Shown here: piece after piece, positions 1 through 64,000 of the stretch | Layout: each line of letters starts with the position of its first letter | Position numbering within the stretch: position 1 is the stretch's first letter | Assembly (NCBI RefSeq): GCF_001428255.1 | Contig: NZ_LMRW01000025.1 | Span: 1-64,000, forward strand | Direction: 5' to 3' | DNA: 64,000 nucleotides | Source: Agromyces sp. Soil535 | GTDB lineage: Bacteria > Actinomycetota > Actinomycetes > Actinomycetales > Microbacteriaceae | Translations under genes and position numbers: made by a program | The notes under the pieces: model-generated | What the model saw: the letters and a program-made list of their open reading frames with translations, nothing else | Told to the model about the DNA's origin: nothing | The model's database searches: none

Positions 1-75
1 TCCGACCTCGAGCTCGGCCGCCGCCGCGACGACGACCTCGCAAACGCATACCGACGGTGGCTCCACACGGCTTGA
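1..75 (+). CDS. possible 3' end of an upstream gene
   Basis: Frame 1 is open from the first base to a TGA at 73-75 and reads a charged tail ending in DDDLANAYRRWLHTA. It could be the C-terminus of a gene that starts outside the window. With only 24 codons no family can be named, and an accidental open frame in GC-rich DNA is equally possible. Confidence 0.25.
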   Translation, partial: SDLELGRRRDDDLANAYRRWLHTA

Positions 76-440
76 CAGCCAATAGGAGCGTCATCACATG
101 TCGCGCCGAAGACCTCCTCGCGCTCCACGCCACGGTTCGACCGCAATCGGCATCGCACCGTGCTGATCGAGTGTCTGGCTGGGAGCCTATCGCTGCGCGC
201 GTAGCGGCATCGTCCAACCGCGAGGCAACGGCGTTGAGCTCGTCGTCAAGAGGGTCCGAATAGGCGTCGAGCGTCGGCTCGACCCGCAGACCCGACGGAT
301 CACCGGCTCCCGCTGCGTCGCGAGTTCCGCATGATCCGGACCGCCCGCATTGCGGTGCGTTTGACGCGCGCCGGTTGAGAGCCGTGACCGCTCTCACCGA
401 CCAACACACGACCGGTGCTGCGAATTTGACTCTGAGGGGG
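76..440. other. non-coding stretch upstream of the P450 operon
   Basis: No convincing gene. The open frames here (for example one at 57-263) have no ribosome binding site, arginine/serine-rich shadow composition and no recognisable domain. The reverse-strand frame over 300-1757 is the antisense shadow of the P450 gene. Confidence 0.4.
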
Positions 441-469
441 TTGACAACCAGTCGGTATGAAAATACTCT
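441..469 (+). promoter_or_regulatory. candidate sigma70-type promoter of the catabolic operon
   Basis: TTGACA at 441-446 is followed after 17 bases by TACTCT at 464-469, a TANNNT-type -10 box. It lies about 80 bases before the P450 start, in a locally AT-richer stretch. No promoter test is possible from sequence alone. Confidence 0.4.
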
Positions 470-477
470 CGGGTATT
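462..477. promoter_or_regulatory. inverted repeat overlapping the -10 region, possible repressor site
   Basis: AATAC (462-466) and GTATT (473-477) form a 5-bp inverted repeat with a 6-bp centre, overlapping the putative -10 box. Just downstream GATCGG occurs twice. A site here would suit repression by the TetR encoded at the operon's end (14112-14723), but the link is inference. Confidence 0.3.
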
Positions 478-551
478 GAAATGCTGATCGGTATCGATCG
501 GTCCTCGTGAGCCAAAGCCGGCCCGAGGGATATGTCTGCAAGGGCGGAGAT

Positions 552-1736
552 ATGTCGGAAACAGAACTGACGGGCGACAACCTTTTCCAGAATCCGTATC
601 CGGTCTACGCGCGACTGCGCGAAGAGGAGCCCGTGGCCTTCTTCGAGGGAACGAGCGAGTACTTCATCACCCGCTTCGAGGACTGCCGGATCGTGGGGTC
701 CACCGATCGGGTCTTCGTCCCGTCGGACAGCCCGAACCGCCCCGAAGCCCGCGTCATGGGGATGCCGAACGTCCTCAGCATGAGCGGCGAGGAGCACGAA
801 CTTCTCCGGCAGGGAATCGACGAGAACCTCACTGTCGAGGCCGTCCGCGGCTATGTCGGAGCGCTGACCCGGCCCGTGGTGGAGCGGTACATCGCCGAGC
901 TCGAGCCGCGCGGCGAGGCCAACCTGACGGCCGACCTGTTCGAGCCGATCTCGGTGCGCTGCATCGGTGATTTCATCGGCCTCGACGAGACGCCCAACGA
1001 GACGCTCGTGGAGTGGTTCCGCTCGATGAGCGCGGGACTTCAGAACGTCAGCGGCGACCCGGAGGTGTACGCACGGCTGGATCGTGCCGTCGCCGACATC
1101 GACGCCCAGCTCGGCGCGCTCTACGAGCGGGTCGTGGAATCGCCCGACCGCACGCTCATGAGCCACGTCGTCCACGGCGGGCTGCCGGCCGGACAGACGC
1201 GAACCCTCGAGTCGATCCTTCCGACGATGAAGGTGATCATCCTGGGCGGCTTGCAGGAGCCCGGCCACGCGGCCGCGAACGCGGCGACCGGTCTCCTCTT
1301 CAACCCGGAGCAGGCGGCCGCTGTCGTGGCGGAGCCCGAGGAGTACGCACTCCGGGCCTTCGACGAGGGCCTGCGTTGGATCGCGCCCATCGGCGTCACC
1401 CCCCGGGTCGCCGCCGAGGACTTCGAGACCGCAGGGGTCACGATTCCCGCCGGTTCGTCGGTCGCGATCGTCATGGCGTCGGCGAACCGCGACCCGGATC
1501 GCTACGATGACCCGGACTCCTTCGACATGAATCGCAAGAAGAAGCCGCACCTGGCCTTCGGCTTCCGCCCGCACTTCTGCTCCGGCCACGCCCTGGCGCG
1601 CGCGATAGGCGAGATCGCGCTGGAGGAGACGTTCCGTCAGCTCGACGGGCTGCGCCTGGATGACAGCCGGCCGATCACGGCGAAGGGCTGGCGATTCCGC
1701 GGGGTTGCGGACCTGCCGGCTCGTTGGGACGCGTAG
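552..1736 (+). CDS. cytochrome P450, class I bacterial type
   Basis: A 394-residue heme monooxygenase, normal size for soluble bacterial P450s. The ExxR pair is at E272/R275 and the heme-ligating Cys is C343 in FGFRPHFCSG. Two motifs depart from the norm. The heme loop has Arg where most P450s have Gly (FGxGxHxC). The I-helix reads GGLQEPGH, with Pro237 in place of the usual oxygen-activating Thr. I chose the ATG at 552, preceded by AGGGCGGAGA, over the in-frame upstream start at 507, which has no ribosome site. The partner reductase (4939) and ferredoxin (6213) are in the same operon, so electron delivery is self-contained. The substrate is inferred to be a methoxylated or alkylated aromatic acid from the neighbouring LigJ/LigK, VAO and aromatic-type ABC genes. 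Confidence 0.93.
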   Translation: MSETELTGDNLFQNPYPVYARLREEEPVAFFEGTSEYFITRFEDCRIVGSTDRVFVPSDSPNRPEARVMGMPNVLSMSGEEHELLRQGIDENLTVEAVRGYVGALTRPVVERYIAELEPRGEANLTADLFEPISVRCIGDFIGLDETPNETLVEWFRSMSAGLQNVSGDPEVYARLDRAVADIDAQLGALYERVVESPDRTLMSHVVHGGLPAGQTRTLESILPTMKVIILGGLQEPGHAAANAATGLLFNPEQAAAVVAEPEEYALRAFDEGLRWIAPIGVTPRVAAEDFETAGVTIPAGSSVAIVMASANRDPDRYDDPDSFDMNRKKKPHLAFGFRPHFCSGHALARAIGEIALEETFRQLDGLRLDDSRPITAKGWRFRGVADLPARWDA

Positions 1737-1740
1737 GCGG

Positions 1741-2799
1741 ATGCCGCACCTGACCATCGACTGCCACGGTCACTTCACGACCGAGCCGGAGGAGCTCCAC
1801 CGCTTCCGGGCTGCGCAGCTCGAGTATGTCCGTGGTGAGTCCGAGACGCGTCCGCATCTCGATGCGATCTCGGACGAGACGCTGCGCGCGATCATCGAAG
1901 CCAACCAGCTGAGGATCCAGCGGGAGCGCGGCTCCGACGTGACGCTGCTGTCGCCGCGAGCGTCGGGGATGGGACATCACGCTCCAGATCAGTCCATCGC
2001 AACGGAGTGGGCGCAGATCTCCAACGACAGCATCCGCCGTATCGTGGATGCCTTTCCCCGGAACTTCGCCGGCGTGTGCCAGCTGCCGCAGGTGGTCGAC
2101 GGCAGCCTCGAACCGGTGATCGAGGAGCTGGAGCGCTGCGTCGAGGCCGGCTTCGTGGGCTGCAACGTCAACCCCGACCCGTCCGGCGGCGGGTGGTCGG
2201 GGCCGAGCATCACCGACCCGTGGTGGGATCCGCTGTGGAGCGCGCTCGCGCGCCTGGATGTCCCGGCGATGCTGCACGTGTCGGCCTCGACGAACCCCGT
2301 GGTGCACACGACCGGCGCGCACTACATCGCCGCGGACGTCGTCGTCTTCATGCAGCTGGTGCAGGGCGACCTGTTCCAGCGCCACCCCGACCTTCGGGTG
2401 ATCATCCCGCACGGCGGAGGAGCGGCTCCGTATCACTGGGGTCGGTATCGCGGACTCGCGACCATGCTCGGCAAGGGGACGCTGGCCGAGCACCTGCTGG
2501 AGAACACGTTCTTCGACACCTGCGTCTACCACCAGTCCGGGATCGACGCACTGTTCGCCGCCGTGCCGGTGGAGAACATCCTGTTCGGCTCCGAACTGCT
2601 CGGAGCGGTGCGGGGGATCGACCCTGAGTCGCGGCACGAGTACGACGACACGAAGCGATACGTCGACGCCCTCGGGCTGGACGATGCGTCGCGGCACGCG
2701 GTGTTCGAGGGCAATGCGCGCCGCGTGTACCCCCGCCTCGACCGACGACTGAACGATCTCAACGCCCGACGGCCCTCACTCATGGAGACCACACGATGA
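1741..2799 (+). CDS. ligJ: 4-oxalomesaconate hydratase, LigJ-like amidohydrolase
   Basis: A 352-residue amidohydrolase-superfamily protein closely resembling LigJ, which hydrates 4-oxalomesaconate to 4-carboxy-4-hydroxy-2-oxoadipate in the protocatechuate/gallate 4,5-cleavage route. Visible family marks are the N-terminal DCHGH metal motif (H9, H11), LSPRASGMGHH, H179 in the MLHVSAS strand, H194 in TGAHYI, PHGGG (H224), and FGSE with Glu285 where most amidohydrolases carry the metal-binding Asp, a LigJ hallmark. The start ATG follows the P450 stop by 4 bp, and its stop overlaps the next start (ATGA). The LigK-like gene two positions downstream supports the assignment. A related hydratase or decarboxylase on a similar tricarboxylate is the main alternative. 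Confidence 0.85.
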   Translation: MPHLTIDCHGHFTTEPEELHRFRAAQLEYVRGESETRPHLDAISDETLRAIIEANQLRIQRERGSDVTLLSPRASGMGHHAPDQSIATEWAQISNDSIRRIVDAFPRNFAGVCQLPQVVDGSLEPVIEELERCVEAGFVGCNVNPDPSGGGWSGPSITDPWWDPLWSALARLDVPAMLHVSASTNPVVHTTGAHYIAADVVVFMQLVQGDLFQRHPDLRVIIPHGGGAAPYHWGRYRGLATMLGKGTLAEHLLENTFFDTCVYHQSGIDALFAAVPVENILFGSELLGAVRGIDPESRHEYDDTKRYVDALGLDDASRHAVFEGNARRVYPRLDRRLNDLNARRPSLMETTR

Positions 2800-3719
2800 C
2801 CGATGTTCTCGCCACGGTGCGACTGGCCGGAGCCGCCCAGGGATTCAACTGGCTGCCCGTCTTCGTCGCCGACGAACAGGGCATCTTCGCCCGTCACGGC
2901 CTGCGTATCGAGTACCTGCGCATGGGGTCGGTGGACAAGGCCACCGCCGCAGTGCGCGAGGGCGAAGCGGATGTCGCGCTCACGCCGCCGGAGGGAGCGA
3001 TCCAGAACGCAGTCGAGGGCGGTGGCCTCCGGCTCATCGCCGCGAACTCGGTGCGTCTGCCGATGTCGCTCGTGGCGACGCCGAAGATCGCCGAGATCGC
3101 GCAGTTGCGCGGGGCCCGCATCGGCACGTCGTCGCTGACCGAGGGGACCGCGATCTACACGCGTTGGATGCTCGAGCGCGACGGGCTCGAGTACCCGAGA
3201 GACTACGAGTTCGTACTCGCGGGAGTCCACACCGCCCGATGGGACGCGCTGCGCTCCGGCGAGATCGACTGCGCGCCGCAGCCGGCGCCGTGGAGCTTCC
3301 TCGCCGAACGCGAGGGCTTCCACCTCATCGGCGAGGTCAACGACGTCATCCCCGAGATCATCTTCGCCGCCGCCGTCGCCGAATCGGGCTGGCTGGATCG
3401 CAACGCCGCAGCGGCGGGTGCACTCGTCGCCGCGCTCGCCGAGGCGCACGCATTCGTGAACGATCCGCGCAACGACGGCGTGAGCGTTCCGATCTATCAG
3501 CGGATCACCACCCCCGACGAGCCCGAGCTCGCGGAGCGCGGCTTCCGCTACACGCGCGACATGGGGATGTGGCCGCGCGGGGCGCGAATCCCTCGAGCCG
3601 CGTTCGAAGCGAGCCTCGACGCGATGGTGGCCTCCGGTCTGCTTTCGAAGGCCGCACGCGAGCCGGCCGACCGGGTCCTCGAGACCCGGTTCGGCAACAA
3701 CACCGACGGGGGACGATGA
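2796..3719 (+). CDS. NMT1/SsuA-type periplasmic-binding-fold protein lacking a signal peptide
   Basis: A 307-residue protein with the type II periplasmic-binding fold of the NMT1/THI5/SsuA group, seen in the N-terminal [19 protein letters not shown] and the [14 protein letters not shown] segments. It begins [12 protein letters not shown] with no hydrophobic leader or lipobox, so it should stay in the cytoplasm. No permease or ATPase of the taurine/nitrate type is beside it; the operon's importer is of the Liv type with its own lipoprotein. Some family members are enzymes (THI5 pyrimidine synthase, 4,5-dihydroxyphthalate decarboxylase). Its place between ligJ and ligK therefore suggests a catalytic step, perhaps isomerisation or decarboxylation, rather than transport. 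That role is inference. Confidence 0.75.
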
Positions 3720-3720
3720 C

Positions 3721-4401
3721 ATGGTCCACGTCGTCACCCGGATCGAACGTACACCGGCGGCGGTCCGCGACGGGTTCGCCGAGCTCGGCGTCGCGACCAC
3801 CCACGAGGCGCAGGGGCGCACGGGACTGCTCGATCCTCGCGTGCAGGCACGGCAGATCGGCACGTCCATCTCGGGCACCGCGCTGACCTGCGAGGTCGCG
3901 CCCGGAGACAACTGGATGCTCCACGTCGCCCTCGAGCAGGCGCAGGAAGGTGACATCCTCGTCGTGAGCCCGACCTCGCCGTGCAGCGACGGATACTTCG
4001 GCGACCTGCTGGCGACCTCGGCGGTGGCTCGCGGCATCCGGGGACTCGTGATCGACGCCGGCGTGCGGGACATCGCCGAGCTGCGGGCACTCCCCTTCCC
4101 CGTCTGGAGCACCTACATCAGCGCGCAGGGAACGGTGAAGGAGACGCTCGGCACGGTTCAGCAGCCGCTCGTATGCGCCGGCGCGTTGATCAACCCGGGC
4201 GACACGATCGTCGCCGACGACGACGGTGTGTGCGTCGTCCCTCTCGCGACGGCGGCCGAGACGCTCGAACGGGCGCGGCGGCGAGCCGCCGACGAGGAGA
4301 CGAAGCGTCAGCGCTACGCAGCGGGAGAGCTCAGCCTCGACGTCAATGCGATGCGTCCGCGTCTGGAGAGGAAGGGGCTCACGTATGGCGATGTTCAGTG
4401 A
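3721..4401 (+). CDS. ligK: 4-carboxy-4-hydroxy-2-oxoadipate aldolase, RraA/LigK family
   Basis: A 226-residue RraA-fold protein of the HMG/CHA aldolase group, which cleaves 4-carboxy-4-hydroxy-2-oxoadipate to pyruvate and oxaloacetate in the cytoplasm. The signature [10 protein letters not shown] carries the Arg-Asp pair that binds the metal-chelated substrate, and [18 protein letters not shown] residues precede it. The start lies 2 bp after the upstream stop, in an operon that already encodes the LigJ-like hydratase producing this substrate. RraA homologues with other roles exist, but the pairing with ligJ makes the aldolase reading the most economical. Confidence 0.83.
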
Positions 4402-4942
4402 CCCCGCGGTCCCGCGCCGAGTGATCACCGGGACCAGGAACGGCCGATCGGTCGTCGTCAGCGACGGCCCGGTGGTCAACGCGCACCACTACGCGTCGCT
4501 GCCAGGGATGATGACCTCGGTCATCTACACGACCGCAGCCTCGCCGACCCTCCCGATAACGGAGGGCGAGACTGCACCAATGCACGTCCACGTGCCGCCG
4601 GCGCAGGGAGGGACGTGCCTGATGATCGTGACCTTCCCGCCGGACTCGATCTTCGAGGCGCCCACCTTCGACCCGGCCGCCGCGGATGCCGAGCAGCGGG
4701 TTTTCATCCCGGGCCTGGCGGAACGGTTCGAGGTCGACGCGCCCGGCATGCACCAGACCGACTCGATCGACTACGACCTCGTGCTCGCCGGTGAGATATG
4801 GCTGGAGCTCGGCGGCGGCGAGACCGTCCACCTGCGTGCCGGGGACGTCGTCGTCCAAGGAGGGGCTCGCCACGCGTGGCGCAACAGGGGCGACCTCGTC
4901 GCGACCATGGCATTCGTCCTGATCGGAGGTGGAGCCGGATGA
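4385..4942 (+). CDS. single-domain cupin protein
   Basis: A 185-residue cupin. The first cupin motif is weak (around [11 protein letters not shown]). The second is seen in the [14 protein letters not shown]...[20 protein letters not shown] segment, where Gly and His residues suit a metal site. The ATG at 4385 overlaps the end of ligK by 17 bp and is preceded by GAGGAAGG inside that gene; an ATG at 4391 is possible. Its stop overlaps the next start. The function is not defined: it could be a small dioxygenase, isomerase or decarboxylase acting in the aromatic pathway, or a sensor. No classical ring-cleavage dioxygenase is present, so it is the best local candidate for an unassigned oxidative step. 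Confidence 0.75.
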
Positions 4943-6186
4943 GCGCCACGAACGCAGCCACGCGGTACGACGCGCTGATCATCGGGGCCGGACACGCAGG
5001 CGCACAGGCGGCGATCTCGCTGCGCCAGGTCGGATTCGCAGGCACCATCGGGTTGATCGGCGATGAGCCGGTTGCCCCCTACGAGCGCCCGGCGCTGTCG
5101 AAGGAGTACCTCGCGGGAGACAAATCCTTCGATCAGCTGCTCATCCGTCCGGACGAGTTCTGGACCGAGAACAGCGTGGAGCTCGTCTCCGGCGAGCGAG
5201 CCGTCGGCGTCGATCCGTCCGCGAAGACCGTCACCTTCGAAAGCGGCGCGATCGTCGGGTACGGATCCCTCGTGTGGGCGACCGGCGGTGTGCCGCGACG
5301 GATCCCCGTCCCCGGCGGCGACCTCGAGGGAGTCCTCGCGATCCGCAGCAAGGCCGACTGCGACCGGCTGATCGAGGCCCTGCCGTCGATCCGGAATGTC
5401 GTCGTCATCGGAGGCGGGTTCATCGGGCTCGAGTCGGCCGCCGTCCTGCGAGCGCGCGGCGCGACGGTCACGGTGGTGGAGGCGCTGGACCGAGTGCTCG
5501 CCCGGGTCACGGCCGAGCCGGTCTCGCGCTTCTTCGAGAACGAGCATCGGGCGCACGGCGTCGAGCTGTTGTTGGGCGTCGGGATCGATTCGATCGAGGG
5601 CGACGACGCCAGCGTCACGGGAGTGCGTCTCAGCGATGGACGGGTTCTCCCCGCCGATCGGGTCATCGTCGGGATCGGCATCGTGCCCGCCATCGAGCCT
5701 CTCATCGCCGCCGGTGCCGAGGTGACCCCCCACGCGACGGGCGTCCTCATCGACGAACTGTGCCGCACGTCGCTCGCGGACGTGTACTGCGTGGGCGACT
5801 GCTCGGTGCTGCGGAACGGGCCGGGGATGCGTATCGAGTCCCGGCAGAATGCACACGAGCTCGCCACGACGGCCGCCAAGGCGATCACCGGGATCACCGA
5901 CCCGCTCGTGCTCGTCCCGTGGTTCTGGTCGCACCAGTACGACCTCCGGCTGCAGACGATCGGGCTCAACGTCGGCTACGACCAGACGGTGCTTCGCGGA
6001 ACACCCGAGGAGAGGAGCTTCTCGCTCATCTACCTCAAGGAGGGCGAGGTCATCGCGCTCGACTGCATCAACGCGACGAAGGACTACGTCCAGGGGCGCC
6101 GATTGGTCGAGCGCCGTGCACGAGTCGAACCGAATGTCCTCGCCGACACCGATACAGCACTGAAAGACATCGCCGCGGCCCACTGA
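4939..6186 (+). CDS. FAD-dependent ferredoxin reductase of the P450 system
   Basis: A 415-residue NAD(P)H:ferredoxin reductase of the putidaredoxin-reductase/rubredoxin-reductase type. It has the N-terminal FAD Rossmann motif IIGAGHAGAQAA, the second nucleotide motif VIGGGFIGLESAA, the TxxxxxxYxVGDC-like segment with VGDC, and a C-terminal reductase domain. The ATG at 4939 overlaps the cupin stop (ATGA), so translation is coupled. Together with the ferredoxin starting 26 bp downstream it should pass electrons from NADH to the P450 encoded first in the operon. Confidence 0.92.
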   Translation: MSATNAATRYDALIIGAGHAGAQAAISLRQVGFAGTIGLIGDEPVAPYERPALSKEYLAGDKSFDQLLIRPDEFWTENSVELVSGERAVGVDPSAKTVTFESGAIVGYGSLVWATGGVPRRIPVPGGDLEGVLAIRSKADCDRLIEALPSIRNVVVIGGGFIGLESAAVLRARGATVTVVEALDRVLARVTAEPVSRFFENEHRAHGVELLLGVGIDSIEGDDASVTGVRLSDGRVLPADRVIVGIGIVPAIEPLIAAGAEVTPHATGVLIDELCRTSLADVYCVGDCSVLRNGPGMRIESRQNAHELATTAAKAITGITDPLVLVPWFWSHQYDLRLQTIGLNVGYDQTVLRGTPEERSFSLIYLKEGEVIALDCINATKDYVQGRRLVERRARVEPNVLADTDTALKDIAAAH

Positions 6187-6212
6187 CCGCGCGAAGAACG
6201 AACGGAAGAACG

Positions 6213-6530
6213 ATGAAGTTCACAGTCACCACGCGAGAGGGAGAGGCCCGCGACGTCGAGGCGCGCGACGGTCTGTCCCTGATGCAGAACATCCGCAACT
6301 CCGGGATCGAGGAGCTGCATGCGATCTGCGGTGGCTCGCTCTCGTGCGCGACCTGCCACGTGTACGTCGAGCGCGTACCCGCCGGCGTGGCGCTGCCCGA
6401 GAAGTCCCGTGACGAGCGGGATCTGCTCGAGGCATCCGATTTTCTCGAGGACAACTCGAGACTGTCGTGCCAGCTCACCTGCCGACCGGAGCTCGACGGT
6501 CTCCGCGTCACCATCGCGCCCGAAGACTAG
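6213..6530 (+). CDS. [2Fe-2S] ferredoxin, putidaredoxin type
   Basis: A 105-residue adrenodoxin/putidaredoxin-type ferredoxin. The cluster cysteines are visible as CGGSLSCATC (C-x5-C-x2-C) with a fourth Cys in LSCQLTC near residue 89. The ATG is preceded by GGAAGAAC. It lies directly after the reductase gene and, with it, forms the electron chain for the P450. Confidence 0.93.
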   Translation: MKFTVTTREGEARDVEARDGLSLMQNIRNSGIEELHAICGGSLSCATCHVYVERVPAGVALPEKSRDERDLLEASDFLEDNSRLSCQLTCRPELDGLRVTIAPED

Positions 6531-6550
6531 ACCGCCTCGAAAGGGAAGCC

Positions 6551-7681
6551 ATGACACAGATGATGCGCGCCGCGCGACTCCACGCCGTCGGTGAGCCGAT
6601 GGTGATCGACGAGGTCCCGCGGCCCACGGCGTCCGGCACCGACGTCATCGTCGGGGTGAAGGGGTGCGGGATGGTGCCGAACCTCGCGAACGTCCTCGCG
6701 AACTGGGAGACCTGGTATCCGCACATGCCGCTGCCTCCCCGCCCGGCGATCTTCGGGCTCGACCCGGTCGGCGTGGTGCGGGAGGTCGGCGAGCAGGTCG
6801 TGAACGTCCGCGTCGGAGACCGCGTCTACGTCAACCCCGGCCGGTCGTGCGGCGCCTGCCACGAGTGCGCCTCCGGGGTCCCGCAGCAGTGCGACTACTG
6901 GACGCTCGGCGGGTACTTCGGCTACAACGAGCGGAGCGTCGACATGCAGCTGCGCTACCCGTACGGGGGCTTCTGCGAGTACATGCTGGCGCCCCAGACC
7001 GCGATCGTCCCGCTGCCCGAGAACCTCGAGTTCCGCCAGGCGACCCGGATGGGCTACCTCGGCACAGCGTACGCCGCGGTGAAGAAGCTCGGGCCGCTCG
7101 CGGGCAAGACGATCATCGTCAACGGCGCGACCGGAACCCTCGGCGTCGGCGTGACGATGCTCGCCCTCGCGATGGGCGCCGCGCGGGTCTTCGCCGTCGC
7201 GCGCGGCGTCCGGCTCCTCGAGCGACTCCGCGCCCTCGCCCCCGAGCGGATCCACGTCTTCTCGAACGTGGACGGAGGCACGGCGGCGTGGGTCCGCTCG
7301 CTGACCGACGCGCGCGGCGCCGACGCCATGATCGACACGCTCGGTGCCGTCGCCTCGCTCGAGTCGATGCGGGACGCCATGTGCGGCGTTCGCCGGGGCG
7401 GACGCATCGTCAACATCGGCGGCACGGCGGGTGAGCTCGGCGTCGATGTGAAGTGGTGGATGGACGAGCAGATGGAGCTCATCGGTTCCGTGTGGTTCAC
7501 CTCGGCCGAGGCCATCGAACTGTCGCGGATGATCGGCTCCGGCGCCGTCGACATGTCGGTCCTGGAACCCAGGAGCTGGCCGTTCGAGCAGATCAACGAC
7601 GCCATCTCCGGGGTCACCAGCGGCGACGGCGGGTTCACGAGCTACGTCGTGGAGATCGACGCGGAGAGCCGGCGATCATGA
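6551..7681 (+). CDS. zinc-type alcohol dehydrogenase (MDR family)
   Basis: A 376-residue medium-chain dehydrogenase. The structural zinc lobe C-x2-C-x2-C-x7-C is intact (CGACHECASGVPQQC), and the NAD(P) Rossmann motif NGATGTLGVG is clear. At the catalytic site the first Cys is present (KGCGM), but the usual GHE is GLD, so the second zinc ligand His is replaced by Leu. The ATG is preceded by AAGGGAAGCC, and the stop overlaps the next start. In context it may oxidise a hydroxylated side chain or an aromatic alcohol made by the P450 or flavoprotein. The missing His makes a classical zinc mechanism doubtful. Confidence 0.85.
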   Translation: MTQMMRAARLHAVGEPMVIDEVPRPTASGTDVIVGVKGCGMVPNLANVLANWETWYPHMPLPPRPAIFGLDPVGVVREVGEQVVNVRVGDRVYVNPGRSCGACHECASGVPQQCDYWTLGGYFGYNERSVDMQLRYPYGGFCEYMLAPQTAIVPLPENLEFRQATRMGYLGTAYAAVKKLGPLAGKTIIVNGATGTLGVGVTMLALAMGAARVFAVARGVRLLERLRALAPERIHVFSNVDGGTAAWVRSLTDARGADAMIDTLGAVASLESMRDAMCGVRRGGRIVNIGGTAGELGVDVKWWMDEQMELIGSVWFTSAEAIELSRMIGSGAVDMSVLEPRSWPFEQINDAISGVTSGDGGFTSYVVEIDAESRRS

Positions 7682-9282
7682 CCGACGTCACGACCGATCT
7701 CCCCACGATCCCCGCCGAGGTGGTCGCCGCGCTCGAGACCGTCGTCGGCGACGCTGCGGTATCCGTCGAGCGGACCGTGCTGCGCGAGTTCACGGACGCC
7801 TACTGGATTCCCGGAGACACGACGTACGCGGCATCCGCGATCGTCCAGCCGACGACCGCCGAGCAGGTGCGGGAGATCGTGCGGATCGCGAACCGCCACG
7901 GGATCCCGGTCTGGCCGCTCAGCCAGGGACGCAACCTCGGCCACGGCGGGCCGTCACCCCGCGTGCGAGGCTCCATCCAGATCGGGTTCCAGCGGATGAA
8001 CCGCATCCTCGAGATCAACGAGGAGCTCGCGTACGCCGTCGTCGAGCCCGGTGTGACGTGGTTCGACCTCTACAACGCGGTCGCCGAGGCGGGCTACGAC
8101 CTGCTCACGCCGTGTCCCGACCTCGGCTGGGGATCGATCATCGGCAACTCGATGGACGGGGGCCACACCTACCAGCACTACGGCGCCGACTACCTCATGC
8201 CCACGGGGTTCGAGGTCGTGTTGCCCGACGGGGACCTGGTCCGCACCGGCTTCGGCGGGGTGCCGGAAAGCTCGTCGTGGCACCTCACCAAGCGCGCACT
8301 CGGGCCGGCCCTGGAGTCGCTGTTCGTGCAGTCGAACTTCGGCATCGTCACGCGCATGGGCGTCTGGCTGAAGCGCAAGCCCGCGGCGTACGCTCCGCTG
8401 ACCCTCGTGATCGGCGACGACGCCGACCTCGAGCAGGGCATCGACGTCATCCGCGAGCTGCTGCTCGGCGGCGACCTGGAGGGCGTTCCCGCTCTCTACT
8501 CGACGCTGCGCGCCGCGCACATGCTGCGGGATGCGCCGGTGCCGCCCGGGCCGCGACCGTTCACCGGGGAAGAGCTCGACGAGATCGGGAGCCGCCTCGG
8601 CGTGGGCGCATGGGCCGCCCGCGCCGCGATCTGGGGAGACCCCGACGTCGTGAAGCTGAAGCTGCGCCGGATCCAGGATGCGTGGTCACGCGTCCCCAGC
8701 GGCGTCTGTCTCTCGCCTCGGGTCTACGCGGCCGACGAGCTGGGGCAGATCGAGCTGTCGGCCGAGAAGATCCTCGCCGGCATTCCGACGCTGCAGGCGC
8801 TGCAGAGCGCCCCGCCGAACATCGGGCACGTGGATGTCTCGCCGAGCGTCCCGCTGCGAGGGGCCTCGATCCGCCGCGCGGTCACCGCCATCCGCGAGCT
8901 GTTCGTCGCCGACGGACGCGACTTCGGGGTCGGGATCATGATCCCCAGCGCACGCAGCGCGGTCGTCATCGCCGGCATCCGGTACGACAGCTCCGATGCC
9001 GATGCCGTCGTCGGCGCGATGCAACTGGCTCGATCGATCGTCCGCGAGCTGGGCGCGATGGGCTATGTCGACTCGCGTCCGCACCTGGAGTTCATGGACA
9101 CCGCAGCGGACTTCTACTCGTTCAACGACGGAGCCCGCGGCCGGCTGCTGGAGCGGGTCAAGGACGCTCTGGACCCCAACGGCATCCTCTCGCCGGGTCG
9201 CCACGGAGTGTGGCCGGCGGCGTATCGATCCGAGTCGCGCAGTGACGCGCGGCGCACGCGCCTGGAGGGGGAGGAGACGTGA
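7678..9282 (+). CDS. FAD-linked oxidase, vanillyl-alcohol oxidase/p-cresol methylhydroxylase family
   Basis: A 534-residue flavoprotein of the VAO/PCMH family. The FAD-binding domain runs from about residue 50 to 250 with SQGRNLGHGG and a GNSMDGGHTYQHYG segment. The C-terminus NGILSPGRHGVWP matches the family's closing FAD-contact motif. Known members hydroxylate or oxidise the para side chain of 4-hydroxyphenyl compounds such as vanillyl alcohol, p-cresol, eugenol and 4-ethylphenol. The ATG at 7678 overlaps the alcohol dehydrogenase stop, and its own stop overlaps the ABC ATPase start. No separate cytochrome subunit is encoded, which favours an oxidase or an unidentified acceptor. The exact substrate cannot be read. 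Confidence 0.88.
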   Translation: MTDVTTDLPTIPAEVVAALETVVGDAAVSVERTVLREFTDAYWIPGDTTYAASAIVQPTTAEQVREIVRIANRHGIPVWPLSQGRNLGHGGPSPRVRGSIQIGFQRMNRILEINEELAYAVVEPGVTWFDLYNAVAEAGYDLLTPCPDLGWGSIIGNSMDGGHTYQHYGADYLMPTGFEVVLPDGDLVRTGFGGVPESSSWHLTKRALGPALESLFVQSNFGIVTRMGVWLKRKPAAYAPLTLVIGDDADLEQGIDVIRELLLGGDLEGVPALYSTLRAAHMLRDAPVPPGPRPFTGEELDEIGSRLGVGAWAARAAIWGDPDVVKLKLRRIQDAWSRVPSGVCLSPRVYAADELGQIELSAEKILAGIPTLQALQSAPPNIGHVDVSPSVPLRGASIRRAVTAIRELFVADGRDFGVGIMIPSARSAVVIAGIRYDSSDADAVVGAMQLARSIVRELGAMGYVDSRPHLEFMDTAADFYSFNDGARGRLLERVKDALDPNGILSPGRHGVWPAAYRSESRSDARRTRLEGEET

Positions 9283-10094
9283 GCCTCGACGAGATGGCGC
9301 CACCGGAGACGGAAGCTCCGGCGGTGCTCCGGGTGGACGAACTCGCCGTGGAGTTCCGGGGGGTCAAGGCCCTGCAGGGCGTCTCGTTCACGATTCCCAG
9401 GGGCGGCATCTCCTCGGTGATCGGCCCCAACGGAGCGGGCAAGACCACGCTGTTCAACTGCATCAGCGGGGTGGCCAAGCACCAGGGCACCGTCGAGCTC
9501 GACGGTCGTGACCTGAGCCGGCTGCGAGCCGACCGCCGGGCGACGCTCGGCATCGCGCGCACCTTCCAGACTCCGCTGCTCATCGCCGAGCTCTCGCCGA
9601 TGGAGAACGTGCTCCTCGGTGCGCACGCCGGCATCCGCGGCGGCGTCGTGGGACTGATCGTGCGCCGCCCGGCCGTGCGCGCCGATGAGCGCGCCGCGCG
9701 GGCACGCGCTGCCGAGCTCATGGAGGTTCTCGGACTGGACCCGGACGACACCCGCCGCGCGGGAAGCCTGCCGCACGGCGATCGGCGGCGGGTCGAGATC
9801 GCACGCGCGCTCATCTCGGATCCGAAGCTTCTGCTGCTGGACGAGCCTGCGGCGGGGCTGGGTGCCGACGAGACCGACCAGCTCCTCCTGGACATCCAAC
9901 AGCACGCCCAGGCGACGGGCATGACCTGCATCCTCGTCGAACACGACGTGGGGCTCGTCATGCGCGTGTCTCGTCACGTCGTGGTGCTGGACGCCGGCCG
10001 GCTCCTCGTCGCGGGCGACCCCCGCGAAGTGGCCGCCGATCCCCGCGTGATCGCCGCATATCTGGGGGACGACTGGTCGGAGGACCGGCAATGA
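9279..10094 (+). CDS. livG: ABC transporter ATPase, LivG type
   Basis: A 271-residue ATPase of the HAAT (branched-chain amino acid/aromatic acid) import family, with Walker A GPNGAGKTT, a degenerate signature LPHGDRRR in place of LSGGQ, Walker B LLLLDEPAAGL and the H-loop EHDV. GTG start at 9279 inside the GTGA overlap with the flavoprotein gene. It pairs with LivF (10091) and the permeases that follow. The catabolic context suggests the importer brings in the aromatic substrate rather than leucine. Confidence 0.92.
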   Translation: MSLDEMAPPETEAPAVLRVDELAVEFRGVKALQGVSFTIPRGGISSVIGPNGAGKTTLFNCISGVAKHQGTVELDGRDLSRLRADRRATLGIARTFQTPLLIAELSPMENVLLGAHAGIRGGVVGLIVRRPAVRADERAARARAAELMEVLGLDPDDTRRAGSLPHGDRRRVEIARALISDPKLLLLDEPAAGLGADETDQLLLDIQQHAQATGMTCILVEHDVGLVMRVSRHVVVLDAGRLLVAGDPREVAADPRVIAAYLGDDWSEDRQ

Positions 10095-10849
10095 CAGGAA
10101 CACTTCTTCGCATCGAGGGGCTCACCGCGCGGTACGGCACCGTGCAGGTGCTCCACGGCGTGGACCTCGAGATCGGCTCCGATGAGATCGTCGCGCTGCT
10201 CGGACCGAACGGCGCGGGCAAGACCACGCTGCTGCGTGCGCTCTCGCGGGTCGTGTCCAGTCGAGGCCGGATGGTCTTCGACGGCACGGACATCTCGTCA
10301 TGGAGCGGCGCTCGGACCGCGACGTCGGGCGTCGGCCACGTGCCGGAGGGTCGAGGCACGTTCGTCGACCTGACCGTGGACGAGAACCTCCGGCTGGGTG
10401 CACTGGCACGTCCGCGCGAGCTGAAGTCCACCGCCGGCGCGGACCTCGACATGGTGTACGAGACATTCCCCGTCCTCCAGGACATGCGTCGGCGGACGGC
10501 GGGACTGCTCTCGGGCGGACAGCAGCAGATGCTCGCCGTCGGCCGGGCCCTGATGGCTCGGCCGAGGCTCCTGCTCATCGACGAGCCTTCGCTCGGACTC
10601 GCGCCGATCGTCACCCGTCAGCTGTTCGACGTCCTCGCGCAGATCCGCAGGCGGTGGTCGGTATCGCTGCTGATCGCGGAGCAGAACGCGCGCCTGTCGC
10701 TGGAGATCGCCGATCGTGCGGTCGTCCTCGCGAAGGGCCAGGTCGCAGTCAGCGGCTCGGCGGAGGAGCTGGGCTACGGCGACGCGGTGCGCCGTGCGTA
10801 TCTCGGCGTCGCCAACGACGAAGAAGGCGGAAAGGGGGCCGGTCGATGA
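10091..10849 (+). CDS. livF: ABC transporter ATPase, LivF type
   Basis: A 252-residue second ATPase of the HAAT importer. Walker A is GPNGAGKTT, the signature LLSGGQQQM is canonical, and Walker B LLLIDEPSLGLAP is typical of LivF. ATG inside an ATGA overlap with livG; its stop overlaps livH. It works as a heterodimer with the LivG-type subunit. Confidence 0.93.
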   Translation: MTGTLLRIEGLTARYGTVQVLHGVDLEIGSDEIVALLGPNGAGKTTLLRALSRVVSSRGRMVFDGTDISSWSGARTATSGVGHVPEGRGTFVDLTVDENLRLGALARPRELKSTAGADLDMVYETFPVLQDMRRRTAGLLSGGQQQMLAVGRALMARPRLLLIDEPSLGLAPIVTRQLFDVLAQIRRRWSVSLLIAEQNARLSLEIADRAVVLAKGQVAVSGSAEELGYGDAVRRAYLGVANDEEGGKGAGR

Positions 10850-11727
10850 CCGAGTTGCTGCAGCAGACGCTCGACGGCCTCAGCGCAGGGCTGATCTACG
10901 GGATCCTGGCACTCGCGCTGAGCGTCGTCTTCCAGGGCACGGGGATGCTCAACTTCGCGCAGGGCGAGATGGCGACGCTGTCCGCGTTCGTCACGCTGGT
11001 CTTCCTTCAGTTCGGGATGCCGTTCTGGGCGGTGCTTCCGATCGTGATCGTCCTCTCCGCACTCGGTGGGGCCCTCATCGAGCGCACGGTCGTACGACCG
11101 CTGGAGCGGTCCGGTGAGCTGCCTCTGCTCACCCTGGGTGTGGCGCTGCTGCTCGGGATCAACGCGATGATGGCGATCATCTGGGGCACCAACTCGAGAC
11201 CGTTCCCCAGCCCGTTCGGGCAGGGAGTGGTGACGTCCCTCGGCCTGCGGATGACCTATCAGCAGCTCGGTTCGCTGATCACGCTGCTCGCTGTGCTGAC
11301 CGTGACGATCCTGGTGTTCAACAGGACGTCGATCGGACTTCGCCTTCGCGCCGTGGCGCAGAACCCGGACTCCGCGACGCTGCTGGGTCAGCACCGGGGG
11401 AAGTGGCTGATGATCGGCTGGGGGATCGCGGCGGCCGTCGGCGCGTTCGCCGCGCTGGTGGCGGCGCCCGTGCTGACGCTCTCCCCGGGGATGATGACCT
11501 TCCCCCTGCTGCTGGCGCTCGCTGCGGCGACGCTGGGAGGTCTCACCAGCAGGGTCGGTGCGGTCGTGGGAGGCCTGATCGTCGGTGTGTCCAACAGCCT
11601 CGCCGGCCGCTACATCCCGGGACTGGACGGCGACCTCGCCATCGTCGTCCCGTTCGTGATCACCGCGATCGTCGTGGTGATCAAACCCGCCGGCATCTTC
11701 GGCAAGGCAAGGACGGTGCGCGTATGA
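10846..11727 (+). CDS. livH: ABC transporter permease, LivH type
   Basis: A 293-residue inner-membrane permease with the LivH opening GLSAGLIYGILALAL and about eight hydrophobic segments. The conserved GNARRRG-like loop is seen as LRAVAQNPDSATLLG. The start overlaps livF (ATGA), and its stop overlaps livM. Part of the five-component importer at 9279-14066. Confidence 0.93.
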   Translation: MTELLQQTLDGLSAGLIYGILALALSVVFQGTGMLNFAQGEMATLSAFVTLVFLQFGMPFWAVLPIVIVLSALGGALIERTVVRPLERSGELPLLTLGVALLLGINAMMAIIWGTNSRPFPSPFGQGVVTSLGLRMTYQQLGSLITLLAVLTVTILVFNRTSIGLRLRAVAQNPDSATLLGQHRGKWLMIGWGIAAAVGAFAALVAAPVLTLSPGMMTFPLLLALAAATLGGLTSRVGAVVGGLIVGVSNSLAGRYIPGLDGDLAIVVPFVITAIVVVIKPAGIFGKARTVRV

Positions 11728-12758
11728 GACATGTCAGCAGACTGATCCCTCGCCTGGGGTGGATCATCGCCTTGGGCATCGGCGTCATCCTTCCCCTCCT
11801 CGTCTCGGACTTCGACCTGCTGGATCTCAGCCGGGTCCTGACGCTGGCGATGGCCGTCGCTGGGCTCAACCTCCTGGTGGGACACTCGGGTCAGGTCAGC
11901 GTCGGCCACGGTGCGATCTTCGGACTCGGCGGGTACGCCGCGATGATCCCCGTCGTCAGCTTCGGCTGGCCGTGGTGGGCCGGCGTCCTCCTCGCCGCAG
12001 TGCTGAGCCTCGCGTTCGGCATCCTGCTCGGGATCCCGGCGCTGAAGATGGGTGGCGCCAACCTCGGCCTGCTCACGATCGCGGTGGCCGTCGTCTTCCC
12101 GCTGCTGCTCATCCGCTTCCAGCCGCTCACTGGGGGGACGTTCGGGATGTTCCTGCCCAGCCCGGCGATCTCGCTGCCCGATTCGGGGTTCACGTCCCGC
12201 CAGCTCGAGTTCTGGGTGTGCCTGTTGGCGCTCGCAGTGGTGTTCGTCGCCCTGCGCAACCTCGTCCACGGTCGGCTCGGCCGGGCGCTGGCGGCGGTGC
12301 GGACAAGTTCGCTCCTCGCAGCCGCCAACGGCATCGCCGTGAACCGCGTGAAGCTGATCGCGTTCGCGGTGAGCTCGACCGTGGCCGGCGTCGCCGGCGC
12401 GTTGTACGCCCTGGTGGTCTCGATCGCGGTGCCCGACAGCTACGTCTTCACCTTCTCGATCGCCCTCCTCGCCGCGAGCGTGATCGGGGGCAGCCGGAGC
12501 TGGGCTGGCGCCATCATCGGAGCCGCGATCATCGTCTACCTCCCGACCCTCGCCGAGGCGTTCGTCGGGGGGCAGGCAGCGGGCAACTGGTCGCAGTTCG
12601 TCTACGCGGCCGGCCTCGCGCTGTGCCTCATCGTCGCTCCCTCCGGCATCGCCGGCGCAGTGACGAGCCTGCTGGGACGTGCCTTCGCGTACGCCCCCAT
12701 GAGACGTGCGGTCGTCGAACGATCGACGGATATGAGAACGACATCCACCGCACCCTGA
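11724..12758 (+). CDS. livM: ABC transporter permease, LivM type
   Basis: A 344-residue permease with the LivM features GLNLLVGHSGQVSVGHGAIFGLGGYAA and about ten membrane spans. ATG at 11724 within an ATGA overlap with livH. It forms the transmembrane channel with LivH. The C-terminal about 25 residues are hydrophilic. Confidence 0.93.
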   Translation: MRHVSRLIPRLGWIIALGIGVILPLLVSDFDLLDLSRVLTLAMAVAGLNLLVGHSGQVSVGHGAIFGLGGYAAMIPVVSFGWPWWAGVLLAAVLSLAFGILLGIPALKMGGANLGLLTIAVAVVFPLLLIRFQPLTGGTFGMFLPSPAISLPDSGFTSRQLEFWVCLLALAVVFVALRNLVHGRLGRALAAVRTSSLLAAANGIAVNRVKLIAFAVSSTVAGVAGALYALVVSIAVPDSYVFTFSIALLAASVIGGSRSWAGAIIGAAIIVYLPTLAEAFVGGQAAGNWSQFVYAAGLALCLIVAPSGIAGAVTSLLGRAFAYAPMRRAVVERSTDMRTTSTAP

Positions 12759-12806
12759 GCTTCCTCTCGCGGAAGCCATCATCCGAATCACACGAAAGGC
12801 ACTTCA

Positions 12807-14066
12807 ATGAAGAAGCACGCAGCAGCTGCGGTCGCATTGGCGGCGACCATGGCGATCCTCCTCGCGGGATGCACTGGGCGAGGCGAGCCGGCCCAGGGGG
12901 CGTCGGAGGAGACCGGCGACATCGTCATTCGCGCCAGCTACCCGCTCAGCGGGCCGCTCGCGTCGGCTGGGCTCTCGGCGGCGGGCGTAACGGCCTACTT
13001 CGACGCGGTCAACGCGGCGGGAGGCATCGACGGGCGCCAGATCGACTTCGAGGCCGTCGACGACGCGTTCGATCCGGCGCGCCAGGTGTCGAACAACCAG
13101 CAGTTCGTCGAGCAGGACGACGCGATCATCGTCATCAACTTCGGCGGCATCTCGGTTGCCGCACGGCCGCCGCTCAACAACGCCGGCGTGGCCCAGATCG
13201 TCCAGGGCGGCGAGACGGAGCTGAGTGACACCGAGGCGTTCCCCTTCTCCCGCGCGTACGTGCCCGACATCGCCTGGGAGGGCGAGCTGCAGGGGCGCTA
13301 CATCACGGAGACGTTCCCCGACGCCAACGTCGGATTCGTCGGGTTCAACAACGCCCTCGCCGACAGCCAGCTCAACGGCCTGGAAGCCGGCGGCATCACG
13401 CCGAGCACCGTCATCAAGCTTCCCCCCGGCCAGGCGGACGTCGCCTCGCAGGTGACGGAGCTGCAGGCGGCGGGAGTGGACGTGCTCGTGGTCACGCAGG
13501 GTCCGCCGACCATCGGCGCGCTCCTGTCGTACATGGGTGAGATCGGCTACCACCCCACCCTGTTCATCGGCAGCCCCTATGCGGACTTCGCGAGCACGGT
13601 GATCCCCGCCGGTGCGGACAACGTGACGGGCGCACTGTCGTATCAGTGGTTCAAGGACCCGCAGAACCCCGCCGTGGAAAGCGACGAGGCCATCGTCCAG
13701 TTCACGGAGGACATGGCCGAGTACTCGCCGGACGGCGACTCGACGCAGACCTTCACCCTCACGGGGTACGGACTTGCTTCGGCGATCGTCTCCGCGCTCA
13801 GCGAGGCGGATGAGATCACGAGTGAGGGCTTCCTGGAGGCGTGGGACACTGTGTCCGACGTCGAGAACCCGATGCTCATCGAGGGAGCGAGCCTGAACGG
13901 CGGCCCGGGCGGGAGGCTGGTGTACCAGTACCCGCCTGCACACGTTCGACGGAACGAGCTGGATCCCCGACGGCGAGATCGTCAACGTCGTGGACGACGG
14001 CATCGTCGAGTAGCGCGGAGGCGCGCTCGGGCAGGACATCGGTCGTCCTGCCCGGTCGCGCACTAA
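12807..14066 (+). CDS. livK: HAAT substrate-binding lipoprotein with frameshifted C-terminus
   Basis: A secreted lipoprotein (lipobox LLAGC within a 25-residue leader) of the LivK/peripla_BP_6 family that should capture the imported aromatic or amino acid. The family similarity is normal until YQYPP near 13934. After that the frame reads an Arg-rich tail to 14066. The +1 frame from 13936 instead gives LHTFDGTSWIPDGEIV and ends in DDGIVE at TAG 14011-14013, a sensible ending for this family. One surplus base near 13935 explains this, either sequencing error or a real mutation. The intact protein would have about 401 residues. Ribosome site GAAAGG before the ATG. Confidence 0.85.
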   Translation: MKKHAAAAVALAATMAILLAGCTGRGEPAQGASEETGDIVIRASYPLSGPLASAGLSAAGVTAYFDAVNAAGGIDGRQIDFEAVDDAFDPARQVSNNQQFVEQDDAIIVINFGGISVAARPPLNNAGVAQIVQGGETELSDTEAFPFSRAYVPDIAWEGELQGRYITETFPDANVGFVGFNNALADSQLNGLEAGGITPSTVIKLPPGQADVASQVTELQAAGVDVLVVTQGPPTIGALLSYMGEIGYHPTLFIGSPYADFASTVIPAGADNVTGALSYQWFKDPQNPAVESDEAIVQFTEDMAEYSPDGDSTQTFTLTGYGLASAIVSALSEADEITSEGFLEAWDTVSDVENPMLIEGASLNGGPGGRLVYQYPPAHVRRNELDPRRRDRQRRGRRHRRVARRRARAGHRSSCPVAH

Positions 14067-14111
14067 CGTAGATTGCGCCCGCGACCAACGGGTGCGCGAG
14101 GAAGGTGGAAC

Positions 14112-14723
14112 GTGGCACGACTGACACGCGAACAGAGCAGAGCGCTCACACGTGAGAAGCTGCTCACGTCCGCGGGCGATGTCGTCGCGAGGGAGGGGTA
14201 CGACGGTGCGTCGGTGGAGCGGATCGCGGACGAGGCCGGATTCTCCAAGGGAGCGTTCTACTCGAACTTCGCGTCGAAGGAGGACATCCTGCTCCACCTT
14301 CTCGAAGGCAACGCCGGCAACGATGTCCGCGACCTGACGGAGCTGCTTCAGGACCTGACGGATCCCGATCTGGTGATCGACGCGATCGTGCGATGGAGCG
14401 ATGCGAGGGCGGCCGAGCAGAAGTGGGGGATCATCGCGATCGAGTTCCTCCGCCGGGCGAAAGCGGATGGGACCCTCACCGACCGAGAACGGAGTCTGTT
14501 CGTTTTGCAGTGGGAGTCCATCGGGCGGCTCCTCATCGCCAAGCTCTTCCCCGACGCGGATCCGCCGGTCAGCCCGATCGACTTGGGGGGGATCGTGCTC
14601 GATCTCACCTACGGAGGCATCTCCAGCTTCCTGGAGGTCAACACCACAGGGGGAATGATCCGTCAGGTGCTCGAGGCCCTTCGCATCGCCGCCGCCGCGG
14701 ACGTCGCTCAGGAGGAGACGTGA
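14112..14723 (+). CDS. TetR/AcrR family regulator
   Basis: A 203-residue regulator. The N-terminal HTH is visible in DGASVERIADEAGFSKGAFYSNFASKED, followed by a C-terminal ligand domain. I chose GTG 14112, preceded by GAGGAAGG, over an upstream in-frame start at 14073. The stop overlaps the GTG of the DUF2218 relic. Being last in the aromatic operon it is the likely local repressor, probably acting at the region before the P450 gene. The ligand is unknown. Confidence 0.88.
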   Translation: MARLTREQSRALTREKLLTSAGDVVAREGYDGASVERIADEAGFSKGAFYSNFASKEDILLHLLEGNAGNDVRDLTELLQDLTDPDLVIDAIVRWSDARAAEQKWGIIAIEFLRRAKADGTLTDRERSLFVLQWESIGRLLIAKLFPDADPPVSPIDLGGIVLDLTYGGISSFLEVNTTGGMIRQVLEALRIAAAADVAQEET

Positions 14724-15071
14724 GAGAAGCAGAGATCCGAAGCACAGCGCTCGTCGAAACCGATCGGGGACGCGCTACGCGAAGCAGCTCGTCTCTCACC
14801 TCAGCCGCCGCACCGGCGGCAATGGGAGGCGGACGCTGCCCATGGCTGGGTGGACATCGACGGGAGTCGAGCGGAAGTCGAGGCGGCCGAGCGTGGTGTG
14901 ATCCTCCGCGTGGAGGGCTCTGTCGAGCGCGTGGCTCTCCTGGAGGATGTCGTCGGTCGCCATCTCGCGAGTTTCGGCGAGAAGGATGGGCTCGTCGTGC
15001 GGTGGCATCGAAGCGATGGCACGCCGGGTTCGATGCAGCCCGCAGCGCAGCGAACTCAACTCCCCGCGTAG
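14720..15071 (+). pseudogene. DUF2218 protein gene broken by two frameshifts
   Basis: Three successive frames together give a DUF2218 protein of about 115 residues. GTG 14720 (overlapping the TetR stop, with GGAGGAG before it) gives REAEIRSTALVETDR. The frame starting at 14773 gives RYAKQLVSHLSRRTGG. The frame from 14844 gives GWVDIDGSRAEVE...LLEDVVGRHLASF to TAG 15069-15071. DUF2218 is a small domain of unknown function, often near siderophore-interacting proteins. Each join lacks one base, so the gene is inactive unless both are sequence errors. Confidence 0.75.
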
Positions 15072-15107
15072 CACGTGGGTCGGCGAGAGTGCGATGCTCG
15101 CGGACCG

Positions 15108-15920
15108 TCAGGATCTCGAGAGCGCGATCAGCTCGCTCCGGGAACTCGCACCCGCCTTGCGCAGGAGGTTCGAGACGTGGAACTTGACGGTGTTCTCGCT
15201 CACGCCGAGCTCGGTCGCGATGTCGCGATTCCTGCGACCGACGCCGACCAGCCGCAGCACCTCCTGCTCGCGTTCGCTGAGGGGAGCTCGCAGGATCCGC
15301 GGTTCCGGCCCGGTGGGGGGATCGAGTGGAATCCTGATCCGAAGATCGGATCCCCATCCGGTAGTCGAGGAGACGCCGAGCTCGCCTCCCAACGCGGTCA
15401 CCCGCTCGGCGATGGGCCGCAGTGAGTCGTCGTGGGCGGTCAGCTCGCCCCGGCCATCGTCGCGAACCGCGATGAGAAGGTTCAGTCCGTCGCAATCCCA
15501 CTGAATGCGGACGCGTCTGGTCGCCCCTTCGTCGACCAGGGCGAGCACCGCGCTCCTGACGATCGCGCGGGCTGCGTGGGCGACCTCCCCGGGAAGTGCG
15601 CGGCCAGTGGCGGGCGGTTCGACGAACTGCACGTCCAGGTCGCTGTGCCGCACCAGCGGCCTCAAGTCGTTGCGCAAGCGTGCGAACGCGCCGGTCACCG
15701 GTTCGATCATGCTGCTTCGCAGCTGGTCGGTCTGCTCGCGGAGGCTGACCAGTGCTCCGGCGGCGACATCGATCGCCATGGTGCGGGCAGCACGATCGGT
15801 CAGTTTCGCCGATCGCAGGGTGGCCAGGATCGACTCGAGCGTGAGCGCGTGATGGTCGGCCTGGTCGGCGACGATGCGCGCATGCTCGGCCAGGGTGTGA
15901 CGGGACGTCGGACCATCCAT
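15108..15920 (-). CDS. regulator fusing a histidine-kinase-like ATPase domain to a LuxR HTH
   Basis: A 270-residue protein. Residues about 1-110 resemble a dimerisation/phosphotransfer-like helical part. Residues about 120-205 look like a HATPase domain with a DDGRG G1 box and a GWGSDLRIRIPL end, but without an obvious N-box Asn. The C-terminal 65 residues are a LuxR/GerE HTH (LSEREQEVLRLVGVGRRNRDIA, then ENTVKFHVSNLLRKAG). There is no receiver domain. It therefore joins parts normally found on separate NarL-type kinases and regulators. It is divergent from hxlBA, which makes control of formaldehyde fixation a reasonable guess. Signal unknown. Confidence 0.82.
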   Translation of the reverse strand: MDGPTSRHTLAEHARIVADQADHHALTLESILATLRSAKLTDRAARTMAIDVAAGALVSLREQTDQLRSSMIEPVTGAFARLRNDLRPLVRHSDLDVQFVEPPATGRALPGEVAHAARAIVRSAVLALVDEGATRRVRIQWDCDGLNLLIAVRDDGRGELTAHDDSLRPIAERVTALGGELGVSSTTGWGSDLRIRIPLDPPTGPEPRILRAPLSEREQEVLRLVGVGRRNRDIATELGVSENTVKFHVSNLLRKAGASSRSELIALSRS

Positions 15921-15933
15921 ACAGCCAACCTTG

Positions 15934-15984
15934 CCCTACCCGATCCTCGACTTCCACTCCGCATTACCGCCGGAACAGGTAGGG
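15934..15984. promoter_or_regulatory. inverted repeat between the LuxR-type regulator and hxlB
   Basis: CCCTACC at 15934-15940 and GGTAGGG at 15978-15984 form a perfect 7-bp inverted repeat 37 bp apart in the 119-bp divergent gap. It may be a regulator site or a pair of half-sites; no protein can be assigned from sequence. Confidence 0.3.
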
Positions 15985-16039
15985 AAAACCATGCCAGAGG
16001 ATAGGCCGTCCTGTCGGAATCGCCGACCACGATGGGCTC

Positions 16040-16618
16040 ATGACTCTCACGATCACGTCGCCGACGGGAGCGATGTCTCTCATCGCGCAGGAGCTGCTAC
16101 TAGCATCGGAGCGAACCGCTGTCCGGCAGGCTGACGAACTGAGCAACCTGGCCGACCTCGCGCTGCAAGCCGAGCGGACGTTCGTGTTCGGTGCGGGCCG
16201 CTCGGGTCTCGCCCTCAAGATGACGGCGATGCGACTGATGCACCTCGGCTTGGACGTCCACGTCGTCGGGGAAGTGACTGCACCGGCCATCTCGAACGGG
16301 GACCTGCTGCTGACGGCCAGCGGCTCGGGGACGACCATGAGCGTGCTGCGGGCCGCGCAGCTGGCCTCCGCTGCCGGCGCTTCGGTTGGAGTGATCACGA
16401 CTGACCCGCACTCTCCCCTTGCCACACTGGCGACCGTCAGCGTCCACGTCCTCGCCGCGGAGAAGCGCGACATTTCGGACGCGGCCTCCCGCCAGTACGC
16501 CGGGAGCCTGTTCGAGCAGTGCGTCGTCGTCATCGGCGACGCACTCTTCCACACCCTTTGGCAGCGATCCGGCGTCTCCGCCGACGAGCTGTGGGAGCGC
16601 CACGCGAATCTCGAATGA
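16040..16618 (+). CDS. hxlB: 6-phospho-3-hexuloisomerase
   Basis: A 192-residue SIS-domain protein of the PHI family (usual length about 180-200) that converts hexulose 6-phosphate to fructose 6-phosphate in the ribulose monophosphate cycle. FGAGRSGLALKMTAMRLMHLG and TASGSGTTMSVL are the SIS phosphosugar-binding motifs. It precedes hxlA by 61 bp. In this context the pair probably detoxifies and assimilates formaldehyde released by demethylation. Confidence 0.92.
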   Translation: MTLTITSPTGAMSLIAQELLLASERTAVRQADELSNLADLALQAERTFVFGAGRSGLALKMTAMRLMHLGLDVHVVGEVTAPAISNGDLLLTASGSGTTMSVLRAAQLASAAGASVGVITTDPHSPLATLATVSVHVLAAEKRDISDAASRQYAGSLFEQCVVVIGDALFHTLWQRSGVSADELWERHANLE

Positions 16619-16679
16619 CCGCCCCATCCGTTCACCCCCGCGCTTACGCGCACAACACCCCACAAAGAAAGGGACACGT

Positions 16680-17303
16680 ATGAAGCTTCAGTTCGCCATG
16701 GACACCCTTACCACCGATGCCGCCCTGGAACTGGCCGCTGCGGCCGCGCCGCACGTGGACATCCTCGAGCTGGGCACTCCGCTCATCAAGAGCGCCGGGC
16801 TGTCGGCGATCACGGCGATCAAGCGCGCCCACCCCGACAAAGTGATCCTCGCCGACCTCAAGACGATGGATGCCGGCGAGCTCGAGGCCGACATCGCGTT
16901 CCGTGCCGGTGCGGATCTCGTGACGGTTCTCGGAGTGGCCGACGACAGCACCATCGCCGGTGCGGTCAAGGCGGCGCAGGCTCACGACAAGGGCGTCGTC
17001 GTGGATCTGATCGGCGTCGAGGACAAGCCGCAGCGGGCGAGGGAAGTCATCGGGTTGGGAGCCGTCTTCGTCGAGATGCACGCGGGTCTGGACGAGCAGG
17101 CGAAGGAGGGCTACTCGATCAAGTCCCTCCTCGATGATGGCGAGGCGTCGGGTGTGCCATTCTCGGTGGCCGGCGGTGTGAACACCTCGTCGATCGTCGC
17201 AGTAAACGCATCCGGAGCCCAGATCGCGGTCGCGGGCAGTGCGATCTACAGCGCTCGCGACGTCGGTGCCGCAGCCGCTGAGTTGCGCACCGCGATCGCC
17301 TGA
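16680..17303 (+). CDS. hxlA: 3-hexulose-6-phosphate synthase
   Basis: A 207-residue (beta/alpha)8 enzyme of the OMP-decarboxylase suprafamily that condenses formaldehyde with ribulose 5-phosphate. Family marks are MKLQFAMDTLTT at the start, DILELGTPLIKSAG, the metal-site ADLKTMDAGELEA, and the phosphate-binding VAGGVN and AGSAIYSA. ATG 16680 is preceded by AAAGAAAGGG. It forms a two-gene operon with hxlB. Confidence 0.94.
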   Translation: MKLQFAMDTLTTDAALELAAAAAPHVDILELGTPLIKSAGLSAITAIKRAHPDKVILADLKTMDAGELEADIAFRAGADLVTVLGVADDSTIAGAVKAAQAHDKGVVVDLIGVEDKPQRAREVIGLGAVFVEMHAGLDEQAKEGYSIKSLLDDGEASGVPFSVAGGVNTSSIVAVNASGAQIAVAGSAIYSARDVGAAAAELRTAIA

Positions 17304-17521
17304 CGATCCACGTCACGGACGAGCTCCTGCAGATCTGGGACGATTCCGACCTGCTCAAAACCGCTGACCGCACCACGCCCGGAATGGAGATCCGTGTGAA
17401 GAAGGCCTTCACCAGCACCCCACAGCGGCCTAACCTGTCCACGAGAGTGTCGACCATCACCCGACACTCGAACGTCAACCGCCACCCGACCATCTACATT
17501 GCTACAACACCGTACGTGTGA
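17303..17521 (+). pseudogene. C-terminal relic of an IS481-like transposase
   Basis: An open frame entering directly from the hxlA stop reads TIHVTDELLQIWDD, then LLKTADRTTPGMEIRVKKA, and runs to TGA 17519-17521. This resembles the closing beta-strand segment of IS481/IS3-type transposases (WDGxxLIKTxxRT). The catalytic core is absent and no terminal repeats are seen, so it is a decayed fragment. The match rests on recall of the family pattern. Confidence 0.45.
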
Positions 17522-17533
17522 CTCTGGAGCGCC

Positions 17534-18484
17534 GTGCTCACTCGAGAAGACGTCATCGCCGCCGAGAACCGTATCGCCGGTCACGTGAGACGTACGCCGA
17601 TGCTGCGCGGCGGAACCACCTCTGAACCGGTCTGGTTCAAGTGCGAGTTCCTGCAGCACACTGGGGTGTTCAAGGCCCGAGGCGCCTTCAACCGGATGCT
17701 CGCCGCTCGCGAGCGAGGTGAGCTTGATCCCACCGTCGGCGTCGTCGCGGCATCCGGTGGAAACGCCGGCCTTGCCTTCGCATATGCCGCCGGCGTGCTC
17801 GGAGTTCCGGCGATCGTATTCGTCCCCGAGACCGCGCCGACCGTGAAGGTCCAACGGCTGCGTGACTACGGGGCCGACGTGCGGCAAGTCGGATCGGAGT
17901 TCGCCGAGGCGAACGATGCGGCGATCGCTTGGGTGGAGGCGCACGGAGCGCTGTTCTGCCACCCCTATGACCAGCTCGAGATCGCTGCCGGCGGTGGAAC
18001 GATTGCGCAAGAGGTACTCGAGGATGAGCCGAGCATCGACACGATCGTCGTCGCGGTCGGTGGGGGAGGTCTGTTCGCCGGGATCACCGCGGCGGCCGCG
18101 AGTCGGGCTCGCGTCGTCGCCGCTGAACCGTTCGCCATCCCCACGCTGCACGAGGCGATCGCTGCCCGACGGCCAGTGGACGTTTCCGTCTCGGGCGTTG
18201 CCGCCGACTCCCTCGGTGCCCGCCGGGTGGGCGAGATCGCCTTCGAGATCGCCTCCCGTGTTCCACCGCGGTCAGTCCTCGTCACGGACGAGGCCATCGT
18301 CGCGGCGCGGGCGCAGCTCTGGGCTGAGTACCGCATCCCGGCTGAGTACGGTGCGGCGACCGCACTGGCCGCGATCTCGTCCGGCGCATACATTCCGGAA
18401 CCCGGTGAACGGATCGCAGTTGTGGTCTGCGGAGCGAATACAGACCCTCGGACGTTGGACGCTCAGGTCAGCGTTTCTCGCTGA
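17534..18484 (+). CDS. PLP-dependent threonine/serine dehydratase-like enzyme
   Basis: A 316-residue fold-type II PLP enzyme. The PLP lysine lies in TGVFKARGAFN, the substrate-binding loop is ASGGNAG, and the phosphate-binding GGGG is in VGGGGLFAG. The length and lack of an ACT domain fit catabolic threonine/serine ammonia-lyases or serine racemase-like enzymes. Start GTG 17534, preceded by CTGGAGC. It stands alone between the transposase relic and a convergent gene, so its pathway is not evident. Confidence 0.87.
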   Translation: MLTREDVIAAENRIAGHVRRTPMLRGGTTSEPVWFKCEFLQHTGVFKARGAFNRMLAARERGELDPTVGVVAASGGNAGLAFAYAAGVLGVPAIVFVPETAPTVKVQRLRDYGADVRQVGSEFAEANDAAIAWVEAHGALFCHPYDQLEIAAGGGTIAQEVLEDEPSIDTIVVAVGGGGLFAGITAAAASRARVVAAEPFAIPTLHEAIAARRPVDVSVSGVAADSLGARRVGEIAFEIASRVPPRSVLVTDEAIVAARAQLWAEYRIPAEYGAATALAAISSGAYIPEPGERIAVVVCGANTDPRTLDAQVSVSR

Positions 18485-18525
18485 AGCCACTCGCCGAACC
18501 CGGCGCCACCTCGAGGTCCGCCAGC

Positions 18526-19819
18526 TCACTTCTTCGGCGGGAGCGCCGGCGGCGCCTCATCCGGCGCAAGGTACGTGCCGATCATCCTGAAGAGCCGGTC
18601 GGCCGAATTGTCATAGTTCCCGTCGGCGTCGAAGGCGCCGGGTTCGAAGGTGTTGGCGACCGAGATGGCGATCTCCTGCGACGGAAGGTACGCCTCTACG
18701 GCGCTATAGCCGCTCAGCAGCGGGTTCTGTAGCATCCACTCCCCGGAACGCACGACCCCGAGCCCGTAGTTGTAACCCTCAACCTGCGTGAAGCATGACG
18801 GCTCGCACACCGGAGCTTCTCCCCGAACCGATCAACTGGGAATCGGTCATCTCGTGGAAGCTCTCATCCGACAGCAGCGCGCCCGTTCCCACCGCGATCG
18901 CCGTCTTGGTCATGTCCGAGATCGTGGTCGTCTCGGCGGCGCCGACCGGGGTCCCCCACACCGGGTTCCAGAACGACGACTCCTCGTAGAACGTCACGGA
19001 GGGGTCGATTCCGAGCGCCGACCGTCGCTCGGAGCTGAACGCGTGCAAGACGGGCTCCGGGATGAACGACGAGTTGTAGCCTGCCGTCTCGGTGAGCCCC
19101 ATGGGTTCGAGCACCTTCTCCTTCAGGAGCTCGTCGAGCGGTTTGCCGCCGATCATGGACAGGATGTGGCCGAGGATCATGAAATTGGTGTGCGCGTAGC
19201 TCCAGTTCCTGCCCGGCTCGAACTGCAGCGGCCGGGAGAAGGCGTACTCGATCCGCTCCTCGTAGGTGAACTCGTGGAACGGATTCGCGTTGTAGGCGGC
19301 GGTCCACCCCGGGTCGGTTTCGAAGTCGGGGTAGCCGGTGGTCTGATTAGTCAGCATCCGCAGTGCGACCCTGTCGGCCTCGGGCAGCTCCGGCGTCCAC
19401 TGCTCGATCGTGTCGTCGAGGCTGACGGTCCCGTCATCGACGTACTGCAGGAGCAGGTTGCTGACGTAGGAGAACGCGACCGCACCGTTGCGGAAGTGCA
19501 TGTCGGTCGTCGCAGGAACACCGGTCATCGACTCCCCGAACGCCTGCGTGATCACGATCTCATCACCGACCTGGGCCTGCACGATGACGGCCTTGAGGTC
19601 GAGCGTCGCCATCGCCTCCTCCACGATCTGGACGATGTCGGCGGCCTGCGTGGACTCCTCGGACTGTTCCGCCGAGCTGGGCGAGGGGCTGGAGGATCGG
19701 GGCGGCGGCCGCCCGATGCAGCCGGCTGTGACCACGAGCACGACCGGCACCAGGGCGGCCGCGATCAAGACGGTTCTCAGGCTGCGGCGAGCGCGCGAGC
19801 CGGTGCGACTGGCGTCCAT
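18526..19819 (-). pseudogene. beta-lactamase-family (serine hydrolase) lipoprotein, frameshifted and without catalytic residues
   Basis: Starts at ATG 19819 after AGAGGAGAT. The leader ends in lipobox VTAGC (C34). The domain aligns with class C beta-lactamase-like hydrolases, but the SxxK motif region reads FRNGAVAF: the nucleophile is Ala113 and the Lys is Phe116. The Y-x-N motif reads WSYAHTN. Near 18780-18810 the frame breaks. The remainder (EGYNYGLGVVRSGEW to the stop at 18526) continues in another frame. It would be a binding or structural pseudoenzyme if the frameshift were an error; otherwise it is a pseudogene. Confidence 0.8.
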
Positions 19820-19929
19820 CTGATCTCCTCTGCGAGTGGCCCGTGCGTACAACCACAGTGCACGACTGCGCGGTTGGCGCGACACCTCCCGATCGGGTGT
19901 CGGTCGCTGCTCTCGTGCAGAATGGGGGT

Positions 19930-20331
19930 ATGCCTCGACGCCGAGCATCCATCGAGCTGGTCGGTGAGTTCATCGCGGCGTTCAACCGGGTCGACCTCGA
20001 GGCGATGCGGTCACTGCTGTCGGACTCGCTGGTCGCTTCGGTCACCAACAGCGACGGCACCCAGTCGATGGTGTCGGGGGCATCCGCCTACGTCGATTCC
20101 CTTCGCGGGCTGCTCGAACTTCCCTCCGCCGAGTGTCGCATCTCGCTCACGCAGGCGCCGGTGGTGGTTCGACCCGACTGGATCCTCGTGATGCTGGAGA
20201 TCCGAGCGACCCGACCGGGTTCGTCGCTGCACAACTACTCGGCGCAACTCTTCAAGATCGAGGACCAGCGCATCACCGAGATCCGCATGACCGACGCCAA
20301 GCCGCAGGAGAGCGCCGAGTTCTGGTCGTAG
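19930..20331 (+). CDS. SnoaL/NTF2-like protein
   Basis: A 133-residue protein with the SnoaL-like pattern: VGEFIAAFNRVDLEAMRSLLSDSL in the first helices, then strands ending in YSAQLFKIEDQRITEIRM. Proteins of this fold include small isomerases, hydratases and binding proteins, so no reaction can be assigned. ATG 19930 follows a GGGGG run; an upstream in-frame start at 19843 would add an unsupported leader. Confidence 0.75.
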   Translation: MPRRRASIELVGEFIAAFNRVDLEAMRSLLSDSLVASVTNSDGTQSMVSGASAYVDSLRGLLELPSAECRISLTQAPVVVRPDWILVMLEIRATRPGSSLHNYSAQLFKIEDQRITEIRMTDAKPQESAEFWS

Positions 20332-20566
20332 GGAGTCGCCGCGGGCCGGTTGCAGTGTGAGCAGCACCGCGCCCGTCACGAGATCGGGCGGCCGCACCTG
20401 GATCCGTTCGAACGCGGCATCCGAGCGGAGACCGCCCTCGACGCCGCACTTCACAAGAAATGAACTTCAATCGCGTCATGAATGGCGTGGATTCGAGTCC
20501 CTCATTACGAGGCGGTAACGAAGGGTCGGGGGGAATTCTTCACATCCGCGCCGCCTCATCGGGGGA

Positions 20567-20597
20567 GGGGCTGGCGACACTCAGGTTCGTCAGCCCC
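20567..20597 (+). promoter_or_regulatory. hairpin in the leader of the small membrane gene
   Basis: GGGGCTGGCGA (20567-20577) pairs with TCGTCAGCCCC (20587-20597) with one G-T wobble and a 9-base loop. It ends 29 bases before the GTG of the next ORF. It could be a terminator for the SnoaL-like gene (no T run follows) or a structured 5' leader. Confidence 0.4.
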
Positions 20598-20626
20598 TAT
20601 ACCTGTGAAGGAACGGAGCACAGATC

Positions 20627-20794
20627 GTGACCGAGTTCACCAAAGACCGTCACGGCACCCGCCGTGCTGATTTCGAGTACGACGAGTCCGTTCGTACAAT
20701 GCGCGGAATTCTCATCGGACTGGTCCTGAGCCTGGCGCAGTGGGGCGGCATTGCTGTGGCTGTCCTCGCGGCCGTGAGTGGGTTCACCACGTAA
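20627..20794 (+). CDS. 55-residue single-span membrane protein
   Basis: GTG 20627 is preceded by AAGGAACGGAG, a good ribosome site. The product has a hydrophilic N-terminus (MTEFTKDRHGTRRADFEYDE) and one hydrophobic span from about residue 26 to 50 (GILIGLVLSLAQWGGIAVAV), ending at TAA 20792-20794. No domain family is recognised. The separate leader hairpin and strong ribosome site support a real gene despite its size. Confidence 0.65.
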   Translation: MTEFTKDRHGTRRADFEYDESVRTMRGILIGLVLSLAQWGGIAVAVLAAVSGFTT

Positions 20795-20839
20795 CCGGCC
20801 GGTTCCCGCGATCGTTGCCTGACAAGGCCGCGCGACGCC

Positions 20840-21859
20840 TTACGCGCGCCGCGGCGCGGTCGACGCGCGCACGATGAGCTCGGGCAGGAACACCGTCTGG
20901 CGTGGGATGAAGTCGGGGTCGGACGTCTCCTCGAGCAGCACGCGCAGCGCGGTGCGCCCGATCATCCCGCTCGGTTGGCGCATCGACGAGAGCGGTACCG
21001 CTGCGGCGGCCGCGAACGCGATGTCGTCGAAGCCGATGAGGGCGATCTCGTGTGGAACGAGCATCCGCCCGTCGACGACGAGGCCCTGGAGCAAGCCGAG
21101 CGCAAGGAGGTCGTTCGCTGCGAAGAGAGCGTCGGGCCAGTCCCGACGAGGCCGTTCGAGGATCCGCGCACCTGCCGCCGCGCCCTCGGCGACGGTGAGG
21201 GCACCCGTCGCGATGACCTCGATGTCGACGGGCTCGTCGCTGTTCTCGACCGCCACGCGTGCGCCGGCCAACCGATCGGTGACCTGTCGGATCTCGAACG
21301 GTCCGCCGACGAACGCGATACGACGTCGGCCGGTGTCGATGAGGTGCTGGACCGCCATCCGGCCGCCTTCGACGCTGTCCACGGAGACCGAGCTGAAGCG
21401 GCCGTCCCCGCTGAAGCGGTCGACGAGCACGGCGTGGATGCCGCGGGCTCGCAGCCGCTCGAGCCGGGGATGGATGTCGCCGTACGGCGAGATGAGCACG
21501 CCCCGCACCTGCTGCTCCTCGAACAGGTCGAGGTACATCCGCTCGCGGGCGACGTCCTCGTCGGTGTTGCCGTACAGCACCGCGATGCCGTGCCGAGAGG
21601 CCTCGTCTTCGGCGCCCCGCACGACGTCGCCGAAGAACGGGTTCTGGCCGTCGAGCACCACGAAGCCCACGGTCGTGCTCACCCCGCCTCGAAGCTTGCG
21701 CGCGGCGTCGTTGCGAACGTAGCCGAGCTCCTCGATGGCGCGGTGGACACGGGTGATCGATTCGGCGGACACCTCGCCGGGCCGGTTGAGGACGTTCGAG
21801 ACGGTACCCACGGAGACGCCCGCGTGCTGCGCGACATCGCGGATGCTCGCCGCTGCCAT
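20840..21859 (-). CDS. LacI-family repressor of the rhamnose-type transporter operon
   Basis: A 339-residue LacI/GalR regulator. The N-terminal HTH is SIRDVAQHAGVSVGTVSNVLNRP, followed by the hinge and a periplasmic-binding-like effector domain with GFVVLDGQNPFFGDVVRG. I chose ATG 21859, preceded by GGAGCACGG. It is divergent from the ABC operon and separated from it by a repeat-rich region holding a perfect TGAATCGATTCA palindrome, so it likely represses that operon and is released by the sugar or a derivative. Confidence 0.9.
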   Translation of the reverse strand: MAAASIRDVAQHAGVSVGTVSNVLNRPGEVSAESITRVHRAIEELGYVRNDAARKLRGGVSTTVGFVVLDGQNPFFGDVVRGAEDEASRHGIAVLYGNTDEDVARERMYLDLFEEQQVRGVLISPYGDIHPRLERLRARGIHAVLVDRFSGDGRFSSVSVDSVEGGRMAVQHLIDTGRRRIAFVGGPFEIRQVTDRLAGARVAVENSDEPVDIEVIATGALTVAEGAAAGARILERPRRDWPDALFAANDLLALGLLQGLVVDGRMLVPHEIALIGFDDIAFAAAAAVPLSSMRQPSGMIGRTALRVLLEETSDPDFIPRQTVFLPELIVRASTAPRRA

Positions 21860-21946
21860 CCGTGCTCCTTCACCGTCGACAGTGCACCGGGAGGTGCGGT
21901 TTCGCGGCTGACTTGACCGCTGCTCCCGTCCTCCATAGAGTATGCC

Positions 21947-22000
21947 TGAATCGTACATGAATCGATTCAGATCTGATTCACCTGACTCAGACCTGATTCA
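21947..22000. promoter_or_regulatory. operator-like repeat cluster for the LacI regulator
   Basis: TGAATCGATTCA at 21958-21969 is a perfect 12-bp palindrome with a central CG, as expected of LacI-family operators. Half-sites recur: TGAATC at 21947 and GATTCA at 21975 and 21995. The cluster lies between the divergent regulator and transporter genes. Confidence 0.65.
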
Positions 22001-22016
22001 CCTCAAGGAGGAGGAC

Positions 22017-23555
22017 GTGCCCGTGGAGATGGACGGAGCGAACGGAGCCGCCGTGGCGCCGCCGGCGCTCGAGTTGTCGCGAGTCGTCAAGTCGTTCGGC
22101 GCGGTCCTGGCGCTCCGCTCGGGCACGATCACCCTGCACGACGGCTCGATCCACGCACTGATCGGTGAGAACGGCGCCGGCAAGTCCACCCTCGTGAAGA
22201 TCATCGCGGGGCTGTATCGCCGTGACGCCGGCGAATTCCGCCTGGCAGGCGAGGAGGTCGACTTCCACACCACCGCGCAGTCGAAGGCCGCGGGCATCGC
22301 GGTCATCTACCAGGAGCCCACGCTCTTCCCCGACCTGTCGGTGACGGAGAACATCTTCATGGGCCGTCAGCCGACGAACCGATTCGGCCGGATCGACCGC
22401 AGGTCGATGCGCACGCAGGCCCAGCAGATCTTCGCCCGCCTGGGCGTCTCGATCGATCCCGACCGGGTCACGGAGGGCCTCTCGATCGCCGATCAGCAGA
22501 TCATCGAGATCGCGAAGGCGATCTCGCTCGACGCGCGCGTGCTCATCATGGACGAGCCCACCGCCGCGCTCAGCGGTGTCGAGGTGGAGCGGTTGTTCGC
22601 GGTCGCGCGCAGCCTGCGCGACGAGGGTCGTGCGCTCCTGTTCATCTCGCACCGCTTCGATGAGGTCTTCGCGCTCTGCGACACCGTCACGGTCATGCGC
22701 GACGGCAGCTACATCTCGACCACGCCGATCGTCGACACCAGCGTCGACGAGCTCGTGCGGCAGATGGTGGGCCGGGATGTCGCGGAGCTGTTCCCGAAGC
22801 TCCCGGCCGAGATCGGCGCAGACGTGCTGGTCGTCGAGGGCCTCACTCGCGCGGGCGTCTTCCATGACATCGGCTTCACGGTCCGTGCAGGGGAGATCGT
22901 CGGCCTGGCCGGGCTCGTGGGCGCGGGTCGCAGCGAGGTCGCCCGTGCGATCTTCGGTGTCGACCCCTACGAGGCCGGATCGGTGCACCTCGAGGGCCGC
23001 CAGCTCCCGAAGGGCAATCCGCGGGTCTCGATGGCGCGCGGGATCGCGCTGGTTCCCGAGGACCGCCGCAAGCAGGGCCTCGTGCTCGACGAGAGTGTCA
23101 CGCGCAACGTCACCCTCGCCATCCGCTCGTCGCTCGCGAAGGCGGGGCTGCTCTGGAGCGCCAGGGAGAACGCCGCAGCAGCGCTCTGGGCGAGTCGTCT
23201 CGAGGTGAAGACCGCGGCGCTCGACGCCGAGACCGGCACCCTGAGCGGCGGCAACCAGCAGAAGGTCGTGCTCGGCAAGTGGCTCGCGACCGAGCCGAAG
23301 GTGCTCATCGTCGACGAGCCGACCCGCGGCATCGACGTCGGCACGAAGGCGGAGGTGCACCGGCTCCTCTCCGAACTCGCACAGCAGGGAATCGCCATCC
23401 TCATGATCTCGTCCGAACTGCCCGAGGTGCTCGGCATGGCCGATCGCGTTCTCGTCATGCGCGAGGGCCACCTGACCGGTGAGTTCTCCCGAGCGGATGC
23501 CACGCCTGAGGCCGTGATGTTCGCCGCCACGGCGCAGAAGGAGGGCGCGCTGTGA
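22017..23555 (+). CDS. rhaT: sugar ABC transporter ATPase, RhaT/RbsA type
   Basis: A 512-residue double ATPase. The first domain has Walker A GENGAGKST and Walker B VLIMDEPTAAL. The second keeps the degenerate GLVGAGRSEVARAIFG in place of Walker A and a signature LSGGNQQKV, as usual in RbsA-type proteins. I chose GTG 22017, preceded by AAGGAGGAGG, over the in-frame start at 21942, which would lie within the operator cluster. Its stop overlaps the permease start (GTGA). The binding protein's strong likeness to RhaS suggests rhamnose. Confidence 0.9.
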   Translation: MPVEMDGANGAAVAPPALELSRVVKSFGAVLALRSGTITLHDGSIHALIGENGAGKSTLVKIIAGLYRRDAGEFRLAGEEVDFHTTAQSKAAGIAVIYQEPTLFPDLSVTENIFMGRQPTNRFGRIDRRSMRTQAQQIFARLGVSIDPDRVTEGLSIADQQIIEIAKAISLDARVLIMDEPTAALSGVEVERLFAVARSLRDEGRALLFISHRFDEVFALCDTVTVMRDGSYISTTPIVDTSVDELVRQMVGRDVAELFPKLPAEIGADVLVVEGLTRAGVFHDIGFTVRAGEIVGLAGLVGAGRSEVARAIFGVDPYEAGSVHLEGRQLPKGNPRVSMARGIALVPEDRRKQGLVLDESVTRNVTLAIRSSLAKAGLLWSARENAAAALWASRLEVKTAALDAETGTLSGGNQQKVVLGKWLATEPKVLIVDEPTRGIDVGTKAEVHRLLSELAQQGIAILMISSELPEVLGMADRVLVMREGHLTGEFSRADATPEAVMFAATAQKEGAL

Positions 23556-24583
23556 CCACGACCGTCGCACCCCCCAGCCCCAACCCGGTCACCCGCGCCA
23601 CCGGTCGCGTGTTCAAGGCACGTGAGACCGGCATCCTGATCGCGCTCCTCCTCGTGATCCTGGTGGCGACGATCCGCAATCCGAGCTTCCTATTCTCCAG
23701 TGACGGATTCCGCGACCTCATGCTCACGCCATCGTTGCTCATGCTGGTCGCCGTCGGGCAGGCGATCGTGATCATCACGCGCAACGTGGACCTGTCGGTC
23801 GGCTCGATCCTGGGTCTCACTGCGTACCTCACCGGCCGGCTGTTCATCGACGTGCCCGGCATCCCGCCGATCCTGGTCTTCCTTGCGGGCCTCGGCTTCG
23901 GCGGCCTCCTCGGGCTGATCAACGGCGCGCTCGTCGCGTTCGCGAAGGTGCCCGCGCTCGTGATCACGCTCGGCACGCTCTACATCTACCGCGGCATCAA
24001 CGTCGCGTGGGCGGGCGGCGACCGCATCAACGCCTCCGACCTGCCCGCCGACTTCCGCGGCGTCGGCACCGGCGCGCTGCTGGGCATCCCATACCTCACG
24101 ATCATCGCCGTGGTCGTGCTCGTGGTCGCCGCGTGGGTCCTCCGCAACCTGCGCAGCGGACGCGAGTTCTACGCGATCGGCTCCGATCCCGGTGCGGCGC
24201 ACCTCTACGGCCTTCCCGTGACCCGCCGGATCCTCGCGGCGTTCGTCGTGAGCGGCGCGCTGTCGGGCCTCGCCGGGGTGCTGTACGCGGCGCGCTATGG
24301 CACCGTCAGCTCGGGCGCGGGGATCGGCCTGGAACTCCAGGCGATCGGCGCGGCCGTCATCGGCGGCGTCGCCATCTCGGGCGGCGTCGGTACGGTCTGG
24401 GGCGCCGCGATCGGTGCCTACCTGCTGCTCACCATCAATCGTGCGCTCCCGATCCTCGGGATCGACGATTTCTGGCAACGAGCGGTCGTCGGCGTCCTGA
24501 TCATCGGCGCGATCGTGCTCGACCGACTGCTCGCGCTCCGACAATCTCGAAAGCTCCTTGAAGCAAGGGAGGAGGAACGATGA
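23552..24583 (+). CDS. rhaP: sugar ABC transporter permease, RhaP type
   Basis: A 343-residue RbsC-like permease with about eight to ten spans and the family motifs ITRNVDLSVGSILGL and the EAA-like loop AIGSDPGAAHLYGLPV. GTG start in a GTGA overlap; its stop overlaps the second permease (ATGA). It forms a heterodimeric channel with the following gene. Confidence 0.9.
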   Translation: MTTTVAPPSPNPVTRATGRVFKARETGILIALLLVILVATIRNPSFLFSSDGFRDLMLTPSLLMLVAVGQAIVIITRNVDLSVGSILGLTAYLTGRLFIDVPGIPPILVFLAGLGFGGLLGLINGALVAFAKVPALVITLGTLYIYRGINVAWAGGDRINASDLPADFRGVGTGALLGIPYLTIIAVVVLVVAAWVLRNLRSGREFYAIGSDPGAAHLYGLPVTRRILAAFVVSGALSGLAGVLYAARYGTVSSGAGIGLELQAIGAAVIGGVAISGGVGTVWGAAIGAYLLLTINRALPILGIDDFWQRAVVGVLIIGAIVLDRLLALRQSRKLLEAREEER

Positions 24584-25644
24584 CCGCCACAGCGTCCGAG
24601 ACCCGAACGCCGCGCACCTACCGCACGCATTCGCAGCCGGCATGGCGGCGGATGCTCCTCACCCGCGAGATGGCGGTGATCGCGCTGCTCGTGATCGTCA
24701 TCGCGGTCGCGCTCGCCGTCGTTCCGAACTTCGACAGCCCCCTGACGGTGACTTACCTGCTCCGCGACGTCGCTCCGATCCTGCTGATCGCGCTGCCCAT
24801 GACGCTCATCATCATCACGGAGGAGATCGACCTCTCGGTGGCGAGCATCGTGGGACTCACCAGCGTGCTGACCGGCATCCTGACCGAGGCCGGATGGCCG
24901 TTCCCCGCCGCCGCGGGCACGGCGATCCTCGTCGGCGCGGTCGCCGGCACCATCAACGGGTTCCTCATCACCGTGGTCGGATTGCCCTCGCTCGCCGTCA
25001 CGATCGGCACGCTCGCGCTGTTCCGCGGCATCGCCGTCGGCCTGCTCGGCACGACCGCGATCACCGAGTTCCCCGAGTTCTGGACGGATCTCGCCAAGGA
25101 CAACATTCCCGGCACGCCGATCCCGGGCATCATGATCCCGTTCGTCGTGCTCGCCATCGCCTTCGCCGTGCTCCTGCACTTCACGCCGTTCGGGCGCTCG
25201 CTCTACGCGATCGGGCTCAACAAGGAGGCGGCTGCGTTCTCGGGCATCGACGTCGGGCGCACGAAGTTCCTGCTCTTCCTCATGAGCGGCACGGTGTCGG
25301 GCTTCGCCGGGGTCTACTTCACCCTGCTCTACAGCAATGCGCGCGGTGACAACGCCATCGGCATGGAACTCTCCGTCATCGCGGCCGTGCTCCTCGGTGG
25401 AGTGTCGATCTTCGGCGGTCGCGGGGCGCTGCACGGCGTCATCGCCGGCGTGCTCCTCATCGGCACGCTCGGAAGCGCACTGCGCCTCGCCGGCGTCACG
25501 TCCGACATCATCAACGTCATCACCGGGGTGCTGCTCGTGCTCTCGGTGGTGTCCGCCAGCCTCCTCGCTTGGATCCGCCGGAGGCGGATCTCGGCGATCG
25601 GGAAGAGAAAGGGGCGCAGCGCGACGTCAGCCGACTCGCCCTGA
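24580..25644 (+). CDS. rhaQ: sugar ABC transporter permease, RhaQ type
   Basis: A 354-residue RbsC-like permease with ITEEIDLSVASIVGLTS and AIGLNKEAAAFSGIDV, paralogous to the preceding gene. Two distinct permeases plus one double ATPase is the arrangement known for rhamnose and AI-2 importers. The C-terminus is short and basic (RKGRSATSADSP). Confidence 0.9.
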   Translation: MTATASETRTPRTYRTHSQPAWRRMLLTREMAVIALLVIVIAVALAVVPNFDSPLTVTYLLRDVAPILLIALPMTLIIITEEIDLSVASIVGLTSVLTGILTEAGWPFPAAAGTAILVGAVAGTINGFLITVVGLPSLAVTIGTLALFRGIAVGLLGTTAITEFPEFWTDLAKDNIPGTPIPGIMIPFVVLAIAFAVLLHFTPFGRSLYAIGLNKEAAAFSGIDVGRTKFLLFLMSGTVSGFAGVYFTLLYSNARGDNAIGMELSVIAAVLLGGVSIFGGRGALHGVIAGVLLIGTLGSALRLAGVTSDIINVITGVLLVLSVVSASLLAWIRRRRISAIGKRKGRSATSADSP

Positions 25645-25697
25645 CCCGCCCGCCTGCCATCACAGTCCGGTCACCGGCACCATGAAAGGAAACAACG

Positions 25698-26738
25698 ATG
25701 TTCAGTCATGATCGAAAGCGCCGCCCCTTGGGCGTCGGCATCACAGCGCTCGCCGTGGGCGCCGCGCTCGCGCTCAGCGGTTGCGCCACCGGGGGCGGCG
25801 GCGCGACCGACGGGGGAGACGGCGACAACCTCGCCATCACGTTCCTGCCGAAGAACCTCGGCAACCCGTACTTCGACACGTCCAACGCCGGAGGCGAGGA
25901 GGCGATCGAGGAGTTCGGCGGGACGTACTCCGAGGTCGGCCCGTCCGAGGCGAGCCCCACGTCGCAGGTGACCTTCATCCAGACCGCGGCCCAGCAGGGC
26001 GTGGGCGGCCTCGTCGTCTCGGCGAACGACCCCGAGGCGATCTGCGATGCGCTCAACGAGGCTCGGGACGCGGGCGTGAAGGTGGTCACCTTCGACTCCG
26101 ACACCAACCCGGAGTGCCGCGACCTGTTCATCAACCAGGCGACCGCCGAGGGCATCGCGAAGGTGCAGGTCGACCTCATCGCCGAGCAGATCGGCGACGC
26201 CGGCCAGATCGCCATCCTCTCAGCATCCGCGAATGCCACGAACCAGAACGCCTGGATCGAGATGATGGAGGAGGACCTGGCGGCGAACCACCCGAACATC
26301 GAGCTCGTCGAAACCGTGTACGGCGACGACGACGACCAGACCTCGTTCGACAAGACGGCCGCGCTCCTGCAGACCTACCCCGAGCTGAAGGGCATCATCT
26401 CGCCGACGACGGTGGGCATCGCGGCCGCAGCGCGGTACCTCTCGACCTCCGAGTACAAGGGCAAGGTGGCGCTCACCGGCCTCGGCACCCCGAACCAGAT
26501 GCGCGAATACGTCGAGGACGGCACGGTCACGTCGTTCGCGCTCTGGAACCCCGCCGACCTCGGCTACCTCGCCGCGTATGCGACGAAGGCGCTGATCGAG
26601 GGCGAGATCACGGGTGAAGAGGGCGACACCTTCGAGGCCGGCAAGCTCGGCGACTACGAGGTCGGCGCCGACGCCTCGGTGCTGCTCGGCGACCCGTTCG
26701 TGTTCGACGCGGACAACATCGGCGACTTCGACTTCTGA
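25698..26738 (+). CDS. rhaS: rhamnose-type substrate-binding lipoprotein
   Basis: A 346-residue lipoprotein with lipobox LALSGC and a mature domain of the peripla_BP_4 type. FLPKNLGNPYFDTSNAGG, VSANDPEAICDAL, FDSDTNPECRDLFINQ and LTGLGTPNQMREYVEDG closely match actinobacterial proteins known as rhamnose-binding RhaS. AI-2-binding LsrB is the nearest alternative. ATG 25698 follows AAAGGAAACAACG. No catabolic genes follow; a strong hairpin and then an IS630 relic come next, so rhamnose enzymes must lie elsewhere. Confidence 0.9.
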   Translation: MFSHDRKRRPLGVGITALAVGAALALSGCATGGGGATDGGDGDNLAITFLPKNLGNPYFDTSNAGGEEAIEEFGGTYSEVGPSEASPTSQVTFIQTAAQQGVGGLVVSANDPEAICDALNEARDAGVKVVTFDSDTNPECRDLFINQATAEGIAKVQVDLIAEQIGDAGQIAILSASANATNQNAWIEMMEEDLAANHPNIELVETVYGDDDDQTSFDKTAALLQTYPELKGIISPTTVGIAAAARYLSTSEYKGKVALTGLGTPNQMREYVEDGTVTSFALWNPADLGYLAAYATKALIEGEITGEEGDTFEAGKLGDYEVGADASVLLGDPFVFDADNIGDFDF

Positions 26739-26754
26739 TTGGCGGATGCCGCCG

Positions 26755-26789
26755 CAGCGGGCCCGGGACGACACGTCCCGGGCCCGCTG
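26755..26789 (+). terminator. strong hairpin terminator after the rhamnose-type operon
   Basis: A perfect 15-bp stem (CAGCGGGCCCGGGAC with its complement) closes a 5-base loop, 17 bases after the rhaS stop. No T run follows, common for actinobacterial terminators. Confidence 0.75.
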
Positions 26790-26811
26790 AGGAGCGGGTA
26801 CCTACACGAGC

Positions 26812-26919
26812 TAGTGTCGCGTGTCGTTAGTTTCTGAACGGTTGTGTTCTGAAATCATGAGGTCCGCGAATCGTCCTTGGCGGGGCAGTTGAAGATCGGC
26901 AACACCACGGTCGCTCGCG
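26812..26919 (+). mobile_element. internally deleted IS630 relic, left boundary of the island
   Basis: 26812-26862 match, inverted and with one extra base, the outer end of the intact IS630 at 34694-34744, including the flanking TA. After a few bases of transposase start, 26878-26919 match perfectly an internal piece (complement of about 34306-34347). About 330 bp between them are missing and everything beyond 26919 is unrelated. It is a deleted copy of the same element in opposite orientation. Confidence 0.85.
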
Positions 26920-27021
26920 GGTTCTGGCCTGGCGCCATGCTGCTCGGACTGGCCAATATGTAGCGCGCTGCTTGCGTTGTTCTCGACCCCGGATCGGGCG
27001 GCGCTGGGTCAGTCCTGAGAC

Positions 27022-27666
27022 TCAGCTGCGGAGCAACGTGAGCACTGCCAGCACGCGACGGTTGACGTCTGGTGATGGCTCCAGGCCGAGCTTGCGGAAT
27101 ACCTGAGCGCACACCGCTTCGACGGTCCGTTCGCTCACCACCAGCTCGGCGGCGATGCCCGAATTCGACCGCCCTTCGGCCAACAGGGCGAGGATCTCTC
27201 GCTCGCGCGGCGTGAGGTGGCTAAGCGGGGAGTCCGGGCGCCGACGTTGCATGAGGCGGGACACGATGGTGGGGTCGATGACGCATTCGCCCTCGGTCAC
27301 CCGGCGCAGCGCATCGATGAGGACGGCGATATCGGATACCCGCTCCTTGAGTAGGTAACCGAGCCTGCCGGGCTGGTCGGCAAGCAGCCGCTGGGCGTAG
27401 CGTGCCTCGAGGTACTGGCTGAGCACGACGACTGCCGTCGTCGGGTATCGCTCCCGGATGCGGCGAGCCGCGACCAAACCCTCGTCGGTGTGGGTCGGCG
27501 GCATCCGGATGTCGACGATCGCGACATCCGGATCTTCTAGGGCGACCAGGCGCAGGAGCGCATCGGCGTCGGCCGCTTCCCCGACGACGTCGACGCCAGC
27601 ATCGGTGAGCAGTCGAGCGAGCCCCGAGCGGACCAGCATGACGTCATCGGCAACTACGACCCGCAT
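27022..27666 (-). CDS. NarL/LuxR-type response regulator
   Basis: A 214-residue regulator. The receiver has acidic DD at residues 7-8, phospho-acceptor Asp in VAIVDIRMPP, and Lys in GYLLKERV. The C-terminal LuxR HTH is LTPREREILALLAEGRSNSGIA with SERTVEAVCAQVFRKLGL. ATG 27666 overlaps the 3' end of the kinase gene by 13 bp, so the two form one operon read right to left. Target genes are not evident; the adjacent TRAP-type lipoprotein gene is a candidate. Confidence 0.92.
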   Translation of the reverse strand: MRVVVADDVMLVRSGLARLLTDAGVDVVGEAADADALLRLVALEDPDVAIVDIRMPPTHTDEGLVAARRIRERYPTTAVVVLSQYLEARYAQRLLADQPGRLGYLLKERVSDIAVLIDALRRVTEGECVIDPTIVSRLMQRRRPDSPLSHLTPREREILALLAEGRSNSGIAAELVVSERTVEAVCAQVFRKLGLEPSPDVNRRVLAVLTLLRS

Positions 27667-29390
27667 GGGATCACCGCCGTCACCACCGTCGCGCCGGTCG
27701 CAGTCTCTGACCTGGTGAGCTGTCCGCCGAGGGCGCCAACCCGGTCGGCAATGTCCACGAAGTCTCTCGCCACACCCGCTCCACCGCCGACTTCTACCTC
27801 TGCCCGGACGGTCAGTGTGTCGTCGGCCTGGTCGATCGAGATCAGGGCATGGCTGCCCGGTGCCGGGTGCTCGACCGAGCCGAGGACGGCCGCGGCCGTC
27901 GCGTAGGCGGCCATCGCCGCGTCGGCGCCGACATCGATACGGGAACGGACGTCCAACCTCGTCGGCACATCCGATGCCGCGACCAGCTCGTCCAAGGCCG
28001 CGGCAAGCCCCTCTTCGGCGAGCACACTGGGAAAGATGCCATGCGCGAGCCGGCGCAGGTGGGCGAGGGCGGCCCGAACCTCGTCCTCGGCTCTGGCCAA
28101 TGCCGGGGCGGTCGAGGGATCGACACCGGCGAGGGCGACCCTCAGATGGAACGCGGCACTGACCAGGCGCTGCTGTGCCCCGTCGTGCAGGTCGCGTTCG
28201 ATGCGCCGCCGCTCACCGTCAGACGTGGCGACCACGCGTCGCTGGGACGCCTGAACCTCCGCCAGCCGCGCCCTCGCCACCGCCGAGAGCTGCGCGTTCT
28301 GCAGCGCCAGCCGGGTAGCGGGTGTGACCGCCGCGAGCACCTCACCCTCATCGGTGCCCCGGGCGACCAGAAGACGAAGCACCGGGCCCGACTCGTCCGA
28401 CAAGACGACGTACCGGTCGTGGCCGGGCCCCTCGGTGGCCTCGCGGCCAGCGGCGTCGACCCATCGCGCCTCGCCCGGGATAGCGAAATGAACCCCTTCG
28501 ACACCGCCGAGCGCCGCCACCGATCCGGACAGCCGGGCAGCCAACCGGTCCACGGCAGAACGGGTACGCAGGGTCCGGGCCGCGACCACGCAGATCGCAA
28601 GGGCGACGATTGCCACAGCGACCGGCTGGAGGATCAGCAGCAGACCGGCAGCTGCGATGTCCCCCCAGGTCGCCAACCGCAATATCGCCGACACGACCTG
28701 CACGCTCAGCGCCACCAGCACGGCGCCAACGATCAGGCGCGGGGTTCGCGGATCGCTGGCTCTCGACACGATGACCCCAGCAAGGATTGCCGCGACCATT
28801 GTCAGCGAGCACGAAACGACCACGGCCGATCTGGTAGAGAGCAATCCATCCAGGAGCGGTGTCACATCGGCGCAGGTGCGGGCGCATCCCAGGTCGGCGA
28901 ACGGGTTGTAGCCGAGGAGATGAACCAGCGCGCCGCCGACGACCAGCGCGAACACGACGCGCATCGCCCTGGACGCGTTCCGGGAACTCGATGCCGGCCA
29001 GCCAAGGGCAACCTGGGCCACTCCCACGACGACGAACGGTGTGGCAGCGAGAGCCCCAGCACGCGCGACGTCAGGAAGCCATGACCAGGCCGCCCACAAC
29101 GGCAGGAGCGAGCCGGCGGTAGCCACAGCCAGCCCAATGGACGCCCTCGGGGGATTAGCACGGGTCGCCCATAGGCCGGCGATGATGAGTCCGACAGCTG
29201 CCACGCCGACCGCTGTCAGCCAGGCCGGTAGCCGGCGTTCGGCAAACGCGAGCGGATCATCACCGACCCGAGCCGCCAGAGCTGACATCAGCACCGTCAA
29301 TACCGCAACCCCGGTGGCCAGGGATGTGCTCACTGTCGCGGCATGACGTGCCCGCCCTGGCGTGGGTTGGGTTCCGCCGGCCGTGACCAT
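27654..29390 (-). CDS. NarL-family sensor histidine kinase
   Basis: A 578-residue membrane kinase. Eight to nine hydrophobic segments fill roughly residues 20-280. The HisKA_3 H-box is intact (ERRRIERDLHDGAQQRLVSAA), followed by a HATPase with a degenerate N-box (AAYATAAAVLGSVEHP) lacking the usual Asn and no clear DxGxG G1 box. I chose ATG 29390. A GTG at 29438 would extend it, but that start sits inside the DnaA-box repeat. It pairs with the regulator at 27022. The weak ATP site means the autokinase activity is uncertain. Confidence 0.85.
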   Translation of the reverse strand: MVTAGGTQPTPGRARHAATVSTSLATGVAVLTVLMSALAARVGDDPLAFAERRLPAWLTAVGVAAVGLIIAGLWATRANPPRASIGLAVATAGSLLPLWAAWSWLPDVARAGALAATPFVVVGVAQVALGWPASSSRNASRAMRVVFALVVGGALVHLLGYNPFADLGCARTCADVTPLLDGLLSTRSAVVVSCSLTMVAAILAGVIVSRASDPRTPRLIVGAVLVALSVQVVSAILRLATWGDIAAAGLLLILQPVAVAIVALAICVVAARTLRTRSAVDRLAARLSGSVAALGGVEGVHFAIPGEARWVDAAGREATEGPGHDRYVVLSDESGPVLRLLVARGTDEGEVLAAVTPATRLALQNAQLSAVARARLAEVQASQRRVVATSDGERRRIERDLHDGAQQRLVSAAFHLRVALAGVDPSTAPALARAEDEVRAALAHLRRLAHGIFPSVLAEEGLAAALDELVAASDVPTRLDVRSRIDVGADAAMAAYATAAAVLGSVEHPAPGSHALISIDQADDTLTVRAEVEVGGGAGVARDFVDIADRVGALGGQLTRSETATGATVVTAVIPCGS

Positions 29391-29425
29391 AGCACCATTG
29401 TGCGCACATCGGAGCTCGGGCGATT

Positions 29426-29516
29426 CAGTGTTATCCACATCCGAATACCGAGGGAACCCGGTGGGCCACGTCGATCCTGGCTCCTAGCGTCCAAGCAGCG
29501 GACGATCAGGAGGCCG
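29426..29516. repeat. 91-bp direct repeat, copy 1, with a perfect DnaA box
   Basis: Begins CAGTGTTATCCACATCC and ends near GAGGCC. It is about 85 per cent identical to 29910-30000. TTATCCACA at 29431-29439 is the exact DnaA-box consensus. It lies just upstream of the kinase gene (reverse strand) and of a decayed frame (forward strand). Confidence 0.8.
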
Positions 29517-29889
29517 CGGCGGCCCCCAGATTCGCGGATCATCTTCGTCGCCAGCTCGGACGACCCAGCCCATCGGTCGTCGAGAAGCTGGTCGCCGAGG
29601 ACCCGACCGTGCAGGCAGGTCTCACCGGAACCGGCGAGTCCGACTTCTTCGGGGCCGACGGGGTCCTCGCCAACGAGCATTTCGACACGCTGACGTCCAT
29701 CCTCGAGGACTACGAGGCTGAGCAGGCCCGGGTGTGCCACGGTGCCGAATTGCCGCACCGACGCCGGCGCGCGCTGCGTGCGTCGACCGCCTGGAGAACT
29801 TCTCCGGCGACTGGAACCACAACTTGCAGGGACAGGCGGAGGCCGCAGAGATCGCCTGGCTCGCCGTCGCCGCGCTGCTGGAGTTGTGA
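29490..29889 (+). pseudogene. unrecognised gene relic
   Basis: One frame reads ADHLRRQLGRPSPSVVEKL, continues through DFFGADGVLANEHFDTLTSI to CHGAELP near 29755, then breaks. The following frame gives CVDRLENFSGDWNHNLQGQ and EAAEIAWLAVAALLEL to TGA 29887-29889. Composition is protein-like in both parts, suggesting one former coding sequence of about 130 residues with a frameshift. I do not recognise the family. It sits between the two copies of the 91-bp repeat. Confidence 0.45.
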
Positions 29890-29909
29890 CGACCCGCGTC
29901 CGGCTGGTG

Positions 29910-30000
29910 CAGTGTTATCCACATCCGAATACCGAGGAAACCCGGTGGGCGAGGCCGATCCCGGCTTCTAGCGTCCAGACATCGGACGACTTGGGAGGCC
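29910..30000. repeat. 91-bp direct repeat, copy 2, with a perfect DnaA box
   Basis: Second copy of the repeat at 29426-29516; TTATCCACA at 29915-29923. It ends in GGGAGGCC, which serves as the ribosome site of the lipoprotein gene at 30004. The repeat is therefore a duplicated promoter/leader region. Confidence 0.8.
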
Positions 30001-30003
30001 ACG

Positions 30004-31542
30004 ATGAACATGAGAACAACCGGTCTATGGGCCGCAGCCGTGGCGACGGCTGTCCTTGTGGCGGCGTGCTCGGCTGGCGTGGACAAAGCAGGCGCCGACA
30101 CGGTTGTGCTGCGGCTGGCGACCATCGACCTTGTCAACAACAACGGCCAGTCCTACGGGCCGGAGGCCTTCGTCGAGAACCTGGAGGAGGTGTCCGGAGG
30201 CCGGATCAAGGTGGAGGTGACGACCAAGTACGGGCAGTCGGCGCCGGAGGCGGAGTCCGATCTGGTGGAGGCGATCGCCTCCGGTGAGGTGGACGGCGGC
30301 TGGCCCTCGACCCGCGCCTTCGCCCGCGCCGGCATCACCGGCCTGGAGGCGGTCGAGGCGCCGATGACGCTGACGAGCTACGCGGCCGAGAAGGCGCTGG
30401 TGTCCGGTCCGGTCGCGGACAAGCTGCTGGCGAAACTGGAGGGGACTGGCGTCCTCGGTCTCGACCTCGCGGTGGGCCCGCTTCGCCGACCGTTCGCTGC
30501 GGAGGCACCGCTGCTCGGGCCGGAGGACTGGGCCGGTGCGACGTTCCGGGTCTACAACTCACCGGTGCAAACCGACGCGGTGCGCCTTCTCGGCGCCACG
30601 CCGGTAAACCTGGGCCTCGGATGGATCGACGAGGTGCGGGCCGGACGCCTGCGCGGCGTGGAGTTCGACATTGCGCAGTACGCGGCGATGGGAGAAACCA
30701 CCGAGGCCGGCTACAGCACCGCCAACGTCATACTGTGGCCGAAGGTGTTCGTTCTATCCGTCAGCCAGAAACGCTTCGACGCGCTCAGCGACGAACAGCA
30801 GAACTGGGTGCGGGAGGCCGCCGACAAGGCGATGCAGGTCTCGGTCGATGCGACCTACGACGAAACCACCATCGCACAAGAGCTGTGCGGGAAAGGCACG
30901 CGCTTCATCACTGCCAGCCCCGACCAGATCGCCGCACTACGCACCAGCCTGCAGCCGGTCCTGGACGGCCTCGCCGCCGACCCGGCCAACGGCACGCTGC
31001 TTGCGGAGATCCAGGCAATAGCGGCCGACCACCCAGAGCCCGACGTCCCCACCGTGCCCGAGGCCTGCCAGCAAGGCACGGCGGACGACCAGTCGGCTGC
31101 TCCGCCAGCCTCCCCAGGCACCGGCGCTCCGGACCAGGTATCCGACCTGCCTGATGGCGAATACCGGGTGGAGATCACGACGGACGACCTCGCGGCGGCA
31201 GGATTGGACAACCACGATGGGACGTCAGGTACGTGGACGTTGACGGTTCGCGACGGCACGTATGAAATGCGCTGCCGGCCCATCGACGATCCAGGGATCG
31301 ACTGCGGACAGGAGGTCGAAGATGGCCCGCTCGACGCCGGCTACCTACGGGGAACTGGTCAGACCGTGACCCTCGTGTACGACCCTGAACTGTTGTCCAA
31401 GCTGACCGGATGCAAGCTTCCTGTCTCCGAGACGCTGCCCGATCACTGCGGGCCCGGCGGCGGCGGCCCGCTGACGTGGGAGATCGAGGGCGACAGCCTC
31501 ACGTTTAGTGGCGACTTCGAACCGTGGACGAAGATCGGCTAG
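30004..31542 (+). CDS. orphan TRAP-type (DctP-like) solute-binding lipoprotein with extra C-terminal domain
   Basis: A 512-residue lipoprotein (lipobox LVAAC). Residues about 35-345 resemble DctP-family TRAP binding proteins, with LRLATIDLVNNNGQSYGPEA, SGGRIKVEVTTKYG and GVEFDIAQYAAMGE. After a Pro/Ser/Thr-rich linker (about 355-385) comes a beta-rich module of about 130 residues with three Cys pairs of possible disulphides, starting LPDGEYRVEITTDDL and ending DSLTFSGDFEPW. No DctQ/DctM membrane subunits are in the window. It lies between two kinase genes and its stop overlaps the convergent kinase's stop. A sensory ligand-binding role is possible but inferred. Confidence 0.85.
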   Translation: MNMRTTGLWAAAVATAVLVAACSAGVDKAGADTVVLRLATIDLVNNNGQSYGPEAFVENLEEVSGGRIKVEVTTKYGQSAPEAESDLVEAIASGEVDGGWPSTRAFARAGITGLEAVEAPMTLTSYAAEKALVSGPVADKLLAKLEGTGVLGLDLAVGPLRRPFAAEAPLLGPEDWAGATFRVYNSPVQTDAVRLLGATPVNLGLGWIDEVRAGRLRGVEFDIAQYAAMGETTEAGYSTANVILWPKVFVLSVSQKRFDALSDEQQNWVREAADKAMQVSVDATYDETTIAQELCGKGTRFITASPDQIAALRTSLQPVLDGLAADPANGTLLAEIQAIAADHPEPDVPTVPEACQQGTADDQSAAPPASPGTGAPDQVSDLPDGEYRVEITTDDLAAAGLDNHDGTSGTWTLTVRDGTYEMRCRPIDDPGIDCGQEVEDGPLDAGYLRGTGQTVTLVYDPELLSKLTGCKLPVSETLPDHCGPGGGGPLTWEIEGDSLTFSGDFEPWTKIG

Positions 31543-33116
31543 TCCGTAACCACCGCTGTCACCGTCGTGCCGGCTCCGGGTGCGCTATCGACCCGGAGCC
31601 GGCCGTTCAGCGTTGCCAGCCGGTCGGCGAGCCCTTGCAGCCCCGACCCAGACGGGTTGGCGCCGCCCTGGCCGTCGTCGGAAACCGTGGCCATAATCGC
31701 ACTGTTGACTCGCCGTACGGTGATGTCGATCCGGTTCGCGTCGGCGTATTTGACTGCGTTGGCCAGAGCCTCTGAGCAGACGTAGAAGAACGCTGACTCG
31801 GTGTCCGCGTCGCCGGCCGCATCTGCGTCGACGGTTACCGACACCGGTACCGGGCTGCGCTGGGCCACTGTATCCAGGGCGGCACGGAGCCGCCCGCCCC
31901 CGAGCTGAGCCGGAGGTACTCCTGCGACGAGCTCGACGATCTCGTCCCGTGCGGTTGCCAGCTCCGTGACGACGACGTCGAGAGACCCGGCTACCGCCGG
32001 ATGACGCGTTGCCGGACGAACCGCAGTCAACTCAGACTGGGCCCGTTGCAGGGACGGTCCCACGTCCTGCCGGAGCTGCGTCGCGGCTCGCTCCCGCTCG
32101 CGGTCCGCAGCAGCGACGATCCTGGCGCGGGAGGCTTCGAGCTCGGCGAGCTGCTGCCGCTGCTCCTCCTGCAAGCGCAGATGTCTCACCGCCAGCCGGA
32201 CTGCGGCAGCAACCGCGTCTGCCGTCGGTGGATCGTCCAGCACCAGCGACTGATGCGCGACGACGGCAACACGCCCGTCGGGATCGTCCACCGTGAGCCA
32301 CCGCCGGTCACCACCTCCGGCTGGCACCAGGCGACCACCCTCGTCGACGTATCCCACATCCGGGCTGTGCCAGCGGAAGACCTGGACGCTGGGATCACCA
32401 AGTACGCGTCCCAACACGACCGCAAACCCGTCCAGACCCGTGAGCCGCTCGCCGGCGAGCAGCCGGTCGGCGAGCCGTGCCCGGCTGCGAATGACTGCCT
32501 GTGCGGCGACCGGAAACGCGATCGCCACGGCTAGGAGCACCAGCTCAAAACCCACCAGCGCCACGGTCGGATCGAAGACGTCCGCCCGCCAACGGGCGAC
32601 TGACCACGAGGCGCCCAGCGTGGCCGCCACAGTGATAGCCGCGACCGTCGGGTATCCGGTGGCGGTATCCGGTCGGCCCTCGATCAGTACAAGCAAGGTG
32701 ACCAGGGCGAACAGCGCGGCCACGGCTATCTGCGGCAGGAGCCCGATCGCGACCGGCACGGCCAGACCCACCAGCAGCCAGCGGCTCAGTCCTCGCACTC
32801 GCCCGGTCGGGAATGCGATCAGCGACACAACCAGTACCGCCTGAGGTAAGGAGCGTGCCGCGGGCAAGAACGAGGCGGTAAGCCAAGCCGCACCCACTGC
32901 CGCCATGAGCCCGCGTTCAGCGTTGGATCCAGGCGCAAGCGCGGCGGCAACCACGAAGGCTATACCGGTGGCCACGTCGAGGACGACGAGCCACGTGCTC
33001 GCGTGCGGTGCAGCTACGTCGGCACGGATGGCAAGGACGACGAGCGTGACCAGGACCAGAGTCGCCGCGAACCCCGCTGCGGCATCTCGGATCCGGTTTG
33101 AGATTTCTGCTCGCAC
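31539..33116 (-). CDS. NarL-family kinase-like protein lacking the phospho-acceptor histidine
   Basis: From GTG 33116 this is 525 residues: about seven hydrophobic segments (residues about 12-235), a linker, then a HisKA_3-like and HATPase region. The H-box reads ERERAATQLRQDVG; aligned with the neighbour kinase's ERRRIERDLHDGAQ, the His is Arg349 and the next Asp is Gln. The ATP domain keeps the N-box ANAVKYA and a G1 box DDGQGG. It may bind ATP but cannot autophosphorylate at the usual site. It could partner the complete kinase at 27654. The frame stays open upstream through a DUF309 relic, but no leader or ribosome site supports a longer protein. Confidence 0.8.
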   Translation of the reverse strand: MRAEISNRIRDAAAGFAATLVLVTLVVLAIRADVAAPHASTWLVVLDVATGIAFVVAAALAPGSNAERGLMAAVGAAWLTASFLPAARSLPQAVLVVSLIAFPTGRVRGLSRWLLVGLAVPVAIGLLPQIAVAALFALVTLLVLIEGRPDTATGYPTVAAITVAATLGASWSVARWRADVFDPTVALVGFELVLLAVAIAFPVAAQAVIRSRARLADRLLAGERLTGLDGFAVVLGRVLGDPSVQVFRWHSPDVGYVDEGGRLVPAGGGDRRWLTVDDPDGRVAVVAHQSLVLDDPPTADAVAAAVRLAVRHLRLQEEQRQQLAELEASRARIVAAADRERERAATQLRQDVGPSLQRAQSELTAVRPATRHPAVAGSLDVVVTELATARDEIVELVAGVPPAQLGGGRLRAALDTVAQRSPVPVSVTVDADAAGDADTESAFFYVCSEALANAVKYADANRIDITVRRVNSAIMATVSDDGQGGANPSGSGLQGLADRLATLNGRLRVDSAPGAGTTVTAVVTD

Positions 33117-33129
33117 GCTGCAATCGTGA

Positions 33130-33560
33130 CATCCGCAGATCGGGAGCGCCAGAAGGGGTGAAGCGCCCTGGGCTTGATAGGGACTCTGGTGTGCCCCCCG
33201 TGTGCAGGCCGTGACGGCATCCAGGTCAAGGCCGTACGTGGTGTCGCCGGTGGCGGCATATGCCGTTGGTCGCTCCCCTGCCTTCTGCATGAGCCGCTCG
33301 GCGCCCTTCCGGTTCCCGCGGCGGCGTGGGTGATCGCCACGTAGATCTGCGCCAGTCCCTGCCACAGGTCTCTCCACAACTGGCCCGGCCCTTCCAGCGA
33401 CTCCAGGACCTTGTGGGCCGGCGGAGGGACTCCCGGCCTTCGCCAGTCCCGGAGCCGCCGCGAATCGGGTGGCCGGGAGGGGTTCGTTCAGGGCGCATTC
33501 GTGCGCGGGCGCGGCTCGGCGGGGCTTGATGATGTCGCCCGCACGGGGCACCGGTGGAGA
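33130..33560 (-). pseudogene. DUF309 gene relic
   Basis: On the reverse strand one frame gives PPPAHKVLESLEG, then LWRDLWQGLAQIYVAITHAA. The next frame gives RGNRKGAERLMQKAGERP and GDTTYGLDLDAVTAC. These are the typical DUF309 segments (a small helical family of unknown function), split by a frameshift near 33330. The N-terminal part is poorly preserved. The last segment runs in frame into the kinase-like gene, which looks like chance. Confidence 0.55.
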
Positions 33561-33582
33561 TCGAACTGGCGTTGCAGCCTGG

Positions 33583-34692
33583 CTAGTGGCGCGGATTTGA
33601 AGTTGTTGGGCGGTTGGCTTTCTGGAGGATATCTTCGGCGGTCTTGGTCCACACAAATGGATGGGCTCGTTGGTTCCAGCCCTCGATGTAGGCACGGAGT
33701 TTGGCGTTGAGGTCGGGTACGGACTTGAAGACGCCGCGGCGCACGGCCTGGCGTTCGACGAGGCCGAACCAGACCTCCACGAGGTTCATCCAGGAGGCAT
33801 GGGTGGGGGTGAAGTGGACCTTGAACCGCGGGTTCACCTCCAGCCAGTCGCGGACGTTCTTGTGCTTGTGGGCGGCGTAGTTGTCCATCACCAGGTGCAG
33901 CTCGAGCGGCTGGCCGTGCTCGTCGACCGCGTCGCGGTAGGTCCGTTCGATGTGCTTGAGGAAGGCCAGGAACTCCTGGTGGCGGTGCTTGGGCTTGAGC
34001 GCCGCAGTGACTTTGCCGGTGGCGATCTCCAGGGCGGCGAACAGGGTGGTGGTGCCGTGGCGGTAGTAGTCGTGGGAGCGGCGCTCGACCTTGCCGGGCT
34101 GCATCGGCAGGATCGGCACGGAGCGGTCCAGGGCCTGGATCTGGGACTTCTCATCGATGCTGAGCACGATCGCCTTCGCGGGGATGTCGGCGTGGGTGCC
34201 GAGGTAGAGCCCGCAGATGTCGGTGACCTTCCCGACCAGCTCGGGATCGGTGGAGAAACGGAACGACTCCGCCTTCCATGGCTTGATCCCATAGGCCCGC
34301 CACGCGCGAGCGACCGTGGTGTTGCCGATCTTCAACTGCCCCGCCAGCAGCCGGGTTGACCAGTGGGTCACCCCCAGCTTCTTCGGTGGCGGGGTGAGTG
34401 TCGCGGTCACGATCGCGGCATGGTCCAGCTCCCGGGGACGGCCTGAGCGCTCCTGATCCTCCAGCCCAGCCAGCCCGAGCTCCTCATAGCGTGCCCGCCA
34501 CTGGATCACTGTGGTCGGCGAGGCCGCGACCCGATGCGCGATCTCCCGGTTCCCGACCCCGTCGGCGGCCAGCAGGATCATCCGCGCCCGCTTGACCAAC
34601 CCCGACCTCACCGAGCGTGACCGCAGCCAGGACTCCAACTTCTCCCGGTCGCCGTCGCGCAGCGCCAACGCCGGGGCAGGACGATTCGCCAT
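33583..34692 (-). CDS. IS630-family transposase
   Basis: A 369-residue DDE transposase. N-terminal HTH domains (VGNREIAHRVAASPTTVIQW) are followed by a helicase-like HTH and a catalytic core with LSIDEKSQIQ (first Asp), HLVMDNYAAHKH (second Asp) and NLVEVWFG (Glu). Full length and uninterrupted. Its TAG stop uses the TA of the target duplication. Confidence 0.95.
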   Translation of the reverse strand: MANRPAPALALRDGDREKLESWLRSRSVRSGLVKRARMILLAADGVGNREIAHRVAASPTTVIQWRARYEELGLAGLEDQERSGRPRELDHAAIVTATLTPPPKKLGVTHWSTRLLAGQLKIGNTTVARAWRAYGIKPWKAESFRFSTDPELVGKVTDICGLYLGTHADIPAKAIVLSIDEKSQIQALDRSVPILPMQPGKVERRSHDYYRHGTTTLFAALEIATGKVTAALKPKHRHQEFLAFLKHIERTYRDAVDEHGQPLELHLVMDNYAAHKHKNVRDWLEVNPRFKVHFTPTHASWMNLVEVWFGLVERQAVRRGVFKSVPDLNAKLRAYIEGWNQRAHPFVWTKTAEDILQKANRPTTSNPRH

Positions 34693-34744
34693 GCCCTCAT
34701 GATTTCGAACACAACCGTTCAGAAACTAACGACACGCGACACTA
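33584..34744 (-). mobile_element. IS630-family insertion sequence, intact copy
   Basis: TA dinucleotides at 33584-33585 and 34743-34744 flank about 1,157 bp. The ends share TAGTGxCGCG in inverted order (33584 onward versus the complement of 34744 inward). TA duplication and a single DDE gene fill the expectations for IS630/Tc1-mariner elements. It is inverted relative to the relic at 26812. Confidence 0.85.
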
Positions 34745-35287
34745 GCCTCGCCGGACCATCCGGAGGATCATCCCGCCGATCGCCGACTGGCTGCTCGCGA
34801 AGTAGTGGTGCTTCGGAAGATCATCCGTGGCGTCCGCCTCCCGGAGTCGGTAGTAGATGTGCCGCTGCACGGGCGGCAGCTCGTCTTGGCGCTCGAAGTT
34901 GCCGCTGGGGATGAAGTACGTCTTCGTGGGGCCGGATCCGATCGACTCGATGAACGGCTGGCCGCACTCATTGCACCGTGCGCGGTCGAGATCTGCGCAC
35001 TTCGCGAAGCGTCCCTTGTCGGGGTGCCCGAACCGCGAGCCCCGCCCGTGTGCGAAGCCCGGGGGCAGGAGGCGGGGTCGCTTGGACGTCGCGTGATCCG
35101 CGTGGACTGTGACGTGTGCCGCGCGCACCATGGTGACGTCGGTGGACGGCTTGCCCATGAACTCCTGGCAGTACAGGCAGTGGCAGGTGAACCGCTGCGT
35201 CGGCACCACGCTCAGCTCGAACGTGTTCGCGCCGCAGGCGCACGAGCCGCGCATCATGGTTGTGGTTGGTGTGGTGTCGGTTGACAT
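34742..35287 (-). CDS. GFA/CENP-V-fold zinc protein
   Basis: A 181-residue protein of the glutathione-dependent formaldehyde-activating (GFA/Mss4-like) fold. The zinc ligands are seen as GSCACG, FTCHCLYC and ARCNECGQPF. Many members are not true formaldehyde enzymes, so the function stays open. I chose ATG 35287, preceded by GGAGCGAGA. The IS630 insertion abuts the stop codon without changing it. It is upstream, on the same strand, of nothing else; its left neighbour is the IS. Confidence 0.8.
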   Translation of the reverse strand: MSTDTTPTTTMMRGSCACGANTFELSVVPTQRFTCHCLYCQEFMGKPSTDVTMVRAAHVTVHADHATSKRPRLLPPGFAHGRGSRFGHPDKGRFAKCADLDRARCNECGQPFIESIGSGPTKTYFIPSGNFERQDELPPVQRHIYYRLREADATDDLPKHHYFASSQSAIGGMILRMVRRG

Positions 35288-35364
35288 GAGCTCTCGCTCC
35301 ATTCTGTGTTGGTCGTGGTGATGGGCGTCGGCGGAAGCCGACGCACGCCTCGTATCGGACGCGC

Positions 35365-36794
35365 TCATCGAAGAAAGACGTTGAGGATCGCATCGGCGCG
35401 CCGACCGAATGGGGCGTGCAGGAGGTTTGTGCTGTTCCAGCGACCCTGCACGAAGATGCCCTTGGGGTGGCTCAGCGTCCGGAAGCCTTCGACGCCGTGG
35501 TACTTGCCCATGCCGCTTGCTCCGACGCCGCCGAACGGAAGGTCGTCCTGCCCGACGTGCATGATCGTTCCATTGATGGTGACATTGCCCGACGTCGTAC
35601 GATTCAGGACCTTGCGCCGGTCGGCATCATCTCTTCCGAAGTAGTAGAGCGCCAGTGGTCTCGGCCGTGCGTTCACGAAGTCGATCGCGTCATCGATATC
35701 TCGATACGGGAAGATCGGCAGGATCGGGCCGAAGATCTCCTCGTGGGCGATGCGCATCTCGTCCGTGACGCCGAGCACGACGGTCGGCGCAAGCGTGTGG
35801 GGGCGGCGGGACGCGTCGCCGGGCCTGTTGCCGACCTCGATGATCCGTGCTCCATGGGCGCGAGCATCGTCGATCAGCCCGTTCAGTTCTGCATACTGCT
35901 GGTCATTGACGATGGACGTGTAGTCGATGCTCGTCGGGCCATCGGGGTAGGCGGTCCTTACCAGCCTGTCGTAGCTCCTGATGAAGGAATCGACCTCGGA
36001 TTCGTGGACCAGGGCGTAATCGGGGGCGATGCAGGTCTGCCCGCCGCTGAGCAGTTTGCCGAAGACGATGTTGGAGACCGCGCGGTCGTGCACGTGACCC
36101 TTCGCTACGATCGACGGCGACTTGCCACCGAGCTCCAGCGTGACCGGCACGAGATGCTCGCTCGCCGCCTTCATGACGGATTTCCCGACCGCGGTACTTC
36201 CCGTGAAGACGAGATGATCGAACGGCAGCGCGGAGAATGCCGAACCGTCACCGCTGACGACGGTCACCTGTTCTGCTGGGAATGTCTCACTCACCATCGC
36301 CGCGAGCACTGTATTCGTTCGCGGCGCGAACTTGGACGGCTTGAGCATCACTCGGTTGCCAGCGGCGATTGCGGTGACCACCGGCAACAGCGACAAGTTG
36401 ACGGGGTAGTTCCACGGTGAGATGACGCCGACCACACCAAGGGGCTGGTATTCGACGTGGTTGCTTCCGGCGCGCATGTGCAAGGCGTCCGACGACGGGT
36501 CGGGCGCATGAACCTGGGAAGGTTGCGCTTCAGGTAGTCGATGCCCTGCACAACGCCGGCGATTTCCATCATCGCTGTCTCATGTCGCGAGCGATTGCCG
36601 AAATCGGTGTTGATCGCCTCTTCGATGGCGTTCCGCCGGGCCAGCAACGCGGACTTGAACGCGCTCAGATCCTGCTGCCGTTTCGCGAGCGATGGCGCTC
36701 CGTCGCGGAGGAAGGCGGCGCGCTGAACAGCGAGGATGTTGCCGAAGAGCTCCGCATCTGTGATCTGTGGTGTGGCTTCTCTCGTGAGAGTCAT
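35365..36794 (-). pseudogene. calB: coniferyl aldehyde dehydrogenase-like gene with one frameshift
   Basis: An ALDH of the coniferyl-aldehyde (CalB) group in two frames. ATG 36794 (AAGGAG upstream) runs through TDAELFGNILAVQRAAFLRDG to NLPRFMRPTRR. The second frame, entered near 36490, continues HMRAGSNHVEYQPLGVVGVISPWNYP, with Glu in LELGGKS and the catalytic Cys in SGGQTCIAP, to 35365. Loss of one base near 36490-36505 explains the break. Intact it would be about 476 residues and would oxidise phenylpropanoid or aliphatic aldehydes with NAD. Confidence 0.82.
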
Positions 36795-36842
36795 GGTCTG
36801 CTCCTTGATGGTGTGGGTGGACATGGGTGAACGTGCGAGCCG

Positions 36843-37640
36843 CTAGACGTGCGCTGCGGGTCGCGAAATCCGGCCCATCACCTGCGCGACCATGCGGCGC
36901 GGCAGGAGCTTGCTGACGAGGGCGAGCGGTCGGCCGTTGGTCACGACCGACGGTGGTGCGGATCGACGGTCGAGGGTCTCGAGCGCGATTCGCACGACGT
37001 GTTGCGGCGTCGCGCGGGGGGCGCCGTAGTCGGCGGATTGACTGCCGGCGGCGTCGAAGAACTCCGTCTGCATCGCACCCGGATTCACGGCGAGGACTCG
37101 GAGCTCGGATCCTCGCGCCTCCGCCCACAGCGACTCGGTGAAGTTGAGGACGAAGGCCTTGGTCGCCCCGTACACGCTGAGATATGGGGTCGGCTGGAGG
37201 CCGAGCAGGCTCGCGACGTTGATGAGTACTCCACTGCCGGCCGTCAGCGGCTCGAAGTAGGCGTGGCTCAGGTCGACGACGGAACTGACATTCAGCGCGA
37301 TCATGCTCTGGAGCCGCTCGGGATCCTCATCGCCGAACTCGTTGTGGGTGCCGAAGCCCGCGTTGTTGACCAGGCTTGTCGCCCGGATACCCCGGCCTTC
37401 GAGCTCGGCACGAAGCGTGCGGCCGGCGTCGGGCCGACCGAGATCACGGGCGATGACGGTCACCGTGACCCCGTAGGCACGGGTGAGTTCTTCGGCGAGG
37501 GCTTCGAGACGGCCTGCGCGTCGTGCGACGAGGACGAGATCGGAGCCTCGGCGAGCCAACTGGCGGGCGAATTCCGCGCCGAGGCCCGAGCTCGCTCCCG
37601 TGACGATCGTGGTCTGGGTGGTGTAATCGATTCTGCTCAT
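36843..37640 (-). CDS. short-chain dehydrogenase/reductase
   Basis: A 265-residue classical SDR: cofactor motif TGASSGLG (residues 14-21), NNAGFG, Ser in VASLLG and the YGATK catalytic pair. Start ATG 37640. It is divergent from the TetR gene, with a palindrome between. Such SDR-TetR pairs are usually autoregulated by the SDR's substrate. The substrate is unknown; the calB-like neighbour suggests alcohol/aldehyde conversion. Confidence 0.88.
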   Translation of the reverse strand: MSRIDYTTQTTIVTGASSGLGAEFARQLARRGSDLVLVARRAGRLEALAEELTRAYGVTVTVIARDLGRPDAGRTLRAELEGRGIRATSLVNNAGFGTHNEFGDEDPERLQSMIALNVSSVVDLSHAYFEPLTAGSGVLINVASLLGLQPTPYLSVYGATKAFVLNFTESLWAEARGSELRVLAVNPGAMQTEFFDAAGSQSADYGAPRATPQHVVRIALETLDRRSAPPSVVTNGRPLALVSKLLPRRMVAQVMGRISRPAAHV

Positions 37641-37660
37641 GTGTACATGGTATGCACACT

Positions 37661-37677
37661 CTTGCACGCAGTGCAAG
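37661..37677. promoter_or_regulatory. palindromic operator between SDR and TetR genes
   Basis: CTTGCACGCAGTGCAAG is a perfect 7-3-7 palindrome centred in the 72-bp divergent gap, a typical TetR-family site, likely bound by the product of 37713-38303. Confidence 0.65.
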
Positions 37678-37712
37678 CGAATGCAGCTGGTGTATTGATG
37701 TACCATCAGTGC

Positions 37713-38303
37713 ATGAGAACTTCACCCGTACCGCTTCGCGAACAGACACGCGCCGTGATGCGCTCGCTTATCGCGCAGACCGCCATGGATCTGTTTGCCG
37801 AGAAGGGGTACGACGACACGACCGTGGAGGACGTCGCGGCCGCGGCCGGCATCTCTCGCCGAACACTCTTCAACTACTTCCGCAACAAGGAGGATCTGGC
37901 GCTCGGCGGCCTCACCGAACAGGGGGAGCTGATCGCTGCGCGCCTCGCCGAACGGCCCGACGACGAGAGCATCTGGGCCTCCCTGCGATCGTCGTTCGGG
38001 GTCCTGCAGGAGATCGATGCGACATTCGAACGGCGGCTGGAGATCGTGTCGCTCCTGTTCGGCAACGACTCGCTCCGGGCCGGCCACGCCGAGAAGCAGG
38101 CGCGTTGGCAGGAACTCCTCGCGCCCCTGATCGCGCCCCGGCTGCCCGAATCCGACCACCGGATGCTCAAGGCTCGAGCCATCGCGGCCACGGCGATCAC
38201 CTGCCTGCAGGCCGCCATAGAGGAATGGGTGCGCCGCCGTGGAGACGCCGACCTCTTCGACCTCTACGACGCGGCCATCGAGGCCGTGCGTCGCACTACC
38301 TGA
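37713..38303 (+). CDS. TetR-family regulator
   Basis: A 196-residue regulator with HTH TTVEDVAAAAGISRRTLFNYFRNKEDL and a variable C-terminal ligand domain. ATG 37713 starts right after the divergent promoter region. Expected to repress itself and the SDR (and perhaps calB beyond it). Confidence 0.9.
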   Translation: MRTSPVPLREQTRAVMRSLIAQTAMDLFAEKGYDDTTVEDVAAAAGISRRTLFNYFRNKEDLALGGLTEQGELIAARLAERPDDESIWASLRSSFGVLQEIDATFERRLEIVSLLFGNDSLRAGHAEKQARWQELLAPLIAPRLPESDHRMLKARAIAATAITCLQAAIEEWVRRRGDADLFDLYDAAIEAVRRTT

Positions 38304-38388
38304 TCGCGCCAACCTGGATGACTCATCGCGTCCGTGAGGTCGACGTGATGTTTCCACGGGCTCCCAGCCCGGCGGACTACCCTGAAGC

Positions 38389-40206
38389 GTGACTTCAGGC
38401 GACGCTCCGGTCGAGGTGGAGGCTCCAGAGGAGCCCGCCACGACGTTCTCCGACCTCGGCCTCGACGGCGCGGTGCTCAAGGCGCTCGACGACGTCGGCT
38501 ACGAGACGCCATCGGCGATCCAGGCCGCGACGATCCCGACGCTCCTCGCAGGCCGCGACGTCGTGGGCCTGGCGCAGACCGGCACCGGCAAGACGGCGGC
38601 CTTCGCCCTGCCGATCCTCGCGCGGCTCGACGTGTCGCAGAAGACGCCGCAGGCGCTCGTGCTCGCGCCCACCCGCGAGCTCGCGCTGCAGGTCTGCGAG
38701 GCGTTCGAGCGCTACGCCGCGCACCTGCGCGGCGTGCACATCCTGCCGGTGTACGGCGGCCAGGGCTACGGCGTGCAGCTCTCGGCCCTGCGCCGCGGCG
38801 TGCACATCGTCGTCGGCACGCCGGGCCGCATCATGGACCACCTCGACAAGGGCACGCTCGACCTCTCGGAGCTGAAGTACCTCGTGCTCGACGAGGCAGA
38901 CGAGATGCTGAAGATGGGCTTCGCAGAGGACGTCGAGACGATCCTCGCGGATACCCCCGACGACAAGCAGGTCGCCCTGTTCTCGGCGACCATGCCGGCT
39001 GCGATCCGTCGCATGTCGAAGCAGTACCTGCACGACCCCGAAGAGATCACAGTCAAGACGAAGACGCAGACGTCGGCGAACATCGCGCAGCGCTACCTGG
39101 TGGTCTCGTACGCGCAGAAGGTCGACGCCCTCACCCGCATCCTCGAGGTCGAGAACTTCGAGGGCATGATCGTCTTCGTCCGCACCAAGAACGTCACCGA
39201 GGAGCTCGCAGAGAAGCTCCGCGCCCGCGGCTATTCGGCCGCCGCGATCAACGGCGACATCGCCCAGGTGCAGCGCGAGCGCACGGTCAACCAGTTGAAG
39301 TCGGGCAAGCTCGACATTCTGGTGGCCACGGATGTCGCGGCGCGCGGCCTCGACGTGGAGCGCATCAGCCACGTGGTGAACTTCGACATCCCCTCCGACA
39401 GCGAGCCGTACGTGCACCGCATCGGGCGTACCGGGCGTGCGGGACGCACCGGCGACGCGATCAGCTTCGTCACCCCGCGCGAGCGGGGACTCCTCGCGCG
39501 GATCGAGAAGGCCACGCGCCAGCCGCTCATCCACATGCAACTGCCGAGCGTGGACGAGGTGAACGTCACTCGTCTTGCCCGGTTCGACGACCGCATCTCC
39601 GAGGCGCTCGCCAAGGCGGATCGCATCGAGGGCTTCCGCGACATCGTCGCGCACTACATGCGGCACCACGACGTGCCCGAGGTGGATGTCGCCGCGGCGC
39701 TCGCCATCGTCGCGCAGGGGGAGTCGCCATTGCTGCTCGAGCCGGAGCCCGAGCGGCCGGAGCGGGTCGAGCGCGGTGAGCGGCGGGAGCGCGGCCCCCG
39801 CGAGCGGGACGAACGTGGGGAGCGCGACGGGCGGCGCGAACGCGATGGGCGCCCCGACCGCCGTCGCCAGGGCGACACGTCCATGGCCACCTACCGCATC
39901 GCGGTCGGGCGACGCCACAAGGTCGAGCCGCGGCAGATCGTCGGCGCGCTCGCCAACGAGGGCGGCCTCAGCCGAGACGACTTCGGGGCGATCCAGATCC
40001 GGCCCGAGTTCTCGCTCGTCGAGCTGCCCGCCGACCTCTCGGCAGAGACGCTCGCGCGGCTCGACGACACCCGCATCTCCGGACGGCGCATCGACCTGCG
40101 CCTCGATCGCGGCGGCCCGAGTCGCCGGGCAGCGGGCCGGGGCGGCGACGTCGGCGCCGCAGCATCCGACGAGAAGCCCTACCGGAAGCCCCGCCACAAG
40201 AGCTGA
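38389..40206 (+). CDS. deaD: DEAD-box ATP-dependent RNA helicase with DbpA-type RNA-binding domain
   Basis: 605 residues. Q-motif FSDLGLDGAVLKALDDVGYETPSAIQ-type start, Walker A AQTGTGKT, DEAD box VLDEADEML, SAT motif and HRIGRTGRAGR are all intact. An Arg/Glu-rich linker (about 450-500) leads to a DbpA-like RNA-binding domain (RIAVGRRHKVEPRQIVGALANE). The family unwinds structured RNA in ribosome assembly and mRNA turnover, often in cold adaptation. GTG start at 38389. Confidence 0.93.
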   Translation: MTSGDAPVEVEAPEEPATTFSDLGLDGAVLKALDDVGYETPSAIQAATIPTLLAGRDVVGLAQTGTGKTAAFALPILARLDVSQKTPQALVLAPTRELALQVCEAFERYAAHLRGVHILPVYGGQGYGVQLSALRRGVHIVVGTPGRIMDHLDKGTLDLSELKYLVLDEADEMLKMGFAEDVETILADTPDDKQVALFSATMPAAIRRMSKQYLHDPEEITVKTKTQTSANIAQRYLVVSYAQKVDALTRILEVENFEGMIVFVRTKNVTEELAEKLRARGYSAAAINGDIAQVQRERTVNQLKSGKLDILVATDVAARGLDVERISHVVNFDIPSDSEPYVHRIGRTGRAGRTGDAISFVTPRERGLLARIEKATRQPLIHMQLPSVDEVNVTRLARFDDRISEALAKADRIEGFRDIVAHYMRHHDVPEVDVAAALAIVAQGESPLLLEPEPERPERVERGERRERGPRERDERGERDGRRERDGRPDRRRQGDTSMATYRIAVGRRHKVEPRQIVGALANEGGLSRDDFGAIQIRPEFSLVELPADLSAETLARLDDTRISGRRIDLRLDRGGPSRRAAGRGGDVGAAASDEKPYRKPRHKS

Positions 40207-40214
40207 GCACGAGA

Positions 40215-40718
40215 CTACGCTTCGGTGTCGTCGGACCCACCCGATCCATCAGGGGCGGATGCGTCGCGCGTCCCCCTGTACATGAGCCTCGTGTACCCGG
40301 CGGAATGCACGGCGACTGCGAGCACACTCGCCACCAGCACCCCGACGCCGGCCATCCACGTGACATGCCAGAATCCCGCGACGATGCCGGTGAACGCGAA
40401 GAACACCGCGACGCTCTGCGCGATGGTCACGAGCTTCGATCCCGACGCGTGCCGCTCGAAGGCCTCCTGGTGCGTGACCAGCACCAGCCCCGCGAGGAGC
40501 GGAATGGCGATGGAGAAGGCGACGACGCAGATCAGCGAGGAGACGTCGAGCGAGGTCGCCGTGAGAAACGGCTGCACCATGACGATGCCGATGCCGATGA
40601 GCCCGCCGTACATCACGTTGTTCTGGCGGATCCACTCCTGCTCGAGCCCGGGCCGCCGACTCCACGCCGCCCACTTCTGTTCGTCCTCGTCCACGGTCGC
40701 CTCCCGGTCATGCTGCAT
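40215..40718 (-). CDS. four-span membrane protein of unknown function
   Basis: 167 residues with a charged N-terminus and four hydrophobic segments (about 37-53, 59-83, 95-113, 119-140). Convergent with the helicase, 8 bp between stops. No family recognised with confidence. Confidence 0.75.
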   Translation of the reverse strand: MQHDREATVDEDEQKWAAWSRRPGLEQEWIRQNNVMYGGLIGIGIVMVQPFLTATSLDVSSLICVVAFSIAIPLLAGLVLVTHQEAFERHASGSKLVTIAQSVAVFFAFTGIVAGFWHVTWMAGVGVLVASVLAVAVHSAGYTRLMYRGTRDASAPDGSGGSDDTEA

Positions 40719-40894
40719 GGCGTGGGACCGGAGCCTAGCAGGCGGCGACGCACTGCTCGCGGCGGCAAGGATGACCGCCGGCAGCCGCTCTCAGGATGGT
40801 GAACATGCGTCATCCTCGCGTTCCGCCTATCCTCGTATGGTGTCCCGCCCCCCGAACCGGGGTGACGGGCTGGATCCATGAGGCGAGGTGAGAC

Positions 40895-41503
40895 GTGTCC
40901 GAGGGAGATCAGCCCGGCGAGCCGAAGCAGGAGTTCGGCGAGCTGATACAGCAGCCCCGCGATCCGGTGCAGCAATCCGACGAGCCGATGCGCCGAACCC
41001 GCGGCCGCCACGCCGAGCCGGCAGCGGCTCCCTCAGGAGACGGATGGCGCGCACGAGTGGCCTCCGTCCTGGCGCCGGTCGTGGCATCCGCCGAGCCCCG
41101 CATCGCTGCGACGGCAGCGTGGCTGTTCGAGCGTCGCATGCACGTGCTGATCGTCTCGGCGACAGTGGCGACCATCGCGATGCTCGGCGGCACGTTCGCG
41201 CTGATCTCGTTCGCAGGGGCACAGCAGCCGGAGGACGAGGCCACGAGGGTCCTCGACACCTCGAGGCCGACGTCGACCGATCCCGACGACTCGAACACGT
41301 ACGCCCCCATCCTTCCGAGCCCCGGCCCCACGCCCACGCTCAAGCCCGGCACGCCGACGCCGACGCCGTCGCCGACCGACGACCCCGACACGCCGGTCGA
41401 GGATGCGCCGACGCAACCGTCGACGGAACCCACCCCCACAGAGGAACCGCGCCGGGAGACCGCGCCCGGCGCGACGAACCGGCCCGACAAGCCGAAGGAC
41501 TGA
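40895..41503 (+). CDS. single-span protein with Thr/Pro-rich extracellular tail
   Basis: 202 residues: hydrophilic Gln-rich cytoplasmic N-terminus, one membrane span at about 83-108 (MHVLIVSATVATIAMLGGTF), then an external tail rich in Thr, Pro, Glu and Asp (PTPTLKPGTPTPTPSPTDD), as in wall-spanning actinobacterial proteins. GTG 40895 after GAGGTGAGAC. Function unknown. Confidence 0.75.
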   Translation: MSEGDQPGEPKQEFGELIQQPRDPVQQSDEPMRRTRGRHAEPAAAPSGDGWRARVASVLAPVVASAEPRIAATAAWLFERRMHVLIVSATVATIAMLGGTFALISFAGAQQPEDEATRVLDTSRPTSTDPDDSNTYAPILPSPGPTPTLKPGTPTPTPSPTDDPDTPVEDAPTQPSTEPTPTEEPRRETAPGATNRPDKPKD

Positions 41504-41616
41504 ACGGGGGTGTCGAGACGCGTCCGGATTTCGAGACAGCCGCTGGCGCGGCTCCTCAATCCGGGCGCTCCTCAACCCGCAGAGCCGGCGACGGATGCTG
41601 CGTCGCGCTGTGCTCG

Positions 41617-42621
41617 TCAGAGCCATCTCTTGAACTTGAACACGCCGTAGAGCCCGAGGCCGAGCAGGGCCATCATGCCGAGCGCGAACGGATAGCCGAG
41701 CGTCCAGTGGAGCTCGGGCATCTCGTCGAAGTTCATGCCGTAGACCGTGCCGATCAGCGTCGGGGCGAAGATGATCGCCGCCCACGACGAGATCTTCTTG
41801 ATCTCGTTGTTCTGGGCGAGGCTCGTGTCGGTCTGGCGTCGCGCCACGAGGGCGGAGTGCACCGTGAGCGCGTTGTCGAGGATCGCCCGGAACGAGTCCA
41901 CCCGCTCGTTGATGCGGATGGCGTGGTCGAGCACGTCGCGCAGTGACCGCTGCAACTCGACGTCGACCTGGTACTTCTCGGACCCGCGCCGCAGCCACTC
42001 GAGCATTCCCGCGAGCGGCTTCACCGCCCGCTGGAAGTTGATCACCTCCCGGGAGAGCTCGTAGATGCGCCGGGAGAGCAGGTCGTCGTCGCTGTCGCCG
42101 AAGAGCTGGTCCTCGATCTCGTCGATGTCGTTCTCGAGGCCGGCCACGACCGGTTCGTACTCGTCGACGACCTCGTCGAGGATGGCGTACAGCACGGCCT
42201 CGGGGCCCATCGCGAGCAGGTCGGGGTTGGACTCCATCCGCCGGCGCACCGACGCGAGACTGGGTGACTCGGCGTGCCGGATGGTGACGACGAAGTCGGG
42301 TCCGACGAACAGGTGCAGCTCACCGAACTCCACGGACTCCGACTCGTCGCGGTACCGCGCCGGTCGCAGCACCGCGAACAGGGTGTCGCCGTAGCGCTCG
42401 AGCTTCGAACGCTGGTGCCCGGTCAGGGCGTCTTCGACGGCCAACGGGTGCAGGTCGAACTCGCGGGCGACCGAGGCGACCTCCTGCGGGCTGGGGCGGT
42501 AGAGGCCGATCCATGCGAGGCCTTCATGGTCGTCCATGAGGCGGTAGGTGTCGTCGAGGTTCTTCGGCGTCTCGAGGCGACGTCCATCGACGTACACGCC
42601 GTTGTCGACCAGTGGGCACAT
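41617..42621 (-). CDS. corA: CorA-family magnesium/cobalt transporter
   Basis: 334 residues: soluble N-terminal funnel domain, long helices, and two C-terminal spans with the signature YGMNFDEMPEL at the pore entrance and the basic end KFKRWL. Forms a pentameric Mg2+ channel. A possible 21-codon leader ORF lies upstream on the same strand (42730-42795). Confidence 0.93.
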   Translation of the reverse strand: MCPLVDNGVYVDGRRLETPKNLDDTYRLMDDHEGLAWIGLYRPSPQEVASVAREFDLHPLAVEDALTGHQRSKLERYGDTLFAVLRPARYRDESESVEFGELHLFVGPDFVVTIRHAESPSLASVRRRMESNPDLLAMGPEAVLYAILDEVVDEYEPVVAGLENDIDEIEDQLFGDSDDDLLSRRIYELSREVINFQRAVKPLAGMLEWLRRGSEKYQVDVELQRSLRDVLDHAIRINERVDSFRAILDNALTVHSALVARRQTDTSLAQNNEIKKISSWAAIIFAPTLIGTVYGMNFDEMPELHWTLGYPFALGMMALLGLGLYGVFKFKRWL

Positions 42622-42729
42622 GGGGGTTCCGTTCTCGCAGGCGCCGGTGGCGGCGCAGAGACAGCAGGCAGTGTCGGATGACGCCGCACGAGGCTGCGAG
42701 AGGAACCGGTCCGTCGAGGCGAGCCGAGC

Positions 42730-42795
42730 TCAGCGACGGCGGGAACGGATGCGCGACGCAGCGAGGGTTGCGGCGCCGGTACTATCGTCGGACAT
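42730..42795 (-). CDS. possible 21-residue leader peptide upstream of corA
   Basis: ATG 42795 is preceded by the strong ribosome site GGAGGTGAGGGCG. The frame reads MSDDSTGAATLAASRIRSRRR and stops at 42730, 108 bases before corA. The ribosome site is better than that of most full genes here, and the arginine-rich end could stall ribosomes. No homologue is known to me. Confidence 0.4.
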   Translation of the reverse strand: MSDDSTGAATLAASRIRSRRR

Positions 42796-43005
42796 CGCCC
42801 TCACCTCCATTCGCGTCGATGGGCCCGATGCGGACCCGACGGGAATCCTACCCCAGGTCAGGCGGCGATCGCCTCCGAGTCGGCGCCGGCCGGGCCTCGG
42901 GGCTCGCATTCGGCTTCGTCACATTCCGCGTTCATTCACCGTTCAGATTCGCATGATCGGCTAGTTTGAGCCCGACGCCCGACGGAGTGCGTCACCACCG
43001 AACCG
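42796..43005. other. intergenic region between corA leader and phosphodiesterase
   Basis: No gene seen. CATTCCGCGTTCATTCACC-type AT-richer sequence at about 42930-42960 may hold the promoter of the gene at 43006. Open frames crossing the area are shadows. Confidence 0.4.
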
Positions 43006-43962
43006 ATGGGACGACACGTGACCACCCGTACGGCCGAGTACCCGCGGCCGGACCACTTCCTCCTCCATATCAGCGACACGCACCTGCTGGCGGGCGGCGG
43101 CCGGCTCTACGACCGCGTCGCGAGCGAGCAGCACCTGCGCACGCTGTTCGACGAGTTCGAGGCATCCGGCGCCCGGCCCGAGGCGATCGTCTTCACCGGC
43201 GACCTCGCCGACCTGGGCGAGCCCGACGCCTACGACCGGATCCGGCGCATCGTCGACCCCGTGGCCGCCCGGGTCGGTGCACAGGTGATCTGGGTCATGG
43301 GCAATCACGACGACCGGTCGGCGTTCCGCCGCGGTCTCCTCGGCGACCCGCTCGGCGTCACCCGGCCGGTCGACCGGGTCGACGACGTGAACGGCCTGCG
43401 CGTCATCACGCTCGACTCCACGGTGCCGGGGCACCACCACGGCGAGGTCGCGCCCGCCCAGCTCGACTGGCTCGCCGAGGAGCTCTCGATCGCGGCGCCG
43501 CACGGCACGATCCTCGCCATGCACCACCCGCCCGTGCCGAGCGTGCTCGACCTCGCCGTGTCGGTGGAGCTGCGCGACCAGGCGGGGCTCGCCGAGGTCA
43601 TCGAGGGCAGCGACATCCGCTCGATCATCGCCGGGCACCTGCACTACTCGTCGACGGCCACGTTCGCGGGCATCCCCGTGTCGGTCGCGTCGGCGAGCTG
43701 CTACACGCAGGACCTCAATGTGCCCGTGGGCGGCACGCGCGGACGCGACGGCGCCCGCGCCTTCAACCTGGTGCACGTGTATCCGACCACGGTGCTGCAC
43801 TCGGTCGTGCCGCTCGGGTCGTTCCCGACGCTCGACTGGATCGACGCCGACGAGAGCGCTCGTCGGCTGCGCACCTCCGGCATCAGCATTGCGGATGCCG
43901 CGACGCTGCCGGCGCCGAAGGAGCCGCCCTTCACCATGCCGATCCCGGTGCTGGCGGGCTGA
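43006..43962 (+). CDS. metallophosphoesterase, CpdA-like cyclic-nucleotide phosphodiesterase
   Basis: 318 residues with the binuclear-metal motifs HISDTHL (D-x-H), TGDLAD, MGNHDD, MHHPPVP and GHLHYSS in order. Similar actinobacterial proteins are called 3',5'-cAMP phosphodiesterases; the true substrate cannot be proved from sequence. ATG 43006, or the GTG at 43018. Its end overlaps the convergent kinase gene by 32 bp. Confidence 0.88.
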   Translation: MGRHVTTRTAEYPRPDHFLLHISDTHLLAGGGRLYDRVASEQHLRTLFDEFEASGARPEAIVFTGDLADLGEPDAYDRIRRIVDPVAARVGAQVIWVMGNHDDRSAFRRGLLGDPLGVTRPVDRVDDVNGLRVITLDSTVPGHHHGEVAPAQLDWLAEELSIAAPHGTILAMHHPPVPSVLDLAVSVELRDQAGLAEVIEGSDIRSIIAGHLHYSSTATFAGIPVSVASASCYTQDLNVPVGGTRGRDGARAFNLVHVYPTTVLHSVVPLGSFPTLDWIDADESARRLRTSGISIADAATLPAPKEPPFTMPIPVLAG

Positions 43963-45322
43963 CGCCGGCGGGCAGCCCCACCGTGAAGACGCTGCCACCT
44001 CCAGGCGCGCGGGCCGCGCCGATCGAGCCCCCGAGGCGTGCGGCGAGCCGCTGCGTGATGCTGAGACCGAGACCCGTGCCGACCGGCCGCGACGACCGAT
44101 AGCGCTCGCGCAGCACGCCGCGGTCGAACGCGCGGGCGAGGTCGTCGTCGGAGAGTCCCGGGCCCTCGTCGCGGACCGAGATCGCGGCGCCGCCCGCGCC
44201 GGGTGCGGCCACCGCGCGAAGCTCGAGTGCGGAGCCCGGCGCCGAGACGCGCAGTGCGTTCTCGACGAGGCCGTCGACGAGTTGCCGCACCCGTCGCGGG
44301 TCGGAGACGACGGTGGGGGCGGCATCCGCATCGACGACGATCGCGACACCGAGCGAGGCCGCCCTCGCGGCCCAGGCCTCGGCGGCCTCCCGGAGGAGCG
44401 CCGCGAGATCGACCGGCGACGGCTCGATCCGGAAGTCGTCGGACTCCAGGCGAGCGAGCTCGAGCAGGTCGCCGACGAACCGGTCCACGCGCTCGGTCTC
44501 GGCGGTGAGCGTGCGACCGACCGAGGCGACGGATGCCGCGTCGACGAGGCCGTCGGCGAGCGCCTCGGCATAGCCGCGGATCGCCGTGAGCGGGGTTCGC
44601 AGCTCGTGCGACACCGAGAGGAGGAACTCGCGTTGCCGTCCCTCGCTCGCGACGAGCGCGGTGTCGAGTGCGGCGAGGGCGCGCGCCACGTCGTCGACCT
44701 CAGGGATGTCGGAACGGGGCACCGCGACGCCGCGGCGGCCGGAGGCGAGCATGTTCGCAGTGTTCGCCGTCGCGACGAGCGGGCGGGCGATGCGGCCGGC
44801 GAGCAGGACGCCGCCGAGGATCGCCGCGATCGCGGCGGCCCCGACGATCGGGAGGAATCGCGCGACGAGTTCGCGCGTCGCCGCGACGATCGCCGATTCG
44901 GGGCGGGCCAGCACGATCGCGCCATCCCCGACCGGCCGTGCCTCGAGGATGACGGGAGCCCGCCAGGCACGCGTGGTGTCCGACACCGCAGCGCCCGCGA
45001 GCACGTCGCGTGCGACCTCGGCGTCGACCCACCGGCTGGCGCTGCCGCGCACCGAGCCGTCGGATGCGACGACCGCCCACTGGTCGCCGGCGTCGCGCGC
45101 CCACGCCTGGGCCTGGCGTGCCGCCGTCTCGAGGTCGCCCCCCTCGGCGAGGATGCCGACCTGGGCGGCGAGCTGCTCGTGCGCCTGTTCCTCGAGTGCG
45201 CCGCGGACGAGCTGCAGCGATGCGATTCCGGCGACCACCGCGACGAGCGTCGCGACGCCGACCACGAGCAGCGTGATCCGCGTGTTCAGCGTGCGGCCGC
45301 GCCGGCGCGTGCCGTCAGGCAT
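43931..45322 (-). CDS. sensor histidine kinase, OmpR-partner type
   Basis: 463 residues: first span about 10-35, extracytoplasmic sensor about 40-155, second span about 160-185, HAMP, HisKA with SVSHELRTPL (phospho-acceptor His), HATPase with N-box LVENALRVS and DEGPGLS, GTGLGLS. ATG 45322 overlaps the regulator gene stop by 8 bp, so the pair is translationally coupled. Confidence 0.94.
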   Translation of the reverse strand: MPDGTRRRGRTLNTRITLLVVGVATLVAVVAGIASLQLVRGALEEQAHEQLAAQVGILAEGGDLETAARQAQAWARDAGDQWAVVASDGSVRGSASRWVDAEVARDVLAGAAVSDTTRAWRAPVILEARPVGDGAIVLARPESAIVAATRELVARFLPIVGAAAIAAILGGVLLAGRIARPLVATANTANMLASGRRGVAVPRSDIPEVDDVARALAALDTALVASEGRQREFLLSVSHELRTPLTAIRGYAEALADGLVDAASVASVGRTLTAETERVDRFVGDLLELARLESDDFRIEPSPVDLAALLREAAEAWAARAASLGVAIVVDADAAPTVVSDPRRVRQLVDGLVENALRVSAPGSALELRAVAAPGAGGAAISVRDEGPGLSDDDLARAFDRGVLRERYRSSRPVGTGLGLSITQRLAARLGGSIGAARAPGGGSVFTVGLPAGVSPPAPGSAW

Positions 45323-45992
45323 CCGCTGCGTACCCCACGCCGTGCACCGTGCGGATCGGCGACCGCGCACCGAGCTTCGCGCGCAACTGCGCGACGTGCA
45401 CGTCGACGGTGCGCCCGCCCGCGTAGTCGGCCTGACCCCACACGGTCGAGAGGAGCTGTGCGCGCGTGAACACCCGCCCCGGGTGCTCGATGAGCTCGGC
45501 GAGCAGGTCGAACTCGGTGGGGGTGAGCCGCACGTCGGCGCCGTCGACCTGCGCGGTGCGGCGTGCGGAGTCGAGGCGGATCGCGCCGAGCTCGATGACA
45601 CGGGAGACATCCGGTCCGCGATGCCGGCGCAGGACGCCCTTCACGCGGGCGACGAGCTCGCGCGGTGAGAACGGCTTCGTCACGTAGTCGTCGGCGCCGA
45701 GTTCGATCCCGAGGATCCGGTCGATCTCTTCGTCGCGCGCCGTGACGAAGATGATGGGCGTCCAGTCGCCCTCGGCGCGCAGCGCCCGGCACACCTCGAC
45801 GCCGTCGAGTCCTGGAAGGCCGACGTCGAGGACGATGAGCGCCGGGCGGAGTCGGCGGACCGCCGCGATGCCGGCCGCGCCGTCGCGCTCGACGTGCACG
45901 CCGAAGCCCGCCGCGTCGAGGTACAGGCGTTCGAGATCGGCGATGTGCGTCTCGTCCTCGACGACGAGCACCAGTCCGCGCGGATCGTCCAT
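45315..45992 (-). CDS. OmpR/PhoB-type response regulator
   Basis: 225 residues: receiver with VVEDE, Asp in LIVLDVGLPG, Lys in DDYVTKPFS; C-terminal winged HTH with LTPTEFDLLAELIEHPGRVFTR and GGRTVDVHVAQLRAKLG. ATG 45992 chosen; an in-frame ATG at 46001 is also possible. First gene of a two-gene operon, divergent from the secreted protein at 46149. Confidence 0.94.
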   Translation of the reverse strand: MDDPRGLVLVVEDETHIADLERLYLDAAGFGVHVERDGAAGIAAVRRLRPALIVLDVGLPGLDGVEVCRALRAEGDWTPIIFVTARDEEIDRILGIELGADDYVTKPFSPRELVARVKGVLRRHRGPDVSRVIELGAIRLDSARRTAQVDGADVRLTPTEFDLLAELIEHPGRVFTRAQLLSTVWGQADYAGGRTVDVHVAQLRAKLGARSPIRTVHGVGYAADA

Positions 45993-46148
45993 GCCACTCA
46001 TCCAAGCAAACGGATGCGGCGGCTGCCCGCCGTGGCCTGTGCCCGAACGATTCCCGAACATCTCCCGCACGTCGGTCGCACACCCCGGCGGAATGGTGGA
46101 GCACGACCCGGGGATCGCCCCGGACGATGACACGACAGGAGCGAAACC

Positions 46149-46730
46149 ATGACCCAGAAGACCACCCCGCGACGTACTCGGCTCGTCCTCACCGGCGCCG
46201 CGACCGCTCTCGCCTTGGCCGGCGGCACGCTCGTGATGGGTGCGGCGCCCGCGTATGCCACGCCGTCGATCGTGGCGACGGACGCGACGGACGCGACGGA
46301 GCCGCCGAGCGACCCGGATGCCGGGAGGCTGCGCGACTGGCGCTGGTCGCAGCTGCCCGAAGAGCTTCGCGCGGATCTCGTCGAGCTCGCGCAGGCCGAC
46401 GAGGCGGAGCGGCCGGCGTTGCGCGCCGAGATCCGCGCGAAGGCGCTGGCGGGCGACTACGGCGACCGTGCGAGGCGGATCGCAGAGCGGATCGCGGCGC
46501 TCGTCGCGGCGCTGCCAGACGACCTCCGCGCCGACCTCGTCGCGACGCAGGAGCTCGCGGGCGCGGAACGCCGTGACGCGATCGAGACCATCGTCGACGG
46601 GATGCTCGCAGGCGACTACGGGGACGAGGTGCAGGAGCGCGCCGAACGGGTCTCGGAGCGCGTCTCGTCGCGGCTCGAGCGGCGTGCGCTCGTGCTGATC
46701 ATCGGGGGAGTCGCGGCGGGCATATCCTGA
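46149..46730 (+). CDS. secreted protein with two repeated helical modules
   Basis: 193 residues. A Sec signal peptide ends near APAYA (residue about 37). Two similar modules follow: LPEELRADLVELAQ...ALAGDYGDRARRIAERI and LPDDLRADLVATQE...MLAGDYGDEVQERAERV, an internal duplication of about 50 residues. The C-terminus is hydrophobic. AGGAGCG precedes the ATG. Family unknown. Divergent from the two-component operon 148 bp away, so it may be its regulatory target. Confidence 0.8.
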   Translation: MTQKTTPRRTRLVLTGAATALALAGGTLVMGAAPAYATPSIVATDATDATEPPSDPDAGRLRDWRWSQLPEELRADLVELAQADEAERPALRAEIRAKALAGDYGDRARRIAERIAALVAALPDDLRADLVATQELAGAERRDAIETIVDGMLAGDYGDEVQERAERVSERVSSRLERRALVLIIGGVAAGIS

Positions 46731-46804
46731 CGACCGCGCAGCGGGGAGGTCGCGTCGTGCATCACGGCGTGACCTCCCGCGCGGCAGCGCAGCGCGGCAG
46801 CCGG

Positions 46805-48511
46805 TCAGGCGGTCAGGTCGGGAGTGGCGGAGGCCGCCGCGAACGGGACATCCGCGGCATCCGCCGTCTTCTCCCACGGGACCGCGAACGGGAAGTACCG
46901 CTCGAGGAAGTCGATGACCGCGGCCGTGCGCTGCTCCACCGGGAGCTCGGGAAAGCTCCCGTCATTGAGGCAGAACATGTCCTGGTCGCGGCGCTTCAGC
47001 AGCAGCTTCATCGTCGGCAGCGCCTTGCGCAGCGTCGTCTCGACGTACTTCACGCGCGCGTCGGTCTGCACGACCGCGCGACCGGTGAGCAGCGCGAAGT
47101 AGTGGTACAGGGAGTTCGTGACCGAGATGTCGGTGGCCGAGCGGAAGCGGCTGGCCGCGGTGCTGCGGAACTCCTCGGGGAACGCGGCCTCGAGCTCCGC
47201 CATGACGCTGCGGCGCAGGGGCGCCGCGCAGTGCTCGAGGTGACGCGTGGTGACCTTGCCGAAGCGCTCGCGCAGCAGCGCCCGGTTCACGCGGGCGGCG
47301 TTCTCGAACCCACTGCGGCCGGGGTGCGTGTCGCCCAGGCCGATGCGGGTCGTCGCCTCGACGAACTTCGTGATGCCGCCCGGCGAGAAGAACAGCGACG
47401 GGCTCACGGGCCGGCCGAAGAACATGTCGTCGTTGGAGTAGAGGAAGTGCTCTGCGAGGCCCGGGATGTGATGCAGCTGGCTCTCGACGGCGTGCGAGTT
47501 GTGCGTGGGCAGCACCGAGGTGTCGGCGAACATCTCCTCGCTGCGCACGATCGTGACCTTCGGATGCTTCGCCAGCCACGCCGGTGCAAGGGAGTCCGTC
47601 GCGATGAAGATGCGGCGCACCCACGGTGCGAACAGGTGCACCGAGCGCAGCGCGTACTTCAGCTCGTCGATCTGCCGGTACCGCGCCTCGGAGTCGTCGC
47701 CCTCGCCGACGACGTAGCTCTGCATGCGCTTCGCGCGCTCGCGCACGAACTCGTCGCTCGAGCCGTCGACCCAGGAGAAGACCATGTCGATGTCGAAGTC
47801 CACGTCGCTCGCGAGCGGCGCGAACATGTGCTCGAGCGTGGGCCAGTCGCGCCCGTGCAGGTGCACGAGGTCGTCGACGGCCTCTGAGCGCGGGAGCGTG
47901 CGGCGCATGAGTGCGTTCTCGATCGGCGCCTCGATGGTGTCGTCGCCGAACCGCCAGAACTCGAGCTGCACGGCGGTCTCGCGGCCGTAGCGCAGGCGAC
48001 CCACCGGCTCGACTCGCGGACGGTAGAGGCGCAGCACGGTCGCCTTGCGATGCGCCGAGAGGCGTCCGTCGGCGAGCAGCACGGGGTGCGAGTCCGCGGC
48101 GCGCTCGGGCGCGATGGTCGCGGAGTAGAACGGCTCGTTCGCGAACGCCGCGGCGAGCGCGCGTGCGACGGCCTTGCGGTCGGCGCGGTCGACGGCGATC
48201 ACGAGGCGGTCGTCGTTGCCGCGCACGAGCAGGAATCGGATGCCCGCGGCGTCGAGCGCGGTGCCCACCGCGAGCAGGTCCTCCACCATCGACTCGCGCG
48301 GGGTCATGTGTCCGTTGCGGAGGGCGAACTGTCCCTTGCGCAGGACGAGGTCGTCGCGATCGAACCGCGCGGTGCGCGGCGCGGACGCGACCAGCACGAG
48401 TTCCGAGGCATCCGACAGCCGCATCGGCGGGGCCGGAACCGGCTCCCGCCTCGCGAACGCGTGCCCGGCGTGGTCGTGCTGGTCAGGTCGATCGCGGTCG
48501 GATCTCGTCAC
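46805..48511 (-). CDS. Stealth-family sugar-phosphate transferase
   Basis: 568 residues. The Stealth regions occur in order: CR1 DIDMVFSWVDGSSDEF, CR2 RYRQIDELKYALRSVHLFAPWVRRI with VRRIFIATD, CR3 around GFENAARVNRALL, CR4 near the C-terminus (QDMFCLNDG). Such proteins transfer hexose-1-phosphate units in capsule or exopolysaccharide synthesis. The N-terminal about 240 residues are an additional domain. No other polysaccharide genes adjoin it. Confidence 0.9.
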   Translation of the reverse strand: MTRSDRDRPDQHDHAGHAFARREPVPAPPMRLSDASELVLVASAPRTARFDRDDLVLRKGQFALRNGHMTPRESMVEDLLAVGTALDAAGIRFLLVRGNDDRLVIAVDRADRKAVARALAAAFANEPFYSATIAPERAADSHPVLLADGRLSAHRKATVLRLYRPRVEPVGRLRYGRETAVQLEFWRFGDDTIEAPIENALMRRTLPRSEAVDDLVHLHGRDWPTLEHMFAPLASDVDFDIDMVFSWVDGSSDEFVRERAKRMQSYVVGEGDDSEARYRQIDELKYALRSVHLFAPWVRRIFIATDSLAPAWLAKHPKVTIVRSEEMFADTSVLPTHNSHAVESQLHHIPGLAEHFLYSNDDMFFGRPVSPSLFFSPGGITKFVEATTRIGLGDTHPGRSGFENAARVNRALLRERFGKVTTRHLEHCAAPLRRSVMAELEAAFPEEFRSTAASRFRSATDISVTNSLYHYFALLTGRAVVQTDARVKYVETTLRKALPTMKLLLKRRDQDMFCLNDGSFPELPVEQRTAAVIDFLERYFPFAVPWEKTADAADVPFAAASATPDLTA

Positions 48512-48788
48512 GGAAGGGTGGCCTCCAAGGGTCGGCGGAGCGCGCTCGAACCGCGCGGGGATCCTCTGATTCTATCGAGCCAGCGGCCCAGGGCGAGTGA
48601 CTTGACAAACCCCGATCCGTGGTCCGCCGGCTGGGCGACACGAGACGACGGGGGAGCGGACGGCGGGTGCGTACCTGTGAATTCGTTGAGGGTTCCTCGG
48701 AGTCGAAAGGCGTCGGCGTAACCTGACGATTGGGGGGATCGACTTCCGTGCAGACTGCGCGCCGGTCCGCTGGAGTGGTGGGTGCGAC
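48512..48788. other. 277-bp intergenic region upstream of the desaturase
   Basis: TTGACA at 48602-48607 is a possible -35 element, but no good -10 box follows at 16-18 bp. No gene or clear repeat seen. Confidence 0.3.
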
Positions 48789-49880
48789 GTGGCCGGAACC
48801 GACACAGCCGGAGCCCTTGTCGCCTTGCCTCCGGCTCGCGAGCGCGTGGGCAACAGCGAGTTCACCGAGCTCGCCCGCGTCATCCGGGGGACGGGCCTCC
48901 TGCGGCGCCGCTATGGCTACTACTGGACGAAGCTCAGCCTCGTTCCGCTCGCCTTCGCCGTCACGATCGGCGGGTTCATCTGGATCGGCGACTCGTGGTG
49001 GCAGATGTTCACGGCCGTCTGGTTCGCGTTCCTCTTCACCCAGACCGCATTCCTCGGGCATGACGCGGCGCACCGGCAGATCTTCCGCTCGGGCAGGTGG
49101 AACGACTGGATCAGCCTCATCCTCGGCGGCTTCGTCGGCATGAGCTACGGCTGGTGGCAGCACAAGCACACCCGCCACCACGCGAATCCGAACCAGCTCG
49201 GCAGCGACCCCGACATCGAGCTGCCGGTCGTCGCGTTCACGCCCGAGCAGGCGACCCGGCATCGGTCGCCCCTGATGCGCTGGATCATGGCGCACCAGGG
49301 GGCCTTTTTCTTCCCGATCCTGCTCCTCGAGGGGCTCTCACTGCATGCGTCGAGCGTGCACCGCGTGTTCGCGCGCGAACGACTCCCGCACCGCCCGGTC
49401 GAGATCGCGTTCCTCGCGGTGCGTATCGTCGGGTACCTCGCCCTGGTCTTCCTCGTGCTCTCTCCCGACAAGGCGGCCGTGTTCCTCGCCATCCAGCTCG
49501 GGCTGTTCGGCCTCTACATGGGCGCGTCGTTCGCACCGAACCACAAGGGCATGCCCATCGTGCCGAAGGACGTGCGGCTCGACTTCCTCCGTCGCCAGGT
49601 GCTCATGAGCCGCAACGTCCGGGGCAGTCGGGCGCTCGACTTCGTGATGGGTGGCCTCAACTATCAGATCGAACACCACCTGTTCCCCTCGATGCCGCGC
49701 CCGCACCTGCGCCGCGCTGCGTCGATCATCGCCGAGTACTGCCACGAGCACGACGTGCCGTATACGCAGACCACGCTGTGGCAGTCGTACGCGATCGTGC
49801 TGCGTTACATCAACCGGGTGGGACTCGGCGAGCGGGATCCCTTCGAGTGCCCGCTCGTCGCGCAGCGCGCGAGCATCTGA
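48789..49880 (+). CDS. fatty acid desaturase
   Basis: 363 residues, membrane-bound di-iron desaturase. Three histidine boxes: HDAAH (H91-H95), HKHTRHH (from H125) and QIEHH (H296-H297). Four or more membrane spans. The QIEHH third box is typical of acyl-lipid/front-end-like desaturases. GTG 48789. Probably adjusts membrane fluidity. Confidence 0.92.
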   Translation: MAGTDTAGALVALPPARERVGNSEFTELARVIRGTGLLRRRYGYYWTKLSLVPLAFAVTIGGFIWIGDSWWQMFTAVWFAFLFTQTAFLGHDAAHRQIFRSGRWNDWISLILGGFVGMSYGWWQHKHTRHHANPNQLGSDPDIELPVVAFTPEQATRHRSPLMRWIMAHQGAFFFPILLLEGLSLHASSVHRVFARERLPHRPVEIAFLAVRIVGYLALVFLVLSPDKAAVFLAIQLGLFGLYMGASFAPNHKGMPIVPKDVRLDFLRRQVLMSRNVRGSRALDFVMGGLNYQIEHHLFPSMPRPHLRRAASIIAEYCHEHDVPYTQTTLWQSYAIVLRYINRVGLGERDPFECPLVAQRASI

Positions 49881-49895
49881 GCACGCACCGCGTGA

Positions 49896-49932
49896 CGTCG
49901 TGTGACGGCGGGTGCCGTCGTGTGACGGCGGG
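49896..49932. repeat. 20-bp-period tandem repeat before the LLM gene
   Basis: CGTCGTGTGACGGCGGG occurs at 49896-49912 and 49916-49932, 20 bp apart, about 50 bp before the LLM start. Two turns of helix spacing would suit a cooperative regulator. Confidence 0.5.
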
Positions 49933-49983
49933 CGCTCGCGGCATCCGCTCGGCCTCCCTAACGTCGTGAGGCGGGAGGCCGGA

Positions 49984-51381
49984 ATGTCACGACTCATCAT
50001 CGGCGCTATGGTCAGGGCCATCGGCGCGTACCCCTCGGGGTGGCGCTACCCGGGTGCGCACCGCGACCCGCGCAGCGACGCTGCGGCGTTGCGCCGCGCC
50101 GCCGAGGTCGCCGAGTCCGCGCGGCTCGACTACCTGTTCTTCGGCGACTGGCTCGCCACCGGCCATGACCTCGAATTCCGCGACCCGTACCTCGTCGCCC
50201 GGATCGACCCGCTCTCGGCGATCTCCTACCTGGCGGCGTTCACCGAACGCATCGGCCTCATCGCGACGGCGAACACGAGCTACGCCGACCCGTACACGGT
50301 GGCACGGGCGACGGCGTCGATCGACCTGCTCTCGGGCGGACGCGTCGGCCTCAGCCTCGTGACCGGGGCCGAGGCGCGCGCCGCCGCCAACCACGGCCGC
50401 GACTTCCACGCGGCGAACGACACCCGCTACGACCGCGTGGTCGAGTTCGAGCACGTGCTGCGGCGTCTCTGGGACTCGTTCGAGGACGATGCGATCGTCG
50501 CGGATGCCGCGACGGGCGTGTTCCTCGACCCCGCGAAGCTCCACGCCACCGACTTCCACGGCGCCCACCTCAGCGTCGCAGGCCCGCTGAACGTGGCGCG
50601 CCCCGTGCAGGGACATCCCCCGCTCGTGCACGCGGGCTCCTCGCCCCGCTCGCGGTTGTTCGCCGCGCAGAGCGCCGACCTCGCCCTCGTCGCGGTGAAC
50701 GGCTTCGAGCAGGCGGTCGCGATCCGCGAGGAACTGCGCTCGCTCGCGTTCGAGTCGGGTCGCGACGACCGCACCCTCAAGGTGATCGCGCCCGTGCTGC
50801 CGATCGTCGGGGAGACCCGGGAGCACGCCCAGTCGATCGCCGACGAGCTCAGCGAGCTCGTGCAGATCGCCGAGGACTGGCCCGACGGGCCGCCCGCAGC
50901 GTTCCCCGCGAACCGGTCCCTCGCCCAGCTCACGCAGCTCGTGGGGGTCGACGTGTCGAAGCTGTCGCCCGACCGCGCCGTGACGCCCGCGCTCGTCGCC
51001 GGGTTCTCGGCCGCGGGCCAGGAGCTCGTCGAGATCGTCGCGGAGCGCACCGGTCGGAGCCCGTCGGGGGAGCGGCCGCCGACGCTCCGGCACCTCGTGG
51101 TCGCGGCATCCGTGAACGCGTCGATGGTCGTCGGCACTGCCGTCGAGATCGCCGCCGAGTTCGAGGCGTGGGGCGAGGCCGGCGCCGTCGACGGCTTCAA
51201 CGTGCTCTCCGCGGTGCAGCCCGCGCAGTTCGAGGCGTTCGCCCGCGGCGTCGTGCCCGAACTGCAGCGCCGAGGCGTGTTCCCGACCGAGTACGAGGGC
51301 GAGACGCTGCGCGAGCACCTCGGGCTCGACCGCCCCGAGAACGTGCACGTGCGCTCGCGGGTCTCGCGCGTCACTTCGTGA
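49984..51381 (+). CDS. LLM-class FMN-dependent monooxygenase, NtaA/SnaA/DszA type
   Basis: 465 residues, TIM-barrel luciferase-like enzyme of the NtaA/DszA group: GWRYPGAHRDP, FFGDWLATG, SYADPYTVARATASIDLLSGGR, LVTGAEARAAANHGRD, and HAGSSPRSRLFAAQSAD. These enzymes use FMNH2 to attack chelators or sulfur compounds. ATG 49984 after GCGGGAGGCCG. The PLP gene 96 bp downstream is likely co-expressed. Confidence 0.9.
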   Translation: MSRLIIGAMVRAIGAYPSGWRYPGAHRDPRSDAAALRRAAEVAESARLDYLFFGDWLATGHDLEFRDPYLVARIDPLSAISYLAAFTERIGLIATANTSYADPYTVARATASIDLLSGGRVGLSLVTGAEARAAANHGRDFHAANDTRYDRVVEFEHVLRRLWDSFEDDAIVADAATGVFLDPAKLHATDFHGAHLSVAGPLNVARPVQGHPPLVHAGSSPRSRLFAAQSADLALVAVNGFEQAVAIREELRSLAFESGRDDRTLKVIAPVLPIVGETREHAQSIADELSELVQIAEDWPDGPPAAFPANRSLAQLTQLVGVDVSKLSPDRAVTPALVAGFSAAGQELVEIVAERTGRSPSGERPPTLRHLVVAASVNASMVVGTAVEIAAEFEAWGEAGAVDGFNVLSAVQPAQFEAFARGVVPELQRRGVFPTEYEGETLREHLGLDRPENVHVRSRVSRVTS

Positions 51382-51477
51382 CCCAATGTGTCGCGGCGTG
51401 ACCTCGTGCGACATCCGACGGTTGAGGGCTGAGGCGCCGCGCCATAGGTTCGACGCCAACCGACGTGAGGAGCAGCC

Positions 51478-52827
51478 GTGATCGCCACCGACGAGCGCAC
51501 CCCGCGCACGCGCGCGCGTGCCGCGCGCTCGTCGCGGACGGATGCCGCGGCCGCCGCGGTGGGCCCCGGCCCCCTCGCCGCGCTCGCCGACGCCGGCCTC
51601 GAGGTGCCCGTGCTCGGCGGCGGCACCGTGCGGCACGTGAACCTCGACGTCGCGGCATCCGCGCCCGCCCTCGACGCAGTCGTGCAGCACGTCGCACGGG
51701 TGCTGCCGTACTACGCGAGCGTGCACCGCGGCAGCGGCTACCCGTCGCAGGCGACGACTGCGCTCGTGGAGGACGCTCGCGCGACGGTCGCCAGGCACGT
51801 CGGCGCACGCGACGACGACCTCGTGGTGTTCACGCGCAACACCACCGACGCGCTCAACCTCCTGGCCTCGGCCGTACCCGGCGAGACCGTGGTGCTCGAC
51901 CTCGAGCACCACGCCAACCTGCTGCCGTGGCGCTCGCGCCGGGTCGTGGTCGGCGCGCCCACGATCGCCGCCACGCTCGACGCGCTCGACGCCGAGCTCG
52001 CCGCGCGGCCCGCGGCGCTCGTCTCGGTGACCGGCGCGTCCAACGTGACCGGCGAGGTGCTCCCGCTCGAGCGGGTCGCGCGGCTCGCGCATGCGCGCGG
52101 CGCCCGCCTCGCCGTGGATGCGGCGCAACTGCTGCCGCACCGGCGCGTCGACCTCGCGGCATCCGGCTTCGACTACCTCGCGTTCTCGGGGCACAAGGCG
52201 TACGCGCCGTTCGGCGCCGGAGCGCTCGTCGGCCGCGCGGACTGGCTCGACGCGGCCCCGCCGCACCTCGCCGGCGGGGGAGCGGTCGAGTCCGTGCGGC
52301 TGGATGGCGTGGACTGGAAGCACGGCGCCGACCGGCACGAGGCGGGCACGCCCAACGTGATCGGCATCGCCGCGCTCGCGCGCGCCCTGGTCGAGCTCGA
52401 GCGGATCGGCGACGCGTCGCGCCGCGAGCACGAGGCCGCGCTCACCGCCCGCCTGCACGACGGGCTCGCCAAGGTGTCGGGCGTCCGCGTGCTGCGGGGC
52501 TTCGACGACGCCGACGACCGGCTCGGCATCGCCACCATCGAGCTCGAACGCGGCTCTGTGGGCCTCGTCGCCGCGGCGCTCGCCGCCGAGCACGGCATCT
52601 CGGTGCGGGCCGGACGCTTCTGCGCGCACCCCTTCCTCGACCGCGTCGCGACGCGGGCGAACGGGCTCCGAGCGAGCCTCGGCGCGGGGTCCTCCGCCGA
52701 CGACGTCGACCGCTTCCTCGACGCGCTCACCCGGCTCGTCGCCGACGGGCCGGCGCACGCGTACGAGCGCACGCCCGCAGGCTGGTGTCCCCGCGTCGAC
52801 GACCGGCCACGGCCCGTCATCGACTGA
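51478..52827 (+). CDS. class V aminotransferase-fold PLP enzyme, cysteine-desulfurase-like
   Basis: 449 residues, fold-type I. The PLP Lys lies in FSGHKAYAPFG; other marks are NTTDALNLL, VDAAQLLPHR and a C-terminal part with GRFCAHPF carrying a Cys in the region of the SufS/CsdA catalytic cysteine. GTG 51478 after GAGGAGC. Following an LLM monooxygenase it may release sulfur or rework a sulfur or amine compound; this is inference. Confidence 0.85.
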   Translation: MIATDERTPRTRARAARSSRTDAAAAAVGPGPLAALADAGLEVPVLGGGTVRHVNLDVAASAPALDAVVQHVARVLPYYASVHRGSGYPSQATTALVEDARATVARHVGARDDDLVVFTRNTTDALNLLASAVPGETVVLDLEHHANLLPWRSRRVVVGAPTIAATLDALDAELAARPAALVSVTGASNVTGEVLPLERVARLAHARGARLAVDAAQLLPHRRVDLAASGFDYLAFSGHKAYAPFGAGALVGRADWLDAAPPHLAGGGAVESVRLDGVDWKHGADRHEAGTPNVIGIAALARALVELERIGDASRREHEAALTARLHDGLAKVSGVRVLRGFDDADDRLGIATIELERGSVGLVAAALAAEHGISVRAGRFCAHPFLDRVATRANGLRASLGAGSSADDVDRFLDALTRLVADGPAHAYERTPAGWCPRVDDRPRPVID

Positions 52828-52902
52828 GCCACAGCACCCGCCCGCGGCATCCGCGCGGAACCGCCAGTTCCACCCGCGCCTCGCATGCGCCACACTGAGC
52901 GC

Positions 52903-53859
52903 ATGGGATCAGCGTTGACCACCATCGGATTGCCGGTCGCCCTCGGCATCATCATGTTCGGCCTGGGGCTCTCGCTCACGCCGCGCGACTTCGCGCGGGT
53001 CGCGAGGCATCCGAAGGCGGTGATCGTGGCCCTGATCTGCCAGCTCCTCGTGCTGCCCGCGCTCTGCTTCGGCCTCGTGCTGCTGTTCCAGCTGCCGCCG
53101 GTGCTCGCCGTCGGCATGCTGCTGCTGGCCGCCTCGCCCGGCGGCACCACCGCGAACCTCTACAGCCACCTGTTCCGCGGGGACGTGGCGCTCAACATCT
53201 CGCTCACCGCGATCAACTCGGTGCTCGCCGTGGTCACCCTGCCGCTCATCGCGAACCTCGCGATCGCGTACTTCCTGCCGGGCGACGCGTCGCTCGGGCT
53301 GCAGCCCGCGAAGACCGCGGAGGTGTTCGCGATCGTCCTCGGCCCCGTCATCCTCGGCATGCTCGTGCGCTGGTGGAAGGCCGCCTTCGCCGACCGCATG
53401 GACCGGCCGGTGCGCATCGCCTCGGTCGTGATCCTCGTCGTCGTCATCGCGGGTGCGATCGTGTCGAACCGCGAGCTGCTGCTCGAGAACGCCGGGCGGC
53501 TCGCGGGGGTCACCGTGGCGTTCTGCGTGCTGAGCCTCTCGGTGGGCTACCTGGTGCCGCGGATGCTGCGGGTCGACCGCACCCAGTCGATCGCGAGCTC
53601 GTTCGAGATCGGCATCCACAACGCGACCCTCGCGATCGTCATCGCGCAGACCGTCATCGGCAGCGCCGAGATGAGCCTTCCCGCCGCCGTCTACGGCGTG
53701 CTCATGTTCTTCGTGGCGCTCGCCTTCGGCTTCCTGATCCGCGGCCGGCGCCCGATCGAGGGGTCGGTCGAGTCCGCCGTCCCGTTCACGGTGGCCGATG
53801 CCGCGGCTCGCCGGGGCGCCGAGCCGGCTGCCGCGGAGGTGACGCCGCCCGAACGCTGA
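52903..53859 (+). CDS. bile acid:sodium symporter (BASS) family transporter
   Basis: 318 residues with nine to ten spans and the BASS motif ASPGGTTANLYSHLFRGDVALN, plus EIGIHNATLAIVIAQT. Family members move organic anions such as bile acids, pantoate or keto acids with Na+. ATG 52903; C-terminus is hydrophilic. Confidence 0.9.
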   Translation: MGSALTTIGLPVALGIIMFGLGLSLTPRDFARVARHPKAVIVALICQLLVLPALCFGLVLLFQLPPVLAVGMLLLAASPGGTTANLYSHLFRGDVALNISLTAINSVLAVVTLPLIANLAIAYFLPGDASLGLQPAKTAEVFAIVLGPVILGMLVRWWKAAFADRMDRPVRIASVVILVVVIAGAIVSNRELLLENAGRLAGVTVAFCVLSLSVGYLVPRMLRVDRTQSIASSFEIGIHNATLAIVIAQTVIGSAEMSLPAAVYGVLMFFVALAFGFLIRGRRPIEGSVESAVPFTVADAAARRGAEPAAAEVTPPER

Positions 53860-53919
53860 GCCGCCCGGCATCGGCGGTGCACCCGCCGTCGTCCGGGCCC
53901 GGATGTCCCGGGGCACGAG

Positions 53920-54648
53920 ATGGGAACCGAACACGAGGATCCGCTGGAACGCCGCCGCGACGAGCTGCGGCGGGTCGTCTACGGCACGCCGGGCGGTGCC
54001 GGCGCCGTCGCCGAGGCCGAGCTCGCCGCCGTGGAGGAGGAACTCGCAGCAAGGGTGCGCGGCGCGCTGCCTGTGGCATCCGAATCGTCCCTCGGCGATG
54101 GGGAATCGGGTCGGGGGACGACGGAACCCCCCGTCCCCGCGCCGACGCCGGAGGAGCCGCGGGCCCGGTGGCGGCCTACCCGCGCATGGGTGATCGGTGC
54201 CGTCGTCGCGGTGCTGCTGCTCTTGGCGGGAGGCATCTCGGTCATCGGCCCGGTCCGCGAGGCGCTGTCGCCGCCGCGGGGCCTCGCCGTGTTCGATCGC
54301 GAGCCGTTGCCCGACGACCTGGAGCGCATCGACCAGGTGGCGACCGGCGCAGGGCTCCAACCGGATGATGCGGCGACGCTTCGCTCGATCGGGCGGGCCT
54401 TCGGCTACGACTTCTGGGTCTTCCGCGACGACAACCGCGTGTGCCTCCTCTCGCGGCGTCAGTTCTTCTTCGATTGGGTCCGGTCGTGCGCGACGATCCA
54501 GGAGTTCGAGGCCCATGGGCTCACCCGTCGCATCGCTGCGGACGATATCCGCGACGGGGCGAAGCCGCGCCGGATCGGCCCGGGCGATGTCGTGGTGGTC
54601 AGCTGGGGACCGGAGTCGACGGAGGTCGACTGGACCGTGGAGCCCTGA
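53920..54648 (+). CDS. single-span protein of unknown function
   Basis: 242 residues: charged helical N-terminus, Pro-rich linker, one span at about 90-108 (VIGAVVAVLLLLAGGISVIG), then a globular extracytoplasmic domain with FDREPLPDDLERIDQVA and two Cys. Family not recognised. Confidence 0.75.
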   Translation: MGTEHEDPLERRRDELRRVVYGTPGGAGAVAEAELAAVEEELAARVRGALPVASESSLGDGESGRGTTEPPVPAPTPEEPRARWRPTRAWVIGAVVAVLLLLAGGISVIGPVREALSPPRGLAVFDREPLPDDLERIDQVATGAGLQPDDAATLRSIGRAFGYDFWVFRDDNRVCLLSRRQFFFDWVRSCATIQEFEAHGLTRRIAADDIRDGAKPRRIGPGDVVVVSWGPESTEVDWTVEP

Positions 54649-54699
54649 CGCAGCCCGTCGAGCTTCGTAGACTTGGAGGCGCGGGCAGGGAGGGGACGC

Positions 54700-55197
54700 A
54701 TGCAGCCGCTGGTCGAGAGCGACATCCGCGAGTCGCTCGGGAACGCGAGCCACGCCGAGCTCGCCCAGCTGTCGCTGCCGCACGACTTCCTGCTCACCGA
54801 GTGGGCGTACCTCGACGCGTTCGCGTGGCGCGACCCGCGCATCTTCGCGCGCGGCTACCTCGTGACCGAGCTCGACGGCGCGCCGGCCGGCGTCGTGCTG
54901 CGCGCCGCGGGCTCCAACGGCTCGCATCACCGCGCCGCGATCTGCAACCTGTGCCACACGCAGCAGCCCGCCGACCAGGTCGTGCTCTTCTCCGCCCGTC
55001 GCGCGGGGCCCCTAGGGGAGCGCGGCGACAGCGTCGGCACCTACATGTGCAGCGACCTCGCCTGCCAGGAGACCGTGCGGCTCGGGCGGCCGGCGGCCCC
55101 GTCCGAGGTGCTGCCGAGCGTGCACGAGCTCGAGCGCATCGAGGGGCTTGCCCGGCGCACGCGTGCATTCGTCGCCGACGTGCTCGAAGAGGGCTGA
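54700..55197 (+). CDS. FBP-domain protein, FusB-like treble-clef zinc finger
   Basis: 165 residues with the FBP C-terminal zinc site CNLC...MCSDLAC and LPHDFLLTEWAYLDAFAWRDPR. FBP proteins resemble FusB/FusC, which bind elongation factor G and protect it from fusidic acid. Chromosomal actinobacterial copies are of unproven role. ATG 54700 after GGGAGGGGACGC. Confidence 0.85.
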   Translation: MQPLVESDIRESLGNASHAELAQLSLPHDFLLTEWAYLDAFAWRDPRIFARGYLVTELDGAPAGVVLRAAGSNGSHHRAAICNLCHTQQPADQVVLFSARRAGPLGERGDSVGTYMCSDLACQETVRLGRPAAPSEVLPSVHELERIEGLARRTRAFVADVLEEG

Positions 55198-55218
55198 GGC
55201 GGGCGGACCCGGCGCGCG

Positions 55219-55989
55219 TCAGCGCGCGGCATCCGGAGCCAGCGGCTCGAGTGTCGGGCGCTTGGCGGTGCGCCCGTCGCCCGATGAGCGACCGGTGAGC
55301 CTGCGCCCGATCCACGGCAGCACGAACTCGCGGTAGTACGCGGCCGTGTTCCGGCTGCGCGGGCCGGCCGGCGCGGCAGCGACCTCGGCGACGCCCCACT
55401 CGTCGGGCACGTGCACGCCGAGTGCGGTGAGCACGTTGCTCGCCACACGCGCGTGGCCGAGCGCGTTGAGGTGCAGCTTGTCGGGCGACCAGTAGCGGAT
55501 GTCGCGAAGTCCGCGATCGTTGAAGTTGTCGACGAACGTCACGCCCGGAAGCTCGGCGAGATCGACGAGCGCCGCGGTGAGCCGCGCGCCGCGTGCGTCG
55601 AACACACGCCCCAGTGGCAGGTGATCGCTGGGATTCGCGCCGCTCAGCATGAGCACGTCGATGCCGTCGCCGCGGATACGGTGCACCGCCTGCCGGAACC
55701 GCTCGGCCACCCGCTCCTCGGGCATGCGCGGCCGGAGCATGTCGTTGCCGCCGCCGTTGAAGCTGATCGCCTCCGGTCGCAGCGCGACGGCAGCTTCGAG
55801 CTGCTCGTCGACGATCGGGCCGAGCTTGCGACCGCGGATCGCGAGGTTCGCGTAGCCGATCGGCTCGCGAGCCGCGAGGGCGAGGCCCATCGCCACGAAG
55901 TCGGCCCAACCCCGCGTCGAGCCGTCGGGGAGCTCGTCGCCGACTCCCTCGGTGAAGCTGTCGCCGATGGCGACGTACGAGTGGAACAT
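55219..55989 (-). CDS. SGNH/GDSL-family hydrolase
   Basis: 256 residues with block I AIGDSFTEGVGD (Ser), Gly in YANLAIRG, block III NGGGNDML and block V DKLHLNALGH (Asp-His). No signal peptide, so it is probably a cytoplasmic esterase. C-terminal 50 residues are basic and disordered. Convergent with the FBP gene. Confidence 0.92.
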   Translation of the reverse strand: MFHSYVAIGDSFTEGVGDELPDGSTRGWADFVAMGLALAAREPIGYANLAIRGRKLGPIVDEQLEAAVALRPEAISFNGGGNDMLRPRMPEERVAERFRQAVHRIRGDGIDVLMLSGANPSDHLPLGRVFDARGARLTAALVDLAELPGVTFVDNFNDRGLRDIRYWSPDKLHLNALGHARVASNVLTALGVHVPDEWGVAEVAAAPAGPRSRNTAAYYREFVLPWIGRRLTGRSSGDGRTAKRPTLEPLAPDAAR

Positions 55990-56096
55990 GCTCCCACGCT
56001 AGCGTGACGATGCCGCCGGTCGAGGGGCGCGCCGACGGCACGCCTCTCGAGCCCCACCCGCGGCGGATCTCGATACGCGTCGCGCCGCGCGCGGCG

Positions 56097-56306
56097 CTAC
56101 TCGATCGGCGAGGCGTGCGCCTGGTGCTCGTGCTCGAGCTCGCAGTCCGCCCCGGGGTAGAGGAGCGTCTCGTGGCCGTCGTCGAACCTCACGAGGAACG
56201 GCGGACTGCCATTCTCCCCGCGCACCTCGAGGATCTCACCGTGTCGATCGGCTTGGCCGACCTGCTTGCCATGGATGACGAGGCGTTCGCCGACGTTCGC
56301 GTGCAT
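56097..56306 (-). CDS. DUF1918 small protein
   Basis: 69 residues with the DUF1918 pattern VGERLVIHGKQVGQADRHGEILEVRG and FLVRFDDGHETLLYPG. A short SH3-like domain widespread in actinobacteria, function unknown. Confidence 0.88.
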   Translation of the reverse strand: MHANVGERLVIHGKQVGQADRHGEILEVRGENGSPPFLVRFDDGHETLLYPGADCELEHEHQAHASPIE

Positions 56307-56478
56307 CGCGTCCTCCTCCCGCTCGTTCCAGCGTACGCCGGGCGCTCGGCGCGCGGAAGGTGGGGCACGACCTTCCGCCGTCGCGCCGGCGAGGCTAGGG
56401 TGATCGAGTGGGTCGCGTGACCCACTCGATCACCGACGGCGGGTCGGGGCATCCGCCAGCGACGACAGCGAGATACAG

Positions 56479-57849
56479 ATGGCCGACGCGCTCTCCGACC
56501 TTCCCGCCTTCCCGCCGGGTTTCCGCTGGGGCGCCGCGACCGCCGCGTTCCAGACCGAGGGTTCGACGGATGCCGACGGCCGAGGTCCGTCCATCTGGGA
56601 CACCTATTCGCACACCCCCGGTCGCATCCTCGACGGCGCGACCGCCGACGTCGCCGCCGACAGCTACCGTCGGTACCGCGACGACGTCGCGCTCCTGGCC
56701 GACCTCGGCGTCACCGAGTACCGCTTCTCCATCTCGTGGACGCGGGTGCAGCCGACGGGCGCCGGGCCGGCGAACGCGCCGGGCCTCGACCACTACGAGC
56801 GCGTCGTCGAGGCGCTGCTCGCCGCGGGCATCGCGCCGCTGCCGACCCTCTTCCACTGGGACCTGCCGCAGCCGCTCGAGGACGGCGGCGGCTGGCTCGC
56901 CCGCGACACCGCGGCGTGCTTCGCCGACTACGTGGCCCTCGTGCTCGAGCGTCTCGGCGACCGGGTGCCCCGCTGGATCACGTTGAACGAACCTGCCATG
57001 ACGACCATCCAGGGATACGCCCTCGGCACGCAGGCACCCGGGCGGGCGCTCATGATGGGCGCGCTGCCCACCGCGCACCATCAGCTGCTCGCACACGGAC
57101 TGGCGGTCGCCGCGATCCGGGCCGCGGGAGACGCCGACGTCGGCATCACGAACAACCACACCCTGGTGGTGCCGGCGACGGATGCCCCGGCCGACCGTTT
57201 CGCCGCATCGGCGTTCGACGTGGTCTACAACCGCATCTTCGCCGACCCCGTGCTCACGGGAGCGTATCCCGACCTCAGCGGGTTCGGGCTCGACGCCTTT
57301 CCCGGGTTGCAGTCCGGCGACCTCGAGACGATCTCGGCGCCCCTCGACTTCTACGGCGTGAACTTCTACAACCCGACGCGTGTGGCCGCGGCATCCGCCG
57401 GCTCGGAGTTCGCCGCGGCCGGCCTGCCCTTCGAGCCGGTCGACTTCGACGGCGTGCGGGTGACGGGGTTCGGCTGGCCGATCGTGCCGTCGGCGTTCGC
57501 CGACGTGCTCGTGGGCCTGCAGGACGACTACGGCGACCGCCTGCCGCCCATCATGGTCACCGAGAACGGCGCCTCGTTCCCCGACGAGGTCGTGTCGGGT
57601 GGGGTGCACGACGTCGAGCGGATCGCATACCTCGACGCGCACCTCCGGGCGCTTCGCCACGCGATCGAGTTCGGGGTGGACGTGCGTGGCTACTTCGTCT
57701 GGTCGCTCATCGACAACTTCGAGTGGGCGGAGGGGTACACGCAGCGCTTCGGACTCGTGCACGTCGACTTCGAGACGGGCGCGCGCACCCGCAAGGACTC
57801 GTTCGCGTGGTACCGGGAGCTCATCGCGCGCGATCGCGCCGCGCACTGA
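56479..57849 (+). CDS. bglA: GH1 family beta-glucosidase
   Basis: 456 residues, complete (beta/alpha)8 GH1. Acid/base Glu171 in TLNEP and nucleophile Glu362 in VTENG. FHWDLPQPLEDGGGW and the start FPPGFRWGAATAAFQTEG are family marks. No signal peptide, so it acts on imported disaccharides or aryl glucosides. Confidence 0.95.
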   Translation: MADALSDLPAFPPGFRWGAATAAFQTEGSTDADGRGPSIWDTYSHTPGRILDGATADVAADSYRRYRDDVALLADLGVTEYRFSISWTRVQPTGAGPANAPGLDHYERVVEALLAAGIAPLPTLFHWDLPQPLEDGGGWLARDTAACFADYVALVLERLGDRVPRWITLNEPAMTTIQGYALGTQAPGRALMMGALPTAHHQLLAHGLAVAAIRAAGDADVGITNNHTLVVPATDAPADRFAASAFDVVYNRIFADPVLTGAYPDLSGFGLDAFPGLQSGDLETISAPLDFYGVNFYNPTRVAAASAGSEFAAAGLPFEPVDFDGVRVTGFGWPIVPSAFADVLVGLQDDYGDRLPPIMVTENGASFPDEVVSGGVHDVERIAYLDAHLRALRHAIEFGVDVRGYFVWSLIDNFEWAEGYTQRFGLVHVDFETGARTRKDSFAWYRELIARDRAAH

Positions 57850-57873
57850 CGTCGGGTTGCCACCTCGTCGGCG

Positions 57874-58128
57874 TCAGCGGGCGCTCGCGTCGGCCAAGCG
57901 GTTCATGGCGATGCGGTTCATGGCGATGAAGAGCCGCTGCTTCCGGGTGTTCTGGAAGGCGGCGCACCGCCACGTGTCGTCGTCGCGCACCATCACGAAG
58001 GTCTGCACCTTGTCGTGCGGAATGCTTGGACGACGGGCCTGCTCGCCGACCTCGAGTCGGGCGAGCTCGCGTGGCCCGCCGACTTCGGCGACCTGCCGAT
58101 ACCCGGAGCTTCCTGAACGAGCGCCCAC
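57874..58128 (-). pseudogene. C-terminal relic of a SgcJ/EcaC (DUF4440-like) protein
   Basis: The reverse frame ends QTFVMVRDDDTWRCAAFQNT, matching the last strand pair of the SgcJ/EcaC NTF2-like family, but the first half of the domain is missing. The tail has an in-frame duplication (IAMNRIAMNR) made by the tandem 15-mers at 57898-57927. Confidence 0.5.
57898..57927. repeat. tandem 15-bp duplication
   Basis: GCGGTTCATGGCGAT occurs twice in direct contact (57898-57912, 57913-57927), keeping the frame of the SgcJ-like relic. Confidence 0.8.
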
Positions 58129-58149
58129 CGGACGCCACGCCGACGACCC

Positions 58150-59697
58150 TCAGTCCACGGCGAGCAGCGCCGCCCACAGGTCGGCGCGCGCGTGGAACCC
58201 CGAGAGGTCGCGACCGAGGAGCCGCTCGGCGAGCGCGACCCGGCTCCGCACGGTGTGCCGGTGCACGCCGAGGGCCTGCGCGGTCGCGTCGAACTGGCCG
58301 CCGTGCTCGAGCCAGGCCCGCGTCGTCACGAGCAGGGCCGTGCCGTGCGACGCGTCGTGCTCGGTGAGGGGCGCGAGCGTGGCCAGCGCCACGGGACGTG
58401 CATTCGTGCGGGCGAGGAACGCGAGCACGCCCTGCCGGCTGATCTCGTCGAACGCGACCACGCCCGACCCCGTCTCTCGCGCGCGCTCGAGCGCCCGCAT
58501 GGCCTGCTCGTGCGCCACCGCCACCGCGTCCGCGCCGACCGCATCGGAGACACCGACGGGCAGCTCGAACTCGGTGGCGACCTCGTCGGCGAGGGCGGCG
58601 TCCGCCTCCTCGAGCACGAGGACCACGGTGTCCTCGTCGCGGCCGAAGAAGAGCCGTCCGCCGCGCTCCTCGACGCGGAGCTCGAGCAGCTCGGTGAGCC
58701 GGTCGACGTGCAGGGCGGGGGCATCCGTCACCGCGACCCGCAGCGGCGCGGCCGGGAGCGGTCCCCACATCTCCGTGGCCACCCGCTCGGCCAGCGCGGT
58801 GTCGCCCGCGAGCAGGCCGCGCAGGAGCCCGGTGCGCAGGTGTCCGCGGGCACGGTCGAGGTCGCGGTTCTGCTCGAGGGCGAGGCCGGCGAGGGCGATC
58901 ACCGAGGTGACCACCTCGCGCCCGGCCGCGTCGAGTTCGGCGGAGTCGCCGATGGCGAGCACGCCGCGCAGCGCCCCGCCGCTGCCGAGGGTCTGCAGGG
59001 TGACGCGGTGCGGCGTGCCGACCGACTCGCCCGCGACGAGCGTGCGGCTGGCGCGCTGCCCGCGGCGCAGCATCGAGCGCGCCTCGCCCACGACCTCGCC
59101 GAGGGCGGGCTGGCCGAGCCCGTCGGCGGGCGCTTCGCGGTCGAGCGAGCCCGACGCGTCGATGAGCCCGACCCACGCCCCGATGCGGTGTGAGAGCTCG
59201 GCGAGCGTCGCCGACAGTCCGTCGGGCCGGATCGCGGCGAGCGAGATCGCGCGCTGCGCGGCGAGCGCCCAGGCCTGGCGGGCATACACGTCCTCGGCGA
59301 GCAGGTCCGCCACGAGCCGCGCGATGGCGATGAACGGCACCCGGTACGGCACCTCGAAGAGGGGGAGCCCCTGCGAGGTGCACGCCGCGACGAGCGCCTC
59401 TGGCGTGCCGGCGCGGATCACCTCGGTGCCGAATCCGAGGGCGGCGACCCCGCGCTCGCGGAGCCGCCGCACGTAGTCGTCGGCGAACGCGGCGTCGGCG
59501 TCGCCCTCGCCGAACTGGGTGCCGGTCGTGAGCAGCACGTGACCGGCGTCGAGCCAGGGTGCCGGATCGGCGAGGTCGGAGCTGTGCGCCCAGACGACCG
59601 GGGCGGCGAGCGCGGCGGGCGGCAGTCCCGACGCGGGCGTGAGCAGCGTGAGGGCGAGCTCGTGGCGGTCGAGCAGGGTCTGCACGGTCGGCTGCAC
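58150..59697 (-). CDS. PucR-family regulator of the GABA operon
   Basis: 515 residues: N-terminal PucR domain (LLTTGTQFGEG...YVRRLRERGVAALGFGTE), central GGDEF-like/CdaR part, C-terminal HTH_30 (FDATAQALGVHRHTVRSRVALAERLLG). GTG 59697 after GAGGAGCACC; longer frames upstream overlap the gabT gene. Divergent from gabT, so it likely activates it in response to GABA or a polyamine product. Confidence 0.9.
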   Translation of the reverse strand: MQPTVQTLLDRHELALTLLTPASGLPPAALAAPVVWAHSSDLADPAPWLDAGHVLLTTGTQFGEGDADAAFADDYVRRLRERGVAALGFGTEVIRAGTPEALVAACTSQGLPLFEVPYRVPFIAIARLVADLLAEDVYARQAWALAAQRAISLAAIRPDGLSATLAELSHRIGAWVGLIDASGSLDREAPADGLGQPALGEVVGEARSMLRRGQRASRTLVAGESVGTPHRVTLQTLGSGGALRGVLAIGDSAELDAAGREVVTSVIALAGLALEQNRDLDRARGHLRTGLLRGLLAGDTALAERVATEMWGPLPAAPLRVAVTDAPALHVDRLTELLELRVEERGGRLFFGRDEDTVVLVLEEADAALADEVATEFELPVGVSDAVGADAVAVAHEQAMRALERARETGSGVVAFDEISRQGVLAFLARTNARPVALATLAPLTEHDASHGTALLVTTRAWLEHGGQFDATAQALGVHRHTVRSRVALAERLLGRDLSGFHARADLWAALLAVD

Positions 59698-59839
59698 TGG
59701 TGCTCCTCGATCCGCGGCGGTGTACGCGATGTCCAACGGGATGCACCTGAGTGTACACGCGGGCGCTGGGGCATCCGTCGGGCCCGACCTAGCATTGGCG
59801 GCATCCGCCACCGTCGTCACCTCGCATCGGAGCAGCCCC

Positions 59840-61198
59840 ATGACCCTCGTCGACACCCCGGCCGTCGTCGCCGGAGGACCGGCGCTCGCCCAGGAGCGCC
59901 GCCTCGTCACCGCCATCCCCGGCCCGCGCTCGCAGGAGCTCATGGCGCGCAAGGCCGAGGCCGTCGCCGCGGGCGTCGGCACCACCATTCCCGTCTCCGT
60001 GGTCGCAGCAGGCGGCGGGGTCGTCGTCGACGCCGACGGCAACTCGCTCATCGACCTCGGCTCGGGCATCGCCGTCACCGGGGTCGGCAACGCGAACCCC
60101 CGCGTGGTCGAGGCCGTCACCGCGCAGCTCAACGCCTTCACGCACACGTGCTTCACCGTGGCGCCGTACGACGGCTACGTCGACGTCGCCGAGAAGCTCA
60201 ACGCGCTCACCCCGGGCGACCACGTCAAGCGCTCGGCGCTCTTCAACTCGGGAGCAGAGGCCGTCGAGAACGCCGTGAAGATCGCCCGCCACTACACGAA
60301 GAAGCAGGCCGTCGTCGCGTTCGACCACGCCTATCACGGCCGCACGAACCTCACCATGGGGCTCACCGCGAAGAACATCCCGTACAAGAGCGGCTTCGGC
60401 CCGTTCGCCTCCGAGGTGTACCGGGCCCCCCTCAGCTACCCCTACCGTGACGGGGGCCTCTCGGGCGCCGAGGCGGCGGCCAGCGCCATCACGCAGATCG
60501 AGAAGCAGGTCGGTGCCGAGAACCTCGCCGCCATCATCATCGAGCCCATCCAGGGCGAAGGCGGCTTCATCGTGCCCGCTCAGGGCTTCCTTCCGGCGCT
60601 CGTCGAATGGGCACGCGCGAACGACGTCGTGTTCATCGCCGACGAGGTGCAGACCGGCTTCGGCCGCACCGGCGCATGGTTCGCGAGCGACCACGAGGGC
60701 ATCGTGCCCGACCTCGTCGTCACGGCGAAGGGCATCGCGGGCGGGCTGCCGATCTCGGCGGTCACCGGCCGCGCCGAGATCATGGACTCCGCCATGGCCG
60801 GCGGCCTCGGCGGCACCTACGGCGGCAACCCGCTCGCCTGCGCCGCAGCCCTCGCCGCGATCGAGTCGTACGAGGAGGACGGCCTCATCGAGCGCGCCCG
60901 CGAGATCGGCGCCGTGCTCCTCGGCCGCCTCAACGCGCTCCGCACCGCCGACGCCCGCATCGGCGACGTGCGCGGCCGCGGCGCGATGGTGGCGATCGAG
61001 CTCGTGGACCCGGCCACCGGGGCGCCCGACGCAGCCCTCACGTCGAAGGTCGCGGCGCACGCCCACGCCAACGGCGTGATCGTGCTCACCTGCGGCACGT
61101 ACGGCAACGTCATCCGCTTCCTCCCCCCGCTCACCATCTCCGACGAACTGCTCATCGACGGCCTCTCGGTCGTCGCGGAAGGACTGAAGAACGCATGA
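59840..61198 (+). CDS. gabT: 4-aminobutyrate--2-oxoglutarate transaminase
   Basis: 452 residues, class III aminotransferase. PLP Lys297 in VVTAKGIAGG, FNSGAEAVENAVKIAR, IIEPIQGEGGF and ADEVQTGFGRTG are intact. Converts GABA plus 2-oxoglutarate to succinate semialdehyde and glutamate. First gene of gabT-gdh-gabD; its stop overlaps the dehydrogenase start (ATGA). Confidence 0.94.
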   Translation: MTLVDTPAVVAGGPALAQERRLVTAIPGPRSQELMARKAEAVAAGVGTTIPVSVVAAGGGVVVDADGNSLIDLGSGIAVTGVGNANPRVVEAVTAQLNAFTHTCFTVAPYDGYVDVAEKLNALTPGDHVKRSALFNSGAEAVENAVKIARHYTKKQAVVAFDHAYHGRTNLTMGLTAKNIPYKSGFGPFASEVYRAPLSYPYRDGGLSGAEAAASAITQIEKQVGAENLAAIIIEPIQGEGGFIVPAQGFLPALVEWARANDVVFIADEVQTGFGRTGAWFASDHEGIVPDLVVTAKGIAGGLPISAVTGRAEIMDSAMAGGLGGTYGGNPLACAAALAAIESYEEDGLIERAREIGAVLLGRLNALRTADARIGDVRGRGAMVAIELVDPATGAPDAALTSKVAAHAHANGVIVLTCGTYGNVIRFLPPLTISDELLIDGLSVVAEGLKNA

Positions 61199-62517
61199 CC
61201 GACGTGCTCGCGGCGACGACGTTGCCGACCGCAACGGATGCTGCGCCAGGCTCGGCCCACACCGTCGACACCCACATCGCCACGCCGCTCACCGACGCCC
61301 GCGCCCAGCTGGCTGAGGCGATCGGACTCCTCGGCTACGAGACCGGCCTGCACCAGATGCTCGCGACCCCGCGCCGCGAGCTCACCGTCGCCGTGCCGCT
61401 GCGCCTCGACTCTGGTGAGAGCCGGCTCTACGTCGGCCACCGCGTGCAGCACAACTTCTCTCGCGGCCCGGCCAAGGGCGGCCTGCGCTACGCGCCGAAC
61501 GTCAACCTCGACGAGGTGCGCGCGCTCGCGATGTGGATGACCTGGAAGTGCGCCCTGCTCGACGTGCCGTACGGCGGCGCGAAGGGCGGACTCGCGATCG
61601 ATCCCCGCGAGCACTCCATGGCCGAGCTCGAGCGCGTGACCCGTCGCTACACGAGCGAGATCCTGCCGATCATCGGCCCGGAGCGCGACATCCCCGCGCC
61701 CGACATCGGCACCGACGAGCAGACGATGGCCTGGATCATGGACACCTACTCCGTGAACTCCGGGTACACGGTGCCCGGCATCGTGACCGGCAAGCCCATC
61801 TCGCTCGGCGGTTCGCAGGGGCGGGCGAGCGCGACCAGCCGTGGGGTGACCCACATCGCGCTCGCCGCGCTCCGGCACGCGGGACTCGACCCCGCCCGGT
61901 CGACGGCCGCAGTGCAGGGCTTCGGCAAGGTCGGCGCGGATGCCGCACGCTTCCTGTCCGAGGCGGGCGTCACGGTCACCGCAGTGAGCGACCAGTACGG
62001 CGCAGTGCTCAACGTCGCCGGACTCGACATCGAGGCGCTCACCGACCACGTGCGCGCCACCGGCACCGTCGTCGGCTTCGCGGGCGCTGAGGCGCTCGAC
62101 GGCGCCGAGCTGCTCATCCAGGACGTCGACCTCCTCGTGCCCGCCGCCGTCGAGGGCGTGCTGCACGACGGCAACGCGCCCGACGTGCTCGCGAGCGTCA
62201 TCGTCGAGGGCGCGAACGGCCCCACCACGCCTGCGGCCGACCGCATCCTGCGGGAGCGCGGCGTCCTCGTGGTGCCCGACATCCTCGCCAACGCAGGCGG
62301 CGTCATCGTCTCGTACTTCGAGTGGGTGCAGGCCAACCAGGCCTACTGGTGGCGCGCCGACGAGGTCGAGTCCAGACTGGAAGAGCGGATGTTGAGCGCC
62401 TGGCAGCACGTGCTCGGGTACGCCCAGGCCCGCGGCCTCTCGCTCCGCACCGCGGCCACCGCCCTGGCGGTCGAGCGCGTCGCCGAAGCCCACCGCCTGC
62501 GCGGTCTCTACCCCTGA
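61195..62517 (+). CDS. Glu/Leu/Phe/Val-family amino acid dehydrogenase
   Basis: 440 residues with GPAKGGLRYAP, MTWKCALLDVPYGGAKGG (catalytic Lys), the Rossmann VQGFGKVGADAARFL and ANAGGVIVSYFEW. Length and motifs fit glutamate dehydrogenase. In the middle of a GABA operon it would return the glutamate made by GabT to 2-oxoglutarate. Confidence 0.9.
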   Translation: MTDVLAATTLPTATDAAPGSAHTVDTHIATPLTDARAQLAEAIGLLGYETGLHQMLATPRRELTVAVPLRLDSGESRLYVGHRVQHNFSRGPAKGGLRYAPNVNLDEVRALAMWMTWKCALLDVPYGGAKGGLAIDPREHSMAELERVTRRYTSEILPIIGPERDIPAPDIGTDEQTMAWIMDTYSVNSGYTVPGIVTGKPISLGGSQGRASATSRGVTHIALAALRHAGLDPARSTAAVQGFGKVGADAARFLSEAGVTVTAVSDQYGAVLNVAGLDIEALTDHVRATGTVVGFAGAEALDGAELLIQDVDLLVPAAVEGVLHDGNAPDVLASVIVEGANGPTTPAADRILRERGVLVVPDILANAGGVIVSYFEWVQANQAYWWRADEVESRLEERMLSAWQHVLGYAQARGLSLRTAATALAVERVAEAHRLRGLYP

Positions 62518-62566
62518 TCGGAACCACTCACACCGTCCGGCCTCACACGAAACGGAACACGTCACC

Positions 62567-64000
62567 ATGACCGACACCCTGCAGAACACCACTGAGTCCG
62601 CACTCCTCGGCCGCGTCGCCGACGGACTCCTCATCGGCGGCGAGTGGGTCCCGGCCGAGGGCGGCAGGACCTTGGCCGTGTCCGACCCGTCGACCGGTCG
62701 CACGATCAAGGAGATCGCGGATGCCTCGCCCGCCGACGGCATCCGCGCACTCGACGCCGCCGTGGCCGCCCAGGAGGGGTGGGCCGCGACCGCACCGCGC
62801 GAGCGCGGGGAGCTGCTGCGCCGCGCGTTCGACCTGCTCCAGGCCCGCAAGGAGGACTTCGCCCTCCTGATGACGCTCGAGATGGGGAAGCCGCTCCAAG
62901 AGGCGCGCGGCGAGGTCGCCTACGGCGGCGAGTTCCTGCGCTGGTTCGGTGAGGAGGCCGTGCGCATCTCGGGACGCTACGGGCTGAACCCCGAGGGCAC
63001 GGGCCGCATGATCGTGTCGCAGCGTCCCGTCGGCCCGTCGTTCCTCATCACGCCATGGAACTTCCCGCTCGCGATGGCGACGCGCAAGATCGCGCCGGCG
63101 CTCGCCGCGGGCTGCACGGTCGTGATCAAACCGCCGGCGCTCACGCCCCTCACCACGATCGCCTTCGCGCAGCTGCTCGAGGAGGCCGGCCTGCCGAAGG
63201 GTGTCGTGAACGTGATCCCCACGAGCACCTCGTCGAAGGTGTCGGCCCCGATCATCGCCGACCCGCGCCTGCGCAAGCTCTCGTTCACCGGGTCCACCGA
63301 GGTCGGCCGCGCCCTCATGCAGCAGGCCGCGCAGGGCATCCTCCGCACCAGCATGGAGCTCGGCGGCAACGCGCCGTTCGTCATCTTCGAGGATGCCGAC
63401 CTCGACAGGGCGGTCGACGGCGCGATGATCGCGAAGTTCCGCAACATCGGGCAGGCGTGCACCGCCGCGAACCGGTTCCTCGTGCACGAGGCGGTCGCCG
63501 ACGAGTTCGCCAAGCGCGTCGCGGAGCGCGTGCGGGCCATGAAGGTCGGGCGCGGCACCGAGGAGGGCGTGAACATCGGACCGCTCATCGACGCCAAGGC
63601 GGTCGCCTCGACCGACGACCTCGTGCAGGACGCGGTGGGCCGCGGCGCCACGGTGCTCACGGGCGGCACCCGCATCGACGGTGACGGCACGTTCTACGCG
63701 CCCACCGTGCTGGCGGGCGTCGCGGTCGGCAGCCGGATGCTCCGCGAGGAGATCTTCGGCCCGGTGCTCGGCATCACCACGTTCGCCGACGAAGACGAGG
63801 CCGTGCGCCTCGCGAACGCCACCGAGTACGGGCTCGTCTCGTACGTGTTCACCCAGGACCTCGCGCGCGGCCACCGCATGATCGAGCGCCTCGCGACGGG
63901 CATGATGGGCCTCAACACGGGTCTCGTCTCGAACGCGGCCGCGCCGTTCGGCGGCGTCAAGCAGTCGGGCATCGGCCGCGAGGGCGGACTCGAGGGCATC
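62567..64000 (+). CDS. gabD: succinate-semialdehyde dehydrogenase, cut by the window end
   Basis: 478 codons are visible and the frame is still open at the last base. ALDH motifs: TPWNFPLAMATRKIAPALAAG, FTGSTEVGR, Glu264 in MELGGNAPF, Cys298 in GQACTAANR, and EEIFGPV. Near-complete, perhaps 5-10 residues missing. Oxidises succinate semialdehyde to succinate. Starts 49 bp after the dehydrogenase. Confidence 0.93.
   Translation, partial: MTDTLQNTTESALLGRVADGLLIGGEWVPAEGGRTLAVSDPSTGRTIKEIADASPADGIRALDAAVAAQEGWAATAPRERGELLRRAFDLLQARKEDFALLMTLEMGKPLQEARGEVAYGGEFLRWFGEEAVRISGRYGLNPEGTGRMIVSQRPVGPSFLITPWNFPLAMATRKIAPALAAGCTVVIKPPALTPLTTIAFAQLLEEAGLPKGVVNVIPTSTSSKVSAPIIADPRLRKLSFTGSTEVGRALMQQAAQGILRTSMELGGNAPFVIFEDADLDRAVDGAMIAKFRNIGQACTAANRFLVHEAVADEFAKRVAERVRAMKVGRGTEEGVNIGPLIDAKAVASTDDLVQDAVGRGATVLTGGTRIDGDGTFYAPTVLAGVAVGSRMLREEIFGPVLGITTFADEDEAVRLANATEYGLVSYVFTQDLARGHRMIERLATGMMGLNTGLVSNAAAPFGGVKQSGIGREGGLEGI

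Follow-up and report, generated by a model that had tools for sequence, protein, structure and literature searches.

The closest described lower pathways are those for syringate in Sphingobium SYK-6 and Pseudomonas NGC7, which run through 4-oxalomesaconate, KCH and CHA and comprise DesA/LigM or VanAB, DesB/GalA/MgaAB, and LigUJK or GalDBC. According to PMC12314914, the OMA–KCH–CHA route of NGC7 is paired with a formaldehyde dehydrogenase gene. The closest solved P450s are those of GcoAB, AgcAB and SyoA (CYP255A), which, according to PMC13101465, O-demethylate guaiacols or syringol, with guaiacols preferred by GcoA/AgcA relatives. In Burkholderia cepacia TM1, HPS/PHI is induced during growth on vanillate, as cited in PMC8879981; formaldehyde from O-demethylation is handled there by HPS/PHI in a non-methylotroph.

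Here we analysed a window of 64,000 nucleotides from Agromyces sp. Soil535, whose 5′ edge is base 1 of contig NZ_LMRW01000025.1, so that the cluster is viewed from there on. Its operon resembles the SYK-6 and NGC7 systems in the lower pathway, but it uses a P450 where they use DesA/VanAB, and it has cupin and NMT1-fold proteins, whereas a LigB-type dioxygenase and a PrpF-type tautomerase were not recognised in the cassette. Unlike GcoAB, AgcAB and SyoA, it includes a ring-fission lower pathway, and HPS/PHI genes lie at the locus instead of the formaldehyde dehydrogenase gene of NGC7. We consider it fairly probable that this is an acquired, TetR-controlled operon for a syringyl-type substrate, with ring cleavage by the cupin, a LigJ/LigK lower pathway and formaldehyde fixation by HPS/PHI.

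Operon layout and enzyme assignments

The features are as follows.

441–476, +, promoter/operator: TTGACA, 16 bases, then ATACTCTCGGGTAT at 463–476, overlapping the expected −10 region (pattern across loci)
552–1736, +, P450, GcoA/SyoA/AgcA-related, putative aryl-O-demethylase (Pfam 48 bits; PDB 8u09 282 bits)
1741–2799, +, LigJ, 4-oxalomesaconate (KCH) hydratase, amidohydrolase_2 family (PF04909 183 bits; PDB 6dwv 431 bits)
2796–3719, +, NMT1/THI5-like protein, periplasmic-binding fold family (PF09084 55 bits)
3721–4401, +, LigK, 4-carboxy-4-hydroxy-2-oxoadipate aldolase (TIGR02798 311 bits)
4391–4942, +, cupin, 183 aa, alternative ATG 4385 (PF07883 27.1 bits)
4939–6186, +, FAD ferredoxin-NAD(+) reductase of the P450 (PF07992 209 bits, PF14759 110 bits)
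6213–6530, +, [2Fe-2S] ferredoxin (translation, C-x5-C-x2-C; position conserved)
6551–7681, +, Zn-dependent alcohol dehydrogenase-family (MDR) protein (PF08240 71 bits)
7678–9282, +, VAO/EUGO-type flavoprotein oxidase (PDB 9gov 359 bits)
9279–10094, +, HAAT importer ATPase, LivG-like (PF00005 103 bits, PF12399)
10091–10849, +, HAAT importer ATPase, LivF-like (PF00005 93 bits)
10846–11727, +, HAAT importer permease, LivH-like (PF02653 106 bits)
11724–12758, +, HAAT importer permease, LivM-like (PF02653 115 bits)
12807–14066, +, HAAT substrate-binding lipoprotein, SBP (PF13458 132 bits)
14112–14723, +, TetR-family regulator, GTG start, alternative TTG 14073 (PF00440 47 bits)
15108–15920, −, LuxR/GerE-type regulator, divergent from hxlBA (PF00196 64 bits)
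16040–16618, +, hxlB, 6-phospho-3-hexuloisomerase, PHI (TIGR03127 220.9 bits, cut-off 160)
16680–17303, +, hxlA, 3-hexulose-6-phosphate synthase, HPS (TIGR03128 241.3 bits, cut-off 200)

From the P450 to the TetR gene (552 to 14723), the genes are densely packed on one strand, with gaps of −11 to +26 bases between the P450 gene and livM (VAO start at ATG 7678), 48 bases before the SBP gene and 45 bases before the TetR GTG at 14112. The SBP gene appears to be frameshifted at its 3′ end, as alignment with the homologue in another locus (L001) shifts frame near 13912–13931 and leaves the C-terminal end out of frame. The parts listed in the initial annotation (P450 system, VAO, LigJ/LigK, HAAT importer, TetR and hxlB-hxlA) are all present at a level well beyond chance, and hxlB, placed there within 2 kb, starts 1.3 kb beyond the TetR gene. 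The NMT1/THI5-like protein, the cupin and the Zn-ADH are additional members of the conserved core, and the divergent LuxR-type gene between the operon and hxlBA is likewise an addition. Gene identities, packed order and the conservation of core and promoter/operator are read from the sequence.

The PDB search placed the best solved relatives of the P450 at 282–257 bits, with 8u09 at the top and GcoA at about 263. Identity to these P450s is about 40% (40.5% to 8u09 and 39.2% to one GcoA chain, the two measured). Members of one P450 family customarily share more than 40% identity. At 39–41% to the two measured members, the window P450 lies at this border and, with close relatives of its own, may form a group separate from CYP255A; its proposed functional likeness to CYP255A does not depend on membership in it. 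The window P450 shares a QEPGH stretch with the GcoA/AgcA/SyoA group. The cysteine pattern read from the ferredoxin translation is presumably adrenodoxin/putidaredoxin-like, and the P450, ferredoxin and FAD reductase are predicted to be a three-component system, whereas the partner of GcoA is a single GcoB-type reductase.

LigJ is closest to solved 4-oxalomesaconate hydratases, and the next-best different enzyme, a meta-cleavage compound hydrolase, scores 158 bits in place of 431. LigK exceeds the TIGR02798 equivalog cut-off (311.2 versus 304.5 bits). Both enzymes function in the protocatechuate 4,5 pathway as well. The NMT1/THI5-like protein, possibly an isomerase or tautomerase by its context, could be aligned over 80% or more of its length in 26 of the 31 loci; solved structures gave weak matches only, and a signal peptide was not evident on inspection by eye. 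Relatives of the Zn-ADH travel with the cassette in 15 of the 31 loci (59–79% identity).

The VAO belongs to the same sequence family as VAO/EUGO and 4-allylsyringol oxidase (9gov), and alignment with VAO/EUGO relatives revealed a conserved His and Asp, which we take to be the covalent-FAD and catalytic positions. At the positions that form the phenolate pocket in VAO/EUGO, however, the Tyr-Tyr-Arg set of the solved relatives is altered: the two Tyr become His and Ser, and the Arg is retained. Homologues in two loci (L004 and L005) have the same His, plus Cys or Ser (His and Cys in L004). Because these pocket residues are altered, the substrate of the VAO is uncertain.

Distribution and control of the cassette

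The core order P450-LigJ-NMT1-LigK-cupin-FdR-Fd(-ADH) recurs across phyla, in Nonomuraea, Acrocarpospora, Arthrobacter, Streptomyces, Phyllobacterium, Microvirga and Rhizobium, and the P450 relatives in the actinobacterial and rhizobial cassettes are 67–77% identical. Public data contain at least one more close copy (P0001, P450 97% identical). Plasmid records searched with the P450 gave 191 matches, 119 from Agrobacterium, with 15 at 60–80% identity (one from Agrobacterium) and 176 below 60%; 15 plasmid records from rhizobia or agrobacteria carry the P450 type. These identities were the basis on which a likeness to VirH2/PinF2 of Agrobacterium plasmids was considered. The initial annotation suggested looking for the same gene order elsewhere in Microbacteriaceae, where it was not found: among the 398 family genomes sampled, this P450 type is confined to the one from which the window comes. 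By this distribution, the core is best read as a horizontally acquired mobile cassette, a mobility that had been overlooked.

The upstream pattern TTGACA-N16-ATAC-N5/6-GTAT is also conserved. An exact operator with TTGACA (at most one mismatch, at most 32 bases upstream of the operator) occurs in 25 of the 31 loci examined, and 20 of those 25 have exact TTGACA at spacing 16, as does the window. The stricter operator pattern has only two sites in the 4.83-Mb genome (control, 1). TetR homologues in three loci (L001, L003 and L004) are 69–73% identical. The TetR protein is likely the operon repressor, with 463–476 as its putative operator.

Candidates for ring cleavage

LigJ and LigK require 4-oxalomesaconate as feed, and the absence of a recognised ring-cleavage enzyme had not been foreseen. 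Profile search gave no PF02900 (LigB-type dioxygenase) match at E 0.001 in the window genome, nor in five other full-set carriers, and 14 of 21 genomes had one. The operon's cupin is the best candidate. Its PF07883 score of 27.1 bits, from a scan of the longer ORF 4226–4942, is slightly below the 27.2 cut-off; strong PDB relatives bear only cupin as a name, and quercetinase matched at E 0.08. His121, Asp127 and His161, a possible 2-His-1-carboxylate metal site, are invariant across 25 aligned cupin sequences. A cupin match (E 1e-20 or better) occurs in 19 of 21 genomes, including every one of the 17 with LigJ in the fetched locus and two without it there (L023 and L024).

It is quite plausible, at somewhat below an even chance, that ring opening instead falls to an enzyme from another locus (catechol-2,3-dioxygenase/VOC type here, LigB type in sphingomonads) and that the cupin isomerises or performs an accessory step, as some cupins work as isomerases. 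The window genome has five catechol-2,3-dioxygenase-type (TIGR03211) matches, one of them next to its single PrpF protein, on the same contig and outside the cluster, as well as an over-cut-off HpaD-type protein on contig C23, and at least two P450-carrying sphingomonads also encode LigB-type dioxygenases. Given the five matches and the PrpF protein, ring cleavage in this genome need not fall to the cupin. However, three full-set carriers (L002, L018 and L026) have neither PF02900 nor TIGR03211 matches, none of the stretches fetched around the cassette contains the dioxygenase genes found, and apart from the P450 promoter the window genome has a single operator site. Of 17 genomes searched, 7 lacked a match to PrpF, the fold of the OMA tautomerases LigU and GalD. 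Cleavage by the cupin is the reading retained below.

Formaldehyde module, substrate and proposed pathway

HPS and PHI both exceed their cut-offs as RuMP enzymes. We consider it rather unlikely that hxlBA has nothing to do with the operon and is a general module for formaldehyde detoxification that lies beside the island by chance. In favour of chance, the module has its own divergent LuxR-type regulator, a trio conserved in all seven other congeners with over-cut-off HPS (LuxR 70–75% identical); 108 of the 398 family genomes have HPS above the cut-off; and the P450 operator pattern has no site upstream of hxlBA. Against it, hxlB-hxlA of Arthrobacter bambusae (L004) comes straight after the operon's ADH and shares its direction, the gaps being 82 and 55 bases; homologous clusters thus do not always lack hxlAB, as one half of a refuting pattern in the initial annotation would have it. 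Moreover, the congener modules adjoin aromatic catabolism genes in three of seven cases, a CYP199-type P450 and HAAT importer in two and pcaDC-pcaIJ in a third, with no P450 recognised beside LuxR-hxlBA in the other five. Some rhizobial copies are bordered by formaldehyde genes of a different kind: S-(hydroxymethyl)glutathione dehydrogenase beside L010 and S-formylglutathione hydrolase beside L019. PurU occurs near rhizobial copies too. A DesA/LigM-type O-demethylase gene adjoins a further scanned copy (L006), a likeness to SYK-6/NGC7. The L004 arrangement, the glutathione-dependent genes and the CYP199-type neighbours together support coupling of hxlBA to formaldehyde from the aromatic operon. 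The earlier idea of a methoxy-aromatic island stands in part: an acquired operon, a P450 system of O-demethylase type and a formaldehyde-handling link are supported, but hxlBA forms its own unit under its own regulator, the seven other congeners with over-cut-off hxlA lack the window P450 type, and among the 21 genomes reached through the loci only 2 have HPS above the cut-off. In the cited report on B. cepacia TM1 the link is one of enzyme activity, whereas here it is gene-cluster coupling with a P450, repeated with the CYP199 type in congeners.

Since the lower pathway runs via 4-oxalomesaconate, a syringyl/gallate-type substrate is favoured over guaiacyl ones and is likely of the syringyl type. 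A guaiacyl (vanillate/ferulate) route, with P450 action to protocatechuate, 4,5 opening and LigC/LigI-like steps to 4-oxalomesaconate, is quite unlikely: it would suit the shared use of LigJ/LigK and the cited guaiacol preference of GcoA/AgcA relatives, but the window genome has no LigB-family match, no LigC/LigI-like gene was recognised among the operon's genes and the closest solved VAO is 4-allylsyringol oxidase.

We infer the substrate, the order of steps, TetR binding and the roles of the cupin, NMT1-fold protein, VAO and ADH to be as follows. The HAAT importer would take up a methoxylated, most likely syringyl-type, aromatic, and the P450, ferredoxin and reductase would strip O-methyl groups from its ring, releasing formaldehyde and leaving a ring of gallate type (or 3-O-methylgallate). 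A dioxygenase, most likely the cupin, would open the ring towards 4-oxalomesaconate, and the NMT1-fold protein probably carries the isomerase/tautomerase step. LigJ would hydrate the tautomerised product and LigK split it to pyruvate and oxaloacetate, with side-chain or alcohol oxidation by the VAO and ADH. HPS/PHI of the neighbouring, separately regulated hxlBA would fix the formaldehyde to fructose 6-phosphate.

More tentatively, and well short of an even chance, the core may be a self-contained, phylum-crossing cassette that converts syringyl-type compounds to pyruvate and oxaloacetate without the known gallate dioxygenase or tautomerase. The cupin would then be a type III extradiol dioxygenase of a new kind, acting on gallate or 3-O-methylgallate, the NMT1/THI5-like protein would be an OMA tautomerase/isomerase new to the pathway, and the host's own formaldehyde module would receive the C1 unit (HPS/PHI in some actinobacteria, glutathione-dependent in rhizobia).

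Syringyl-lignin catabolism of bacteria is sparsely mapped beyond sphingomonads and pseudomonads. Present in actinobacteria as well as nitrogen-fixing rhizobia, the cassette would contribute a route built on a P450 and would explain the use of OMA-pathway enzymes in genomes without LigB-type dioxygenases, with the cupin and NMT1-fold families as ready candidates for the missing steps. It would also be a natural example of aryl-O-demethylation combined with the fixation of formaldehyde, whose toxicity is a known difficulty when lignin is upgraded.

Layout of the island and its putative operator

All of the genes named in the initial annotation, which had proposed an island for methoxy-aromatic catabolism coupled to formaldehyde fixation, are present in the window. 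From 552 to 14723, all genes are closely packed on the plus strand in the order P450, LigJ, NMT1/THI5-like protein, LigK, cupin, ferredoxin reductase (FdR), [2Fe-2S] ferredoxin (Fd), Zn-ADH, VAO, LivG, LivF, LivH, LivM, substrate-binding protein (SBP), and TetR. The intergenic gaps from P450 to livM range from -11 to +26 bases; the SBP gene starts 48 bases after livM, and the TetR gene 45 bases after the SBP gene. The P450, together with the ferredoxin and FAD reductase of the operon, makes up a three-component P450 system. Relative to the homologue in L001 (Nonomuraea), the SBP gene appears to shift frame towards its 3' end, near 13912-13931, owing to either a sequencing mistake or a genuine mutation. 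Three further genes of the island follow the operon:

15108-15920, minus strand, LuxR/GerE-type gene, divergent from hxlB
16040-16618, plus strand, hxlB (PHI), above its curated cut-off
16680-17303, plus strand, hxlA (HPS), above its curated cut-off

Downstream of hxlA lie genes for a PLP-dependent enzyme (17534-18484), a beta-lactamase-family protein (18779-19948), a LacI protein (20840-21958), and an ATPase with double ABC domains (21942-23555), with no evident connection to the island. The genome, of 4.83 Mb, is 99.99% complete, and the first base of the window is base 1 of its contig.

A single profile scan of genome contigs with the P450 alignment yielded 31 loci. Upstream of the P450 gene, the window and 25 of the 31 loci contain an ATAC-N5/6-GTAT palindrome preceded within 32 bases by a TTGACA-like box with at most one mismatch; 20 of the 31 have, as in the window, an exact TTGACA box at a spacing of exactly 16, these counts being non-independent because many Rhizobium entries are near-copies. 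The six loci without this site upstream of P450 are L021, L022, and L028-L031. In L021 and L022, the site is located about 490 bases upstream, past a DoxX-like gene, and LigJ is missing from L028-L031. The stricter pattern ATACY-N(2-6)-RGTAT within 400 bases was found in 21 of the 31 loci, against 18 of 6200 base-shuffled windows. Throughout the Soil535 genome there are two ATACY-N4-RGTAT sites, compared with one in the control. The second, at C1:447862 on another contig, was set aside as being at the control level; by eye, a DoxX-like gene precedes it, and a further TetR gene is close by. TetR homologues of 69%-73% identity are found with the Nonomuraea (L001), Acrocarpospora (L003), and Arthrobacter bambusae (L004) copies, and weaker ones with other copies. 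Given that TetR homologues accompany the cassette copies, TetR is likely the repressor of the operon.

The cassette, its P450, and its flavoprotein across genomes

Counting a gene as present when the alignment covered 80% or more of the query, we found LigJ in 25, NMT1 in 26, LigK in 22, cupin in 20, and ADH in 15 of the 31 loci; VAO occurs in two, and PHI and HPS in one each. Nonomuraea, Phyllobacterium YR531 (L002), Acrocarpospora, Arthrobacter bambusae, Streptomyces (L005), Microvirga (L008), and most of the Rhizobium loci share the gene order P450-LigJ-NMT1-LigK-cupin-FdR-Fd, in line with a mobile cassette. In the four actinobacteria the next gene after Fd is ADH; several proteobacteria have it at another place in the cluster. 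In the genomes of L018 and L019, LigK-cupin-FdR-Fd forms a second unit nearby. Several proteobacterial copies have a gene for a small DoxX-family membrane protein next to ADH or TetR (L021:9569-9922, the one with a Pfam match; L002:6903-7385; L022 and others), and another DoxX-type gene adjoins TetR in L001; none was recognised in the island of the window. No description of the gene set was found in titles and abstract openings of the open-licence PMC literature, which is weak evidence of novelty.

The nearest solved structures to the window P450 are 8u09 (282 bits; 40.5% identity) and the GcoA entries (about 263 bits; 39.2% identity to a GcoA chain), with 385 aligned residues each. The database labels 8u09 just "Cytochrome P450"; we take it to be SyoA, the syringol demethylase. 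PMC13101465 places GcoA and SyoA in CYP255A, with guaiacol and syringol as their preferred substrates; AgcA, by its account, favours 4-substituted guaiacols. The P450 of the window falls in a group apart, with close relatives of its own, 67%-77% identical in actinobacteria and rhizobia and 61%-64% in sphingomonads; one protein (P0001) is 97% identical. The initial annotation had suggested a search for the same gene order in other Microbacteriaceae, and among the 398 sampled genomes of the family only that of Soil535 has this P450 group (next best 42%). Within the genus, it was found in 1 of 60 genomes (next best 44%). In the P450 tree, Phyllobacterium YR531 sits among the actinobacteria, apart from the remaining rhizobia, at a fork whose support of 91/88 falls short of the star threshold of the tool, and the branch of the window sequence is long; the LigJ tree does not settle the position of the window sequence. 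The matching plasmid records show the same gap: 15 records, from Rhizobium, Sinorhizobium, or Agrobacterium throughout, are at 60%-80% identity, and the other 176 do not reach 60%. With the plasmid matches split in this way, a VirH2/PinF2 label, from the source name of the relative P0053, was not kept; it is unsupported rather than disproved.

The closest solved relative of the VAO is 4-allylsyringol oxidase (359 bits), followed by entries named "probable vanillyl-alcohol oxidase" (at most 340 bits), among them a set that carries the name eugenol oxidase. Against two aligned chains, the window VAO has His for Tyr (GHGG for GYGG) and Ser for Tyr (DSRPH for EYRTH), and the Arg is kept. In L004 and L005, where the VAO gene is divergent from P450, the same His is found, with Cys (L004) or Ser (L005) at the second position.

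Candidates for ring cleavage

LigJ and LigK act downstream of ring opening to 4-oxalomesaconate (OMA), according to PMC12314914. A search for PF02900 dioxygenases among 21 genomes gave no match in Soil535 or in six others (those of L002, L017, L018, L019, L026, and L029), of which all but the L029 genome have the full gene set. The other 14 genomes have 33 places, of which 12 were taken for typing: eight were scanned, L049 was judged by eye, and L053, L056, and L058 were left out of the scan. L047 is MhpB-type above the cut-off, L048 is nearest to MhpB, and L049 is MhpB-like; L050 and L051 are nearest to DOPA dioxygenase, L052 is a class III extradiol protein above the cut-off, and L054 is nearest to a putative dioxygenase. 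The sphingomonad places L055 and L057 are LigB-type above the cut-off. Furthermore, no TIGR03211-type dioxygenase (E 1e-15) was found in 4 of 17 genomes (L002, L012, L018, and L026), and no PrpF-type tautomerase in 7 of 17. PF02900 and TIGR03211 are both missing from three of the 17 (L002, L018, and L026), each with P450, LigJ, NMT1, LigK, cupin, FdR, and Fd all present. As these other genomes are mostly drafts of unstated completeness, and those of L002, L017, and L026 have 17-22 PF00903 matches each, of many kinds, this absence is suggestive rather than proof.

The Soil535 genome has five TIGR03211-type matches and one PrpF protein. On the contig of the window, at C25:243723-245773, the PrpF-fold gene adjoins one of the five catechol-2,3-dioxygenase-type genes (300 bits, cut-off 320), a pair that possibly serves another extradiol pathway. 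On a different contig (C23:14000-32000), a gene for an O-demethylase of the DesA/LigM type, scoring 539 bits to DesA against a cut-off of 800, lies near an HpaD-type dioxygenase gene above the cut-off and, by eye, an HpaI-like aldolase gene.

The cupin was found at E <=1e-20 in 19 of the 21 genomes, with 48%-72% identity at the best place outside Soil535. It is present in all 17 genomes whose fetched locus has LigJ; among the four whose fetched locus has none, it is present in two (L023 and L024) and missing from two (L028 and L029). An apparent anti-correlation with LigB in sphingomonads, from several loci of which the cupin seemed missing, was dropped because a genome-wide search placed the cupin just outside the fetched loci. 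His121, Asp127, and His161 are invariant in all 25 aligned sequences, compatible with a 2-His-1-carboxylate metal site. The strong PDB relatives are labelled as cupins only (3es1 and 8x0u), and a quercetinase follows at E 0.08. Apart from the P450, no core gene other than the cupin has a fold that could plausibly activate O2, which makes the cupin the best candidate for ring cleavage.

Formaldehyde modules beside the cassette

The proposed link to formaldehyde fixation is genuine, but in the window it is probably regulated separately: upstream of hxlB, we found neither the P450-operator pattern nor any palindrome de novo. In Arthrobacter bambusae, ADH is followed in the same direction by hxlB and hxlA, the gaps being 82 and 55 bases, and zwf (above the cut-off) lies about 0.5 kb beyond. 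Rhizobial copies have other genes nearby, namely PurU (L006), S-(hydroxymethyl)glutathione dehydrogenase (L010), and S-formylglutathione hydrolase (L019), the latter two above the cut-off. L006 also has a DesA/LigM-type O-demethylase, which at 505 bits to DesA (cut-off 800) and 448 to LigM (cut-off 580) is a family member and was not called an equivalog. HPS above the cut-off was found in 2 of the 21 genomes reached through the loci, those of Soil535 and Arthrobacter; the latter has two copies, the second (L115) with no aromatic genes close by, as judged by eye.

HPS passes the cut-off in 108 of the 398 family genomes and in 8 of 60 in the genus, seven of the latter without the P450 type of the window. 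All seven keep the LuxR-hxlB-hxlA trio, with LuxR 70%-75% identical. A HAAT importer and a P450 adjoin the trio in two of these congeners (L111/L113 and L112); the P450 of L111 scores 622 bits to a solved CYP199, and that of L112 is 94% identical to it. A reductase-like gene accompanies the CYP199-type P450 in these two congeners. PobA- and PcaG-type genes in L113 suggest a possible para-methoxybenzoate route for the CYP199-type neighbourhood. A third congener (L098) has pcaDC-pcaIJ adjoining hxlBA, and by eye the remaining four have no such aromatic genes in about 10 kb around. Thus, given the conserved trio and its P450 or aromatic neighbours in some congeners, hxlBA is an independent module paired more than once with aryl-O-demethylating P450 types. 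The principle is already known, since PMC8879981 describes increased HPS/PHI activity on vanillate in Burkholderia cepacia TM1.

In summary, the finding is real and of more interest than the initial annotation gave it. The cassette is a phylum-crossing P450/OMA-pathway unit with an operator of its own, and its substrate is probably of the syringyl type.
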